Of a stretch of DNA of 64,000 nucleotides, positions 1 through 64,000 are shown piece after piece (the stretch's first letter is position 1; each line of letters begins with the position of its first letter). Under the pieces are notes generated by a model that was not told where the DNA came from, did no database searches, and saw only the letters and a program-made list of their open reading frames with translations. The stretch is from assembly GCA_948144175.1 (NCBI GenBank), contig CANXME010002068.1, forward strand, positions 1,116,001 through 1,180,000, read 5' to 3'. A program made the translations under genes and the position numbers. This DNA is from Closterium sp. NIES-65. Its lineage: Eukaryota > Streptophyta > Zygnematophyceae > Desmidiales > Closteriaceae.

Positions 1-1190
1 CGTGTCGTCTCCTGTCTCACCAGACTCTTCCTGGCACCACCGCCTTGGTCACCCCTCCCTGCCTCGTCTCCGAGGCATGGCCTCCCATGTCCTTGTCTCT
101 GGTCTCCCCCGGTCCCTCCCTCCTCTTCCTCCGGGGCCTGCCCCTACCTGCGTCCCTGCGTCGAGGGGCGGCAGCGCGCCGCTCCTCACTCCTCCAAGTT
201 TCCTCCGAGAGAGGCTCCGCTGCAGACACTTCACCTGGACGTGTGGGGCCCCACCCGCGTCGGTGGACAGGGTCACGAATGTTACTTCCTGCTGGTCGTT
301 GACAACTACTCGCGTTACACCATAGTCTTCCTCTTGCGCAGCAAGGTGAGGTCACAGAGCTGTTGATCGACTGGATCCGCGCAGCTCGTCTCTAGCTGTG
401 AGAGATTTTTGGCTCGGACTTTCCTATCCTGCGTTTGCACTCTGACAGAGGCGGAGAGTTTTCCTCTGACCTTCTGCGAGCCTTTTGTCGTGCACGGGGC
501 ATCCGCCAAACGTTCACGCTTCCAGCCTCCCCACAGCAAAATGGGATTGCTGAGCGCCGCATTGGCATGGTCATGGACGTCGCTCGTACGTCCATGATCC
601 ATGCGACTGCTCCCCATTTTCAGTGGCCGTTCGCGGTTCAGTACGCGGTGCATCAGATCAACCTTCAGCCCCGGGTCTCCTTGCCGGAGACCTCCCCTAC
701 TCTGCGGTTGACGGGGAAGGTTGGCGATGCGTCTGCGTTTCGTGTCAGGGGATCTCGGGCCTTTTTCCGTGACTTGTCTGCAAACAAGCTGTCCCCCCGT
801 GCTGTTTCCTGCCTCTTCCTTGGCTTCCCCCCTGACGTGCCTGGTTGGCAGTTTTACCACCCCACCTCGCGCCGTGTTCTGTCCTCCAAGGACGTCACGT
901 TTGACGAGTCGGTGCCTTACTACCGTCTCTTCCCCTACCGCACTGCACCCCTTCCCTCGCCGCCGCTCTTCCTCACTACTAGTTCCCCCCTGGTAGAACC
1001 CCCTCCCCCTCACGGTCCTGCCCCCACAGGTGTGTCTCAGGTAGATGCAGTCGAGCCTGTCGAGGCAGCTGTTGACTCTGGTGCTGCTAGGGGTGTTGAG
1101 CCTACGGGTGCAGGGTCTTGGGGTGCTGAGCCTGGGGGTGCTGAGCCTGCGCGTGCGGAGCCTTGGGGTGCTGAGCCCGGGGGTGCTTAG
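1..1190 (+). pseudogene. Copia-1 GAG-pre-integrase and integrase, broken
   Basis: This is the integrase part of the polyprotein, which would insert the cDNA into the genome. The start matches the zinc-binding pre-integrase block ([14 protein letters not shown]). The catalytic aspartates are recognisable as LDVWGP near 232-250 and HSDRGGE near 438-458, and the glutamate as NGIAERR near 542-562. Damage includes a TAG at 393-395 where related copies read CAG, a TGA shortly after, and frame changes before 430. From about 435 to 1190 the frame is open for some 250 codons, covering the integrase C-terminal half and the start of the PGGAE-type linker. Confidence 0.88.
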
Positions 1191-2523
1191 TCTGGGAGTG
1201 CTGAGCCTGGGGGTGCTGTGACTGGGGGTGTGGAGCCTAAGGGTGTCGGGATTGCTCGTGTGGAGTCTGGCGGTCCTGGGTCTGGAGGTCCTTCGGGTAC
1301 CTCGTCTCGGCGGGAGCTACCCTCTACACAGAAGCTGCGCGAGTGGTTTGCTCGGCGCTGCAGCCGTGCTGCTAGAGCTATAGATGCTGCTGGAGCTTGA
1401 GGTTCTACTGCTGTTGAGGGTGTTGGTGCCACGGGTCCCGGAGGTGCTCGTACTGGAGGTACTAGAGCTGCTGCGCCTGGGGGTACTCCTTGTAGTGGGG
1501 CTGCCGGCGGTGCTGAAGCTAGCGGTGCTGCTGGGGTAGGTGCTCCTGGAGCTGATGGAGCTGGAGCTGGAGCTAATGGAGCTGGAGTTGGCGGTGCTTG
1601 GGGGTGCTGGAGTTGGCGCTCCTGGAGCTGGGGGTGCTACTGGCGCAGGTGCTACCGCTGGGGGTGCTGATGCTGTACCTGCTGAATCTGGAGGTGCTGC
1701 GCGGCCGCGGCCGTACTTCGTTCCGCTCCTTGAGCAGGCTCTTGGTCTTCCGCCCTCTAATGGTCCTACTCCTTACTTAGAGTGTCCACAACCTGTCTTG
1801 TCTGAGTCACAGTTACAGCCCGCCTCCCCTCTGCTTGCTCCTTCTCCCTACACTGGTCCTACTGGAGGTCTTGCTGAGCGTCGTGAGCCTGCGTCTCGTC
1901 CTGCGTCGCCTGTTCGTGCTGCTCGCACTAGTCCTCGTGTTCCGCGTCCGCATCCTCCTGCGGTCCCAGGCACACACCGGATGGCACTGCGTCCTTCCAC
2001 TGCTCCACTGCGTGTCCCTTTGCTGTCTCCTTCAGAGTCCTCTCTTCCTACTCTTGCTGACCCGGAGTCTGACTCCCTTCGTGCTGCCAGTCCTACTGTC
2101 ACGCGTCTCCTGGCTACTGTTGTCACTGACCCTTCCTTTGAGTCCACTGCTGCATCTGCCCTAGTTGCTGAGCTTGTCGACTTGGGAGACCTGGATGCAC
2201 CACACATCCCGACTCCGCGCTCTTATGCGGAGGCGATAGAGGGTCCCTTCTCCTCTCAGTGGCAGTCAGCCATGGACGCAGAGATGGCTTCCTGGAAGTC
2301 CACAGGCACCTACGTTGACGAGGTTCCCCCTCCTGGGGCGAACATCGTTAGCGGCATGTGGATTTTCAGGGTCAAGCGGCCGCTGGGTTCTCCGCTTGTT
2401 TTTAAGGTGCATTACGTGACTCGAGGCTTCAGTCAGCGGCAGGGAGTTGACTACTTTCAGACCTTCTCTCCCACCCCGAAGATGACCACTCTTCGGGTGC
2501 TGCTGCACATAGCCGCTCAGTGA
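1191..2523 (+). pseudogene. Copia-1 linker and N-terminal reverse transcriptase, broken
   Basis: This covers the repetitive linker ([13 protein letters not shown], then Gly/Ala-rich) and the first third of the reverse transcriptase. The block PYFVPLLEQALGLPP is conserved in every copy and marks the end of the Gly/Ala part. The RT start is recognised from [15 protein letters not shown] and GMWIFRVKR near 2250-2375 and from [15 protein letters not shown] just before the break. The frame stops at 2521-2523 (TGA where related copies have an arginine codon), immediately upstream of a 35-bp duplication. A large part of the linker also reads as Leu-rich sequence in another frame, which is an artefact of its composition. 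Confidence 0.82.
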
Positions 2524-2535
2524 GACTATGAGCTT

Positions 2536-2605
2536 CACTCTCTTCACTTCAGCACTGCTTTCCTACAGGGCACTCTCTTCACTTCAGCACTGCTTTCCTA
2601 CAGGG
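2536..2605 (+). repeat. 35-bp perfect tandem duplication inside the RT of Copia-1
   Basis: The 35 bases at 2536-2570 (beginning CACTCTCTTCACTTCAGCAC) recur exactly at 2571-2605. Other copies here have the segment once. As 35 is not a multiple of three, the duplication shifts the RT frame. It looks like a local replication or repair slip after insertion. Confidence 0.9.
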
Positions 2606-3821
2606 CAGGCTGCACGAGGAGATCTGGCTGCGCCGCCCACCTGGCTTCACTGGGTCGTTTCCTCTTGGTACCCATTGGAGCCTCTGGTGGCCAGTCTACG
2701 GTCTCCACCAGGCGCCCCGTGAGTGGCACGACACACTGAGGACTACTCTTGCGGCTCTTGGGTTTGCTCCTTCTAGTGCTGACCCGTCGATGTTTCTACG
2801 CACCGACACCTCTTTGCAGCCGTTCTACATCCTCATGTACGTCGACGACTTGGTCTTTGCCACTGCTGATACTGCTGGACTCGCCCACGTGAAGTTCGAG
2901 CTGCAGAAGAGACACACGTGTACAGACCTGGGTGAACTGCGCAGCTACCTTGGCTTGCAGATCACCCGAGACGGAGCACAGCACACCATTACCCTGACTC
3001 AGTCACACATGGTGCAGCAGGTCCTTCAGCGCTTCGGCTTCACGTACTCCTCGCCTCAGGCCACTCCTCTGTCTACTCGCCACTCGCTCTCAGCTCTGCC
3101 TTCGGATGAGTCTGTAGAGCCGAGTGGCCCATACCCAGAGCTTGTTGGCTGCCTCATGTACCTGATGACCTGCACTCGACCTGACCTTGCATACCCTCTT
3201 AGCATTTTGGCACGCTATGTTGCTCCTGGGAGACACAGACCTGAGCACATGGCTGCAGCGAAGAGGGTGTTGCGCTACTTGTGCAGTACGTCGGGCATGG
3301 GGCTCGTGCTTGGAGGGCGGCGTTCAGTGGTCCTCACTGGTCACGCAGACGCTTCTTGGGCTGACGACCAGGCTACGCAGCGGTCGTCACAGGGTTACAC
3401 CTTCAGCCTTGGTTCCGGCTCTGTTTTGTGGTGGTTTACCCGCTCGTCTTCTGTTCTCGGCTCCAGCTGTGAGGCTGAGATCTACGCAGGGGCCATGGCT
3501 GCACAAGAGCTACGCTGGCTCACCTACCTGCTGACCGGCCTAGGAGAGCTGCCTCGTTATCCTCCAGTTCTGTACGTAGACAACAAGGCCATGCTGGCCT
3601 TGTGTCGGGAGCACAGACTGGAGCACAGAACGAAGCACATTGCTCTTCGCTACTTCCTTGCTCGTGAGCTGTAGTAGCGTGGTCAGCTGCGCCTTGCTTA
3701 TGTGGCCTCTGAGGCCAACACTGCTGATATCTTTACCAAGGCACTTCAGCGTTGTGATCATCAGCGCTTTTGTACGATGCTAGGTCTTGTGCCTACTTGG
3801 CCTCACTTGCTCACTTCTTGA
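2606..3821 (+). pseudogene. Copia-1 reverse transcriptase (C-terminal part) and RNase H, broken
   Basis: The frame is open from about 2790 to 3671 for some 294 codons. It shows the RT catalytic box YVDD (near 2836-2850), then the RNase H acidic residues in HADASW, SCEAEI and YVDNK. Two adjacent TAG codons at 3672-3677 replace the CAG CAG seen in related copies. Beyond them the same frame continues through TADIFTKAL, carrying the last RNase H aspartate, to the natural TGA at 3819-3821. Apart from the duplication upstream and the two stops, this is one of the better preserved RT/RNase H regions of the window. Confidence 0.9.
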
Positions 3822-4002
3822 CCTTGCTTGTACCGTGATCTATTTATACCTGCACTTGCTTGTTTACCTTTATATATGATCCTGCATGTGAACTTGCCTT
3901 GTGGCCTTTAACTTGTGCTCGGAATGTGTGGTGACATTGTGATCCACACTGAGCTTGCCTTGCTTGATTGGTCTTGTGACCCCTTGTTCTCCCCCACTTT
4001 AC

Positions 4003-4139
4003 CTATGGGGGTGTGTCAAACATTTATGCTCTAGTCTATGTAGGCTGTAGTGGGGTAGACAGTATGGGGTACAGTTTTCTAGGGTTACATATTTGTACCC
4101 AACTCATTTCCTAGTCCATCATTCCTCATTCTCTTCACA
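4003..4139 (+). repeat. Polypurine tract and 3' LTR of Copia-1
   Basis: The polypurine tract CTATGGGGGTG (4003-4013) primes plus-strand DNA. It is followed by the LTR at 4014-4139 (126 bp), starting TGTCAAACAT and ending TTCTCTTCACA. The LTR contains the core GTAGTGGGGTAGAC followed by TATGGGGTAC, present in all copia LTRs of the window. About 180 bases of 3' UTR (3822-4002) lie between the stop codon and the tract; the stretch before the tract is nearly identical among the copies. Confidence 0.88.
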
Positions 4140-4274
4140 TTCCACCCTCTAGTTGGTGCACTCGGTTTGTCCGTTTGCCACAGGGTGGTACAAAGAACTA
4201 AGTTTTATTCAGGTGTCAAACTACAACCATAGGTTTCTTGCGAAGCTACTTGTGAATTTGGTGTCACATCACTT

Positions 4275-4700
4275 CATGATCTCCGATGGTATCCCATGCA
4301 CACGAACGATGGTGGAGATGAAAAGTTGAGCTGTTTCTTTGGTAAAGACGGACCTTTTTGCAAGCTGCAAGATGTGCCATTTTCGTCAGCCCGCTGACAA
4401 GTATGAGGATTGCATCATTGCCGCTTGCCTCAGCCGGTTACCCCGTGGTGAAATTTATTGTCACGTGCTGCCAAGCACGCTCTGGGGATGGTATCGGTTG
4501 TCCCCCATACTTCTATTGTGACGATTTGATGAGTTGCCAAGTGGGGCCAATGCTATGTGCCTCTGTACACTAGTGAGTATTTTTGGCCAGTGCCGTAGTA
4601 ATATATTTTCAGTTGTTGGCATGTTTTTTCTACTCCAAAAGCCTTGGGGTAGTTTTGTCGTGATGACTCATAAAACTTAAGTTCCTTCAATAACGAGTAG
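4275..4700 (-). pseudogene. Gypsy-D integrase relic
   Basis: Minus-strand reading gives a zinc-binding-type segment (FGVEKTCQQLKIYYYG, near 4590-4680). It continues to PERAWQHVTINF and then GNDAILILVSGLTKMAH, matching the integrase pattern in which the first catalytic aspartate sits in a (M)DF motif and a second acidic residue in VDR. Here those positions read N and S, and a stop and a frameshift follow, so the protein is dead. The bases between this block and Copia-1 (4140-4274) hold nothing else I can identify. Confidence 0.6.
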
Positions 4701-4800
4701 CCAGGTATGTGATTGATGGTGGCTTTATGTAAGACACTTTTTGTGTCGCTGTGAATTGCTACGAGTTGTGATTATGTTTGATATCTGTAGGAGATAAGGT

Positions 4801-5038
4801 TGTGAAGGATCGAGCTTAAGAGGTAGTTGAGAGTTAAGTGGGGCCTAGGCTTAGTAGCCTAGGCCAAGGAGAAGTCGAGTGGTTTGTGCCAAGGGAGAGT
4901 ATCGAGAATGGGAATGGTGTTCACTATAGCAAGAGAGTCCATATAGCAAACAAGTGAAGAAAGAGGTGCACCACCCATAAAGTTCATATCTACACTACAG
5001 CTAGAACTACATGCAGGTATAAGAATATAATTCTGACA
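4801..5038 (-). repeat. 3' LTR of the TRIM-like element
   Basis: In element orientation this 238-bp LTR starts TGTCAGAATT and ends CCTTCACA. It holds a perfect hairpin at 4842-4865: arms GGCCTAGGCT and AGCCTAGGCC with a four-base loop. The same hairpin is found in the 5' LTR and in solo LTR S3. Confidence 0.9.
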
Positions 5039-6021
5039 TCCCCCCGTAACTGCATGCAGGAATAGCTAAGTGCAAAACACAACCTGCAGGGGTACACCAC
5101 AGACTGATAAAACAGCAATAGCAGGTACGGTAACAGAGCAGGTACAGCAGGTCGACAGCAAGAAATTCCTGCCACCCCCTTACCCTCTCCCCCCCCAACC
5201 ACAGGAGGGGCAGCAGGGAGAGTGAGGAGGCGGGCTGGCTCTGGCTGCTCACCCCCTCCATCTCCTCACCCTCCCCCTCCCCCTCCCCCCCACACTGCTG
5301 CAGGAGCAACAGAGGGGGGAAGAGAGGAGAGGTGGAGAGACGGCTGCTGGTTGGTCTCACACCCGCCACCCCAGTGCCACTCCCCCTGCTCCCTCACACC
5401 CTCCCCCCCAGTGGCAGCTGCAGCAGTGGGAACGAAAGGAGGAGGGGAAGGGAAGCACACTACCCAACACTCCAACACCCGCCACCCCCATACCCTCCCC
5501 CCCACCGCTGCAGGGAGACGAAGGAGGAGGGGGTGGGCGGGAAGAAAGCCGCAGAGCGGCTACAGAGGGTCGGCGCAGGTAGGTCAGGGGCGGCTGCAGG
5601 GAGTGCAGGTGCGGGGTGAGGCAGAGGCACCGCCGAGGGCGGGTACTTGGCGGTTCAGGACACCGTCGCAGGCGCCAGGGGCGGTTTCGCGGCGGCTCAA
5701 GGGCACCGTCGCGCATGCCACGGGGCGCACGATGAGCAGGGCACCGTCGCGTGCCACGGGGCGCACGACGGGCAAGTTTAGGGCACCGTCGTGTGCCTTG
5801 GGGCGCACGACGAGCAGGGCACCGTCGCATGCCACGGGGCGCACGACGGGCAAGTTTAAGTTTAGGGCACTGTCGCGTGCCACGGGGTGCGCGACGGGCA
5901 GAGAAGATGTCACTCGCCACCCGGGGGCGGGACAGGACGAAAATCGCCACGCGCCCTAGGCGCGCAACCGGAAAAACAGCAGCGGAAGCATAAGGCGGGC
6001 CCACAGGCCAGGACGAAACAC
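5039..6021 (-). repeat. GC-rich non-coding interior of the TRIM-like element
   Basis: The part from about 5690 to 5900 is made of degenerate tandem units containing GGCACCGTCGCGTGCCACGG followed by a GCGCACGACG segment, at least four times with variation. The remainder (5160-5560) is rich in CCCTCC and its complement. Open frames exist on both strands, but they encode low-complexity Pro/Arg/Gly strings and match no retrotransposon domain, so I read the interior as non-coding. It could carry packaging or dimerisation signals; that is inference. Confidence 0.7.
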
Positions 6022-6033
6022 GCTCTGATACCA
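6022..6033 (-). promoter_or_regulatory. Primer-binding site, initiator tRNA-Met
   Basis: The minus strand reads TGGTATCAGAGC immediately inside the 5' LTR. This is the standard complement of the 3' end of initiator tRNA-Met and sets the element's orientation as minus. Confidence 0.92.
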
Positions 6034-6271
6034 TGTGAAGGATCGAGCTTAAGAGGTAGTTGAAAGTTAAGTGGGGCCTAGGCTTAGTAGCCTAGGCCAA
6101 GGAGAAGTCGAGTGGTTTGTGCCAAGGGAGAGTATCGAGAATGGGAATGGTGTTCACTATAGCAAGAGAGTACATATAGCAAACAAGTGAAGAAAGAGGT
6201 GCACCACCTATAAAGTTCATATCTACACTACAGCTAGAACTACATGCAGGTATAAGAATATAATTCTGACA
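6034..6271 (-). repeat. 5' LTR of the TRIM-like element
   Basis: 238 bp, 98.7% identical by eye to the copy at 4801-5038. The hairpin recurs unchanged at 6075-6098. Confidence 0.9.

Positions 6272-6303
<32 letters not shown>
6272..6303. repeat. AT-dinucleotide microsatellite
   Basis: An ATAT tract directly abuts the TRIM 5' LTR. Slippage here may explain why no TSD can be seen for that element. Confidence 0.8.
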
Positions 6304-6304
<1 letters not shown>

Positions 6305-6349
6305 ATGTGCGCTGAAATGTCTTCTCAAAAATATACTACTAGTCACTAA

Positions 6350-6800
6350 AACAATGGCTTGTGAGCAGTGGGCTGGTTTGGGCGAGTAGGATGGTGCGAA
6401 TCTGGGCAGTCAAATGAGTCCGTACGTCGGTGATATTCGAAGCCGCTATTTTGTAGGTAACCATGTAGTGAAAACTTTTCTTTAAAATTCCAACCAGCAA
6501 TTTGTCTTTGGGTTGAGATGTGGAGTGATCATTGGTCCAACCGTACGGTCATGTACGCGCAGTCATGTAATAGCGCAAAACCTTGAACGCATGAATGGGT
6601 ACAAGCATTTGCAGTCGTGTGTAAGGTACCGTAATTCTTTTTAAGCAAATGCTTGCATGCCTTTGTCAAATTCCTATAGTGGTACCGTACAACTCCAATT
6701 GCAATATCCCTAGCTTCGATAACTACCTCAAACATGTGGTGAGGGTCTGCAATTTGCGCAACAAACAGTGAGCACAATACGCTATTTCGGGGCAAGGAAG
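6350..6800 (-). pseudogene. Gypsy-D RNase H relic
   Basis: The minus strand encodes IADPHHMFEVVIEARDIAIG (6690-6760). It corresponds to the RNase H start of Ty3/gypsy RTs, where a DAS motif carries the first catalytic aspartate; here that residue is replaced (EAR). Downstream, HYMVTYKIAASNITDV and ILLAQT resemble the RNase H C-terminus of Gypsy-C. Frames are interrupted, so it is not functional. Confidence 0.6.
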
Positions 6801-7339
6801 GCAGCTCACTTTTTCTTCCCCCACTATACGTTAGTTTTAGGTAGTGACCTCCTTCCTCAACGAGTTTGTGAGAGGGCTATTAACATGGCCATGTCAGGGA
6901 CGAAAACAATAATTAACGAACACAGAAAAACTTTGCAGCTCTGATTCAATCGTGGGTATTCGTGATGAACATCTTTTTTGACGCAAACTACATGACATTG
7001 GTCACGACACAAATTCGATCTCCTCTTTGGGGGCACGCCTTAGATTGCTGGTGGGCTTTCGTTTCCTCACCAAGTGACCACGAGCCACTGCCGCAATGGG
7101 AAGGCCTTTCCGGGCCAGCTGTTTCATGGAGCTCGTCATTATGCAAATCGCCCAATACCACACATGGAACGTATAGTGCTTAGGGCTGCGATCATATTTG
7201 GAGCCGATTGCGGCTTCAATATGGGCGCGTAAGAAGCTGCGCACTTGGGGCCAGCTCGGAATGGTTCACGACTATACAGTCAAACTATGTTTGTATTGTT
7301 CGATAAGGAGTATTGAGTTGCATGTTAGGGGGTACACAG
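6801..7339. other. No recognisable gene
   Basis: A moderately AT-rich stretch. A minus-strand open frame (7002-7244, 80 codons) shows no motif I recognise. The position suggests further decayed retroelement sequence. Confidence 0.4.
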
Positions 7340-7626
7340 AATCCCTGTCCGCCATATCGATGTGAAGAGCGTGTTCCATTACGCGTTGATAGACGTAGTG
7401 ATTATCGTGGAGCAGCCGTATACTTACGGCGAAAGGGACTGCAGTAACCAGAGCGCGACTGGATCTTGAATTAGCCAGGATTCGTCAGTGGCACCAAGCA
7501 CATCGCGATGCGTACCTCTTCGTCAAGGATGAAGTAAATAAGGGCAAAGTCGATTTGACGTATTTCCCAATGGGTGACATGGCAGCCGGCTTCCTCACGA
7601 AGCGATTGCCCCATGAACAGTACTAG
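7340..7626 (+). pseudogene. Copia RNase H tail from a different lineage, relic
   Basis: Two pieces of a copia RNase H C-terminus are readable: RHIDVKSVFHYALI (near 7370-7412), corresponding to the KHIDVRYHF-type motif, and VKDEVNKGKVDLTYFPMGD followed by MAAGFLTKRLP (near 7525-7610), corresponding to the ADIFTK-type motif. The sequence between is disordered. It differs clearly from the Copia-1 to Copia-8 family, whose tail reads SEANTADIFTK, so it marks a second, older copia lineage. Confidence 0.55.
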
Positions 7627-8279
7627 CACTGCTCCGAACTCAGCGGAGTGGTCAAGCGAGTCAAGACTTGCTACGGCCAGGAGTGAAGGGGGGCATTACA
7701 AATAGTAAATTGAGAATAACTGTGCACTCCTTTCGGTAGGAAGCGAAGAATGCAATGAGGAGTATGAAGGCGAAAAGGCGGAATGATGCGAAGAGTCGCA
7801 TATGGTTAGCAACATCTGAACCGTCGGAGCAGATGCATCGTGCAGCTACATGAGAGAAGATTTAGGCGGGAACAGGTTTGTAATCGTCTGGAGTTGCACA
7901 GTCTGATTTCACTGCAATAAGGCAATGTACCCCTTAGAGTATATGGCTAGTCTGAGTCAATTTGTTTTCCCTTTGTATTATTATATAAACCTATGTATCC
8001 CTTTGACTTAATCATCCCAGTAATTACATATTCACTCTGACACGATGTCAATAGTTACACGGGAACATACTCTCTGCGACCATCATGAGGAGATCCTAAG
8101 CACGATCAACCTTCTGATTGCATGGTATGAGAGCGATCTAGGAATCCTTTGAAATTCTCGGTGAAATGAGGTGGCGTCCGGCACACACTCAAGCTTAAGG
8201 ATGGCCAGAGGATTTGAAGGTTGGACCAATCTGACTGCTGAAATGCAAACCAGCCCAGCTGCGTCAAACGAGGAGACGA
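7627..8279. other. No recognisable gene
   Basis: No conserved motif, LTR pair or long frame is seen. Composition is near that of the flanking retroelement debris. Confidence 0.4.
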
Positions 8280-9895
8280 CGACGATGAATACCGTCGCAC
8301 TCAAACAAGAGATTTAACGACTTTCGATTCTGGAACAAGGGCTCCAGACCATGCAGAATGGCAACGCGGGAAACTCCTCCCAACCCTCTCAACTGACCGC
8401 GAATGGCCGCGATACTGTCCCGCACACTTTCTCCCTCAAAACAAATGGTTCAACACCCAAAGTCCTCCGTCCTAACGAGGATGCAATTCTCTCAGCTCAA
8501 TAAAAAATTATGCATGTATAAAAAAGAAAGACAAGTACATGTTTTGACGACAGAGACTTAAGGCTATACCTGGAGCTTCGACCTAGAGCTAGTGCTGCAA
8601 AATGCACAGATTTCCACTGATTCAACGGTAGCTACGCAGGACCCTCGGCTAACGCTACTCAAAAGCAGTAATACAATGTTATACAAAGATTTAGTTCCAT
8701 TGTCAGCAGTCGTTAATGCCGGAGTGGTTAACGGGACAGACTCGTTTTGTTGAGTCCTCCCGCGCATGTACGAATCTTGCTGAACGCGATTGATCCAGAA
8801 ACTTAGGAAGGCAATTCTGATGTTTTGGAATTTCCATGCTGCTTTATGAAAAAAGTGATAAATGTGCAACTCAAAACCAACGCTTGTTCGAGGCAAAGTA
8901 CATTCGTGAAAACCAAATCAAACCACTCCAACATCTCTTGAAAATTTGTCACCAAACGAACCGGCCCACCACTTCTTCCATCCATTTTGCAACAATGGAG
9001 GATTCTAGCGTTGCCGAGAACACTCAACCAGCCAACACCGAAGAAAAGACCCCTCCAATAGTACCAATGGAGGATTCCTTTGCCTGAAACGCAAGAGTCC
9101 GAGGTTCCTTTCGCCAGCACCACCAATAATCCACCTCATCCCAACCCCGTTCCTCCCGCAGACTAGCGACGATCTCGTAGTCCCTCACCCATTCCATCGT
9201 ACAACGCCAACAAGGATTACGAAGTCGATAACTTCATCCATGGATATTCTAACACTTCACCGTTAGGGGAGGTTGATAAAGACCCTACGGAACTTAAGAG
9301 CGCAGCTACGACCAATGTCACTGATGCTTCTCATCAAATTATGAATAGGACCGCAGAAGAAGAATATGAAGTAGTTGTCGCTCGATTTGACTTGAATGAG
9401 GATTTCCGCGCGCGAACAGAACAGCAAGTGAGAAAAATATGCCTTGATCCAGAGATAACGGTTGGCGTGTAATTCGAACTGCAATCATGACGTGTCTGTT
9501 AAACTATGATTTATATGTAGTTCGCGTTTGCAGTTTGTGTAATGTCGATTGCATTGTTACTGTTGATAGCAAACGAGCACCCTACTGACAAGACAATATA
9601 GCTCAGCAATCACCATTCACACCGACTTGTGGTACCGATCCATGCAATGGACAACAATCAGATCAATCAATTGGAAGAACATGTGGAACACCATGTGCTG
9701 GTGGTAGGGAGGGTGAAGGGTTGTAAAATGTTCGTTGACATTGAGGCCAGTTATAGCTTCCTCATCAACTTGTCGACGGCAAAATTAAAATCGGAATCAA
9801 TATGAACATGTGTTTGCCCAGGATAAATGTGCGAATGGTGGATGGGACATTGTCAAGAATTGGAAAAGGCTTTAAATGAAGTGTGACGACTACTT
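8280..9895 (+). pseudogene. Gypsy-like gag and protease relic
   Basis: Near 9690-9785 the plus strand reads HHVLVVGRVKGCKMFVDIEA followed by SYSFLINLSTAKL. This matches the retropepsin pattern of some Ty3/gypsy elements, with the (D)xGAS active site decayed to DIEAS. Upstream, open but interrupted frames (for example 8995-9087 and 9170-9470) encode hydrophilic, acidic and Pro-rich sequence of the kind found between gag and protease, but I recognise no gag domain there. The protease reading is cut by Copia-2 and would resume at 11527-11573. An AT-rich stretch with short A-runs at 8500-8560 may be a further small insertion. Confidence 0.45.
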
Positions 9896-9947
9896 TGTTG
9901 AACAAGAATGAATGAACTAAGAGTGAAAATGAGTACAAGTATGAAAA

Positions 9948-11095
9948 GAGGGTCAAGAGGAGAGCAAGTGAGGCAAGACAGACACAAGACCCAGCTGGGT
10001 ACAGCAGCACTGATGATCACAAGGCGGAAGTGCCTTGGTGAAGACATCAGCAGTGTTGGCCTCAGAGGCCACGTACGCAAGTCGCAACTGACCATGCTGC
10101 TGTAGCTCACGAACAAAGAAGTAGCGGAGAGCAATGTGCTTTGTTCTGTGCTCCAGTCTCTATTCCCGACACAAGGCCAGCATGGCCTTGTTGTCTACGT
10201 ACAGGACTGGAGGAGAACGAGGCGGCTCTCCAAGGTCGGTCAGCAGGTAGGTGAGCCAGCGAAGCTCCTGAGCAGCCATGGCCCCTGCGTAGATCTCAGC
10301 CTCACAACTGGAGCCAAGAACAGAAGACGAGCGAGTAGCCCGCCACGAAACAGAGCCGGAACCAAGGCTGAAGGTGTAACCCTGTGACGACCGCTGCGTA
10401 GCCTGGTCGTCAGCCCAAGAAGCGTCTGCGTGTCCAGTGAGGACCACTGGACTCCGCCCTCCAAGCACTAGCCCCATGCCCGACGTACTGCACAAGTAGC
10501 GCAACACCCTCTTCGCTGCAGCCATGTGCTCTGGTCTGTGTCTCCCAGGAGAAACATAGCGTGCCAAGATGCTAAGAGGGTATGCAAGGTCAGGTCGTGT
10601 GCAGGTCATCAGGTACATGAGGCAGCCAACAAGCTCTGGGTACGGGCCACTCGGCTCTACGGACTCATCCGAAGGCAGAGCTGAGAGCGAGTGGCGAGTA
10701 GACAGAGGAGTGGCCTGAGGCGAGGAGTACGTGAAGCCGAAGCGCTGAAGGACCTGCTGCACCATGTGTGACTGAGTCAGGGTAATGGTGCACTTTGCTC
10801 TGTCCCGGGTGATCTGCAAGCCAAGGTAGCTGCGCAGTTCACCCAGGTCAGTGCACGTGTGTCTCTTCTGCAGCTCGGACTTCACGTAGGCGAGTCCAGT
10901 AGTGTCAGCTGTGGCAAAGACCAAGTCGTCGACGTACACGAGGATGTAGAACGGCGGCAGAGAGGTGTCGGTGCGCAGAAACAGCGACGGGTCGGCAGTA
11001 GACGGAGCGAACCCAAGAGCCGCAAGCGTAGTCCTCAGTGTGTCGTGCCACTCACGTGGCGCCTGGCGGAGACCATAGACTGGACGCCGGAGACT
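9948..11095 (-). pseudogene. Copia-2 reverse transcriptase C-terminal part and RNase H
   Basis: The minus frame is open from about 10939 to 10160. It contains YVDD (the first codons of the open stretch), the RT thumb region, HADASW, SCEAEI and YVDNK. The RNase H tail is damaged near 10060-10150, where the frame ends at CREH-type sequence. Upstream, sequence up to about 11095 matches the RT segment around [14 protein letters not shown] before breaking off at the inversion boundary. The protein lacks the RT N-terminal fingers and cannot be active. Confidence 0.85.
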
Positions 11096-11382
11096 CTGGT
11101 GTCGGAGTCCCTGCTGGTGCTGAGGACCCGGGCGTTGGAGCTGCGGCAGGTGCTGTGGACCCTGGTGTTGGAGCCACTGCTGGTGCTGAGGACTCGGGTG
11201 TTGGTGCTCAGGCTAGTACTGAGGACCTGGGCGTTGGAGCTGCTGGTGGTTCTGGTCCTGCCGCTGGGGGTACAGGTGCTGTCCCTGCTGTGTCTGGAGT
11301 CGCCGCGCGCCCTCAGCCGTACTTCGTTCCGCTCCTTCAGCAGGTTCTTGGTCTCTCGCCTCCTCCTGGTCCTCCTCCCTTA
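11096..11382 (+). pseudogene. Inverted piece of the copia integrase-RT linker
   Basis: On the plus strand, opposite to the rest of Copia-2, the sequence encodes GVGAAAGAVDPGVGATAGAE-like repeats and then [20 protein letters not shown]. The last block is the hallmark that precedes RT in all copies of the family. It ends directly at the PBS. Confidence 0.8.
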
Positions 11383-11521
11383 GCTCTGATACCATGTTGA
11401 ACAAGAATGAATGAACTAAGAGTGAAAATGAGTACAAGTATGAAAACCTAGGAATGTGTACCCCCTATAGGCTAACCCACTGTAGCCTAAACAACTACAA
11501 CAACATATATAATGTTTGACA
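11383..11521 (-). repeat. PBS and 5' LTR of Copia-2
   Basis: PBS 11383-11394 (TGGTATCAGAGC on the minus strand) adjoins the 127-bp LTR 11395-11521. The LTR starts TGTCAAACAT and ends TTGTTCAACA in element orientation. The truncated partner at 9896-9947 matches its first 52 plus-strand bases exactly. Confidence 0.9.
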
Positions 11522-11573
11522 TACTTAAGGTTTGGCATGAAGATGCTTGCGATAACGTTGGATGGGTGCAAGC

Positions 11574-11696
11574 TGTCATAATATTAGAACGAAAGAATGG
11601 GTACAAGTACTAACCCTAATTTGGGAATGTACCCATATGGGCTACCCCACTACAGCCTACACAACATGTAGGATATAAGTTTGACACACCCGCATA
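11574..11696 (-). repeat. Left (3') LTR of Copia-3
   Basis: 123 bp with the shared LTR core (GTACCC, TATGGG, then CTACCCCACTACAGCC on the plus strand). The adjacent internal bases CACCCGCATAG correspond to the family's polypurine tract with one change. Confidence 0.75.
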
Positions 11697-11974
11697 GGCA
11701 AAGTGGGGGAGAAGAAGAGGTCACAAGACCAGTCAAGAAAACCAAAGCAAGCTCAGGGTGGATCACGAAGTCACCACACACTCTGAGCACAAGCAAATGG
11801 CCAAAAGGCCAGTTCACATGCAGAGTTATATAAAAGAGAGGAAACAGTACAGTGATCACAACCTAGCAAGTGTAAGCATGCAGGTATATGCATATAGATT
11901 ACAGTACAAGCAAAGTCAAGAAGTGACCACTAGAGACCAAGTAGGCACGAGGCCTAAAACAGTACAGAAACGCT

Positions 11975-12698
11975 GATGACCACAATGCTGAAGTGCCTTG
12001 GTGAAAAATATCATCAGTGTTGGCCCGAGAGGTCACGTAAGCAAGACAAAGCTGACCACGCTACTGTAACTCTCGAGTAAGGAAGTAACGCAGAGCGATA
12101 TGCTTCGTCCTGTGCTCCAGTCTGTGCTCATGACACAAGGAAATCATGGCCTTGTTGTCGACGTACAGAGATGGGAGGCGAACGAGGCGGCTCTCCCAAG
12201 TCGGTCAGCAGGTAGGTGAGCCAGCGTAGATCTCAGCCTCACAACTGGAACTGAGAACCGACGACGAGCGGGTAGACCGCCAAGAAACAGAGCCGGAGCC
12301 AAGGCTGAAAGTGACCCATTGGTGTGGTGGGACCCAGTGTGTAGTGAGTACAGACCAGAGCCCGACTCCCTATGAAATGTGGCCTGAGGGGCCCAAGTGG
12401 TACTGACTTTGCAATAGGCAACAGGCTTGTCCACTGGGAAAGTAGTGACTACACCTAGGTCGTGGAGGTGACTGACACCCACCAGGTTCCTAGAGAACGA
12501 GGGGGTGTAGTAATCTGTGAGGAACCCAGAGGGAGCTGCCGGACATGGGAGAGTGGTGGTGCTGTGGGCAACTACAGGTACCATAGAGGGGTCAGCCAAG
12601 GCGACAGTGACTAGAGTGCGCAGTGGTGTGAGGTCAATACAGTCGCGAAAGAAACAGCTGGACGCTCCAGAGTCTAGGGGTGAAGGAAAGCTGTGCAT
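11975..12698 (-). pseudogene. Copia-3 protease/pre-integrase fused to RNase H remnant
   Basis: Reading the minus strand from 12698, an aspartic protease motif appears (LDSGASSCFFRD) with the following [24 protein letters not shown] segment, as in the intact Copia-6 protein. At about 12312 the sequence jumps directly to RNase H (SWRSTRSSS and SCEAEI-like, then YVDNKAM and HRTKHIALRYF near 12060-12160). Integrase, linker and RT are absent, a deletion of roughly 3 kb relative to Copia-6. The RNase H part is also frameshifted. Confidence 0.75.
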
Positions 12699-13180
12699 TC
12701 TGTGAGCTCGTACCCGAGCCAGCTACAAAGGCTGGTGCTAGACTAGTGGTGGCTGCAGCTCCTACACAAAGACCCTCAGAGGCGCATGGACTGGAAACAA
12801 CACACGCACCAAGACTGAAAACACATGTCTCTACTCGTGCAGCCGGGAAAGGTCCTGGACTAGGTAGGTGAGACTCAACTTGTGCAGCAGTGCGCTGGTG
12901 AAGTCGCGAGGGCCAATGCGGTGTAATAGCGTGAGGACCAAAACGTTCACGATGGAGGTCGTCGAGTCAACGGTAGCAGTTCGATGCAGAGTGGTCAGGA
13001 CTTCAGCAGGTAGTGCCAGCACCAGGGTTTGTCAGAGCCCGGTACCCGCAGGGGCCGACATCTTGCCCACTGCTATCTGAGCCACTGCTGGGGGCTCCAT
13101 AGTTTGGACCCGCAGGTCCCCACTGCCGGGAGTGCTGCGGCTAGCCCTGCCGCTGTAGAGCTCTAGTACACGCCATGTGA
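12699..13180 (-). pseudogene. Copia-3 degenerate gag region
   Basis: By position this should be the gag and knuckle region. A minus-strand frame at 12831-13022 contains a LALPAEV segment reminiscent of the AALPAEF block of the family's Gag, but no complete domain or knuckle can be read. I assign it from position and weak similarity only. Confidence 0.35.
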
Positions 13181-13193
13181 GTAGCTAGAAATT

Positions 13194-13216
13194 GGGGGGG
13201 GGGGGGGGGGGGGGGG
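13194..13216. repeat. Poly-G run of 23
   Basis: Uninterrupted G tract at the start of the Copia-3 leader; its length is likely polymorphic or imprecisely assembled. Confidence 0.85.
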
Positions 13217-13219
13217 TGC

Positions 13220-13435
13220 GCTAAGAGTAGCCTAAGCTGCTGCTGGTGTGCTAGGGGCAGCCTGTGCTGCTGCTGGTTCTGCTGGGGGCAGCCTATGCTA
13301 CTGCTAATTCTGCAGGGGGCAGCCTAAGCTGCTGCTAGTTCTGTTGGGGCCAGCCTAAGCTACTGCTAGTGTGCTAGGGGCAGCCTATGCTGCTGCTGGT
13401 TCTGCTGGGGCAGTCTAAGCTGTTGCTGGACAGGT
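13220..13435 (-). repeat. Tandem repeat in the Copia-3 leader, about seven units of 29-34 bp
   Basis: Units of the form GGCAGCCTAAGCTGCTGCTG followed by GT(G/T)CTGCTGGG recur near 13221, 13255, 13286, 13317, 13350, 13380 and 13409 with point differences. Further GC-rich, less regular repeats continue to about 14250, including an A17-type run (14046-14062) and a G25 run (14107-14131). This matches the repetitive leaders of the other copia copies in position, though not in sequence. Confidence 0.7.
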
Positions 13436-14254
13436 GGGGCTGTTGGACAGGTGGGGCTGCTGTACAGGTGGGGCTACTGGCGCATTTCTAGCAGCTGTAG
13501 GCACTGCTAGTAACGTTATAGCGGTTGCTTGCGCTGCTAGCAAGTTTCTAGCGGCTGCTAGCACTGCTAGGACGGTTTAGCAGGTATGGGGCGGCGGGTC
13601 CAGGTCTGGCGCGGCTGTTACCATGTAGGGCGGAGGTTTTTAGGTCTGGGGTGACTATTTCCAAGTGGGGTGACGGGTTTCAGTTCTAGGGGCGGTTAAG
13701 GCAGCAGGCTTAAGTTTCTAGGGCGGCGGATTTCCGGTGTGGCGGTGGTTTTCTGCTCGTGGGGCGGCAGATGGTAGGTGAGGCGACGGCTAACGGACTG
13801 GGTGGCGGGTAAGGCAGCGGGTGGGGCCGCGTCTAACGGGTGGGGCAGCGGTTACGATGGTGGGGAACGGGTGAAACGACGGGTCGCTCGTGTGCGCGGC
13901 TGCTGCTGTGCGTGCGTGCGACTAATGACGGGGCCGCGGGGCAACGAAGGGGCCTTGGGGCCCATGAGCGAAAGTCCGCAGGGCCCGCTAACGAGAGGTC
14001 GCGGGGCCCGTTAACTAGCAGCCACGCCGGGTGACAGGCGACGGGAAAAAAAAAAAAAAAAATCGAAACAGGCAGCGATCGACGGGGGGAAACGGGCGAC
14101 GGGTGAGGGGGGGGGGGGGGGGGGGGGGGGGTCTACGGGCGACGGGGCCTAAGGTAAGCACGCTACGGGCGGTCTAGGATGGGGCGCGACTAGGTGGGCC
14201 CATAACTTATTCGAGAGATATTTCCTAAGGGGAAAATCTTGCTAGGGTTAACCT

Positions 14255-14397
14255 AGCTCTACACCATGTCACAATGTAAAAATTCACTATGGAATAAAAC
14301 ATATGGCAAGATATCTCCGGTGAACCCTAACCTAACCCTAGGTCAAGGATGTACACCTAGACTAACAAATAAAAGCTATAACAAATATAGCTTGACA
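14255..14397 (-). repeat. PBS-like site and right (5') LTR of Copia-3
   Basis: The minus strand reads TGGTGTAGAGC next to the LTR, a decayed initiator-tRNA-Met PBS. The LTR spans 14267-14397. It begins TGTCAAGCTA in element orientation and lacks the shared copia core seen in the other LTRs, so it belongs to another subfamily. Confidence 0.7.
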
Positions 14398-15000
14398 GTG
14401 TAACTGGTTCCCGTCTGTAGCAAAAAAAGAAAGGAGATTTCCCTGTGGCCGCATGTGCCGCGTTGTTGTAAGCGAACTCTAGGGTCGCTAACTGTAGATC
14501 CCAGTGGCTGACGTCATATTTACGAGCTGTGTGCAGTAAATATTCAAACACTTGATTCAATCGCGTAGTCTGTCCGCCAGTCTGGGGGTGGTACGCTGAA
14601 GACATTGCAAGTTTTGTCCCCAACAATCCCATGAGTTCCCTCTGGAACTTACTAGTGAATTCTGGGTCTCTATCTGAGATGAGTGTAGCGGGGATGCCGT
14701 AGATGGTGATGACGCAGTTAAAGAAGAGGCAAGCAGCTGCTTCAGCTGTAGCCGTGGCATTGGTCGGGATGAAATGTCCCATTTTAAAGAACTTGTCGAT
14801 CACCATGACTATAGCGTCATGCCCTTGTGAGGTTGAAGGAAGCTAAGTGATGAAGTCTAGGCTGATGACTTGTCATGGCTGCTCCGGTACAGGTAGAGGT
14901 TGAAGTAACCTTGATTTTTCCTGATTGCTACTCTTCATCCACTAGCACGTGTCGCATGAGGTGATGAACTACTGCACGTCTGTTGTCATACGGGGCCAGT
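14398..15000 (-). pseudogene. Gypsy-A integrase
   Basis: The minus frame covers MVIDKFFKMGHFIPTNATAT, LISDRDPEFTSKFQREL and SSAYHPQTGGQTTRLNQ. The second catalytic aspartate (SDRDPEF) is present. The canonical glutamate of the GQTER motif is replaced: the sequence reads GQTTR, which should abolish strand transfer. The reading ends in YRREPVTLS and runs into Copia-3. Upstream (14810-15000) similarity continues but the frame is interrupted by TAA at about 14840. Confidence 0.85.
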
Positions 15001-15059
15001 AGTTTTACTTTGCTATCTCTGCTAATGTCTTGTTGCTCCCAAACATTCCTTAAATCCTT

Positions 15060-15647
15060 TTATATAACCAAGTATTTCTCCCTCTGTAACATCTTCTGTT
15101 TCTGTGCTGTAGCGATCTCTGTGTCCACTGAGTACCCATGTTGGAATAGACCCTTAAGCAGAGGGTTCATCCCATCGAGCTGGACGCCTGCTACATGACT
15201 GGAGCGGCTCAACACGTGTGCTTTGTTATGTAGCCCGTGCTTGTAGGCGACGCCGTAATGGAAGTGAGTCTCAAGGAAGTCCACCCACCGCAGCTGACAT
15301 CGTGAGAGAGTAGGCTCTGACTTCAGGTATATAAGACTGCAGTGGTCAGTGTAGACTGTAATCTTGGCTCCCTGTAGGTAGCTCCTCCACACTTTGAAGG
15401 TTGTGACTATCGCTCATGCTTCCTTGTCATGGATTGGGTAGTTTTGTTCAGCCCTGTGTAGCTTCTTACTAAGGTAGGTGATGAGCTGCAAACCACATCC
15501 GTGATCCTGCATCAATGCTGCTCCGACTGCCTGGTCACTAGCGTATGCTTCCACAATGTAATCTCTGTCTGGATCCGGTAAGATGAGTACTGGTGCTGTA
15601 GTCAGTGCTATCAGTAGCTGCTCCATGGCTTGATGATGAGGAGTATC
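15060..15647 (-). pseudogene. Gypsy-A RNase H
   Basis: Two frame segments, 15414-15626 and 15060-15392, give IVEAYASDQAVGAALMQ, LSKKLHRAEQNYPIHDKEA and ITVYTDHCSLIYL. The first catalytic aspartate, normally in a TDAS motif, is a tyrosine here (AYAS). A TGA between the two segments interrupts the chain. Confidence 0.85.
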
Positions 15648-16519
15648 CTATTTATAGGGCGTATCCTTTTTCAGTAAGTTCGTCACTAGCGCTGCTATCT
15701 TAGCGTACTGTGGCACGAACCTGTTGTAGTAGTTGGCAAAGCTTGGGAACTGCTGCAACTCCTTCACATTCTCCGGTACTTTCCACTTCTTGACGACTTT
15801 GATTTTCCGTGGGTCCACGTGTACGCCCTCGGCACGCAACATGTGCCCGAGAAATTGCACCTTTTTTAGGGCGAAGTCACTCTTCGATAGCTTCATGTAG
15901 AACTTATTCTCTCGTAGAATCCCAAAGACTTTCCGTAGATGCTCCTCGTGCTCCTTCGTGTTCTTGGAGTAGATGAGAATGTCGTCCAAGTACACTACCA
16001 CGCATTCGTCCAGCAGGGGCCGTAGGATGTGATTCATCTCTGCCTGGAACGACGCTGGTGCGCTGTAAGTATTTGTAGGAGGCGTATTTGGTACAAGACA
16101 TCTTGTGTATCGAGTTGTCTGCCATCTTGATCTGCCAGTAACCCAACCGTAGGTCTAGCTTAAAAAAAACCGTTGCTCCACGCAGTTGGTCTAGAAGATC
16201 ATTTGTGTGCGGTATGGGGTATTTGTTCTTGACGGATTGTTTGTTCAATGCCCGGTAGTTGATGCACATCCGTGAACTACCGTCCGGTTTTGGAGTGAAG
16301 AGAACGCATGCACCATAGGGAGAGGTGGATGGGCGGATCAGTTGTTTGTTTGGTAGATACTCTATCTGCTTCTTTATGTCTGTCAGTCTGGTCGGACTAA
16401 GGCGGTGTGGTGCATGTGATACGGGTTTGGCACTTGGTTCCTCCACCATCTTGTGCTCGTGGGTTCGTGCTGGAGGTACTCCTGCAGGTAGGTTGTCTCG
16501 CATGATATCTTTGTACTGC
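15648..16519 (-). pseudogene. Gypsy-A reverse transcriptase
   Basis: From the S1 boundary the frame runs through QYKDIMRDNLPAGVPP, INYRALNKQSVKNKYPIP and FFKLDLRLGYWQIKM. A frameshift near 16060 follows, then YLDDILIYSKNTKEHEEHL with an intact catalytic YLDD, and FLGHMLRAEGVHVDPRKI. A TAG at about 15648 ends this segment just before RNase H. RT residues look largely conserved, so decay is moderate. Confidence 0.88.
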
Positions 16520-16524
16520 TCCAA

Positions 16525-17605
16525 TGTCAACGGGAGTGTTGATAGGCCCCGTCCACGCTTGGGCGGAGCCGACCTGGTGGTCGGATGTGCGGGGGTTGCA
16601 GCCGACCTGCAGCAGTGGGCACGTGGGCCGCTACAAGGGCGCCAAGCTGGAGGGCGCCTGGCCGGAGGGCGCCGAGCAGGAGGATGCCGTCCTGGACGCC
16701 TGGTTGGCGTTCTGGACGCCTGGACGGCGTCCTGGGAAGCTGGACGCCGAGCTGGGCGTCGCCACGACTACCCGGGCGCCTGGTCGACGCCGTGGGCGCC
16801 TGCACGGCGTCCTGGAAGGCCAGACGCCGACCTAGGCGTCTGCACGGCGTCCTAGGAGCCTGGGACGCCGCCCTGGGCGTCTGCACGGCGTCCTGGGGGC
16901 CCGGACGCCAACCTGGGCGTCTTGGGGTGCCCGGACACCGACCTGGGCGTTTGGACGCCGACCTGGGGGTTCGGAAGGCATCCTGGGCGCCTGGACGACA
17001 GATTGGGGACACTGGGCATTGGTGGCTGGCTGCGGACTGTGCTGGTTGACCAAGCGTGGTTGCCCGGTCGACCGGAATACCCGGGCGACGTGCGCGAGTG
17101 TCGCCAAGGTGGAGTCTGCGAGGCCGACCTCGGGGGTGGTATCCCGAGGTCAACGTGACTGGTGGGCATAGTCGCTGGCGTGGAGTGTGCCAGGCGTCTG
17201 CACTGTGCACGTCAGAGGAAAGTGCGCACCAACCAGCTGCGCGCACCTGCGAAGCAGGTGCACCGTTGTCCTGCGGGTGCAACGCTGTGCAGCCGACTTG
17301 CTGCAGCGCTGGCACACCGTGGACTTGCAACGTTGGCGAACCGCTACTCTGCAATGCTGGAGCGGTGCGAGCGCTGCTGCGCTGGAGGTCGACCAGCAGC
17401 CTAGCTAGCACTGATGTAGTCTGTGATGCCAATGTTGTTGCTATCATTATTGTCATGTTTTCCTAGTGAAACTCTTGCCAATTCTCCCCGTGAACTAGCA
17501 AGCAGCGTGAACAAACGTAAACGACTAAGTGAACGAACGCAGAGATCACACGAGCACCCGTGCCTAGCCCGTAGTCTAGCTCCCGTTGCAGCAGTTATCT
17601 CCGCA
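16525..17605 (+). repeat. S1: 1081-bp solo LTR inserted in Gypsy-A
   Basis: The insertion starts TGTCAACGGGAG and ends TTATCTCCGCA and is flanked by a perfect TSD, TCCAA (16520-16524 and 17606-17610). It interrupts the gypsy frame between VQEVLDA-type and EQYKDIM-type sequence, contiguous in Gypsy-B. There is no PBS, polypurine tract or coding domain, so I read it as a solo LTR. Orientation is tentatively plus, judged from TG...CA ends and an AT-rich 3' part. Tandem GC-rich units with GACGCCTGGACGGCGTCCTGG-like cores fill 16680-17000. Confidence 0.75.
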
Positions 17606-18144
17606 TCCAACACCTCTTGTACTATTGGAGGTTGCTCCAAGTTCGGCTTCCTCCTCTATTGCGTCCATAACCAGTGCTAAGAAACCTGTGTTACTCTCTT
17701 TCACCATCCGTTTCAACCGTGCATGTGCCGTTTCAGGAACTTCCCTTGTATCCATCCAGCTTTGCAACTAGACACGTTTCCCGTTCTTGTAGATGCGCGC
17801 CTTCCGGTTGTCCCACTCAATCTCGAGGTTGAACCGCTTCAAGAAATCTCGCCCCACGATGAAATCTAGTCCCTTAATGTTCGTGATCAACAACGTCGGC
17901 TTCTACCTCAACGCACCAATGTGTAGCTGCAGTGATGCTTCGCCATGGATGGGAAGATTCGTACCGTCCACCATCGTTGCCGTGAGTTGGGTCTCCTCCA
18001 AGGACTCACCAATTTTCCCCAATGTCCCACGGTCGCACAGCGAGTGGGACGCACTGCGAGTGGGACGCACCACTATCTACCCTTGCCTGAAGGCATCGTC
18101 CTTTGCAGATCACCTCGAGCAGTTGTAGTTGTTGCCGCTCCAAG
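17606..18144 (-). pseudogene. Gypsy-A protease and protease-RT spacer
   Basis: Reading the minus strand from 18144, CKGRCLQARVDSGASHS shows the retropepsin DSGAS active site. A 16-bp near-perfect duplication (TCCCACTCGC followed by AGTGCG or TGTGCG) and a stop follow directly. Further down, VPETAHARLKRMVKESNTGF and LALVMDAIEEEAELGA correspond to the spacer leading into RT, seen intact in Gypsy-B. The chain stops at S1. Confidence 0.8.
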
Positions 18145-18249
18145 CGTTAACGGGAATGGAGTGTTGGCCCCGCTCTTGCTTGGGCAACGCCAACGTCTTG
18201 GTCAGATGTACGGGAGAAGGAGCCGGCCGTTCACGGTGAGGGAGCTGCT
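18145..18249 (+). repeat. S2, left fragment of a 0.9-kb solo LTR
   Basis: This piece aligns with the start of S1 (AACGGGA, then GTGTTG, GGCCCCG, GCTTGGGC, GATGT and CGGG in the same order). The left flank CCAAG (18140-18144) nearly matches CCGAG after the right fragment (40218-40222). The first base is C rather than T. The LINE interrupts S2 at 18249. Confidence 0.65.
18236..18249. repeat. Left TSD of the LINE
   Basis: GTGAGGGAGCTGCT, matching 39398-39411 at 13 of 14 positions. It fixes the LINE 5' end at 18250. Confidence 0.85.
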
Positions 18250-18303
18250 GATGCCAGTTGGACCACACTAATCCACCCAACCAAGGACCAACAACCAACA
18301 ACC

Positions 18304-19559
18304 ATGACAGCCTCAAGACCGCCATGGCGGTTCCCAGGAACTTTGACAAACTCAATGTCCCTCGATTTCTTGCCAGTTGTTGAATTAGAGCCTATATTCA
18401 TACTCCTTAAGACGTTAGGAATCCGTTGGTACACTTTTAATGTTCATACAGTGAACATTGACCATACAGCCCTTTTGTCAGGCACTCTCGAGGCTCTCTT
18501 TGAGAATGGAGTTTCCAGGGCTTTTGAAGTTACCAAGGATAATGGCAAGCCCAAAACTGTCAACAACCTTCTCGGAGCGCTTTCTCAACCTTTCATTCAC
18601 TATATTTTCAAGCATTGGTGGCGTGAAAGACACAAGTTAGGTCTGGAGCCTTCGGTGCTCAGCTCTATTTAGCGGCCTGCTTTTGCAGATCAGCTTCCTT
18701 CCTCAGTTCATCATCACACCATGGCCCCCCCTTGAAAGGTCTCCTGCTATGGTCGCTCCTGCTGCTGGTCTCCATGGGAAGAAGCTGGCGGATGCGCATT
18801 TCGAGCCTGTCATGCCGAAGACTTTGTTTAATGGTGTGACGGCTCCTCATGGTGAAAAGGAGATCACGGATTTGACGGCGCGTACGTCGGCGCTGCACAT
18901 CAATGACCCGCCAATCGACAAGGTTACGAATGTCAATGACAAGAAAAAACCGATAGGCAGTGATACCTTTGCTCCGAGCGGGCTGGATCAGAGGATGAAA
19001 AAGGACCAAGATGCAGCGGATGACGGAGGTTACCTAAGCGACGACCCTGATGAGTGCCAGGATCCGGTGAAGCTCAACGAGATTGTTGCGCAGGCGGGTG
19101 TCACCATCACGCTGCTGGTTCCTTTCGCCTGGCATAAGGAGATCGCGCGCATCAACACCATTAATTACCTGCTGTTGCTGTGGGGAAAGCACATGTCGGA
19201 GAATGTGAAGATGACCACGAGGTGTCAGCAACTTACGGTGACATTTCTCTCCGAGCAGCATTTCGGCTGGATCGAAGTGGTTTTCCTGCTGGATGCTGAC
19301 GCAAACTTCATAAGAAGCCGGGAGATCGAGCATTACACGACGAGCAACAAAAAGCTCACCTTTGGCTGGCAGCATACAGAGAACAAGGAGTACCTGAAGG
19401 AGTGTGTTGCTCACCCAGAGGTGATCGAGGTGCTTCTCAGGGGGGTCCCAGCCGTGATCTCACCAACCATGATTAAGAAGAACCTGGTTTCGGCGCTCTT
19501 GCTGAAGCGGGGCCGGGCGGCTTTCCGCGATGGGCTGGCGTTCCACCGTGTGTTGGATC
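18304..19559 (+). pseudogene. LINE ORF1, 5' part
   Basis: The first ATG after the C/A-rich leader opens a 122-codon frame (to 18672). After a frameshift near 18660 it continues in another frame from about 18683 to the Copia-4 junction. I recognise no named domain. Visible blocks are SRAFEVTKDNGKPKTVNNLL, an acidic DDGGYLSDDPDECQDP segment, and LLRGVPAVISPTMIKKNLV, which could be part of an RNA-binding fold. Plant L1 ORF1 proteins are usually RNA-binding, but that role here is inferred from position. The chain resumes in frame at 34147 beyond Copia-4. Confidence 0.65.
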
Positions 19560-19652
19560 TGTGAAATAACGAAGAATGATTGAACTAGGAAAGTGTGAGA
19601 CACAAATATGAAACCATAGAAACCTGTACCCCTTAGTGTCTACCCCACTAGA

Positions 19653-19795
19653 TAACGAGAAGTGAGAATGGATGAATAAACTATGAAACAGTTGGGTACA
19701 AGTACTAACCCTAATTGGGTTGTGCCCCTTATGGGCTACCCCACTACAGCCTACACAAATGTATAAGCTATAATGTTCTGACACACCCCCATAGG
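19653..19795 (-). repeat. 3' LTR and polypurine tract of Copia-5
   Basis: LTR 19653-19783, polypurine tract 19784-19795 (CCTATGGGGGTG on the minus strand). The LTR has the shared core with CTACCCCACTACAGCC on the plus strand. Confidence 0.9.
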
Positions 19796-19982
19796 CAAAG
19801 TGGGGGAGAACAAGCGGTCACAAGACCAGTCAAGCAAAGCAAAGCAAGCTCAGGGTGGATCACAAAGTTACCACACAGTCCGAGCACAAGAGTAAGGCCA
19901 CAAGGCCAGTTCACATGCAAGATCATATATATAAAGGTAAACAAGCAAGTGCAGGTATAGAAAGAGTACAGTACAAACAAGA

Positions 19983-21494
19983 TCAAGAAGTGAGCAAGTG
20001 AGGCCAGGTAGGCACAAGACCTAGCAAAGTACAGAAGCGCTGAAGATCACAAGGCGGAAGGGCCTTGGTGAATATATCAGCAGTGTTGGCCTCAGAGGCC
20101 ACGTAGGAGAGGCGGAGCTGACCCAACTGCTGCAGCTCACGAGCCAGGAAGTAGCGGAGAGCAATGTGCTTCGTTCTGTGCTCCAGTCTGTGCTCCCGAC
20201 ACAAGGCCAGCATGGCCTTGTTGTCTACGTACAGAACTGGAGGAGAACGAGGCGGCTCTCCTAGGTCAGTCAGCAGGTAGGTGAGCCAGCGTAGCTCCTC
20301 TGCAGCCATGGCCATCTCAGCCTCACAGCTGGAGCTGAGAACAGAAGACGAGCGCGTAGACTGCCACGAAACAGAGCCGGAGCCAAGGCTGAAGGTGTAA
20401 CCCTGTGACGACCGCTGCAAAGCCTGGTCATCAGCCCAAGAAGCGTCAGCGTGACCTGTGAGGACTACTCGACGTCGCCATCCAAGCACTAGCCCCATGC
20501 CCGACGTACTGCACACGTAGCGCAACACCCTCTTCGCTGCAGCCATGTGCTCTGGTCGGTGTCTCCTAGGAGCAACATAGCGTGCCAAGATGCTAAGAGG
20601 GTATGCAAGGTCAGGTCGTGTGCAGGTCATCAGGTACATGAGGCAGCCAACAAGCTCTGGGTACGGGCCACTCGACTCTACGGACTCATCCGAAGGCAGA
20701 GCTGAGAGCGAGTGGCGAGTCGACAGAGGAGTGGCCTGAGGCGAGGAGTACGTGAAGCCGAAGCGCTGAAGGACCTGCTGCACCATGTGTGACTGAGTCA
20801 GCGTAATGGTGCGCTGTGCTCTGTTCCGGGTGATCTGCAAGCCAAGGTAGCTGCGCAGTTCACCCAGGTCTGTGCACGTGTGTCTGTTCTGCAGCTCGGA
20901 CTTCATGTAGGCGAGTCCAGCAGTGTCAGCAGTGGCAAAGACCAAGTCGTCGACGTACACGAGGATGTAGAACGGCGGCAGAGAGGTGTCGGTGCGCAGA
21001 AACAGCGACGGGTCGGCTGTAGAAGGAGCAAACCCAAGAGCCACAAGTGTAGTCCTCAATGTGTCGTGCCACTCACGGGGCGCCTGGCGGAGACCGTAGA
21101 CTGGCCGCCGGAGGCTCCACTGGATACCAGGAGAAAAAGACCCAGTGAAGCCACGAGGGCGGCGCAGCCAGATCTCCTCGTGCAGGCTGCCCTGCAGGAA
21201 AGCTGTGCTGAAATCAAGAGAGTGAAGCTCGTAGTCGCGCTGAGCGGCTATGTGCAGCAGCACCCGAAGAGTGGTCATCTTCGGGGTGGGAGAGAAGGTC
21301 TGAAAGTAGTCAACTCCCTGCCGCTGACTGAAGCCTGGAGCCACGTAACGCGCCTTGAAGACAGGCGGAGAACCCCGCGGCCGCTTCACCCTAAAAATCC
21401 ACATGCCACTGACGATGTTCGCCCCATGTGGGGGAACCTCGTCGACGTAGGTGCCTGTGGACTTCCAAGAAGCCATCTCTGCGTCCATGGTTGA
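19983..21494 (-). pseudogene. Copia-5 reverse transcriptase and RNase H, one open frame of about 500 codons
   Basis: First in-frame ATG at 21488 ([10 protein letters not shown]). The chain includes [49 protein letters not shown] (catalytic YVDD), HADASWADD, SCEAEM, YVDNKAM and SEANTADIFTKAL, ending at PHLLTS. Four codons are missing after SCEAE (the IYAGA motif is shortened). It is a fragment of the polyprotein: a TAG at 21495-21497, where other copies have CAG, separates it from Gag-integrase, so it would not be made as part of the normal product. The enzyme domains themselves look intact. Confidence 0.88.
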
Positions 21495-22905
21495 CTACCA
21501 CTGAGAGGAGTAGGGACCCTTGATCGCCTCAGCGTACAATCGAGGAGTCAGGATGTCTGGTGCATACGGGTGTCCCTCAGGGGCAATCAACGTGGATACG
21601 AGATGGGGCAAAGCGGCCTCAAAGCACTGTAACTCCTCCTGCCTGTCCTCAAGGACGTCCGTGCTAAGAGCAGACTCACCCCCGACGGACGGAGGACAGA
21701 CAGACTCAGACTCAGCAACGAGACTAGCAGCGTAGTCTAGACGACAGCGAGCAGCGAAGTCGACAACCTCAGCAACTAGAGCAGACGCAGCAGTGGACTC
21801 AAAGGAAGGGTGAGTGACAACAGTAGCAAGAAGGCGCGTGATCGAAGGACTAGCAGCACAAAGGGAGTCAGACTCCGGGTCAGCAAGAGAAGGAAGAGAG
21901 GACTCTGGAGGAGACGGCAACGGGACACGCAGAGGAGCAGTGGAAGGACGCAGTGCCATCTGGTGCGTGCCGGGGACCGCAGGAGGACGCGGACGCGCAG
22001 CACGACGACTAGTGCGAGCAGCACGAACAGGCGACGCAGGACGAGACGCTCGCTCATGACGCTCAGCAAGACCTCCAGTAGGACAAGTGCACGGAGAAGG
22101 AGCAGGCAGCGGGGAGGCAGGTTGTAACTAGGACTGCGACTGGACAGGCTGTGGACACTCTAAGGGAGGAGCAGGACCAGTAGAGGGCGGGAGACCAAGA
22201 ACCTGCTCTAGGAGTGGAACGAAGTACGGCCTCGGCCGCTCAGCGCCTCAAGAACCAGCAAGGATGGCACCATTGTCCCCAGCGGCAGCACCATCGCCAG
22301 CAGCACCTCCAGCTCCAACAGCGCCAGCTCCAGCACCCTCAGAAGCACCAGCGCCAGCAGCACCGCCAGCGCCAACACCCCTAGCAACTCTAGCTTCAGC
22401 AGCACCAACTCCAGTAGGACCGTCAGCACCAGTAGCCTCAGCAGCACCCCCAGATGCACAAGCACCAGTAGAAACACCAGCGCCAACACCCCCAGCAGCT
22501 CCACCTCCAGCAGCACCAGCACCGACCGCAGCTCTAGCAGGACCAACTCCAGTAGCTCCAACAGCACCCCCAGACTCAGCAGCACGTCTCCAACGGCGGG
22601 CGAACCACTCGCGCAGCTCCTGTGGAGAGAGCGGCTCCCGCCTCGACAAAGCACCGCCGGCGGCCACACGAGCAGACCCAGCACCCCCAGGCTCCGCACC
22701 CCCACGCTGCGCACCTCCAGGCTCAGCACCCCCAGGCTCAACACCCCCAGACTCCGCACCCCCAGGCTCAGCACCCCCAGACTCCGCACCCCCAGACTCC
22801 GCACCCCCAGACTCAGCACCCCCAAACCCGGCACCCGCAGTCTCAGCACCTCTAGCAGCACCAGAGTCAACAGCAACCTCGACAGGCTCGATTGCGTCTA
22901 CCTAG
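21495..22905 (-). pseudogene. Copia-5 linker region
   Basis: From 21959 the frame reads [20 protein letters not shown] through SYAEAIKGPYSSQW to the TAG at 21495. Upstream, the Gly/Ala-rich part (22667-22248) and the pentapeptide array (22870-22680; [21 protein letters not shown]) are each open but in shifted frames. The PYFVPLLEQVLG block near 22200-22240 is readable with a local frameshift. Confidence 0.78.
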
Positions 22906-23985
22906 GACACACCTGACGGGGTAGGACCCTGAGAGGGAAGGGGGTCTACCTGGGGAGGACCTGTTGCAAGGAAGAGCGGTGGCGGGGCCGGGGGCGCAGT
23001 GCGGTAGGGGAAGAGACGGTAGTAAGGCACCGACTCGTCAAAAGTGACGTCCTGGGAGGACAGAACACGGTGCTAGGTGGGGTGGTAAAACTGCCACCCA
23101 CGCGCGTCAGGGGGGAAGCCAAGGAAGACGCAAGGAACAGCACGGGGGAACAGCTTGTCCGCAGATAAGTCGCGGACAAACGCCCGAGATCCCCAGACCC
23201 GAAACGCAGACGCATCGCCAACCTTCCCTGTCCACCGCAAGGCGGGGGAGGTCTCTGGCAAGAAGACCCGGGGCTGAAGGTTGAGCTGATGCGCGGGGTA
23301 CTGCAAACGGCCACAGAAAATGGGGGGCAGCCGCATGCATCATGGACGTACGAGCGACGTCCATGACCATGCCAATGCGGCGCTCAGCAATCCCATTTTG
23401 CTGTGGTGAGTCCGGAAGCGTGAAGGTCTGGCGGATGCCCTGTGCACGACAGAAGGCTCCCAGACGGGCAGAGGAAAACACCCCGCCTCTGTCCGAGTGC
23501 AGACGCAGAACAAGAAAGTCCGAGCCGAAACTCTCCCAGAGCTCGAGACGAGCTGCGCGGATCAAGTCGATCAACACCTCAGTGACGTCACCCTTGCTGC
23601 GCAAGGGGAAGACTGTGGTGTAACGCGAGTAGTCGTCAACGACCAGCAGAAAGTACCGCTCTCGCCCCTGCCCACTGACGCGGGCTGGGCCCCACACGTC
23701 CATGTGGAGAGTCTGCAGCGGAGCCTCTGTCGGAGGAAACTCGGAGGAGTGAGGGGCGGAGCGTTGTCGCCCCTCAACGCAGGGGACGCAGGGCGGGCCA
23801 AGCCCTCGAGGAAGGGGAGGGAGAGACCAAGGGAGACCAGAGACAAGGACACGGGAGGCCATGCCTTGGAGACGAGGCAAGGAGGGGTGACCAAGGCGGT
23901 GGTGCCAAAGGAGAGTATGGTGGGACAGCACACGACACGAGCAGGGGGCAGACTTAGGACCACACCTGGACGCCGCAGCAAACAC
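22906..23985 (-). pseudogene. Copia-5 integrase and GAG-pre-integrase
   Basis: Open from 23985 to about 23300: [19 protein letters not shown] and CVPCVEGRQ (zinc site), HMDVWGP (Asp), HSDRGGV (Asp; the following residue is Val instead of Glu), [16 protein letters not shown] (Glu). All three catalytic residues are present. The frame shifts at FAVPRAS (about 23305, related copies read FAVRYAAHQ) and continues with [20 protein letters not shown] in the other frame to 23073. Confidence 0.85.
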
Positions 23986-24003
23986 CTGACTTGACGCAGC
24001 TAC

Positions 24004-24858
24004 CTAGGCAGACTCAGCAGCAGGAGGAGACTCAGTAGTAAGGGTGTACAGGCTCGACCCTGGCCGATGAGTGAACGTGGCCAAGTGTCGGCCTGTCCGA
24101 GCACACGTGCAGTGGGTCACGCGCTGACTCGCAGGAGTGAACTGGTCATCCCCTCGATCCTGTAGGTCCGCTCCACTCACCAAGTTCGTAGAGAACGAGG
24201 GGAGGTAGAGACCAGACAGGGTGCCAGAGGGGGCTGCCGGGCACGGAAGGACAGGACCCCCAGAGGGGTCTGCCATAGAGACTGCAACTGACCGACTGAG
24301 CGGCGTAAGAGTGGTGCGGTCTCGAAAGAAGGAGCGGGACGCACCCGAGTCCAGGGTGAAGGTGTGGAAGGCCTGAGCCGACGTAGTACCTGAGAGAGCA
24401 GACTCACCAGCACCTGGGGCGGCAGACGCACTGGCACGTGGGGCAGCAGACGCACTGGCACGTGGGGCAGCAGACACACTAGTACCTAGAGCAGCAGCCT
24501 CACCAGCACCTAGAGCAGCAGCCTCAATGCCCGGGTCAGGCGGTACACACACGTAAAAGTCACCCGCAACACTAGTATCAACAGCATACATGGCAGCAAG
24601 GATAGCATCAAAGTCAAGATCAAAGGTAGCAACCCCGGCCTTGGCCAGATCTCCCCAGCGAGGGATCTCTGACGCCTTAGAGAACTGGCGAAGCCACGAG
24701 TCCGTCAGGCAACCAAAGCAGCGCTGGGTGGAGTGCGGGCCTCCGCACTGCTCACGAGCGCGGTCGCCGGTACGGAGGACGTAAGAGCAGGGACCAAAAC
24801 CCCAACCGCGCTGACGCGGAGTGTACCACTCATGAAGCAGTTGAGGGGACAGGGTCAC
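24004..24858 (-). pseudogene. Copia-5 knuckle and aspartic protease, open frame of about 284 codons
   Basis: The chain begins in the C-terminal part of Gag with LLHEWYTPRQRG and the wide knuckle [15 protein letters not shown] followed by GGPHSTQRC. A DAILAAMYAVDTSVAGDFYV segment and Ala-rich ASAAPRASASAAPG repeats precede the protease ([20 protein letters not shown], catalytic Asp present). It ends at ESPPAAESA with TAG, just upstream of the pre-integrase region. The repeat region seems to vary in unit number between copies. Confidence 0.85.
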
Positions 24859-24879
24859 ACCACTCCGCTGCTGCTGCTG

Positions 24880-25955
24880 GCGCTGACCACCACCGGCGCC
24901 ACTCCTCTACGCAGAGTCGTCACTCGCTCCACCACCGCCGCCTCCGCCGCCGCCGCTGCCTCCGTCGCCTCCGCCACCTCCTCCACCTCCGCCTCCTCCA
25001 CGACCTACGCCGCCTCCGCTCCCTCCGCCACCTTCACCGCCTCCGCCGCCTCCACTGCTGCCGCCGCCGCCGCCAACCCTGGCACCACTCCCACCACCAC
25101 CCCCACTCCCTCCACTGCCTCCACTACCACCTCCACCGTCCCCTCCAGCCCCTCCAGCGCCCTTGCCCCCCTTGCCCTTGCCGGTGCGGCGTCTCCCGCT
25201 CGGGGCAGACGCAGCGCCGACCGACTCGAAACCAACGAGGTCGGCCGCAGAAGCAGAGGCAATAGAGGGCAAGAGGGGGGAGGGAGAACACCCCTCAAAG
25301 ACGGGGGTGCGAGGGTCACCACGAGAGGCTCCTACAGCGACTATGCTCTTCTCTATTGCTAGGAGGGCCTTCTCGAGGAGGTCAACGGTGAGAGTGGTAG
25401 GGCAAACTGAGAGGAAGTGGTCCGTGACTACGCGGAGAGAGTCAGGGAGCCGGGTGACTATGTAGTAGAGAGTGATGTACATGGGAGGGGGGGGTTCTTG
25501 GCGCAGAACTCAGCAGGAAGCGCAGCGCGGTAGCGAGTGTCACTAGTGCGGAGGTGCGTAATGAGGTCAGCGACTGTGGGAAAGGCAGCAAGGTCAGGGA
25601 AGAGGTACGGTAGCATGAGGCGGCTCAGTGCAGCAGTGGCAGGGGAAGAGTAGCGCGCAACTACTGCGTTGTACAAGGTCTGAGCACTCTTGTACTGGCT
25701 AAAGTGTGCACGCTCAGTGGTCGGTAAGTGGCGGCGCACAGCAAGGCGAGCAGCAGCATCGCGCGTGGCCCACTGTGAGCGAACAGTGGCGTCAGCATCA
25801 GCAGCACGGGCAGGGGAGGCACCAGAAGTGAGGTCAAACAGGGAGAGGCCGTCTGCCCTATCGCACTGCTGGAAAAGCTGCAGCTCATCTACCCAGACCT
25901 CAAAGTCCACTGCCCTACCCTCAGTGTCAAAGGTGAGAATGCTAGGGGAGGCCAT
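24880..25955 (-). pseudogene. Copia-5 Gag
   Basis: ATG at 25953-25955 (MASPSILTFDTEGRAVDFEV). The UBN2-like Gag domain runs about 160 codons with WVDELQLFQQCDRADGLSLF and LPYLFPDLAAFPTVADLI, then shifts frame at an extra C in the NPPP codons (25485-25492, G-run on plus). The second half, MYITLYYIVTRLPDSLRVV to [16 protein letters not shown] and the Gly-rich tract, is open in the next frame. In Copia-6 both halves are one frame. Confidence 0.85.
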
Positions 25956-26987
25956 AACAGCAGTAGGCAGGCAGTGAGTACAGTGGGGCAGGGCATTGCA
26001 GTGGTAGAGACTATGCTCTTACTAGGCAAGAGGGGCGGTCGGGCGGCTCGGCGGTCGGGCGGCTCGGCTGCTCGGCGGCTCGGCGGTCGGGCGGCTCGGC
26101 TGCTCGGTGCTGGGCGGCTCGGCGGTCGGGCGGCTCGGCTGCTGGGCGGCTCGGCGGTCGGGCGGCTCAGCTGGCCTGCGGTTCGGCTGATCGGCGCTGC
26201 GGGCGCTGGGCGGCGGGGCCGCAGGCGGCGGCGAGGCCGCAGGTGGCGGCGGGGCCGCAGGTGGCGACGGGGCCGCAGGTGGCGACGTGGCCGAAGGTGG
26301 CGGTTGGGCCGCATGTGGCGACGGGGCCGCAGGTGGCGACGGGGCCGCAGGTGGCAACGGGGCCGCAGGTGGCGACGGGGCCGCAGGTGGCGACGGGGCC
26401 GTAAAGGGGTCAGACACGGCCGCGGAGGGGCCTAGGCGGGGCCGCAAAGGGGCCGTCAGGGGCCAGACGGGGCCCTAAAGGGGGCCAGACGGGGCCACGG
26501 AGGGGCCTAGGCGGGGCCGCAAAGGGGCCGTAAGGGGCTAGACGGGGCCGCGGAGGGGCCGTAAGGGGCCTAGGCGAGGCCGTAAGGGGCCGTAAGGAGC
26601 CAGACGGGGCCTAGGCGGGGCCGCGGAGGGGCCGTAAGGGGCCTAGGCGAGGCCACGAAGGGGACGTAAGGGGCCTAGGCGGGGCCGTAAGGGGCACGAC
26701 GGGGCCGCGGAGGGGCCTAGGCGGGGCCGCGACGGGGCCGTAAGGGGCCTAGGCAAGGTCGCGACGGGGCTGTAAGGGGCCTAAGCAGGGCCGTAAGGGG
26801 CCAGACGGGGCCGTAAGGGGCCGTAAGAGCGGCGCGAGGGGCAGTAGAAGGCGGCGCGAAGGGGCCGTAAGGGCGATTCGAGGCGCTCCTCGGGTTGGGA
26901 GTGAAGCGCGCTCCGGGCAGGGAAGGAAAAAAAAGGTTCGTGGTGGGCCATAGGTTGTATTCCCACTCGGAAACCTGCTCGATACCA
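25956..26987 (-). repeat. Copia-5 leader repeats and PBS
   Basis: About 1 kb of tandem GC-rich units on the plus strand: GGCGGCTCGGCGGTCGG type (26035-26180), GGGGCCGCAGGTGGCGAC type (26215-26400), then GGGCCGTAAGGGGCCTAGGC type (26460-26830). The PBS at 26977-26987 reads TGGTATCGAGC on the minus strand. Confidence 0.87.
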
Positions 26988-27118
26988 TAACGAGAGGTGA
27001 GAATGGATGAATGAACTATGAAACAGTTGGGTACAAGTACTAACCCTAATTGGGCTGTACCCCTTATGGGCTACCCCACTACAACCCACACAAATGTATA
27101 AGCTGTAATGTTCTGACA
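26988..27118 (-). repeat. 5' LTR of Copia-5
   Basis: 131 bp. Starts TAACGAGAGGTGAG and ends GTTCTGACA on the plus strand; followed by TSD CTAGA. Confidence 0.92.
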
Positions 27119-27123
27119 CTAGA

Positions 27124-27166
27124 GCCTACAAACACTATGTCAAATATATCCGACACACCCCCATAG
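27124..27166 (-). repeat. Inner part of the split Copia-4 3' LTR and polypurine tract
   Basis: 27124-27155 completes the LTR begun at 19560-19652; it ends CCGACA on the plus strand, as does 34141. The polypurine tract CTATGGGGGTG (minus strand, 27156-27166) follows. Confidence 0.88.
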
Positions 27167-27407
27167 GCAAAGTGGGGGAGAACTAGGGGTCACAAGACCA
27201 GTCAAGCAAAGCAAGCTCAGGGTGGATCACAATGTCACCACACATTCCGAGCACCAGTTCAAGGCCACAAGGCCAGTTCACATGCAGGTCTTTGTATAAA
27301 GGAAACCAACCAAGTGCAGGTATAGATAGATCACAGTACAAGCAAGGTCAAGAAGTGAGCAAGTGAGGCCAAGTAGGCACAAGACCTAGCATCGTACAAA
27401 AGCGCTG

Positions 27408-28490
27408 ATGATCACAAGGCTGAAGTGCCTTGGTAAAGATATCAGCAGTGTTGGCTCGAGAGGCCACGTAAGCAATTCACAGCTGACCACGCTGCTGCAG
27501 CTCACGAGCAAGGAAGTAGCGAAGAGCAATGTGCTTCGTTCTGTGCTCCAGTCTGTGCTCCCAACACAAGGCCAGCATGGCCTTGTTGTCTGCGTACAGA
27601 ATTGGAGGAGAACGAGGTGGCTCTCCTAGGTCAGTCAGCAGGTAGGTGAGCCAGCGTAGCTCCTGTGCAGCCATGGCCCCTGCGTAGATCTCAGCCTCAC
27701 AGCTGGAGCCGAGATCAGAAGACGAGCGGGTAGACTGCCACAAAACAGAGCCGGAACCAAGGCTGAAGGTGTAACCCTGTGACGACCGCTGCGTAGCCTG
27801 GTCGTCAGCCCAAGAGGCATCTGCGTGACCAATGAGGACAACTAGACTCCGCCCTCCAAGCAGGAGCCCAATGCCCGACGTACTGCACAAGTAGCGCAAG
27901 ACCCTCTTCGCTGCAGCCATGTGCTCTGGTCGGTGTCTCCCAGGAGCAACATAGCGTGCCAAGATGCTAAGAGGGTATGCAAGGTCAGGACGAGTGCAGG
28001 TCATCAGGTACATGGGGCAGCCGACAAGCTCTAGATACGGGCCACTCGGCTCTACGGACTCATCCGAAGGCAGAGCTCAGAGCGAGTGGCGAGTAGATAG
28101 AGAAATGGCCTGAGGCGAGGAGTACGTGAAGTCGAAGCGCTGAAGGACCTGCTGCACCATGTGTGACTGAGTCAGAGTATTGTTGCGCCGTGCTCTGTCC
28201 CGGGAGATCTGCAAACCAAGGTAGCTGCGCAGTTCACCCAGGTTTGTGCACGTGTGTCTCTTCTGCAGCTCGGACTTCACGTGGGAGAGTCCAGCAGTGT
28301 CAGCAGTAGCAAAGACCAAGTCGTCGACGTACACGAGGATGTAGAACGGCGGCAAAGAAGTGTTGGTGCGTAGGAACAGCAACGGGTCGGCAGTAGAAGG
28401 AGCAAACCCAAGAGCCGCAAGTGTAGTCCTCAGTGTGTCGTGCCACTCACAAGGCGCCTGGCGGAGACCGTAGACCGGCCGGCGAAGGCT
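27408..28490 (-). pseudogene. Copia-4 RNase H and C-terminal reverse transcriptase
   Basis: RNase H (28013 to 27477) shows IGHADASWADD, SCEAEI and YADNKAM, and breaks at RGQL where an indel shifts the TADIFTK tail. RT (28382 to 28080) shows [15 protein letters not shown]. Between them is TGA at 28077-28079 in the codon after HSL, identical in position and base change to the stop in Copia-6. The RT active site is intact although the element is old. Confidence 0.88.
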
Positions 28491-30300
28491 TCACTGGGTA
28501 CCAGGAGGAAACGACCCAATGAAGCCAGGTGGGCGGCGCAGCCAGATCTCCTCGTGCAGGCTGCCCTGTAGGAAAGCTGTGCTGAAGTAAAGAGAGTGAA
28601 GCTCGTAGTCACGCTGAGGGGGTATATGCAGCATGACTCGAAGAGTGGTCATCTTTGGGGTGGGAAAGAAGGTCGGAAAGTAGTCAACCCTCTGCCGCTG
28701 TCTGAAGCTTCGAGCCACATAACGTGCCTTGAAGACAGGCGGAGAACCCAGCGGCCGCTTCACCCTGAAAATCCACATGCCGCTCATGATGTTCGCCCCA
28801 GGTGGGGGAACCTCGTCAACGTAGGTGCCATTGGACTTCCAGGAAGCCATCTCTGCGTCCATGGCTGACTGCCACTGAGAGGAGTAGGGACTCTCGATTG
28901 CCTCTGCGTAAGACTGCGGAGTCGAAATGTCTGGTGCATCCGGGTCTCCCTTAGGGGCAATCAGCATGGACACAAGATGAGGCAAAGCAGCAGCAAAACA
29001 CTGGAACTCCTTCTGCCTGTCCTCAAGAACGGCCGTGGTAAGAGTACACTCACCCTCGACGGACGGAGGAGAGACAGACTCAGACTCAACAACAAGACTA
29101 GCAGCGTAGTCTAGACGACAGCAAGCAGCGAAGTCGACAAGCTCAGCAACCAAGGCAGACGCAGCAGTGGACTCAAAGGAAGGGTCAGTAACAGCAGTAG
29201 CGAGGACACGCGTGATAGTAGGACTGGCAGCACGAAGAGAGTTAGACTCCGGGTCAGCAAGAGCAGGAAGAGAGGACTCTGGAGGAGACGGCAAAGGGAC
29301 ACGCAGTGGAGCAGTGGTGCGTGCCCGAAACCGCAGGAGGACGTTGACGCGGAACACTACGACTAGTGTGAGCAGCACGAACAGGCAACGCAGGACGAGA
29401 CGCAGGCTCACGACGCTCAGCAAGACCTCCAGTAGGACCAGTGTAGGGAGAAGGAGCAGGTAGGGGGGAGGCGGGCTGTAACTGTGACTCGGACTGGACA
29501 GGCAGTGGACACTCTAAGGAAGGAGCATGACCAGTAGAGGGCGGAAGACCAAGGACCTGCTCAAGGAGTGGAACGAAGTACGGCCGTGGCCGCGCAGCAC
29601 CTCCACAACCAGCAGGGACAGTACCAGCACCCCCAGGGTCGGCCCCGACTCCAGCAGCTCCACCAGCTCCAGGAGCAGCAACTCCAGCACCCACAGGAGT
29701 ACTGGCATCAGCACCACCTCCAGCTCCAGCAACTCTAGCAGCTCCAGCTCCAGCAGGACCACCGGAAGACTAAACAGCCCTAGCTCCAGCACCTCCAACA
29801 GCACTTACTCTAGCAGCACCGCCAGCTCCAACACCGCCAGCAGCTCCAGCACCAGGAACACCCCGAGGCCCAGCAGCTCCAATACCTCCAGTACGAGCAC
29901 CTCCAGGACCCGTGGCGTCAGCACCCTCAGCAGCAGTAGAACCTCTAGCCCTAGCAGCACCTCTAGCTCCAGCATCACGGCTCCAGCGCAGAGCAAACCA
30001 CTCGCGTAGCTCCTGTGGAGAGGGTAGCTCCCGCCGGGACGAACCACCCGAAGGACCTCCAGACCAAGCACCGCCAGACTCCACACGAGCAGGCCCAGTA
30101 CCCTCAGGCTCCGCACCCCCAGTCGTAGCACCCCCAGGCTCAGCACCCCCAGGCTCAGCACCCCCAGACGCAGCACCCCCAGGCTCAGCACCCCAAGACT
30201 CTGCACCCACTGGCTCAGCACCCCCAGCAGCACCAGAGTCAACAGCTACCTCGACAGGCTTGACTGCGTCTACCTGGGACACACCTGAGGGGGCAGGACC
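28491..30300 (-). pseudogene. Copia-4 N-terminal reverse transcriptase and linker
   Basis: A frame of about 310 codons (29423 to 28491) covers the end of the linker, [30 protein letters not shown] and [14 protein letters not shown], then stops at GTQ with TGA where others have Trp. Upstream, the linker is in two frames: Gly/Ala-rich 29254-29694 and a [24 protein letters not shown] array near 30100-30230. PYFVPLLEQVLGLPP is present near 29550-29590. Confidence 0.8.
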
Positions 30301-31080
30301 CTGAGGGGGAAGGGGGTCTACCGGGGGAGGACCTGGCCCGCGGAAGAGCGCCGGCGGGAGGAGGGGGGCAGTGCGGTGGGGGAAGAGACGGTAGTAAGGA
30401 ACCGACTCGTCAAACACAGCGCGAGGTGGGGTGGTAATACTGCCAACCAGGCGCGCCAGGGGGGAAGCCAAGGAAGACGCAGGGAACAGCGCGGGGGGAA
30501 AGCTTGTCCGCAGACAAGTCGCGGACAAAAGCTCGAGATCCCCAGACACGGAATGCAGACACATCCCCAACCTTCCCCGTCCACCGCAGAGTAGGGGAGG
30601 TCTCCGGCAAGGAGACCCGGGGCTGAAGGTTGATCTGATGCGCTGCGTACCGAACCGCAAATGGCCACTGAAAATGGGGAGCAGCCGCATGGATCATGGA
30701 CTTACGAGCGACGTCCATGACCATGCCAATGCGGCGCTCAGCAATCCCATTTTGCTGTGGAGAGGCCGGAAGCGTGAAGGTCTGTCGGATGCCCTGTGCA
30801 CGACAGAAAGCTCCCAGAAGGGCAGAGGAAAACTCCCCAGCTCTGTCAGAGTGCAGACGCAGAACAGGAAAGTCCGAGCCGAAACTCTCTCTGAGCTAGA
30901 GACGAGCTGCGCGGATCCAGTCGATCAACACCTCAGTGATGTCACCCTTGCTGCGCAAGGGGAAGACTGTGGTGTAATGCTAGTAGTCGTCAACCACCAG
31001 CAGGAAGTAACGCTCGTGACCCTGTCCACCGACGCTGGCAGGGCCCCACACATCCAGGTGAAGCGTCAGCAGTAGAGCCT
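30301..31080 (-). pseudogene. Copia-4 integrase
   Basis: Recognisable blocks are LDVWGP (first catalytic Asp, near 31045), HSDRAGE-like (second Asp, near 30850), [16 protein letters not shown] (catalytic Glu, near 30740) and [24 protein letters not shown] at 30896-30898 replaces CAG, and indels shift the frame near 30500 and 30960. The element lacks the VLSSQDVTF block seen in Copia-6, a short deletion near 30415. Confidence 0.82.
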
Positions 31081-31908
31081 GTGTGAATGGAAACTCAGAG
31101 GAGTGAGGAGCGGGGCGCTGCCGCCCCTGGACGCAGGGAACGCAGGTAGGGGCAGGCCCCGGAGGAAGAGGAGGGAGGGACCAGGGGAGACCAAAGACAA
31201 AAACATAGGAGGCCATGCCTCGGAGACGAGGCAGGGAGGGGTGGCCAAGGCGGTGGTGCCAGAGGAGAGTCTGGTGGGACAGGAGATGACACGAGCAGGG
31301 AGCAGACTCAAGACCAGACCTGGACGCTGCAGCAAACACCTGACTCGACGCAACTACCTGACCAGACTCAGCAACCGGAGGAGACTCAGTAGTCAGTGTG
31401 TACAGGCTCGACCCCGGCCGACGGGTAAACGTGGCCAAGTGTCGGCTCGTCCAAGCACACGTGGAGTGGGTCACTCGCTGACTCGCAGGAGTGAACTGGT
31501 CAACCCCCCCGTCTTGTATGTCAGCACCACTCACAGGTTCGTAAAGAACGAGGGGAGGTAAAGACCAGACAGGGTGCCAGAAGGGGCCGCCGGACACGGT
31601 AAGACAGTGGAGAAGTGGGCAAGGACAGGACCCCCAGAGGGGTCTGCCAGCGAGACTGCAACCGGCCGACGAAGCGGCGTGAGTGTGGTGCGGTCTCGGG
31701 AAAGTGTGCAAAGCCTGAGCCGTCGTGGTAGCTGAGAGAGCAGACTCACCAGCACCTGGGGCAGCAGACACACGAGCACCTGGAGCAGCAGTTGACTAGC
31801 TCCTAGAGTAGCAGCCTCACCAGCACCTAGAACAGCAGCCTCAATGCCCGGGTCAGGCCGAACACACAGGTAAGAGTCACCCTCATCACTAGTAGACACA
31901 ACATACAT
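31081..31908 (-). pseudogene. Copia-4 protease and GAG-pre-integrase
   Basis: [19 protein letters not shown] and CVPCVQGRQR mark the pre-integrase zinc region. The protease part is damaged: the expected [10 protein letters not shown] is missing by a small deletion near 31700 (reading jumps from HTF or CTL to [20 protein letters not shown]), so the catalytic Asp is lost. Downstream [18 protein letters not shown] is intact. Confidence 0.8.
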
Positions 31909-33226
31909 GGTAGCAAGAATAGCATCATAATCAAGATCAACGATAGCAACCCCCGACCTAAGCAGCTCGCCCCAGCAAGGGATCTCAGTGGTGTCAGGGA
32001 ACTGGAGACGCCAAGCGTCTGTGAGGTGGCCGAAGCAGGGCTGGGTGGTGTGCGGGCCACCGCACGGCTCACCAGTGCGGTCTCCAGAATGCAGGTCGTA
32101 GGCACAGGGACTAGCACCCCCACCCCGCTGGCGCGCAGCGTACCACTGACGAAGCTGCTGGGGGGGTGGGGTCTCACGAGTGCGCTGCTGCTGCTGGTGC
32201 TGACCACCACCGAAGCCGCCCTGCTACACAGAGCCACCCCGACCAGCTCCACTATCGCCGCCGCCACCGCCGCCTCCTCCGCTCCCACCGCCACTGCCGC
32301 CGCCGCGTCCGCCTCCACCGCCGCCACTGAAGCCCTCACCCCCGCCACTCCTACTGCCACCCCCACCCCCTCCGCCGCCTCCACCGCCACCTCCACCGCC
32401 ACCTCCACCGCCCCCGCCAGCTCCTCCAGCGCCCTTGCCCCCCTTGCCCTTGCCGTTGCGGCGTCTCCTGCTAGGGGCAGACGCAGCTCCGACCGACTCG
32501 GTGCCAAAGAGGTCGACCGCAGCAGCAGAGGCAACAGAGGGCAAAAGCGGGGAGGGGGGGCACCCCTCAAAGAAGGGGGCACGAGGGTCACCACGAGAGG
32601 CTCCTACAGCGACTATACTCTTCTCAGCTGCCAGGAGGCGCTCCTCAAGGAGGTCAACGGTGAGTGTGGTGGGGCAAACAGAGAGGAAGTGGTCCCTGAC
32701 CGAGCGAAGGGAGTCAGGGAGCCAGGTGACTAGGTAGTAGAAGGTGATGTACATGGGGGGGGGGGTTCTTGGCGCAGAACTCAGCAGGAAGCGCAGTGCG
32801 GTAGCGGGTGTCACTAGTGCGAAGGTGCGTAATGAGGTCATCGACTGTGGGAAAGGCGGCGAGGTCAGGGAACAGGTACGGCAGCATGAAGCGACTAAGG
32901 GCAGCAGTGGCAGGGGAAGAGTAGCGTGCAACTACAGCGTCGTACAAGGTCTTAGCACTCTTGTACTGACAAAAGTGTGCACGCTCAGTGGACGGCAGGT
33001 GACTACGCACATGAAGACGGGCAGCAGCATCGCGTGTGGCCCACTGTGAGTGAACAGTACTCTCAGTATCGGCAGCAGGGGCAGCAGAGGCGCCAGACGT
33101 GAGATTGAACTGTGAGAGACCATCTTTTCTATCGCACTGCAGGAAAAGCTGCAGATCATCGACCTAGACCTCAAAGTCAACAGCCCGACCCTCAGCATCA
33201 AAGGTGAGAACATTGGGGGTAGCCAT
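31909..33226 (-). pseudogene. Copia-4 Gag with knuckle region
   Basis: The Gag ATG is at 33224-33226 ([20 protein letters not shown]), the same start as in Copia-6. A TAG at 33164-33166 replaces a Trp codon, and an expanded C-run (32755-32765 as G on plus) shifts the frame at the NPPPMYIT block. Downstream, [14 protein letters not shown], a Gly-rich tract and a decayed knuckle (CAYDLHSGDRTGEPCGGPHT) are visible; the last Cys position near 32040 reads CFGH-like in another frame. Confidence 0.8.
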
Positions 33227-34016
33227 GACAGCAGCAGTGGCAGGCTAGCAGCAGCATTAGTTGGCTAGCAGCAGCAGCAGCAGTAGCAGGCAAGCAGCAG
33301 GAGGGGCGCGGCTCGGTGGTGCTCTTACCAGGGGCGGGTGGGTAGAGTTCCGCGAGCGGTGGGGCAAGGCCGAGGTGCATCGGGAGGAACAGGGCCGCGA
33401 CTGGGCGGCAGAGGAGGGCCGCGCCTCGGCTGCAGGGTAGGGCCGGGACGGCCGTGGCTGCTGTCATGGCAGGAGCGGCGGCGGCTGTCACGGCAGCAGC
33501 GTCGGTGGCGATCGGCCGTGGAGGAAGCACCAGCGGCAGCAGGCGCGACGGCAGCTGCTGCTGGGGCGGCGACGACGGAGCGGCAGGGCCGTGAAGAGCT
33601 GGGGAGGGGCCGCTAAGGGGCCGCGGAAGGGCCGTGAAGGAGCCGCGAAGGGCCGCGAAGGGCCGCGGAGGGGCCGGGAAGGGGCCGCGAAGGGCGGCGA
33701 AGGGGCCAAGAAGGGGCCGCGAGGGGCCGCGAAGGGGCCGCGAGGGGCCGCGAAGGGGCCGCGAAGGGCCGTGAGAGGGGCCACGAAGGGCTGCGAAGAG
33801 GCCGCGAAGGGGCCGCGAAGGGCCGTGAGAGGGGCCGCGAAGGGGCCTTAAGAGGGCGCGACGGGCCGCTAAGGGCAGGGGACGCGACGGGAGGGCAGGC
33901 GCACGGGGCGCGACTAGGGCAGGCGCGAAGCGCGCTCCGGGCAGGTAAGGAAAAAAAAAATCGTTGTAGTGGTGGGCCCTAGGAAACGTTCCCACTAGGG
34001 AACCTGCTCTATACCA
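33227..34016 (-). repeat. Copia-4 leader repeats and PBS
   Basis: About 780 bp between PBS and Gag. The part from 33590 to 33860 consists of GGGGCCGCGAAGGG-type units (plus strand) repeated about twenty times with variants GGGCCGTGA and GGGCCGCTAA. The PBS at 34006-34016 reads TGGTATAGAGC on the minus strand, one base short of the consensus. Confidence 0.85.
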
Positions 34017-34141
34017 TGTGAAATATCGAGGAATGATTGAACTAGGAAAGTGTGTGATACAAATATGAAACCCTAGAAACCTGTACCCATCCATGTCTAC
34101 CCCACTAGAGCCTACAAACACTATGTCACATATATCCGACA
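34017..34141 (-). repeat. 5' LTR of Copia-4
   Basis: 125 bp, TGTCGGATATATG start and ATATTTCACA end in element orientation, followed on the plus strand by the TSD GGATC. Confidence 0.92.
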
Positions 34142-34146
34142 GGATC

Positions 34147-34319
34147 TGGTGTCAGGGTCGGATACGGACAAGATAAAGGGGTTGGTGTTCCGGCACCAGG
34201 GGGATAAGTATAAGTGGTGGCACAAGGTCACTGATCGCGTCCACGTAATTGAGCTGCTGGTGTCTTTTGCTGCGCTGACCTGCGATTTTTGCAGCGGAAT
34301 GCATGACATGTTTCCATGA
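34147..34319 (+). pseudogene. LINE ORF1, 3' part with a probable truncated zinc knuckle
   Basis: Removing Copia-4 and one TSD copy makes this segment continuous and in frame with 19559. It encodes a basic segment (GDKYKWWHKVTDRVHV) and ends CDFCSGMHDMFP before TGA at 34317-34319. The final Cys of a C-X2-C-X3-H-X4-C knuckle would fall exactly on the stop codon, suggesting a TGC or TGT to TGA change at the end. The 620 bases up to ORF2 hold no further recognisable domain. Confidence 0.6.
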
Positions 34320-34942
34320 TGATGACGTTAAGGAGAGGCAGAACAATATTGGAAATTGGAGTCTGATGCTGCAGCGTGCTCATGAGATCATGGTAACACT
34401 CTCGGATGCTACTCTTACCTTGTTTTTTCAGGTGGCTGCAGCAGAGAGCCTCCAAGCTGACTTCTGTACGACCCTTCCCCCAGGCAGCGGCTTCCATGAA
34501 GCTCTCATCGGCGCTGAAGACCGTGCTGGCAAATCCTGCGATCGCTTTGGTGTCAACGGGAGGAGCTCGGGAGGAGTGATTATGTGCTCAGGAGGGCTAC
34601 GGGAAGGCTCAAGGGTCCAGCTTCGAGAAGGCAGTGGAGCATGTCCAGTCAGTCTGCCATGGCACTGGTCTACTCAAAACAAGTGCGGCTACGTGCTCGA
34701 GCAAGGGGAAGCTGAATCTCACACGACTCCGGAAGGAATGTGGAATGTGATCGGCCGGCCGTGCGGGTGGCTGAGATGTTAGTCACCTGCGAGAACTTCG
34801 AAGGAGAAGGCCGGAGAAGGGTGTATGAGGATTCCAGGCGTGATGCAGGTTTCATCAGTAGTAGTGATGGTTGTGGTGTTCGCGTATTGTATCATCTCTA
34901 ATAAAGCCCGTGGATGCAAGGGGCTAGCTGTCGAGTCGATCA

Positions 34943-37016
34943 ATGGGTAACACACCTTTTCTCACCATCTGCGGGGTCAACGTAAACCGCCTCAGAAGCA
35001 GTGGAAAACGTACCAAACACAGAAGGTGGCTACAAACAACAGCAAACATAATGGTACTCTTAGACACAAGGCTAAAGGAGGACCACCATTTCTCGAAAGA
35101 GATTAGACCAAAAGCTTGGGCTGCGGTCGGACCGAGCCAGGCGGCTGGAGGTGTGGCGGTACTGTCCTTCGGCAGGCACATCCGCTTCTCGGACGTTCTA
35201 CCTGATGCAACCGGGAGGCTTTTGGGGGTGACAGTGGAAGGAGGAGAGGAGCCTTTTAGACTGGTTACGGCGTATCTCCCGGCGCAGGCCTGCAACAGGG
35301 CGAAGTTTCACAGGGAACATCGAGTACCTTTTGTGCAAGCACAGGTGCAGTCGAAACACCTGGTGGTGGTGGGGGATCTCAATATGGTGGCTGACCCGGA
35401 CCTGGATAAGTCGTTTGGAGCAGGGCCGGGAAGGGAAAATCAACGGTTCCTCGATGCCTGGCAGGCGCATGATCTCCGAGACACCTTCCGAGCTCTGCCC
35501 CACGGACAAAGAGTACACTTTTAAAGATACAGCCACGCAATTGAAGATGCGCATCAACAGGGCTTTGGTATCCACTCACTGATAGGGAATCTGGAGGGAG
35601 CTTAACATGTGGGGGTGCCGAGGAACCTGACAGACCACCGGTTTGCCGTCAAGATAAGACTGAAGTTTGTATCGGCACTCGCGTACGGTCCGGGCCTCTG
35701 GAGGTTCCATGCGACAAGGGGGAAAAAGAGAGGGGTGAGGAAATTCATACAAGTGGTAGTAGAGGCGCTTGGCAAAGCAGGGAGAAGCTCCCTGGAGTGC
35801 GTGCTGCCCAAGCTCACGACGGGGCTACGGTCACATGAAAAAGAGGAGAGGAAAAGGGTGATGGCAACGCAAACTGCACCTCACGGAGGAGGTGGAGCGG
35901 TTAAGGCACATGGTCATGGGCGGTCCGACGGATGAAAGAACAAAAGCGCTACTGCTCACCAAGGAGGAGCAACTGGAGGCTTACCGGGAAAATGAGCAAG
36001 AGAGGCTGGAAGTCTTCGCACGCCGCATGGCGGAGCTGTAGGGGGAGATCCCGTCACCATACTTGTCGGGTCAGGTGAAGATGAGGAAGGAACGCACGCT
36101 AATAGAGGAGGTGTAGTTCAAAGGGGTGTGCCATCGGGGATCCCAAGCAGTACTTTCGGCGGCGTCGGAGAACTTCGCAGAATCTTTCAAGGCGGAAGCC
36201 GCGACGTCGCAGCCACACAGTCTCGAGTGCATGGTTGACAGGGTGATGCCAGCGGAGGCGGTGGACAGGCTCAAAGGCCCATGGACAGAAGCGGAGGTCA
36301 AGGCGGCGTTGGAGGGGCTCCCGAAGGGGAAGTCGCCAGGGCAAGACGGTTTGCCAGCGGAACTCTTTGTGGCCCACCTGGACCTGCTGGCGGGGTGTTT
36401 CATGAGTTTCGTAAAAAAAGTTCGAATTGACGGGGCGGTTGCCAGACTCGTTGACAACGGTGGTCATGGTTTTAATGCACAAGAATAGGGAGAAGGGTCT
36501 GCTAACGAATTACAGACCAATCACACTTCTCACCACAGTGTACAAGGACCTGGTGAAGGTTCTAGCGAACAGACTCAAGCAAGAGCTGCATCACATTATC
36601 TCAAAGGAACAGCACGGCTTCATACCGGGACGCAGTCTGGCGGATGCGGTGGCGGTGGTGGCTGATGCGATAGAAGCGGCGGATAATGACGGTGAGGTCT
36701 GGTATCTCCTGCTCGTCGATTTCCAGAAGGCCTACGACATGGTGCCGTGCCCTTTCCTTTTCAGAACGCTAGAGAAGCTTGGTCTGCCTACGCAGTTCGT
36801 CAGTTGGGCGGAAGGTCTGCATCGGGGATCAGGGACAAGAATGGTTATAAACGGCTGCATAGGGGAGAAGGTGGAAATGCAAAGGGGAGTACGACAGGGG
36901 TGACCCTTAGCGCCCTACCTTTTCCTCTACGCACTGGAGCCGCTATGCGCGGAGATAAGGAGACGTGGCCTGGGGGTCAAGGCAGACGGGGGTGACGCAG
37001 TGTCATAGGGTACGCA
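34943..37016 (+). pseudogene. LINE ORF2: endonuclease and reverse transcriptase, first part
   Basis: ORF2 starts at ATG 34943. The apurinic/apyrimidinic-type endonuclease is seen as LTICGVNVNRLRS, ANIMVLLDTRLKED and HLVVVGDLNMVADP, to about 35520, where a frameshift occurs. RT blocks follow in several frames: GKSPGQDGLPAELF (36330), NYRPITLLTTVYKDLVKVL (36510), QHGFIPGRSLADAV (36610), LLVDFQKAYDMV (36715, first catalytic aspartate) and GVRQG followed by a stop where a conserved Cys/Ser would be (36900). S3 cuts the chain at the YADD box. Confidence 0.88.
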
Positions 37017-37221
37017 TGTCAGAATATGTTATTTGTCTAGCCTGCAATGGGGTACTCAATAGTGAGTACAGCCCTTTAGGGTTTCCTAATTGTACCAACC
37101 TGCCTACTAGTGCAATCATCCATTCTGTTTCTATCATTCTCGATCCTGCTTGGCACAACCTTCTACTCTCTCTGTGGCCTAGGCTACTAAGCCTAGGCCC
37201 TACTCCTTGTTGATACTGACA
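37017..37221 (+). repeat. S3: 205-bp solo LTR inside the LINE reverse transcriptase
   Basis: Begins TGTCAGAATATG and ends GATACTGACA, with a perfect TSD ACGCA (37012-37016 and 37222-37226). It contains the perfect 24-base hairpin with arms GGCCTAGGCT and AGCCTAGGCC (37176-37199) also found in both TRIM LTRs, plus neighbouring CATTCTCGAT and TTGGCACAA stretches in the same order. It therefore belongs to a relative of the TRIM-like family. It falls between the Y and DD codons of the RT YADD motif. Confidence 0.88.
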
Positions 37222-37226
37222 ACGCA

Positions 37227-39259
37227 GATGACACTTCGTTGATCCTCAAGGGTGCAGACCAGCTGCAGGAGGCGGCAGCATCTTTGGATTGGTTCGGGGA
37301 GTTGTCCGGTCTGCGCATCAATCGCGACAAGTCAACAGTTATGGCTTTGCGAAGGAATAAAGGTAGGACGCCGTTGCCAGGAGTTACCTTCAAGTGGGCA
37401 GAAGATGGAGTCCCCGAACGTCTGTTGGGAATATGGGTGACTCCGAACGGGGATGCGGCACCGTCCTGGGAAAAGGCTTGGGAGAGGGGGAAGAATGAGC
37501 TAATCAAATGGGAGAGTCAGCATCTGCTAATAGCGTCAAGGGTGACGGTGATTAACAGCTACATCATGCCTATACTGCTGTTTCAAGCATAGATTTACCC
37601 GCCGCCGGAGGAGTTCTAGGCGAAAATACGGAAAACGTGCGATAATTACGTCTCAAAAGGAGAAGTGACGGCGGAGAAGATCTTCTTTCTCTAGAGTGGG
37701 GAGTTGGCTCCGTTGCCGAAGAAGAAGGGGGGTTTGGGGCTGATAGACCCTAAGGAGCGGCTCGACAGTCTGGCGATACGTCAGGTGGGAAAGTTCTTCA
37801 CGGAACAAGATGCCACCAAATAGTGGCTGATGGAGAAGGCAGCGGCGATGCCGCAAGGCGTAGGGACACTCTTCGCTCATAAGTCTGCTGGCAAGCACTG
37901 GGAGAAGGGGAGTCAGAGGTGGAAGGCGACCGCGGAGGTTTTTTGGGAGTCCTCGTTCGCTGAGCTTTCGGCGCCGTCTAATTGTCAGGAGGCAGAACGA
38001 GCGTTGCTATGTTTCAGCCGGCGCATCATGTACCGCGGGGGGGGGGGGGGGGAGGGAACCTTTCGAGAACCAACAAGGCATGGCAGTAATCCTGAAAACC
38101 AGGCTGGGAGACCTACTCACAACCAAGGAGGATGGGAGCAGAGACATCAAGGATGTCAAAACAATGGCAATGGAATTTGGGAGCGTGGTGCTGGCTAGGT
38201 GGGCGAAAAGAGCTTTCGAAGCGTCCCCGGCGGAGTGGAGAGCGATGCTGAGGGCGCCTAGAGCATCGGAGCGGTTGCAGCGGCGGCGAAGGTGGTGAGA
38301 ACAGTCCTATCATGCCCGCAGGAGTTTCTGTACTGGACAGTGAGAGGGGCTAAAGAAGTAGTGGAAACGGATCATCTTAGCTGCTCGGATGGCCTTAGCC
38401 TGGTGGCACCATAGAGACCGTACGCGGTCGGTTTCCCTGCCAAGAGGGTGGAACCGGTGGTGGTCAAGGGGGACACGGTGCTCGGGGCGATGGGTGAACC
38501 GAGGGTCAAGCTGTGCCAAACCTTGTTGGTGGGGGAGAATATGAGGCCGGTGGCGCCTAAGGAGATTAGGAGGGTTCTTGCGGAGCCGGCCGGGACATCG
38601 AGACGAAGGCACGTGTGGACGAGGAGCTAGGCAGGAAAATTGATTGGAAGGCGGTGAGGGAGAGGAGGGAATCCCTGGCAATACCCTACAGAGCGAGAGA
38701 CGTGGTGTTTAGAATGATCAGCAAGAACCTGCAGGTGGGGGGGAGGCTGGTTTTCCTGGGCCCCAGGGGGAGCTGTCCACACTGCGGTGGCCCAGAAACC
38801 CTGGACCGCTGCATGATCACCTGCCCTGTCATCCAGCTGGTGATTGGCGCACTACTGAGATCGCCGGCGGATCAGACGAGGTCGCTCGGCGACATGCTCT
38901 TCTCAGAGGGGGCCACGAAAACCGGTTTTTCGGGGGCAACGTTGACAGCGGTGACGATGCGCAGAATCTGGTTGGCCAGGGTGGATGCGGTGTTCCGGAA
39001 GGAGAGGTTCCAACGGATAAAGGTGGCAAGGGCGGCAATCTACGACTTTATGCGTCACACAAGGCTGTACAGGGCCGGAAAGCTGAGGAAGGCAACGAAG
39101 AATAGTGTGCAAGGGCAGCCACGGGACCCGTGGGGCGGCCTGGTAGGAGATGGGAGAACGGCAATCGCGAGGATAAGCGAGGCATGGGAACAGGCCATGT
39201 GGAAGGTGGATTTCCTCTCCATTTGGCAAAACCCCAAGACCTTCCACCGTCCACCGTAG
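37227..39259 (+). pseudogene. LINE ORF2: RT end and C-terminal zinc region
   Basis: Resumes with DDTSLILKG (second half of the catalytic YADD) and LSGLRINRDKSTVMALRRN, then continues with frameshifts and stops (for example 37590, 37692, 38296, 38627). The last part is open from about 38615 to the TAG at 39257-39259 and contains CPHCGGPETLDRCMITCP, a C-X2-C-type motif typical of the zinc-binding RVT tail of plant L1 elements. A G16 run at 38037-38052 lies in a disrupted stretch. Confidence 0.85.
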
Positions 39260-39366
39260 ACGCAGGTAGGGGGGTGGCACCTGAGCCTCGGCGGGGGTAT
39301 AGCGTTTCCCTCTAGAATCCAGTTACGACTGTGAATGTATATGCATTTTTATAGTGTACTTGCGTT

Positions 39367-39411
39367 CAATAAAATATATATATATATAAAAAAAAAAGTG
39401 AGGGAGTTGCT
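39367..39411 (+). repeat. LINE 3' end: AATAAA-like signal, TA repeat, poly(A) and right TSD
   Basis: CAATAAAATATATATATA runs into A10 (39388-39397) and then GTGAGGGAGTTGCT (39398-39411), the right copy of the TSD. This is the expected signature of target-primed reverse transcription. Confidence 0.85.
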
Positions 39412-40217
39412 CAACGGGCTCCGTCGAGCTACAGGGAATCACTGTGGTGTTGCCGTCGACCAGGGAGTTTGACGACCATCTTTGGTGGGGCAAGACGACA
39501 AAATGGTCATCGACTTGCACGGGGATGGAGCAGTCCGTCGACCTGACATGTGAATGGCAGTCGACGAGGGGAGCTCGGCTTCAGCAGCCGACACTGCTGG
39601 TCGACGAAGGGGTCCGTCGACCAAGGTGTAACTCGACGGGAGCTGTGGTCGACCAGAGGCACTTGGTGGTTGACCAGAGCACTTGGTGGTCAACTAGGTC
39701 GACCAGGTAACCTGCTCACGTGATGAAGGCGACTTCGGGTTGATATCTTGAAGTCGAGGTGGCTCGACAGGCGCAGACAACAGCCAACAGATGCGCAAAG
39801 ATGCAAGCCGGGCCAATTGTCTGCGCGCACCTGCGAGTGCGCGCACTACTGTCTTTTACAAGGCAACACTGGACACCCGCTCTGGTGCAGCGTTGGCACA
39901 CCGTCGACCTGCTGTGTTGGCAGGTCGCCTTTCTGCAGTGCTGGCATAGCTCCTCTACGCAATGCTAGCAGGCGGTCGACCAAGCAGTGCTGGCGGCCGA
40001 CCAGGCTAGCTGCAGAGTTGCTAGGTGCCTGATGTAGTCATTGTTGTCATTGCTTGTTTAATCATTCTGTAATGCAATCTTTGCCTAATGAAACTCTTGC
40101 CGATTTCTCCCGTAAACGTGCAAGCTCTAAGGAACTAAGCAAAGCTACGATCACTCCTAGTAGTTTGTGCCAACCCCCCCGTAGTCTAGCTCACTGCCTT
40201 GTAGAGTGACCTCCGCA
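39412..40217 (+). repeat. S2, right fragment of the same solo LTR
   Basis: Resumes directly after the LINE and its TSD, ending GACCTCCGCA like S1. It contains many GTCGACC motifs (about 39460-39710 and 39970-40010) in place of the GACGCC units of S1, so the two LTRs share ends but not their repetitive middle. The 3' part (GCCTAATGAAACTCTTGCCG near 40083) is conserved between S1 and S2. Confidence 0.65.
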
Positions 40218-40402
40218 CCGAGTAGCCATAAATGGCCTTGCTTATAGGATCATAGGGTACATAGAATATATCATCCCTAGGTCATGTGCCCGAAGCTACT
40301 GACTCAATATCACTTTTCACCTGGGTAGGGTTAGAAGGTTTTATCCGAGGCTTGGATAACTTTTCTAAAGCCTGGAACCTTCCCCTAAGCCTTTCCTCTA
40401 GG
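40218..40402 (-). pseudogene. Gypsy-A gag-protease spacer, end piece
   Basis: Similar over most of its length to 50105-50290 in Gypsy-B (shared TTGCTTATA(G)GATCATAGGG, ATCATCCCTAG, GGGTAGGGTT and CTGGAACCTTCCC). Lies beyond S2 and completes the spacer of Gypsy-A. At about 40402 it changes abruptly into integrase-proximal sequence of Gypsy-B. Confidence 0.7.
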
Positions 40403-40601
40403 TGACGAACTACTATACGTGTGCTGCCATCAGGGGCCATTGACAATACTTAGTTATCACCTGCTAACGTCTTGTTGCTCCCGAAATGTCCTGCGTATGC
40501 TACGTCGTGAAAATCCTCTAGTAAGATCCATCGGAGCGAGGTATAGTTCGGTACCTTGAACCCTTCTTTACCACTAAGTCTTTCTCCCACTGTTACAGCT
40601 T

Positions 40602-41222
40602 CTATTTTTGTGCTGTAGCGATCTCTGTGTCCACTGAGTACTCATGTTCGAATAGAACCTTCAGCAGAGGGTTTATCCCGTCAAGCTGGATGCCTGCTAC
40701 GTGATCTGGGCGACTCAGTGCATCGGCCTTGTTGTGTAGCTCTGGCTTGTAGACAATGTCGTAGTGAAAGTGGGTTTGCAGGAAGTTAATCCACCGCACA
40801 TGTCGTCGTGAGAGTGTAGGTTGCGACTTGAGGTATTTGGGACTGCAGTGGTCAGTGTGATCTGTTGCTTTGGCTCTCTCTAGGTAGCACCTCCATGCCT
40901 TGAGGGCTATGACCATCGTTACGGCTTCCTTGTCTTGAAATTAGTCATTTGGTTATGCTCCGTGTAGCTTCTTACTGAGGTAAGAGATGGGCTGCAAGCC
41001 GCATCAATGATCTTGCATCAGTACTGCTCAAACTGTCTGGCCACTAGCGTCTGCTTCCACCACGCAACCTTTGTCTAGATCTGGTAGGATGAGTACTGGG
41101 GTAGTAGTCAGTGCTGTCTGTGGATGTTGTATGGCTAGCTGTTGAGGAGTATCCCATTTATAAGGCGTATCCCTTTTTAGTAAGTTGGTCAATGGCGCAT
41201 CTATCTTAGCGTACTGTGGCAC
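40602..41222 (-). pseudogene. Gypsy-B RNase H
   Basis: VVEADASGQTV (near 41030-41050) keeps the catalytic aspartate that Gypsy-A has lost; AKATDHTDHCSPKYL and FHYDIVYKPELHNKADALSR are the later RNase H blocks. Two stops near 40940-41010 interrupt the chain. Downstream on the minus strand (40403-40600) decayed integrase-proximal sequence continues. Confidence 0.82.
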
Positions 41223-41758
41223 AACCCTGTTGTAGTGATTGGCGTAACCTAGGATTTGCTACAACTCCTTGATGTTCTTTGGGAGAGGTGGATGGGCAGA
41301 TGGGCTTTCGGTCCAGCAGATATTCTATCTGCTTCTTCATGTCTGGCGGTTCGGTTGGACTAAAGCGGTATGGTGCACGGGAGACGGGTTTCACACCTGG
41401 TTCCTCCACGATCTCGTGTTCGTGGGTTCGGATTGGAGGCACTCCTGCAGGCAGGTCATCCGGTATGAAGTCCTTATACTTTGATAACACCTCTTGTACT
41501 GCTGCAGGTAGCTCCGAGTTTGGCTTCTCCTCCTCTGCTGCTGCCATCACCAATGCTAGATACCCTGCGTTACTCTTGTTCACTATCCGTTTGAGCTGTG
41601 CAAGTGTCGTTTCAGGAAAATTTCCTGAATCCGTCCCGCTTTGCAGCTCCAAATGTTTCCTATTGTTGTAGATGCACACTTTCCGGTTAACCCAATCGAT
41701 CTCAAGGAACTGCTTTAGACATTCTTTCCCCAAGATGAAATCCAACCCCTTGATGTTT
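41223..41758 (-). pseudogene. Gypsy-B protease-RT spacer and N-terminal RT with RT core deleted
   Basis: Open from 41745: DFILGKECLKQFLEIDWVNR, FPETTLAQLKRIVNKSNAGY, VQEVLSKYKDFIPDDLPAGV and MKKQIEYLLDRKPICPSTSP. It then jumps directly to KEHQGVVANP-like sequence near 41280, which belongs after the palm domain. The YLDD-containing core (several hundred bases in Gypsy-A) is missing. This copy shows the uninterrupted spacer that S1 split in Gypsy-A. Confidence 0.82.
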
Positions 41759-41902
41759 TGAGAAAGTGTGAACGAGGATAAATGACTATGAAGTGAAGTG
41801 AATACAAATAGGAAACCCTAATTGTGTTGTACCCCCTATGGGATACCCCACTATAGCCTACAGAAACAAGTAAGCTATATGTTCTGACACACCCCCATAG
41901 GC
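41759..41902 (-). repeat. 3' LTR and polypurine tract of Copia-6
   Basis: LTR 41759-41889 (TGTCAGAACA...TTTCTCA in element orientation). The tract GCCTATGGGGGTG occupies 41890-41902 on the minus strand. Confidence 0.93.
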
Positions 41903-41983
41903 AAAGTGGGGGAGAACAAGGGGTCACAAGACCAGTCAAGCAAAGCAAAGCATGAGTATATATAGGCGAAGGTACAAGCAAGG

Positions 41984-42712
41984 TCAAGAGGAGAGCAAGT
42001 GAGGCAAGACAGGCACAAGACCCAACTGCGTGCAACAACGCTGATGATCACAAGGCGCAAGTGCCTTGGTGAAGACATCAGCAGTGTTGGCCTCAGAGGC
42101 CACGTACGCAAGTCGCAACTGTCCACGCTGCTGTAGCTCACGAGCAAGAAAGTAGCGGAGAGCAATGTGCTTCGTTCTGTGCTCCAGTCGCTGCTCTCGA
42201 CACAAGGCCAGCATGGCATTGTTGTCTACGTACAGGACTGGAGGAGAACGAGGCTGCTCTCCAAGGTCGGTCAGCAGGTAGGTGAGCCAGCGTAACTCCT
42301 GTGCAGCCATAGCCCCAGCGTAGATCTCAGCCTCACAACTGGAGCCGAGAACAGAAGACGAGCGGGTAGCCCGCCACGAGACAGAGCCGGAACCAAGGCT
42401 GAAGGTGTAACCCTGTGACGACCGCTGCGTAGCCTGGTCGTCAGCCCAAGAAGCGTCTGCGTGCCCAGTGAGGACCACTGGACTGCGCCCTCCAAGCACT
42501 AGCCCCATGCCCGACGTACTGCACAAGTAGCGCAACACCCTCTTCGCTGCAGCCATGTGCTCTGGTCGGTGTCTCCCAGGAGCAACAAAGCGTGCGAGAA
42601 TGCTAAGAGGGTATGCGAGGTCAGGTCGTGTGCAGGTCATCAGGTACATGAGGCAGCCAACAAGCTCTGCAAACGGGCCACTCGACTCTACGGACTCATC
42701 CGAAGGCAGAGC
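41984..42712 (-). CDS. Copia-6 RNase H segment of the polyprotein, downstream of an in-frame TGA
   Basis: In frame with the upstream polyprotein but separated from it by TGA 42713-42715; 242 codons, first ATG at 42649. It holds the RNase H catalytic set: Asp in HADASWADD, Glu in SCEAEIYAG, Asp in YVDNNAM, and Asp in SEANTADVFTKAL, ending PHLLSS at TAA/TGA near 41984. RNase H degrades the RNA template during cDNA synthesis. No own promoter is evident, so translation would need readthrough or re-initiation; otherwise the element relies on RNase H from another copy. Sequence is intact. Confidence 0.85.
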   Translation of the reverse strand, partial: ALPSDESVESSGPFAELVGCLMYLMTCTRPDLAYPLSILARFVAPGRHRPEHMAAAKRVLRYLCSTSGMGLVLGGRSPVVLTGHADASWADDQATQRSSQGYTFSLGSGSVSWRATRSSSVLGSSCEAEIYAGAMAAQELRWLTYLLTDLGEQPRSPPVLYVDNNAMLALCREQRLEHRTKHIALRYFLARELQQRGQLRLAYVASEANTADVFTKALAPCDHQRCCTQLGLVPVLPHLLSS

Positions 42713-45700
42713 TCAGAGCGAGTGGCGAGTAGGCAGAGGAGTGGCCTGAGGCGAGGAGTACGTGAAGCCGAAGCGCTGAAGGACCTGCTGCACCATGTGT
42801 GACTGAGTCAGGGTAATGGTGCGGCGTGCTCTGTCCCGGGTGATCTGCAAGCCAAGGTAGCTGCGCAGTTCACCCAGGTCAGTGCACGTGTGTCTCTTCT
42901 GCAGCTCAGACTTCACGTAGGCGAGTCCAGCAGTGTCAGCTGTGGCAAAGACCAAGTCGTCGACGTACACGAGGATGTAGAACGGCGGCAGAGAGGTGTC
43001 GGTGCGCAGAAACAGCGACGGGTCGGCAGTAGAAGGAGCAAACCCAAGTGCCGCGAGCGTAGTCCTCAGTGTGTCGTGCCACTCACGTGGCGCCTGGCGG
43101 AGACCGTAGACTGGACGCCGGAGACTCCACTGGGTACCAGGAGGGAAAGACCCAGTGAAGCCAGGTGGGCGACGCAGCCAGATCTCCTCGTGCAGGCTGC
43201 CCTGCAAGAAAGCTGTGCTGAAGTCGAGAGAGTGGAGCTCGTAGTCACGGTGAGCAGCAACGTGCAGCAGAACCCAAAGAGTGGTCATCTTCGGGGTGGG
43301 GGAGAAGGTCTGAAAGTAGTCAACCCCCTGCCGCTGACTGAAGCCACGAGCCACGTAACGCGCCTTGAAGACAGGCGGAGAACCCGGCGGCCGCTTCACC
43401 CTGAAAATCCACATGCCACTGACGATGTTCGCCCCAGGAGGGGGAACAGCGTCAACGTAGGTGCCTGTGGACTTCCAGGAAGCCATCTCTGCATCCATAG
43501 CTGCCTGCCACTGAGAGGAGTAGGGACCCTCTATCGCCTCCGCGTAAGAGCGCGGAGTCGGGATGTCTGGTGCATCCGGGTCTCCCTCAGGGGCTAGCAG
43601 TACAGACGCGAGACGAGGTGAAGCGGCGGCCAGACACTGGAACTCCTCCTGCCTGTCCTCAAGGACGTCCGTGCCAAGGGCACACTCACCCCCGACGGAC
43701 GGAGGACAGGCGGACTCAGACTCAGTGACAAGACGAGCAGCGTAGTCTAGACGACAGCGCGCAGCAAAGTCGACAAGCTCAGTGACAAGGGCAGACGCAG
43801 CAGACGACTCGAAGGAAGGGTCAGTGACAGCAGTAGCAAGGAGACGCGTGACAGTAGGACTGGCAGCACGAAGAGAGTCCGACTCCGGGTCGGCAAGAGC
43901 AGGAAGAGAGGAAGCAGGAGGAGAAGGCAAAGGGGCACGCAGAGGAGCAGTGGACGGACGCAGTGACATCCGGTGCGTGCCAGGGACAGGAGGAGGACGC
44001 TGACGCGACCCGCGACCACTAGCGCGCTCAGTACGAACAGGCGACACAGGACGAGACGCAGGCTCACGACGCTCAGTAAGACCTCCAGTCGGACCAGCGT
44101 AGGGAGAAGGAGCAGGCAAAGGGGAGGCAGGCTGTAGCTGTGGCTGCGACCGGAGAGGCTGCGGACCCTCTAAGGGAGGAGGAGGAGGTGTAAGACCAAG
44201 AACCTGCTGAAGGAGCGGAACGAAGTACGGTCGGGGCCGCGCGGCGACGCTAGAAACAGCAGGAACAGCACCAGCAGCCCCGGCAGGAGCACCCACTCCA
44301 GCAGCACCTCCAGCAGCACCACCAGAAGCTCCAGAACCTCCAGCAGCAGCACCAGGAGCACTGTCAGTCGGACCGCCAACGGCAGGCTCAGCGCCAACAC
44401 CCTCAGCAGTACCAGCTCCAGGAGAACTCTCAGACCCAGCAGCTCCAGCACCCACAGGCACAGCACCGGCGGGACGCGCGGCAGCAGTACCCTCTGCAGC
44501 CGAAGAACCACCAGCACCAGCAGCACGCCTCCAGCGCCTGGCAAACCACTCACGCAGCTCCTGTGGAGAGAGTGGCTCCCGGCGAGACGACGCACCCCCA
44601 GGCACAGCACCCCCAGGCTCAGCACCCCCAGGCTCAGCACCCCTAGGCACAGCACCCCCAGGCACAGCACCCCCAGGCTCGGCGCCTCCAGGCTCAGCAC
44701 CCCCAGGCACAGCACCCCCAGGCGCAGCACCCCCAGGCTCAGCACCCCTAGGCACAGCACCCCCAGGCACAGCACCCCCAGGCTCGGCACCTCCAGGCTC
44801 AGCACCCCCAGGCACAGCACCCCCAGGCTCAGCACCCCCAGGCTCAGCACCCCCAGACTCCGCACCCCCAGGCTCAGCTCCCGCAGCAGCACCAGAGTCA
44901 CCAGTGACCTCGACAGGCTCGACCGCGTCTACCTGGGACACACCTGAAGGGGCAGGACCCTGAGGGGGGAGGGGGACTACCGGGGGGGGACCTGGTACCA
45001 AGAAGAGCGGGGGTGGGGGGAGGGACGGAGTGCGGTAGAGGAAGAGGCGGTAGTAGGGTACCGACTCGTCGAACGTGACGTCCTGGGAGGAAAGAACACG
45101 TCGAGAGGTGGGGTGGTAAAACTGCCACCCAGGGGCGTCGGGGGGGAACCCCAGGAAGACGCAGGGAGAAGCACGAGGGGACAGCTTGTCCGCAGACAGG
45201 TCGCGAACAAACGCCCGAGATCCCCAGACCCGGAACGCCGACGCATCGCCAACCTTCCCCGTCCACAGCAGGGCTGGGGAGGTCTCCGGTCGAGAGACCC
45301 TGGGGTGGAGGTTGATCTGGTGCGCAGCGTACCTGACCGCAAACGGCCACAGAAAATGGGGAGCAGCCGCATGCATCATGGACGTACGAGCGACGTCCAT
45401 GACCATGCCAATGCGGCGCTCAGCAATCCCATTCTGCTGTGGTGAGTCCGGAAGCGTGAAGGTCTGACGGATGCCTCGCGCACGACAGTAGGCACTCAGG
45501 AGGCCAGAGGAGATCTCTCCGCCTCTGTCCGAGTGCAGACGCAAAACAGGGAAGTCAGAGCCAAAGCTCCTCCGAAGCTGGAGACGAGCTGCGCGGATCC
45601 AGTCGATCAACACCTCAGTGACCTCACCCTTGCTGCGCAAGGGGAAGACTGTGGTGTAACGCGAGTAGTCGTCAACCACCAGCAGGAAGTAGCGCTCCTG

Positions 45701-48001
45701 ACCCTGTCCACGGACGCGGGCTGGGCCCCACACGTCCATGTGAAGCGTCTGCAACGGGGCCTCTGTCGGAGGAAACTGGGAGGAGTGAGGGGCAGCACGC
45801 TGGCGCCCCTCGACACAGGGGACACAGGTAGGGCCAGGGCCCGGAGGAAGGGGAGGGAGAGACCGGGGAAGACCAGACACAAGGACTCGCGAGGCCATGC
45901 CTCTGAGCCGAAGCAGAGAGGGGTGGCCAAGGCGGTGGTGCCAGAGGAGGGTCTCGTGAGACAGACGACGACACGAGCAGGGGGCAGACTCAGGACCAGA
46001 CCTGGACGCTGCAGCAAACACCTGACCAGACGAAGGGACCCTACCAGACTCAGCACCTGGAGGAGAAGCAGTGGTCAGTGTGTACAGGCTCGACCCTGGC
46101 CGACGTGTAAACGTAGCCAGGTGGCGACCTGTATCCGCCTCCGTGCAGTGGGTCACCCGCTGACGAGCAGGGGTGAACTGGTGGACACCCGCATCCTGGA
46201 GGTCAGCACCACTCACCAAGTTCGTCGAGAACGAGGGGAGGTAGAGACCAGTCAGGGTGCCAGAGGGGGCCGCCGGACAAGGGAGGACAGTGGAGAAGCG
46301 AGACAGGACAGGCCCCCCAGAGGGGTCAGCCAGGGACACCGCAACCGGCCGACTCAGCGGCGTGAGAGTGGTGCGGTCCCTAAAGAAGGAGCGAGACGCT
46401 CCAGAGTCAAGGGTGAAGGTGTGAGAGGCCGAAGCCGACACAGTACCTGAGAGGGCAGACTCACCAGCACCTGAGAGCACAGACGCACTGGCACCTAGAG
46501 CAGCAGCCTCACTAGTACCTGACGCGGCAGTACCAATGCCCGGGTCGGGCGGGAAACACCGGTAACAGTCATCCTCATCACTACCAGTCACAGCATACAT
46601 AGCAGAGAGAATAGCATCAAAGTCAAGATCATAAATAGCTACACCAGCCCTAGACAGCTCTCCCCAGCGGGGGATCTCAGCGGCCTCCGGAAACTGCTGA
46701 CGCCAGGCGTCAGTCAGGCGGCCAAAGCAGCGGCGGGCTGTGTGGGCGCCTCCACACCTCTCCCCTGCACGGTCACCGGTGCGAAGAACGTAGGGGCAGG
46801 GACCAAGCGCACCACCACGCTGACGCTGCAAGTACCACTCACGGAGCTGCTGAGGGGCGGGGACGGTGCGAGAGCGCTGCTGCTGCTGTGGCTGCTGCTG
46901 TGGCTGCTGCTGCTGCTGCTGCTGGCGCTGACCACCCCCAGAGCTGCTCCGCTGGGACGAGCCACTCCGACCCCCGCCTCCACCGCCACCCCCGCCTCCA
47001 CCGCCACCCCCATCTCCACCGCCACCTCCCCCACCAGGACCGTCGCTCCCACCGCTCCCACCGCCTCCTCCGCTACCACCTCCGCCGCCACCTCCGCCTC
47101 CACCGCCACCACCAGTACCTCCACTCCCGCCACCACCCCCACCGCCATCCCCACTCCCCCCGCCACCCCCACCGCCTCCTCCACCGCCCCCTCTAGCTCC
47201 ACCCGCTCCCTTGCCCCCCTTGCCCTTGCCAGAGCGGCGTCTGCCGCTGGGGGCAGACGCCGCGCCGACCAACTCAAAACCAGCGAGGTCGGCCGCAGCG
47301 GCAGAGGCGACAGAGGGCAGCAGGGGGGAAGGACCACACCCCTCAAAGATGGGGGTGCGAGGGTCACCCCGAGAGGCCCCTACAGCGACAATACTCTTCT
47401 CAGCCGCTAGCAGGGACTTCTCAAGGAGGTCGACAGTGAGAGTGGTGGGACAGACAGAGAGAAACTGGTCCCTAACGACACGAAGGGACTCAGGGAGACG
47501 GGTGACGAGAAAGTAGAGAGTGATGTACATGGGAGGAGGGTTCGCAGCGCGGAACTCAGCAGGAAGGGCAGCGCGGTAGCGGGTGTCACTAGCACGGAGG
47601 TGGGTAACGAGGTCAGCGACAGTGGGAAAGGAAGCGAGGTCAGGGAAGAGAAACGGTAGCATGAGGCGGCCAAGGGTAGCGGAGGAAGGGGAGGAGTAGC
47701 GTGCAACTACAGCGTCGTACAAGGCCTGAGCGGTCTTGCACTGACTAAAGTGGGCACGCTCAGAGGAAGGGAGGTGGCGACGCACAGCAAGACGTGCAGC
47801 AGCATCGCGGGTCGCCCACTTGGAGCGAACGGCAGAGTCAGCATCAGCAGGTGGGGCAGGGACAGCGCCAGAGACAAAGTCAAAGAGAGAGACCTCATCT
47901 ATCGCATCACACAGTAAGTACAGCTGCAGGTCTTCAATCCAGACGGCAAAGTTAATGGCCCTCCCCTCAGCGTCAAAAGTAAGAACATTGGGGGTGGCCA
48001 T
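42713..48001 (-). CDS. Copia-6 Gag-protease-integrase-reverse transcriptase polyprotein, 1762 codons
   Basis: Start ATG at 48001 is chosen because MATPN or MASPS is conserved at the same place in Copia-4 and Copia-5; the frame extends seven codons further to a GTG. Domains (approximate residues): UBN2-like Gag 1-200, basic [16 protein letters not shown] 253-268, Gly-rich tract 269-345, Gln-rich 359-375, wide zinc knuckle C402-X13-C416-X3-H420-X4-C425, protease DSGAS 532-536, pre-integrase LGH about 693 and CVPC 726-729, integrase D756, D825, E861 (spacing 68 and 35), pentapeptide linker about 1060-1160, Gly/Ala linker to about 1300, RT about 1495-1762 with YVDD 1679-1682. It ends at TGA after HSL; other copies have TCA there. 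Confidence 0.93.
44560..44890 (-). repeat. Pentapeptide-coding array in the Copia-6 linker
   Basis: Fifteen-base units coding GGAEP or GGAVP are repeated about twenty times (plus strand CCCCCAGGCTCAGCA or CCCCCAGGCACAGCA). The same array, with other unit numbers and more decay, is present in Copia-1, -4, -5, -7 and -8 between integrase and RT. Confidence 0.9.
46970..47210 (-). repeat. Gly-rich coding tract in Copia-6 Gag
   Basis: A GGN codon tract of about 75 residues, broken by Ser, Asp, Thr and Arg, between the basic GKGKGGKG motif and the knuckle. It may be a flexible or RNA-binding region; this is inference from composition. Confidence 0.85.
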
Positions 48002-49153
48002 GGCAGCAGCTGAAAGTCTCACCGGGCTGGGAGAGTCGGGTAGGTCAGCAGCAGAGGAACACAGCTCAGGAACAGCAGCACGGCTCCTCAGGCGGCTCGG
48101 GCGGCTCGAGCGGCTCGGGCGGCTCGGGCGGCTCGGGCGGCTCGGGCGGCTCGGGCGGCTCGCGCGGCTCGGGTGGCGTAGGGGCTCACGGGCGGCGCGG
48201 CCTGCTGGGGCTGCTCACGTGCAGCACGGCGGGCTGCAGCAGGGGCCGCGGGGAGGGCTGTAGCGGGGCCGACGGCGGGCCGACGGCGGGCTGTAGCGGG
48301 GCCGGGGCGGGCTGTAGCTGGGCCGGCGGCGGGCTGTAGCAGGGGCCGGTGGCGGGCTGTAGCGGGGCCGGCGGCGGGCTGTAGCTGGGCCGGCGGCGGG
48401 CTGTAGCTGGGCCGGCGGTGGGCTGTAGCTGGGCCGGGGGCGGGCTGTAGCTGGGCCGGCGGCGGGCTGTAGCTGGGCCGGCGGCGGGCTGTAGCAGGGG
48501 CCGGTGCGGGCTGTAGCGGGGCCAACGGCGGGCCGTAGTGGGGCCGGTGGCAGGCTGTAGCGGGGCCAGTGGCGGGGTGTAGCGAGGCCAGTGGCGGGCT
48601 GTAGCGGGGCCGACAGCAGCTGAAGCGGGGCCGGCGTAGGGCCGTGGCGGGGCCGACGAGGTCTAGGCGGGGCCGACGAGGGGCCGAAGTGGGGCCTAGG
48701 CGGGCCGGCGGGGCCTAAGCGGGGCCAACGCGGGGCCGACGGGGCCTAAGCAGGGCCAACGCGGGGACGACGGGGTCTAGGCGGGGCCGACGCGGGGCTA
48801 AAGCGGGGCCTAAGCGGGGCCGACGGGCCTAAGCGGGGCTACGCGGGGCCGACGTGGGGCCTAAGCGGGGCCGACGGGGGGTTACGCGGGGCCGACGTAG
48901 GGCCTAGGCGGGGCCGACGAGGAGCCGACGGGGTCTAGGTGGGGCCGACGCGGGGCCTAAGTGGGGCCGACGGGGGCTACGCGGGGCCGACGAGGGGCCT
49001 AGGCGGGGCCGACGAGGGGCCTAAGGGGGGGGGGGCCGACGAGGGGCCTAAGCGGGAGCACGACGGGGAGGGCGACACGGAGGGTCGCTAAAAAAATGCG
49101 CGCCTCGGGGCGCGCTTCGGTGGGCCCTAGGAACAGGCCCTAAGAAGGGACCT
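48002..49153 (-). repeat. Copia-6 leader repeats
   Basis: A 1.15-kb GC-rich leader with three repeat zones on the plus strand: GGGCGGCTC (48090-48175), GGGCTGTAGCTGGGCCGGCGGC (48250-48610), and GGGGCCGACGAGGGGCCTAAGC (48620-49060). No coding frame of note on the sense strand. It lies where a retrotransposon 5' UTR with packaging and translation signals is expected. Confidence 0.88.
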
Positions 49154-49296
49154 GCTCTGATTCCATGAGAAAGTGTGAACGAGGATAAATGACTATGAAG
49201 TGAAGTGAATACAAATAGGAAACCCTAATTGTGTTGTACCCCCTATGGGATACCCCACTATAGCCTACAGAAACAAGTAAGCTATATGTTCTGACA
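49154..49296 (-). repeat. PBS and 5' LTR of Copia-6
   Basis: PBS 49154-49165 reads TGGAATCAGAGC on the minus strand (one mismatch to the initiator tRNA-Met complement). LTR 49166-49296 is identical to 41759-41889. Confidence 0.94.
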
Positions 49297-49342
49297 TGTT
49301 TGTGACCGGCAATATCGGCTTCCAACAGTTGAGCGCCCAACT
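49297..49342 (-). pseudogene. Gypsy-B protease-RT spacer, continuation after Copia-6
   Basis: TGTTTGTGACCGGCAATATC and GGCTTCCAAC align with the corresponding part of Gypsy-A at 17876-17910. This confirms that Copia-6 split a continuous gypsy sequence. Confidence 0.7.
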
Positions 49343-49790
49343 CAAGCTCCTGCATCTCTTTTGTGTGTACTATGGGTTGGCCACCCAACTGTTGGTGTGG
49401 GAAGCCAAGGGAAATAGGATTGTGAAAAAGATCAGGCTCCTGTAGCTCTCGCCCGCGTGCACTGGATTGGGGAAGGTGGGAAGGATTTTCGACCCAGCTG
49501 TTGGTGCAATGGGAGAGGGATCGCTGGACTTGGTGCCATGGCGTTGGCACAAGATGGCAGCTGACAGATGAGCGACAGCCTCACACTCTTGCAGCTCTCC
49601 CCCACACACTACGACTGGCGGGAGAGCCGGCTATTGGTCTCGGGCGAGAGCGCAAGGATGAATGGGCAATAGGGATCTCTTGCCTATGTGGATAAAGCTA
49701 ACCGGGTTAGGCTCTTGAGCTGTCCCCTGTATACTGGGGCTAGGAGGACGGTTTGGCCAGCTGATGGTGCAGGTCGTATTTGCCACCTTG
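49343..49790. repeat. Degenerate minisatellite of about four units inside Gypsy-B
   Basis: Units begin (C/T)A(A/G)GCTC(C/T)TG at 49343, 49433, about 49582 and 49708, and contain a later CAGCTGTTGGTG-like block at 49386, 49494, about 49626 and 49756. Spacing is uneven (90-150 bp). The corresponding place in Gypsy-A has no such insertion. Confidence 0.55.
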
Positions 49791-50300
49791 CATATCATGC
49801 ATGTCGCATCTGCATTTGCCTCCTCGCATCGATCAATGCACCTATCTGCAACCGCAGTGTTGACTCTCCATGGATGGGAAGGACACCAAATCTGGAGTGT
49901 TGACTCTCCATCAATTCTCGTATTCTCTCCTCTTCATGACTTTCTGCCGTCCACCATCGTTGCTGTAAACTGGGTCTCCTCCGAAGACTCTTCAATTTTC
50001 TCCAACGCCCCGCGGTCGTACACCGAGTGGGACGCACCAGTGTCCACCATCGCCTAGAGGCGTCGCCCTTTGCAAAGCACCCCGAGCAGTAGTGGTTGTT
50101 GCCGCTCTGAGTAGCTGTAGATGGTGTTGCTTATAGAATCATAGGGGGCATCAATTGTATCATCCCTAGTTCTTGCGCTCGAAACTGCAGCTTGAATATC
50201 TGTTTTGACCAGGGTAGGGTTGGAAGGATTTATCAGAGGCCGATTCAGCTTCTTTTGGGCCTGGAACCTTCCCTTAAGCCTTTTCAACTATGTAGGCTTC
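49791..50300 (-). pseudogene. Gypsy-B protease and gag-protease spacer
   Basis: The minus strand reads LLLGVLCKGRRL, a stop, then AMVDTGASHSVYDRGALEKI: the retropepsin active site is DTGAS, against DSGAS in Gypsy-A. A 16-base block (GTGTTGACTCTCCATC) occurs twice at 49857-49925, a small internal duplication. Downstream the sequence aligns with Gypsy-A 17930-18130. Confidence 0.78.
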
Positions 50301-51760
50301 ACCCGTGGGGAACGAGGAGCCTTAACACTGTGCTACTGGGAGAGATTTTTAACTCATCGAAATGCTCGACCCATATCAACGATCCGGAGTGGGGTCCCCA
50401 TCTTTTCAAGTACCTGAATAATTTCTAACCCTCCCTTGATTTTTTCAAAGGCTTTAAATCCACGAGAAGTAATATTTTTAGTTAAAGTAACTTCATAGGG
50501 TAACTTTAAAGAATTCTTACTTGTCAATGTGTACGGCTGGAGTTTCCCGGTCGGTGCATGGTCTTCCTTTGCAAATTATGCTTCTGTCTCAGCGATTTCC
50601 CCTTGTGCCGGCAGTCGCGACATTTTAAATTTGCGCCATCATATTCTCCTTATTTTCGCCGTCTCCGAAGTCGCCACGTTGTCTGTTTTCTGCTTCGAGG
50701 GTGCTGCCCTATTGTTGCCCTTCAACTCCGTACGTGTTTTCTTTGTTTTCCAACACGCTAAGATACGATGCCCTATAGCGTCGCAAATTTTGCATGTCTC
50801 TTTTTTTCTAGCTGCTGCTTCGCGTGGATCTTGTCAATCTCCATCAGGGCGGCAGTTGTGTGCGGTGCCGATTGCCCCATGCCAAGATCCCCATTTGGCT
50901 GGTTGCATCGTGTTACGTAGTAGCTACTCTTCAACATGTTGTTCTGCGTCAATCCACTCAATTGCCGGACCTCGTAAAAGTGTTGCTGCGAGCCGTATGC
51001 ACATCGCGTCTTGGGTCGGGGTTGAGCATCCAACGACTTTGAAGTATTTTTTTATTATAGCTACAAATCGACGGACGTCGCTCCCTTTCGCGCTAGGGTC
51101 GAGCGCCTCTAGTTGCATCGGCTTCGCTGCTTTGAGGTTGGCTGTAGCTGATGACGTTGTCGCATGTACGATTCCCAGTGTCATCACTGTCGGTGCTGCT
51201 GCTGCGGGTGCTATCGACTAGATCGTATGGATTTTTTCGAGTCGTAGGAGTAACGTACTTGTCTACTCCTGCTCGGCTCGAAACTCCTCTCCGCGACGAA
51301 CAAACTCTACGATTTCGCGTACTAAATTATCTTTAATTTCCTCCATTTGGCAATTTGCAGGAATATTTGCGACAAAAACAATTCGATTCCCTGTGTTGGT
51401 CCACTTACAACGAGTCTTGACGATTTGGAATTCGTCTAGCGCGAATGTTGTCCCTGGCACGAATCTCCCTCAGTCAATTTCGCATCCGATCTCCGCCGTT
51501 GAGAAGGAAGTCGTTCTGACAACCCAAATTCCAACCCTTTTGGGCAAAATTCTCTGGGCTGTTGAATTGCGATTCGATTGGACAGTCAAAATTCCAAGTT
51601 TTTCGCGAATAAAGCTGACGAGTGTTTGAAAACCGGATCGAGGGGGACTTCAAAAGATTGCATGGAACTGGTTTTACATATCCGAATCGGCAATTCCGTC
51701 GTCGCACCCATGGTTTTTTAAGGTCAGCTTTTAGCGGTTGAAGACCTCGAGTGAAAACCC
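50301..51760 (-). pseudogene. Gypsy-B gag with zinc knuckle
   Basis: Minus-strand segments include FQIVKTRCKWTNTGNRIVFV (51263-51460), and EALDPSAKGSDVRRFVAIIK then RLAATLLRGPAIEWIDAEQH (51187-50924), the typical retrotransposon gag pattern ending in A.(E)W. A canonical C-X2-C-X4-H-X4-C knuckle, CKICDAIGHRILAC, follows near 50750-50795. A second C-X2-C start (KCRDCRHKGKS) lies near 50600-50640. Frames are interrupted several times. The start codon is not clear. Confidence 0.75.
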
Positions 51761-51928
51761 GCTCTGATTACCATGTGTGAGGATCGAAGAAATGGTCCAT
51801 AATCATAATATGACCACCTGGGTACATCACGAGGCTACCGTAATCCCCCAGATATAAGTCCCTATAGTCTTATGCTAAATCCCTAGAATAAATGCAGGGG
51901 GTCTAAACATCGGAAAAAAAAATATATC
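51761..51928 (-). repeat. Gypsy-B PBS and outer part of its 5' LTR
   Basis: The minus strand reads TGGTAATCAGAGC (51761-51773), an initiator tRNA-Met site with one extra A. The LTR begins near 51774 (TGTGTGAGGATCGAAG on the plus strand, reminiscent of the TRIM LTR edge TGTGAAGGATCGAG) and runs to 51928, where Copia-7 is inserted. Confidence 0.65.
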
Positions 51929-52065
51929 TGTCAAACATATATGACATAGTCTGTGTAGGCTGTAGTGGGGTAGACTATATGGGGTACAACACTGCTAGGT
52001 TTTCTCACTTGTACCCATCTCCTTGCTAGTTCAGTCATTCCTCTTTCTTCACATGGTATAGAGCG
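51929..52065 (+). repeat. 5' LTR and PBS of Copia-7
   Basis: LTR 51929-52053, PBS TGGTATAGAGCG (52054-52065). Confidence 0.92.
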
Positions 52066-52129
52066 GGTTCCCTAGTGGGACCGTTTCTTCCTAAGGGCCC
52101 ACCATCTAATTTTTTTTTTCCTACCCTGC

Positions 52130-52730
52130 CCGAATCGCGCTTCGCGCTCTGACTTGCCCTACCCTTTCGCGGCCCCTTAGCGGCCTGCCCTGCTCCTGAG
52201 GCCCGTCGCGGCCCCCCTTTCCGGCCCCTTCGCGGCCCCTTAGCGGCCCCTTCGCGGCCCCTTAGCGGCCCCCTTCGCGGCCCCTTAGCGGCCCCTTCGC
52301 GGCCCCCCTTCGCGGCCCCGTAACAGCCCCTTCGCGGCCCCTTAGCGGCCCCTTCCCAGCCCCTTTGCGGCCCCTTCGCGGCCCCTTAGCGGCCCCTTCG
52401 CGGCCCTGCCCCGTTGCCCGTAGCGGCCCCGGCCCGTCGCCAGTCGCGGCCCCGCCCGGTCGCCACCCGGGTGTCGCCCCTGCCTCGTCGCCACGCCTCA
52501 GCGGGACCCGTGCGTCGCCCCCGCCTCGTCGCGATGCCCCTGCGGGACCCGCGAGGCGCGGCTCCTGCGCGTCGCGTCACCCCAACGGGACCCGGGCGTC
52601 GCCCCTGCTCGTCGCAACGCCCCTACGGGACCCGCGCGGTGTCGCCTCTGCCCGCCGCAGCGCCCTGCCCTAACCCGCGCCGGACCTTCGGACGGCCGCC
52701 CCTGCCCCCCCCCCCCCCCCCCCCCCCCCC
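52130..52730 (+). repeat. Copia-7 leader repeats and poly-C run
   Basis: From 52165 to 52410 the sense strand repeats GGCCCCTTCGC and GGCCCCTTAGC, alternating about twenty times; 52420-52660 carries looser CGTCGCC(A/C)C repeats. A C26 run at 52705-52730 ends the zone. In Copia-4 the complementary pattern occupies the same place, showing a common origin of these leaders. Confidence 0.88.
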
Positions 52731-53474
52731 TGCAGCAGCCGCCCCTGGCCCCTGGAGCAGCCGCCTCTGGCCCCTGGAGCAGCCGCCCCTACAGTAGCCG
52801 CCCCTGGCCCCTGGAGCAGCCGCCCCTACAACAGCTGCCCCTGGCCCCTGGAGCAGCCGCCCCTGTAGCTGCCGCGGAGCCCTCGCCCTGCAGTGGTAGC
52901 GGCCTCGCCGTTGCCGCCGCCGTACGCCTGCCCTTCTCCCCACTGGTGAGCACTGCCCTGCCCGTACTGCTGTTACTGCTACTCCTACTGCTACTGCTCT
53001 TTCTACTACTACTACTGATCCTAGAGTGGCTAGATGCAGCTCCAGCGCCGTCCGTGTGAGTCCCTCACACCCCAACAGCTTCGTGAGTGGTACGCTAGTA
53101 GGGGTTGTAGGGGTGGCCGCGCTGCTACTACTACTACTGCTGCTACTGCGGCTACTACCGCTACTGCTACTTCTATCAGGATTCGTCCTAAAGTGAGTAG
53201 TTCGGGAGCTTCTTGTAGTGGCCACGAGCATCTGCAGCATCGTCTGCGCGAGACCCTTTCCCCCCCGCAGCTTTGTGAGTGGTACGCTCAGAGTAGAGGG
53301 TCACTGAGTACTGCTCGCTGCCCATACGTCATTCGCACGGGTGTCCGGACTGGTCAGCCATGCGGGACTCCTGGTCACACAGAGTCCCGCTGCTTCGCCC
53401 GTCTGAGCGACGCTTGGCGTATGAAGTTTGGCAACGACGCTGAGCTCCCCTCTTGGCTGGAGCTGCTGAGGTAG
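52731..53474 (+). pseudogene. Copia-7 remnant of Gag with knuckle
   Basis: The UBN2-like domain is gone. What remains are CAGCCGCCCCTGGCCCCTGG repeats (52731-52870), CTACTGCTACT repeats (52965-53020 and 53128-53175), and an open frame 53034-53474 with QQLREWYASRG and QLCEWYAQSRG (a duplicated segment). The wide knuckle is CPYVIRTGVRTGQPC followed by GTPGHTESRC, i.e. C-X13-C-X4-H-X4-C. The REWYA segment is present twice, which looks like an internal duplication of about 200 bp. Confidence 0.8.
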
Positions 53475-54373
53475 ACGGTATAATGCGTATAATCTTTGCT
53501 CTTGACTATAATGCATTGTCTACTAGTGTTGAGGGTGCCTGTCACCTGTGTGTGCCGCCTTACCCCGGTATCCAGTCTGCTGCTCTAGGTGCTGGTGAGG
53601 CTGCTGCTCTAGGTGCTCGTGCGTCTCCTGCTCCAGGTGTCAGTGAGGCTGCTGCTCTAGGTGCTAGTGAGTCTCCTGCTCCAGGTGCTGGTGAGTCTGC
53701 TCTCTCTGGTGCTGCGCCTGCTGTGGTCTTGGACACCTTCACCCTTGACTCGGGTGCTTCCTGCTCCTTCTTTCGAGACCGCACCACCCTCACGCCGCTT
53801 AGTCGGCCGGTTGCAGTCTCCTCGGCAGACCCCTCTGGGGGTCTTGTCCTTGCTCACTACTCCACAGTCCTACCGTGTCCGGCGGCCCCGTCTGGCTCCC
53901 TGTCAGGTCTTTACCTCCTCTTGTTCTCTACGAACTTGGTGAGTGGTGCTGACCTACAGGATGGAGGGGTTGACCAGTTCACTCCTGCGAGTCAGCGAGT
54001 GACCCACTGCACGTTTGCTTGGACGGGCCGACACTTGGCCACGTTTACCCGTGAGCCGAGGTTGAGCCTGTACACACTGATGACCGAGTCTCCTTCGGTT
54101 ACTGCGTCTGGTCAGGTTGCTGCGTCGGGTCAGGTGTCTACTGCAGCGTCTCGGTGTGGTCTTGAGTCTGCCCCTTGCTCGTGTCGTCTGCTGTCCCACC
54201 ATACTCTCCTCTGGCACCACCGCCTTGGTCACCCCTCCTTGCCTCGTCTCCAAGGCATGGCCTCCCGTGTCCTTGTCTCTGGTCTCCCCAGGTCCCTCCC
54301 TCCCCCCGGGGCCTTCCCCTACCTGCGGGCCCTGCGTCGAGGGACAGCAATGCGCCGCTCCTCACTCCTCTGA
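53475..54373 (+). pseudogene. Copia-7 protease and GAG-pre-integrase, open frame of about 300 codons
   Basis: Starts in frame near 53453. Ala-rich GAGEAAALGARASPAPG repeats precede [20 protein letters not shown] (protease catalytic Asp). [20 protein letters not shown] marks the pre-integrase site. A small deletion at [13 protein letters not shown] shifts the frame, and the chain stops at 54371-54373. Confidence 0.87.
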
Positions 54374-55544
54374 GTTTCCTCTGACAAAGGATCCGCTGCA
54401 GACTCTCCACATGAACGTGTGGGGCCCCGCCCGCGTCCGTGGATAGGTGGTTGACGACTACTCGCATTACACCACAATCTTCCCCTTGTGCCGCAAGGGT
54501 GAGGTCACTGAGGTGTTATCGACTGGATCCGCGCTGCTCGTCTCCAGCTCAGAGAGAGTTTCGGCTCGGACTTTCCCGTTTTGCGTCTGCACTCCGGCAG
54601 AGGTGGAGAGTTTTCCTCCGACCTTCTGCGAGCCTTCTGTCGTGCACAGCGCATCCGCCATACGTTCACGCTTCCGGCCTCTCCACAGCAAAATGGGACT
54701 GCTGAGCGCCGCATTGGCATGGTCATGGACGTCGCTCATACGTCCATGATCCATGCAGCTGCTCCCCATTTTTTGTGGCCGTTCGCGGTTCGGTACGCGG
54801 CGCATCTGATCAACCTTCAGCCTCGGGTCTCCATGCCGGAGACCTCCCCTGCTCTGCGGTGGACGGGGAAGGTTGGCGATGCGTCTGCGTTCCGTGTCAG
54901 GGGATCTCGAGCTTTCGTCCTCGACTTCCTGCAGACAAGTTGTCCTCCCGTGCTGTTCCCTGCGTCTTCCTTGGCTTCCCCCCTGACGCGCCTGGTTGGC
55001 AGTTTTACCACCCCACCTCGTGCCGTGTTCTGTCCTCTCAGGACGTTACGTTCTACGAGCCGGTTCCCTACTACCGTCTCTTCCCCTACTGCACTGCTCC
55101 CCTTCCCCCCCCGTTGCTCTTCCTTGCGCCAGGTCCCCCCCTGATAGACCCCCTCCCCCCCCAGGGTCCTGCCCCCTCAGGTGTGTCCCAGGTAGACGCG
55201 GTTGAGCCTGTCGAGGTAGCTGTTGACTTTGGTGCTGCTAGGGGTGCTGAGCCTGCGGATGCCAGGTCTGGGGGTGCTGAGCCTAAGCGTGCGGAGCCTA
55301 GGGGTGGTGACTGTGGGGGTGCTGAGCCTGGGGGTGCTGAGTCTGGGGGTGGTGAGCATGGGGTTGCCGAGTCTGGGGGTGCGGAGCCTGAGGGTGCTGG
55401 GCCTACTCGTGTGGAGTATGGTGGTGCTGGGCCTGGAGGTCCTTCCGGTGCTTCGTCCCGGCGGGAGGCTCTCTCTCCGTAGGAGCTGCGCGAGTGGTTT
55501 GCTAGGCGCTGGCGCCGTGCTGCTGGAGCTGGTGGTGCTTCCGG
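54374..55544 (+). pseudogene. Copia-7 integrase and first part of linker
   Basis: LHMNVWGP (first catalytic Asp replaced by Asn) lies near 54405-54430. After a TAG and a deletion of the YFLLVV block at about 54445, VDDYSHYTTIFP continues. HSGRGGE (second catalytic Asp replaced by Gly) is near 54590, and [15 protein letters not shown] (Glu present) near 54690. Two of three catalytic residues are therefore lost. A frameshift occurs at the RDLSADKL block (54920), and the linker array is open to about 55482. The hAT-like MITE begins at 55545. Confidence 0.85.
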
Positions 55545-56429
55545 CAGGGCTGACGTTTCATTTTACCCCTCCCTCAATCTGGGAAAAAATTCCCCCCTGA
55601 ATTATGGGTGCACATTTTTTGGAAGTACGCTACCTTGATTGCTCAGTGTTCAACGACGTGTCACTCTGATTCGTCAGGGTTCAGAGCATGAAATCAGGGT
55701 ACACGTATTCACCTGGTCCAATGCTAGATTCACCCGGCAGTTGTATCTTCATCACGTTTGTCGGCATGCAGGGGGTTTACTGATTGGCGGTTGACACAAC
55801 TGTACAGAGTTGACCCCACATTCATGGAAAGTATGTGATAATTTGGTACACGTCATCACTTTCTGCGTCAGGAATTGTGGAAAAACGACTTCGAGAAGAA
55901 TGATCGCGTCAAAAATCACTTCGCTAGTAGGTGAGCATGGATTGAGTCAAGGGGCAGACGCGAAATTTCACCACGTCGCCTCCGAACCATCTCGAACCAC
56001 GGTCAGTTTTCCCTTCATGAGATCGAAGCGCGGCACTGTTTGGCTTGCACTGGCGTGTACTGCTGTGCTAGAAATGGACTGTACTGTACAACAGAGAGAG
56101 TGTGTTTCTTGTCTGCGCGTGAAAGGGCTCCTCACATGGATACAAACGAAGTCATGATTACGCGCATAGGGGTTATCGGGACAAAGTTTTCGAGGAAGCT
56201 TCGTCCCGATAACATGGCATTCAGAGTCCACAGGATGCGTACACAGTATTAACAGGGTCCATGAGAACACTACTCCGAGAGTGAACATAAAATTTCAGGG
56301 CCCTCTTAAGTGATACTCTGAATGCATCAGGGTTCAAAAGTCTATAAAGCTGAAGTTAAAGGGATCGCAAGGTGACAAGTCTGAAATCACCTTGAAATCA
56401 GGGTAATTTCCCGGATAAAATCAGCCCTG
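55545..56429. mobile_element. hAT-like MITE, 885 bp
   Basis: Terminal inverted repeats CAGGGCTGA at both ends and a perfect 8-bp TSD GCTTCCGG (55537-55544 and 56430-56437). Eight-base TSDs and CAGGG ends are typical of the hAT superfamily. CAGGGT occurs internally near both ends (55675, 55695, 56253, 56328, 56399), as expected for subterminal transposase-binding repeats. A hairpin at 56172-56213 has arms GTTATCGGGAC and its complement. No transposase is encoded. It is AT-richer than its surroundings and sits in the Gly/Ala-coding linker of Copia-7. Confidence 0.88.
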
Positions 56430-57341
56430 GCTTCCGGCGCTGGAGGTTCTGCTGCGGCTAGAGGTCCTTCTGCTGCTGGGGCTGCTGGGGGTTCTGGAGC
56501 CACGGGTCCCGGAGGTGCTCGTACTGGAGGTACTGGAGCTACCGGGCCTGGTGCTGCTCCTGGAATTGGAGCTGCTGGCGGTGCTGGAGCCAGTGGTGCT
56601 GCTGGAGTAGGTGCTGAAAGGGGTGGAGCTAGAGGTGGTGCTGGAGCTGGTGCTCCTGTGGGTGCTAGAGTTGGCGCTACTGGAGCAGCTGGTGGAGCTG
56701 TTGGAGCTGACACTGGGGGCGCTGGTGCTGTCCCTGCTGGTTCAGGAGGTGCTACGCGGCGACGGCCGTACTTCGTTCCGCTCCTTGAGCAGGTTCTTGA
56801 TCTTCCGCCTTCTACTGGTCCTGCTCCTTCCTTAGAGTGTCCACCGCCTGTCCAGTCCGAGTCACAGTTACAGCTGGCCTCCCCCCTGCCTGCTCCTTCT
56901 CCCTACACTGGTCCTACTAGAGGTCTTGCTGAGCGTCGTCAGCCTGCGTCTCATCCTACGTCGCCTGTTCGTGCTGCTCGCACTGGTCATCGTGTTCCGC
57001 GTCAGCGTCCTCCTGCGGTCCCAGGCACGCACCAGATGGCACTGCGTCCTTCGACTGCTCCACTGCGTGTCCCTTTGCCGTCTCCTCCAGAGTCCTCTCT
57101 TCCTGCACTTGCTGACCCGGAGTCGGACTCCCTTCGTACTGCCAGCCCTACTGTCACGCGTCTCCTGGCTACTATTGTCACTGACCCTTCCTTTGAGTCC
57201 ACTACTGTGTCTACCTTAGTTGCACCTGAGGGAGACTCGGATGCACCAGACATCCGGAATCCGCGCTCTTACGTAGAGGCGATAGAGGGTCCCTACTCCT
57301 CTCAGTGGCAGTCAGCCATGGATGCAGAGATGGCTTTCTAG
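56430..57341 (+). pseudogene. Copia-7 linker, second part, and RT start
   Basis: Resumes the Gly/Ala-rich linker, then PYFVPLLEQVLDLPP and the Ser/Pro-rich stretch up to [14 protein letters not shown] and SAMDAEMAF. TAG at 57339-57341 replaces the Trp of the MASWKS motif. About 150 bp between ALV and APEGDSDAPDI are missing relative to Copia-6. Confidence 0.82.
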
Positions 57342-58833
57342 AAGTCCACAGGCACCTATGTCAACGAGGTTCCCCCACCTGGGGCGAACATCTCCAGTGG
57401 CATGTGGATTTTCAGGGTGAAGCGGCCGCCGAGTTCTCCGCCCGTCTTCAAGGCGCGTTATGTGGCTCGAGGCTTCAGTCAGCGGCAGGGAGTTGACTAC
57501 TTTCAGACCTTCTCTCCCACCCAAAAGATGACCACTCTTCGGGTGCTGCTGCACATAGCCGCTCAGCGCGACTACGAGCTTCACTCTCTTGACTTCAGCA
57601 CTGCTTTCCTACAGGGCAGCCTGCACGAGGAGATCTGGCTGCGCCGCCCACCTTGCTTCACTGGATCGTTTCCTCCTGGTACCCAGTGGAGCGTCCGGCG
57701 GCCGGTCTAGAGGTTTCCGTCAGGCGCCCCGTGAGTAGCACGACACACTGAGGACTACACTTGCGGCTCTTGGGTTTGCTCCTTCTACTGCCGACCCGTC
57801 GCTGTTTCTACGCACCGACACCTCTTTGCCGCCATTCTATATCCTCATGTACGTCGACGACTTGGTCTTCGCCACAGCTGACACAGCTGGACTTGCCCAC
57901 GTGAAGTTCGAGCTGCAGAAGAGACACACGTGCACAGACCTGGGTGAACTGCGCAGCTACCTTGGCTTGCAGATCACCCGGGACAGAGCACAGCGCACCA
58001 TTACCCTGACTCAGTCACACATGGTGCAGCAGGAACTTCAGCGCTTCGGCTTCACGTACTCCTCGCCTCAGGCCACTCCTCTGTCTACTCGCCACTCGCT
58101 CTCAGTTCTGCCTTCGGATGAGTCCGTAGATTCGAGTGGCCCGTACCCAGAGCTTGTTGGCTGCCTCATGTACCTAATGACCTGCACTAGACCTGACCTG
58201 GCATACCCTGTTAGCATTTTGGCACGCTATGTTGCTCCTGGGAGACACCGACCAGAGCACATGGCTGCAGCGAAGAGGGTGTTGCTCTACTTGTGCAGTA
58301 CATTGGACATGGGGCTCGTGCTTGGAGGGCGGAGTTCAGTGGTCCTCACTGGTCACGTAGACGCGTCTTGGGTTGACGACCTGGCTACGCAGCGGTCGTC
58401 ACAGGGTTACACCTTCAGCCTTGGTTCCGGCTCTGTTTCGTGGTGGTCTACCTGCTCGTCTTCTGTTCTCAGCTCCAGTTGTGAGGCTGAGATCTACGCA
58501 GGGGCCATGGCTGCACAGGAGTTACGCTGGCTCACTTACCTGCTGAGTGATCAGGGAGAGCCGCCTCGTTCTCCTCCAATTCTGTACGTAGACAACAAGG
58601 CCCTGCTGGCCTTGTGTCGGGAGCACTGACTGGAGCACAGAACGAAGCACATTGCTTTTCGCTACTTCCTTGCTCGTGAGCTAAAGCAGCGTGGTCAGCT
58701 GCGCCTTGCTTACGTGGCCTCTCGGGCCAACACTGCTAATATCTTTACCATGGCACTTCAGCCTTGTGATCATCAGCGCTTTTGTACGATGCTAGGTCTT
58801 GTGCCTACTTGGCCTCACTTGCTCACTTCTTGA
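57342..58833 (+). pseudogene. Copia-7 reverse transcriptase and RNase H
   Basis: [20 protein letters not shown] to [13 protein letters not shown] is open, ending in TAG at 57708-57710, with a frame change there. From 57826 the frame is open with [37 protein letters not shown] and YVDNKAL to TGA at 58627-58629 (AGA in others). In the same frame it continues with RTKHIAFRYF and NTANIFTMAL, where the last RNase H Asp is Asn, to the TGA at 58831-58833. Confidence 0.88.
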
Positions 58834-59183
58834 CTTTGCTTGTACTGTGATCTATATATTTCTGCACTTGCATGCTTTCCCTTGCTAGGTTGAGATCACT
58901 GCCTTGCTTGTTCACCTTGATATATAACTCTGCATGTGAACTGGCCTTGTGCTTTTGCTCAGATTGTGTGGTGACGTTGTGATCCACCCTGAGCTTGCCT
59001 TGCTTTGCTTGACTGGTCTTGTGACCTCTTGTTCTCCCCCACTTTGCCTATGGGGGTGTGTTAAACATATATGACATAGTCTGTGTAGGTTGAAGTGGGG
59101 TAGACTATATGGGGTACAACACTGCTAGGTTTTCTCACTTGTACCCATCTCCTTGCTAGTTCAATCATTCCTATTTCTTCACA
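58834..59183 (+). repeat. 3' UTR, polypurine tract and 3' LTR of Copia-7
   Basis: The UTR keeps the conserved block CCTGAGCTTGCCTTGCTTTG and TTCTCCCCCACTTTGCC. The tract CTATGGGGGTG is 59048-59058 and the LTR 59059-59183 (TGTTAAACAT; the 5' copy reads TGTCAAACAT). Confidence 0.9.
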
Positions 59184-60089
59184 ATATCACCCAGGTATCA
59201 TCATATGGCATATTATTCTTGAAGTGTTTTGAACAATACAATCAATACTGTAGTTCGGGGTTTGCTTTTGGTGAGCACGAAGCCAACAAAAAACTGTTTG
59301 ATTGGAATGTTATCATGTGGTCTTAACCAGTTAGTCCATATTTGCCTCTCACAAAAGCTTTGCCCCTTCCGTATCAAATTCGCGCCCTGACACAGCTGAT
59401 TCCCTCCCTGACTTAGCAAACCCGCCTTCTGACACTGTGAATTCGCCCTTGTGACACCTGAGAATTTCCTAAATCCACCGCCCCGTGAAATCGCACCATA
59501 GCATGGGAATGGGGGGGTCTAATATTAATCACCCCACAAAGGGGGGGTATAACGAATTCGAGGCTTGATAGAGGACCCCCCCCCCCCCCCCGGTATTAGC
59601 ACCCGGGGGTGTTGCATACGGCATATTTAGGCTCGACATAAAGTCTCTAACCCGGGTGTTACTAGAAGGTTCCGCAGGTCGTGAAGCGTCCCAAATGGGT
59701 CCTTCCCAAATTAAGTAAAAGGCTCTCAGTTGCTACTGAAAAAAAGAGAATTCAGTGCCTTTAACCATAATAAATATAGTTCAAGCAACGAATCGAAGAA
59801 ATCAAGCAAAGGCATGCAAAGTCATTTGAAGCTAAGCAATATAATGCATGAGAAATTAGATAAAGGTAAGGTTAGCCATCGTACTCTCACACTAGGAGCT
59901 AGTAGTAGACGGACCCTCTATTGATAGGTCACGCCGCTCGCCCAACCCAGTCGACCGTCACTGAGTGACTGTGCCGATCCACACAGTCGACCATGCTCGG
60001 CTGAACAAGGAGGGATCAGGGGTAGATAGTCCCATACTGCTTAGCGAGAAAATCCACAGTGACTTAGGGGCTAGCCACAGCTGAATCAA
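59184..60089. other. No recognisable gene; start is Gypsy-B LTR sequence
   Basis: The first bases continue the Gypsy-B LTR after Copia-7. Four degenerate units of about 20 bp around CTGACAC and GAATTCGCCC lie at 59387-59460. A C14 run is at 59578-59591. A plus-strand frame (59730-59924, 64 codons) is Lys/Ser-rich with no motif I know. Confidence 0.4.
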
Positions 60090-60885
60090 TACTGCCACAG
60101 CCCCGACTGAGCACAACATTAACAAGACATCGAAGCAGTGTAAAAGAAAAAAAAGCTGAGAACCGCCTATTGAGGAAAGCCTCAAAGCATGAGTTTTAAC
60201 AGGACATATTGGAGTTTTAGGCCACGTGATTTCAGCCAGCGGCGTGGAAGTAGACCAGAACAAAATTGCGTCGATTCAGGTTTGGCAAGCACTGACAAAT
60301 CGGACTGGCCTGCAAAGATTTATGGGATTTGTCAACTAAGTGCGTTGGTTCGTCCCTGACATGGAAAAGCTGACTGCCCCTCTGATTGACTTGTCGAGGA
60401 AGAGGGTTTTGTACATGTGGCAGGAGAAAGAGCAAACTACCTTCTCTGCCTTTAAACAAAAATTGTGTTCGCCGCACCTGCTACACATCAGTGATCCTCA
60501 TCATCCATTCGAGCTCGTCACTGACGCAAGCGACATCGCCGTTGGAGTCGTACTGTTGTAGGACTTTGAGAATGGCCTCCAAGCTTCAATACCTTCGCGC
60601 CCAATCAAATATCAACCCCCGACAGATGCCATGGTTGATTGGATGTAGCCTAATTTTAACTACATTGTAACGTACAAAAAGGGGAGCATTGGACATTGCC
60701 GACACCCTCAGCACAGCCCAGCTGCATGCCATCCTACTCGCCCAAACCAACAAGCTACTGACAAGACTATTTACCCATGGCTACCGCACCAACCCATTTT
60801 TTATCACTGGAAATTCGCAGCAGCTCATAAAGGCTAAGGGAATTTATGACTGGCACCAATCGTATCTAGGTACTTGCATATAGAC
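60090..60885 (+). pseudogene. Gypsy-C: RT end and RNase H relic
   Basis: Plus-strand reading gives VEVDQNKIASIQVWQALTNR and LQRFMGFVN, a stop, then VRWFVPDMEKLTAPLIDLSR, a typical RT thumb/connection segment. LLHISDPHHPFELVTDASDI and AVGVVLL (RNase H, catalytic Asp present) follow to the TAG near 60560. After a frameshift, NYIVTYKKGS and ADTLSTAQLHAILLAQT correspond to the RNase H end. The relic breaks off at about 60885, where Copia-8 begins in the opposite orientation. It resembles Gypsy-D at 6350-6800. Confidence 0.75.
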
Positions 60886-62535
60886 TGCTATGGGAACACG
60901 ACTACCAGTGCGACGCGCACGAACAGGCGAGGCAGGACGAGATGCAGGCTCATGACGCTCAGTAAGACCTCCAGGCTGCTCAGTGTAAGGAGAAGGAGCA
61001 GGCAGCGGGGATGCTGGCAGTAGCTGTGGCTGGGACTGGTCAGGTGGTGGACATAGGAAGGAAGGAGCAAGGTCAGCAGAAGGCAAGAGACCAAGAACCT
61101 GCTGAAGCAGTGGAACGAAGTACGGTCGTGGCCGAACAGCACCTCCAGCACCAGCACCGACAGCACCAGTACCTCCAACAGTTCCAGCTCCAATAGCACC
61201 TCCAGTAGCTCCAGCTCCAGCAACACCTCCAGCTCCAGTAGCTCCAGCAGTACCTTTAGCCCCAGCAGCTCTAGTACCTCCTGTACAAGCCCCTCCGAGA
61301 CTAGCGGCTCCAATACCTCCAGCAGCTCCAGCTTTAGCAGCACCTCCAGCAGCTCCAGCTTTAGCAGCACCTCCACCAGCTCCAGCTCCAGCAGCACCTC
61401 CAGCTCCAGTAGCTCCAGTACCTCCAGCAACACCAGCACCTCCAGCAGCTCCAGCTGTACCTTCGGCCCCACCAGCTCCATCACCTCCGGGACTAGCGGC
61501 TTTAGCACCTCCAGCAGCTCCAGCTCCAGCAGCACCACTCCGGAGGCTCCAGCGCCAAGAAAACCACTCGTGCAGCTGCAATGGAGAGAGAGACCCCGGC
61601 TGTGATAAGACACCCGAAGGGCCTCCAAGCTCAGCACACTCGGGCTTAGCACCCCTAGGCTCAGTACCTCCAGGCTGTGCATGCTCAGGCTCAGCACCCC
61701 CAGGCTCCGCACTCGCAAGCTGAGCACCCCCAGGCTCTGCACCCGCAGGCTCAGCACCCCCAGGCTCTGCACCCTCAGACTCAGCAACCCTAGGCTCAGC
61801 ACCCCCAGGCTCTGCACGCTCAAGGTCAGCACCCCTAGGCCCCGCACCCGCAAGCTCAGCACCCCCAGACGCAACACCTCTAGCAGCACCAGAGTCGACA
61901 GCAACCTCGACAGGCTCGACAGGGTCTACCTGGGACACACATGAGGGAGCACGACCCAGAGGGGGGAGGGGGTCTACCGGAGGAGGACCTGGTGCGAGGA
62001 AGAGCGGCGGGGAAGGGAGAGGGGCAGTGCGGTAGGGGAAGAGACAGTAAAAGGGAACCCACTTGTCAAACGTGACGTCCTGAGAGGGCAGGACATGGCG
62101 CGAGGTGGGGTGGTAAAACTGCCAGCCAGGCGCGTCAAGGACATAGCCAAGGAAGACACAAGGAACGGCACGGGAGGAGTGCTTGTTCGCGGACGTATCA
62201 CGGACAAAGGCTCGACATCCCCAGACCCAGAACACCGACGCATCGCCAACCTCCCCTGTCCAACGCAGTGTGGGCGAGGTCTCCAGCAAGGAGACACGGG
62301 GCCAAAGGTTGAGCTGATGCGCAGCGTACTGGACTGCAAACGGCCACAGAAAATGGGGGGCAGCTGCATGGATCATGAAGGTACGAGCGACCTCCATGAC
62401 TAAGCCAATGCGGCGCTCAGCAACCTCATTTTGCTGCGGAGAGGCCGGAAACGTGAACGTCTGGCGAATGCCCTCCGCACGATAGAAGGCCCGCAAGAGG
62501 TCGGAGGAAAACTCACCACCTCTGTCAGAGTGCAC
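60886..62535 (-). pseudogene. Copia-8 integrase C-terminal half and linker, open for about 550 codons
   Basis: Begins HSDRGGEFSSDLLRAFYRAE (second catalytic Asp), NEVAERRIGLVMEVAR (catalytic Glu), then WGCRAFVRDTSANKHSSRAV. The pentapeptide array is degenerate ([24 protein letters not shown], 61640-61870) and is followed by a GAAGGAKAASPGG-type Gly/Ala linker and [20 protein letters not shown]. The frame has no stop until it runs past the truncation point into Gypsy-C sequence. The linker is longer in its Gly/Ala part than in Copia-6. Confidence 0.87.
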
Positions 62536-63430
62536 ACACAGAACTGGAAGGTCCGTCTCGAACCGCTCGCGGAGCTGGAGACGAACAGTGCGGATCTAAG
62601 GGATCAGGACATCAGGGACCCCCCCCCTTGCGTTGCATGGGGAAGACCATGGTGTAACGCGAGTAGTCGTCGACAACCAGCAGAAAGTACCGCTCGTGGC
62701 CCTGTCCACGGACGCGGGCTAGGCCCCACACGTCCAGGTGGAGAGTCTGCAGGGGAGCCTCTGTCGGGGGGAACGGGGAGGAGTGAGGAGCGGCGCGCTA
62801 CCGCCCCTCAACACAGGGAAGGCAAGGAGGGGCATGCGAGGGTGGGAGGGGAGGCAGAGACCTGGGAAGACCAGAGACAATGAGACGGTAGTGCATGCCA
62901 CGTAGGCGTGCCACAGAGGGGTGACTAAGGCGGTGGCGCCAATGTAGCGTCTGGTGCGATAGGGCGCGACACGAGCAGGGGGCAGCAAGCTGACCTGACA
63001 CAGACACAGACGCAGCTACCTGAGGAGGCACAGTAGTCAGTGTGTACAGACTCGACCCAGGCCGACGGGTGAACGTGGCTAGGTGGCGACCGGTCTGGGG
63101 GCACGTACAGATCGCCACACGCTGCTGTCCAGGGGTGAAGGTGTCAACCCCCACATCCTGGAGGACAGCAGTGCTCACCGAGTTCGTAGATTACGAGGGG
63201 AGGTGGAGACCTGACAGTGACCCAGACGGAACTGCTGGACAAGGCAGAATAGTGGAGGAACGTGTAAGGACTGGGCCCCGAGAGGGGCCACCCAAAGAGA
63301 CAGCAATAGGTGCAGAGAGCGGTGTGACTGTGGTACTGTTGCGGGAAGCACCTGAGTCAAGCGTGAAGGTGTGCAGGGCCGCAGTAGACGTAGTACAAGA
63401 GAGAGCAGACTCACCAGCACCTAGGGCAGC
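62536..63430 (-). pseudogene. Copia-8 protease, pre-integrase and integrase N-terminal half
   Basis: HHRLSHPSVARLRGM-like and CLPCVEGR mark the pre-integrase zinc site. LDVWGL-like sequence near 62725 carries the first integrase Asp. A C9 run near 62625 and a TAG near 62597 break the frame. The protease active site near 63340 reads LDSGASRNSTTVTPLSAPIA, lacking the FFRD residues that follow in other copies by a small deletion. A TAA-type stop lies near 63190. Confidence 0.75.
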
Positions 63431-63433
63431 AGC

Positions 63434-64000
63434 CTAACTAGCACCTAGAGCAGCAGCCTCTATACGTGGGTCTGGCAGCATACACAAATAACAGTCACCC
63501 TCAACACTAACAGTCAATGCATACATGGCAGATAGGACAGCATCAAAGTCTAGAGCAAAGATATTAATATTCTGCCTAAGCAGCTCTGCCCAGTCGGGGA
63601 GCTCAGGTGCATCAGGAAACTCTGCGCGAAAGGCATTGGTAAGGCGGTAGAAGCAGCGGTGCTGAGTGTGAGGCCTCCTACATGTCTGACCAGTGCGGTC
63701 ACCTGTGCGAATGACATACGGGCAGGGACCACTACCCCTAGCTGCCCCACGCTGAGCAAACCACTCACGGAGCTCTTGAGACAAAAGGGGCTGACGCTGC
63801 TGCTGCCTCTAGCCACCTCCAAGGCCTCCCCTCTGGCTGGTACCACCCCGGCCGCCACCACTGCCGCCACCTCCACCCCCACCGCCGCCACCACCGCCGC
63901 CTCCCCTGCCCCTGCCGCTGCAGCACCTCCCACTAGGGGCAGACGCAGCTCCTACCTCCTCAGCACGAAGATAGTCAACAGCTGCAGCAGAGGCGACTGA
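63434..64000 (-). pseudogene. Copia-8 Gag C-terminal region with wide knuckle
   Basis: Open 63784-63434: [35 protein letters not shown] followed by RRPHTQHRC (C-X13-C-X3-H-X4-C), and DAVLSAMYALTVSVEGDCYL. A stop at about 63432 precedes the protease. Upstream to the window end is a Gly-rich tract ([22 protein letters not shown]) and the beginning of a GAASAPSGR motif. The UBN2-like domain lies outside the window. Confidence 0.8.

Follow-up and report, generated by a model that had tools for sequence, protein, structure and literature searches.

We report here a stack of retroelements nested at least five deep, accompanied by two side insertions (S1 and S3), in a 64,000-nucleotide stretch of DNA from Closterium sp. 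NIES-65 that was analysed as a whole and is called the window below. A gypsy copy (gypsy-A) received a solo-LTR-like insert (S2), S2 received a LINE, the LINE received a copia element (Copia-4), and Copia-4 received a second copia element (Copia-5); this order of insertion is secure. The five-level nest had been proposed by a sequence-only reading of the same DNA, and it is confirmed: each of the four insertions has its target site duplication (TSD), and two of them are also supported by homology, namely through the LTR partner of Copia-4 and the S2 site in a second gypsy copy, gypsy-B. The explanation of the region as a pile of successive retrotransposon insertions is, in our judgement, close to certain. 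Element types were assigned from protein domains and homology, and the borders are as follows, in order along the window.

4801-6271: 1.47-kb element with 238-bp LTRs (4801-5038/6034-6271, 3 differences) and a PBS-like GCTCTGATACCA beside the right LTR.
14398..18139, minus strand: gypsy-A, left portion, with integrase, reverse transcriptase and further gypsy sequence; resumes at 40223-~40400.
16525..17605, 1081 bp, no strand assigned: S1, solo-LTR-like, TG...CA, in gypsy-A; TSD TCCAA at 16520-16524/17606-17610.
18145..18235, no strand assigned: S2, left part, solo-LTR-like, in gypsy-A; resumes at 39398-40217; 911 bp without the LINE.
18236..18249, plus strand: LINE TSD, left copy GTGAGGGAGCTGCT; right copy GTGAGGGAGTTGCT at 39398-39411; 13/14 bases equal.
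18250..19559, plus strand: LINE, 5' part, with the ORF1 open frame at 18641-19564; resumes at 34147-37016 and 37227-39397.
19560..34141, minus strand: Copia-4, own length 7111 bp, with RVT_2; TSD GGATC at 19555-19559/34142-34146.
19560-19652 plus 27124-27155 (left) and 34017-34141 (right), minus strand: LTRs of Copia-4, the left one split by Copia-5.
19653..27118, 7466 bp, minus strand: Copia-5, with RVT_2, in the left (3') LTR of Copia-4; LTRs at 19653-19783/26988-27118.
34147..37016, plus strand: LINE, middle part, with APE-type endonuclease (34928-35524) and reverse transcriptase (36415-36903).
37017..37221, 205 bp, no strand assigned: S3, copia-type solo LTR, TG...CA; TSD ACGCA at 37012-37016/37222-37226.
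37227..39397, plus strand: LINE, 3' part, ending in AATAAA, a TA repeat and poly(A).
39412..40217, no strand assigned: S2, right part; the preceding 39398-39411 is the second copy of the LINE TSD.
40223..40400, minus strand: gypsy-A, right portion, aligning to gypsy-B up to 50283 and adjoining gypsy-B near 40400.
40401..41758, resuming at 49297-~50283, minus strand: gypsy-B, second gypsy copy, split by Copia-6.
41759-49296: Copia-6, in gypsy-B, with LTRs identical over 131 bp (0/131); TSD TGTTT.
51929-59183, plus strand: Copia-7, with LTRs differing at 5/125; TSD ATATC.

The base of the stack, gypsy-A, contains on the minus strand an RVT_1 domain above the Pfam cut-off (16767-15648) and a weak rve match within 14842-14357 (E 0.0014, 19.3 bits versus a cut-off of 32.6). 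Taking this weak match into account, the reverse transcriptase (RT) precedes the integrase, the domain order of Ty3/gypsy elements, and the best PDB matches of the RT are Ty3 RT/RNase H (phmmer, 2.1e-18). Identity to gypsy-B is 75-79% over the matched pieces. Positions 14398 and 40402, previously given as the limits of the stack, find no support as element ends, with neither an LTR nor a TSD at either position in a comparison that used the copia and 238-bp LTRs only. The idea that gypsy-A ends naturally at 14398 was rejected as unsupported: LTR similarity near it did not stand out (best E 0.28) and no TSD was seen. Self-comparison of the window likewise gave no LTR pair for gypsy-A, which is treated here as a gypsy fragment. 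Near 40400 it passes straight into the integrase-side sequence of gypsy-B, whose sequence begins at the counterpart of 14959, and the join displays no LTR, TSD or clear microhomology.

S2 is flanked by CCAAG (18140-18144) and CCGAG (40218-40222), equal in 4 of 5 bases. Gypsy-B is uninterrupted at this site, where it reads CTGAG; with one TSD copy kept and the exact borders applied, the alignment is gapless at the junction and identical in 271 of 355 columns. S1, an addition to the earlier reading, is also absent from gypsy-B, with 373 of 485 columns identical over the closed site and small balanced gaps at the junction. The two inserts match near both ends and in the same order (16526-16607 with 18146-18228, and 17214-17503 with 39799-40125), 465 of 868 aligned columns being identical overall, with a poor alignment over the 5' halves. 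As the base layer, the Ty3/gypsy copy took two solo-LTR-like inserts, apparently of one family, whose solo state, as that of S3, presumably arose through LTR-LTR recombination; which of S1 and S2 came first is not set by nesting.

S1 and S2 could instead be small non-autonomous elements of some other type, complete in themselves, whose integration duplicates 5 bp. They are long (1081 and 911 bp), S1 contains GC-rich tandem repeats, the mutual resemblance is confined to parts of the inserts, and the window holds neither a further similar sequence at E 1e-3 nor a full-length element bearing the S1/S2 sequence as an LTR pair. Yet the TG...CA ends of S1 (CG...CA in S2) and the 5-bp TSDs fit LTRs, and we consider this alternative unlikely.

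The LINE spans 18250-39397, measures 6351 bp without its inserts and is bordered on both sides by GTGAGGGAGYTGCT. The 14-bp TSD reported earlier at 18236 and 39398 is present, with one mismatch in 14 between its two copies. The RT matches Pfam RVT_1 (1e-20), and in PDB (phmmer) LINE-1 ORF2p (7.4e-16) ranks above R2-type chains; in this ranking of best hits the top chain, 8c8j, is labelled only RNA-directed DNA polymerase. The endonuclease falls below the Pfam cut-off for Exo_endo_phos (0.0076) and matches APE1 (3.9e-7) and L1 endonuclease (3.5e-6) in PDB (phmmer). An APE-type endonuclease together with an RT, a poly(A) end and a TSD longer than 10 bp are L1-clade characters, and an L1-like identity would best explain the LINE. 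Comparison of its RT with viral contigs and genome contigs gave no relative, in a search from which records of the source genome may be excluded. The L1-like LINE then entered S2, the 14-bp TSD and the poly(A) end being as expected of target-primed reverse transcription. At the position of the LINE the alignment between S1 and S2 is poor, and this step therefore rests on the TSD.

The LINE was also hit separately. S3, likewise an addition to the earlier reading, was noticed in a low-stringency comparison of ten regions with the window as an LTR similarity inside the LINE, and lies exactly between the YA and the DD of the YADD motif, the catalytic box of the RT. Its TG...CA ends, its TSD and its homology to the LTRs of full elements identify it as a solo LTR: identity is 66-73% over 95-109 columns with the LTRs of Copia-4 to -7, and 74% of 126 with the 238-bp LTR at 6034-6271. 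To the right of S3 alone, RVT_1 scores 16.3 bits (profile 154-193); once the junction is closed, the score rises to 25.5 bits (profile 149-193), which is below the cut-off of 29.6 bits, and the closed piece finds one PDB chain, an R2-type RT (E 0.052). The RVT_1 match across the closed junction is independent evidence of a LINE that was continuous at this site when S3 arrived. A copia-type LTR, now solo, landed in the RT catalytic box, and its order relative to Copia-4 is not set by nesting. Stops and one frame change lie in the LINE directly upstream of S3, so small-scale decay has affected this copy too. A near-palindrome, GGCCTAGGCTTAGTAGCCTAGGCC, is common to S3 and the 238-bp LTRs (4801-5038/6034-6271) and is absent from the LTRs of Copia-4 to -7.

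Copia-4 sits in ORF1 of the LINE, which it hit as a full-length Ty1/copia element. As the sequence-only reading had claimed, its removal with one TSD copy joins ORF1 in frame, with 56 codons beyond the junction before stops. Frame retention by itself occurs in 1 of 3 cases by chance, and for ORF1 Pfam returned nothing at E 0.01, so that its continuity is a frame argument and supporting only. The insertion of Copia-4 into the LINE rests on the TSD and the ORF1 frame.

Both copia elements carry RVT_2 on the minus strand (Pfam, 5.5e-49 in Copia-5 and 8.1e-14 in Copia-4), which places them in Ty1/copia. The integrase-before-RT order is seen in their sister Copia-6 (rve 819-925, RVT_2 1593-1827), whose polyprotein pieces, in unchanged order, match both elements. 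Copia-4 and Copia-5 each possess an LTR pair, TG...CA ends and a 5-bp TSD, Copia-5 departing at one end. The split LTR of Copia-4 is the left one on the plus strand and the copia domains of both elements read on the minus strand, so the earlier description of the Copia-5 host as the 3' LTR of Copia-4 is right. Closed over Copia-5, whose TSD is CTAGA (19648-19652/27119-27123), this LTR aligns without gaps to the right LTR over 125 bases, 115 of which are identical. Over an RT region of 1.15 kb, the divergence between the two copia elements is 8.3%; Copia-5, of the same family, integrated last, into the 3' LTR of Copia-4. Both LTRs of Copia-5 (19653-19657, 26988-26992) start with TA on the plus strand, the 3' end being ...TA and not the CA of TG...CA; the 5-bp TSD nonetheless points to a normal integration. 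A primer site of tRNA-iMet-like type adjoins the copia LTRs and, together with the mix of elements, would fit the green lineage; a tRNA scan of the full 64 kb returned none. No relative of the copia RT was found among viral contigs, where records of the source genome may again be excluded.

For S2, Copia-4 and Copia-5, the TSDs named earlier were found by a script at the element borders. Their chance rate was taken as the frequency of equally good matches when 400 x 400 offsets are tried about each border pair. It is 0.0016 for Copia-4, 0.0025 for Copia-5, 6e-6 for the LINE (one mismatch allowed, true site counted in) and 0.014 for S2 (one mismatch allowed), the weakest of the four. Given these rates, the S2 duplication alone would be weak, and the other three would not. 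How each element probably integrated is read from the length of its TSD and from its ends. Moreover, at the Copia-4 LTR and at the S2 site of gypsy-A, the restored hosts align continuously with copies inside the window, where a failure to do so would have spoken against the nest.

Part of the interleaving might stem from rearrangement, by ectopic recombination or unequal exchange, or from a misassembly that confused similar copia copies. In favour of this, the window holds six or more copia copies of a single family, 91-95% identical in the compared RT region, and gypsy-A adjoins gypsy-B without LTR or TSD. Against it, a matching TSD and an LTR pair belong to each of Copia-4 and Copia-5, and a recombinant or chimeric join is not expected to yield both the CTAGA repeat and a gapless 125-bp LTR, which makes this account of the stack very improbable. 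The similar copia copies and the bare gypsy-A/gypsy-B join do indicate that some rearrangement probably happened in the region.

The LTR differences that had been counted by eye, 10/125 for Copia-4 and 7/131 for Copia-5, are exact and free of gaps. They correspond to divergences of 8.0% (95% interval 3.9-14.2) and 5.3% (2.2-10.7), which agree numerically with the nesting order, as had been stated, but cannot confirm it (Fisher two-sided p = 0.46), and LTR divergence was rejected as an independent clock for this pair. Four of the ten differences in Copia-4 fall within 5 bp; the probability that Copia-4 is more diverged than Copia-5 is 0.80, and 0.54 if this cluster counts as one event. Among five LTR pairs that were compared, divergence is lowest in Copia-6, whose identical LTRs are separable from those of Copia-4 (p = 0.0006), Copia-5 (p = 0.014) and Copia-7 (p = 0.027); Copia-7 itself cannot be separated from either Copia-4 or Copia-5. 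Coding decay was also tried as a clock and was uninformative: stretches matching three Copia-6 polyprotein pieces contain 4 stops in Copia-4 and 7 in Copia-5, with several frame changes in each, counts that mix stops of the source lineage with later ones and point, if anywhere, against the nesting order. In a tree of the RT region of six copia copies, the terminal branches of Copia-4 (0.047) and Copia-5 (0.040) agree in direction with the nesting, and give no dating because they include time before insertion. Since neither LTR divergence nor coding stops discriminate, the order rests on nesting and TSDs. Absolute ages are not derivable, and the LINE, S1, S2 and gypsy-A are dated only as older than their contents. 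The relative dating of several families that had been anticipated amounts to one insertion per family at one locus. Among 4126 nested/original pairs from fifteen plant species, 25% (1042) are described as having nested LTRs more diverged than those of the host (PMC7251063).

Other elements surround the stack. In Copia-6, the integrase and RT domains, as well as a weak gag match, lie in an open frame of 1833 codons. Inward of the 5' LTR in Copia-4 to -7, the four copies in which both LTRs are present, lie GC-rich tandem-repeat arrays (26209-26875, 33580-33926, 48266-49066 and 52214-52875), often with units of 11 or 22 bases, such as AGGGGCCGCGA. Adjoining remains at 9891-11521 and 11597-12722, with partial LTRs, are apparently two more copia copies, perhaps nested. 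Two ORFs scanned in the 1.47-kb element (5111-5959, plus strand; 5357-6091, minus strand) lack Pfam matches at E 0.01; the element has no matching TSD in its flanks (AAGGT left, ATATA right) and is possibly a small non-autonomous LTR element. With regard to placement, among the at least six copia copies compared, one lies in an LTR of another and two more lie in the LINE and in a gypsy copy. This could mean that the copia family of Copia-4 and Copia-5 prefers other retroelements as targets, including its own LTRs, and so builds self-nesting islands, an idea that we hold to be quite improbable.

Nests of this kind are commonplace where genomes are rich in repeats, and the novelty of this one is low; the maize adh1 region, for instance, reportedly contains a cluster of nested LTR retrotransposons. 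Nested retrotransposons, same-family nesting and the deduction of order from nesting are established in published accounts (PMC2672092, PMC6911290, PMC7251063). In the plant clusters as presented in the cited passages of PMC6911290 and PMC7251063, split elements and TSDs likewise reveal sequential insertions, the order likewise follows from nesting, and same-family "autoinsertion" has its counterpart here in Copia-5 within Copia-4; unlike in those passages, a LINE and solo-LTR-like inserts alternate here with copia and gypsy elements. The LTR and the integrase domain are given there as two of the least frequent insertion targets (PMC6911290), and the target of Copia-5 is an LTR. Our reading shares the logic of REANNOTATE and TEnest as outlined in PMC2672092, which is to defragment elements, order them by nesting and bound ages by LTR divergence, but it relied on a script and TSDs without a repeat library.

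The stack opens no new question. At one locus it fixes securely the relative order of five retroelements, and it illustrates the limits of LTR divergence when LTRs are short, in that two elements of certain order are not separable.
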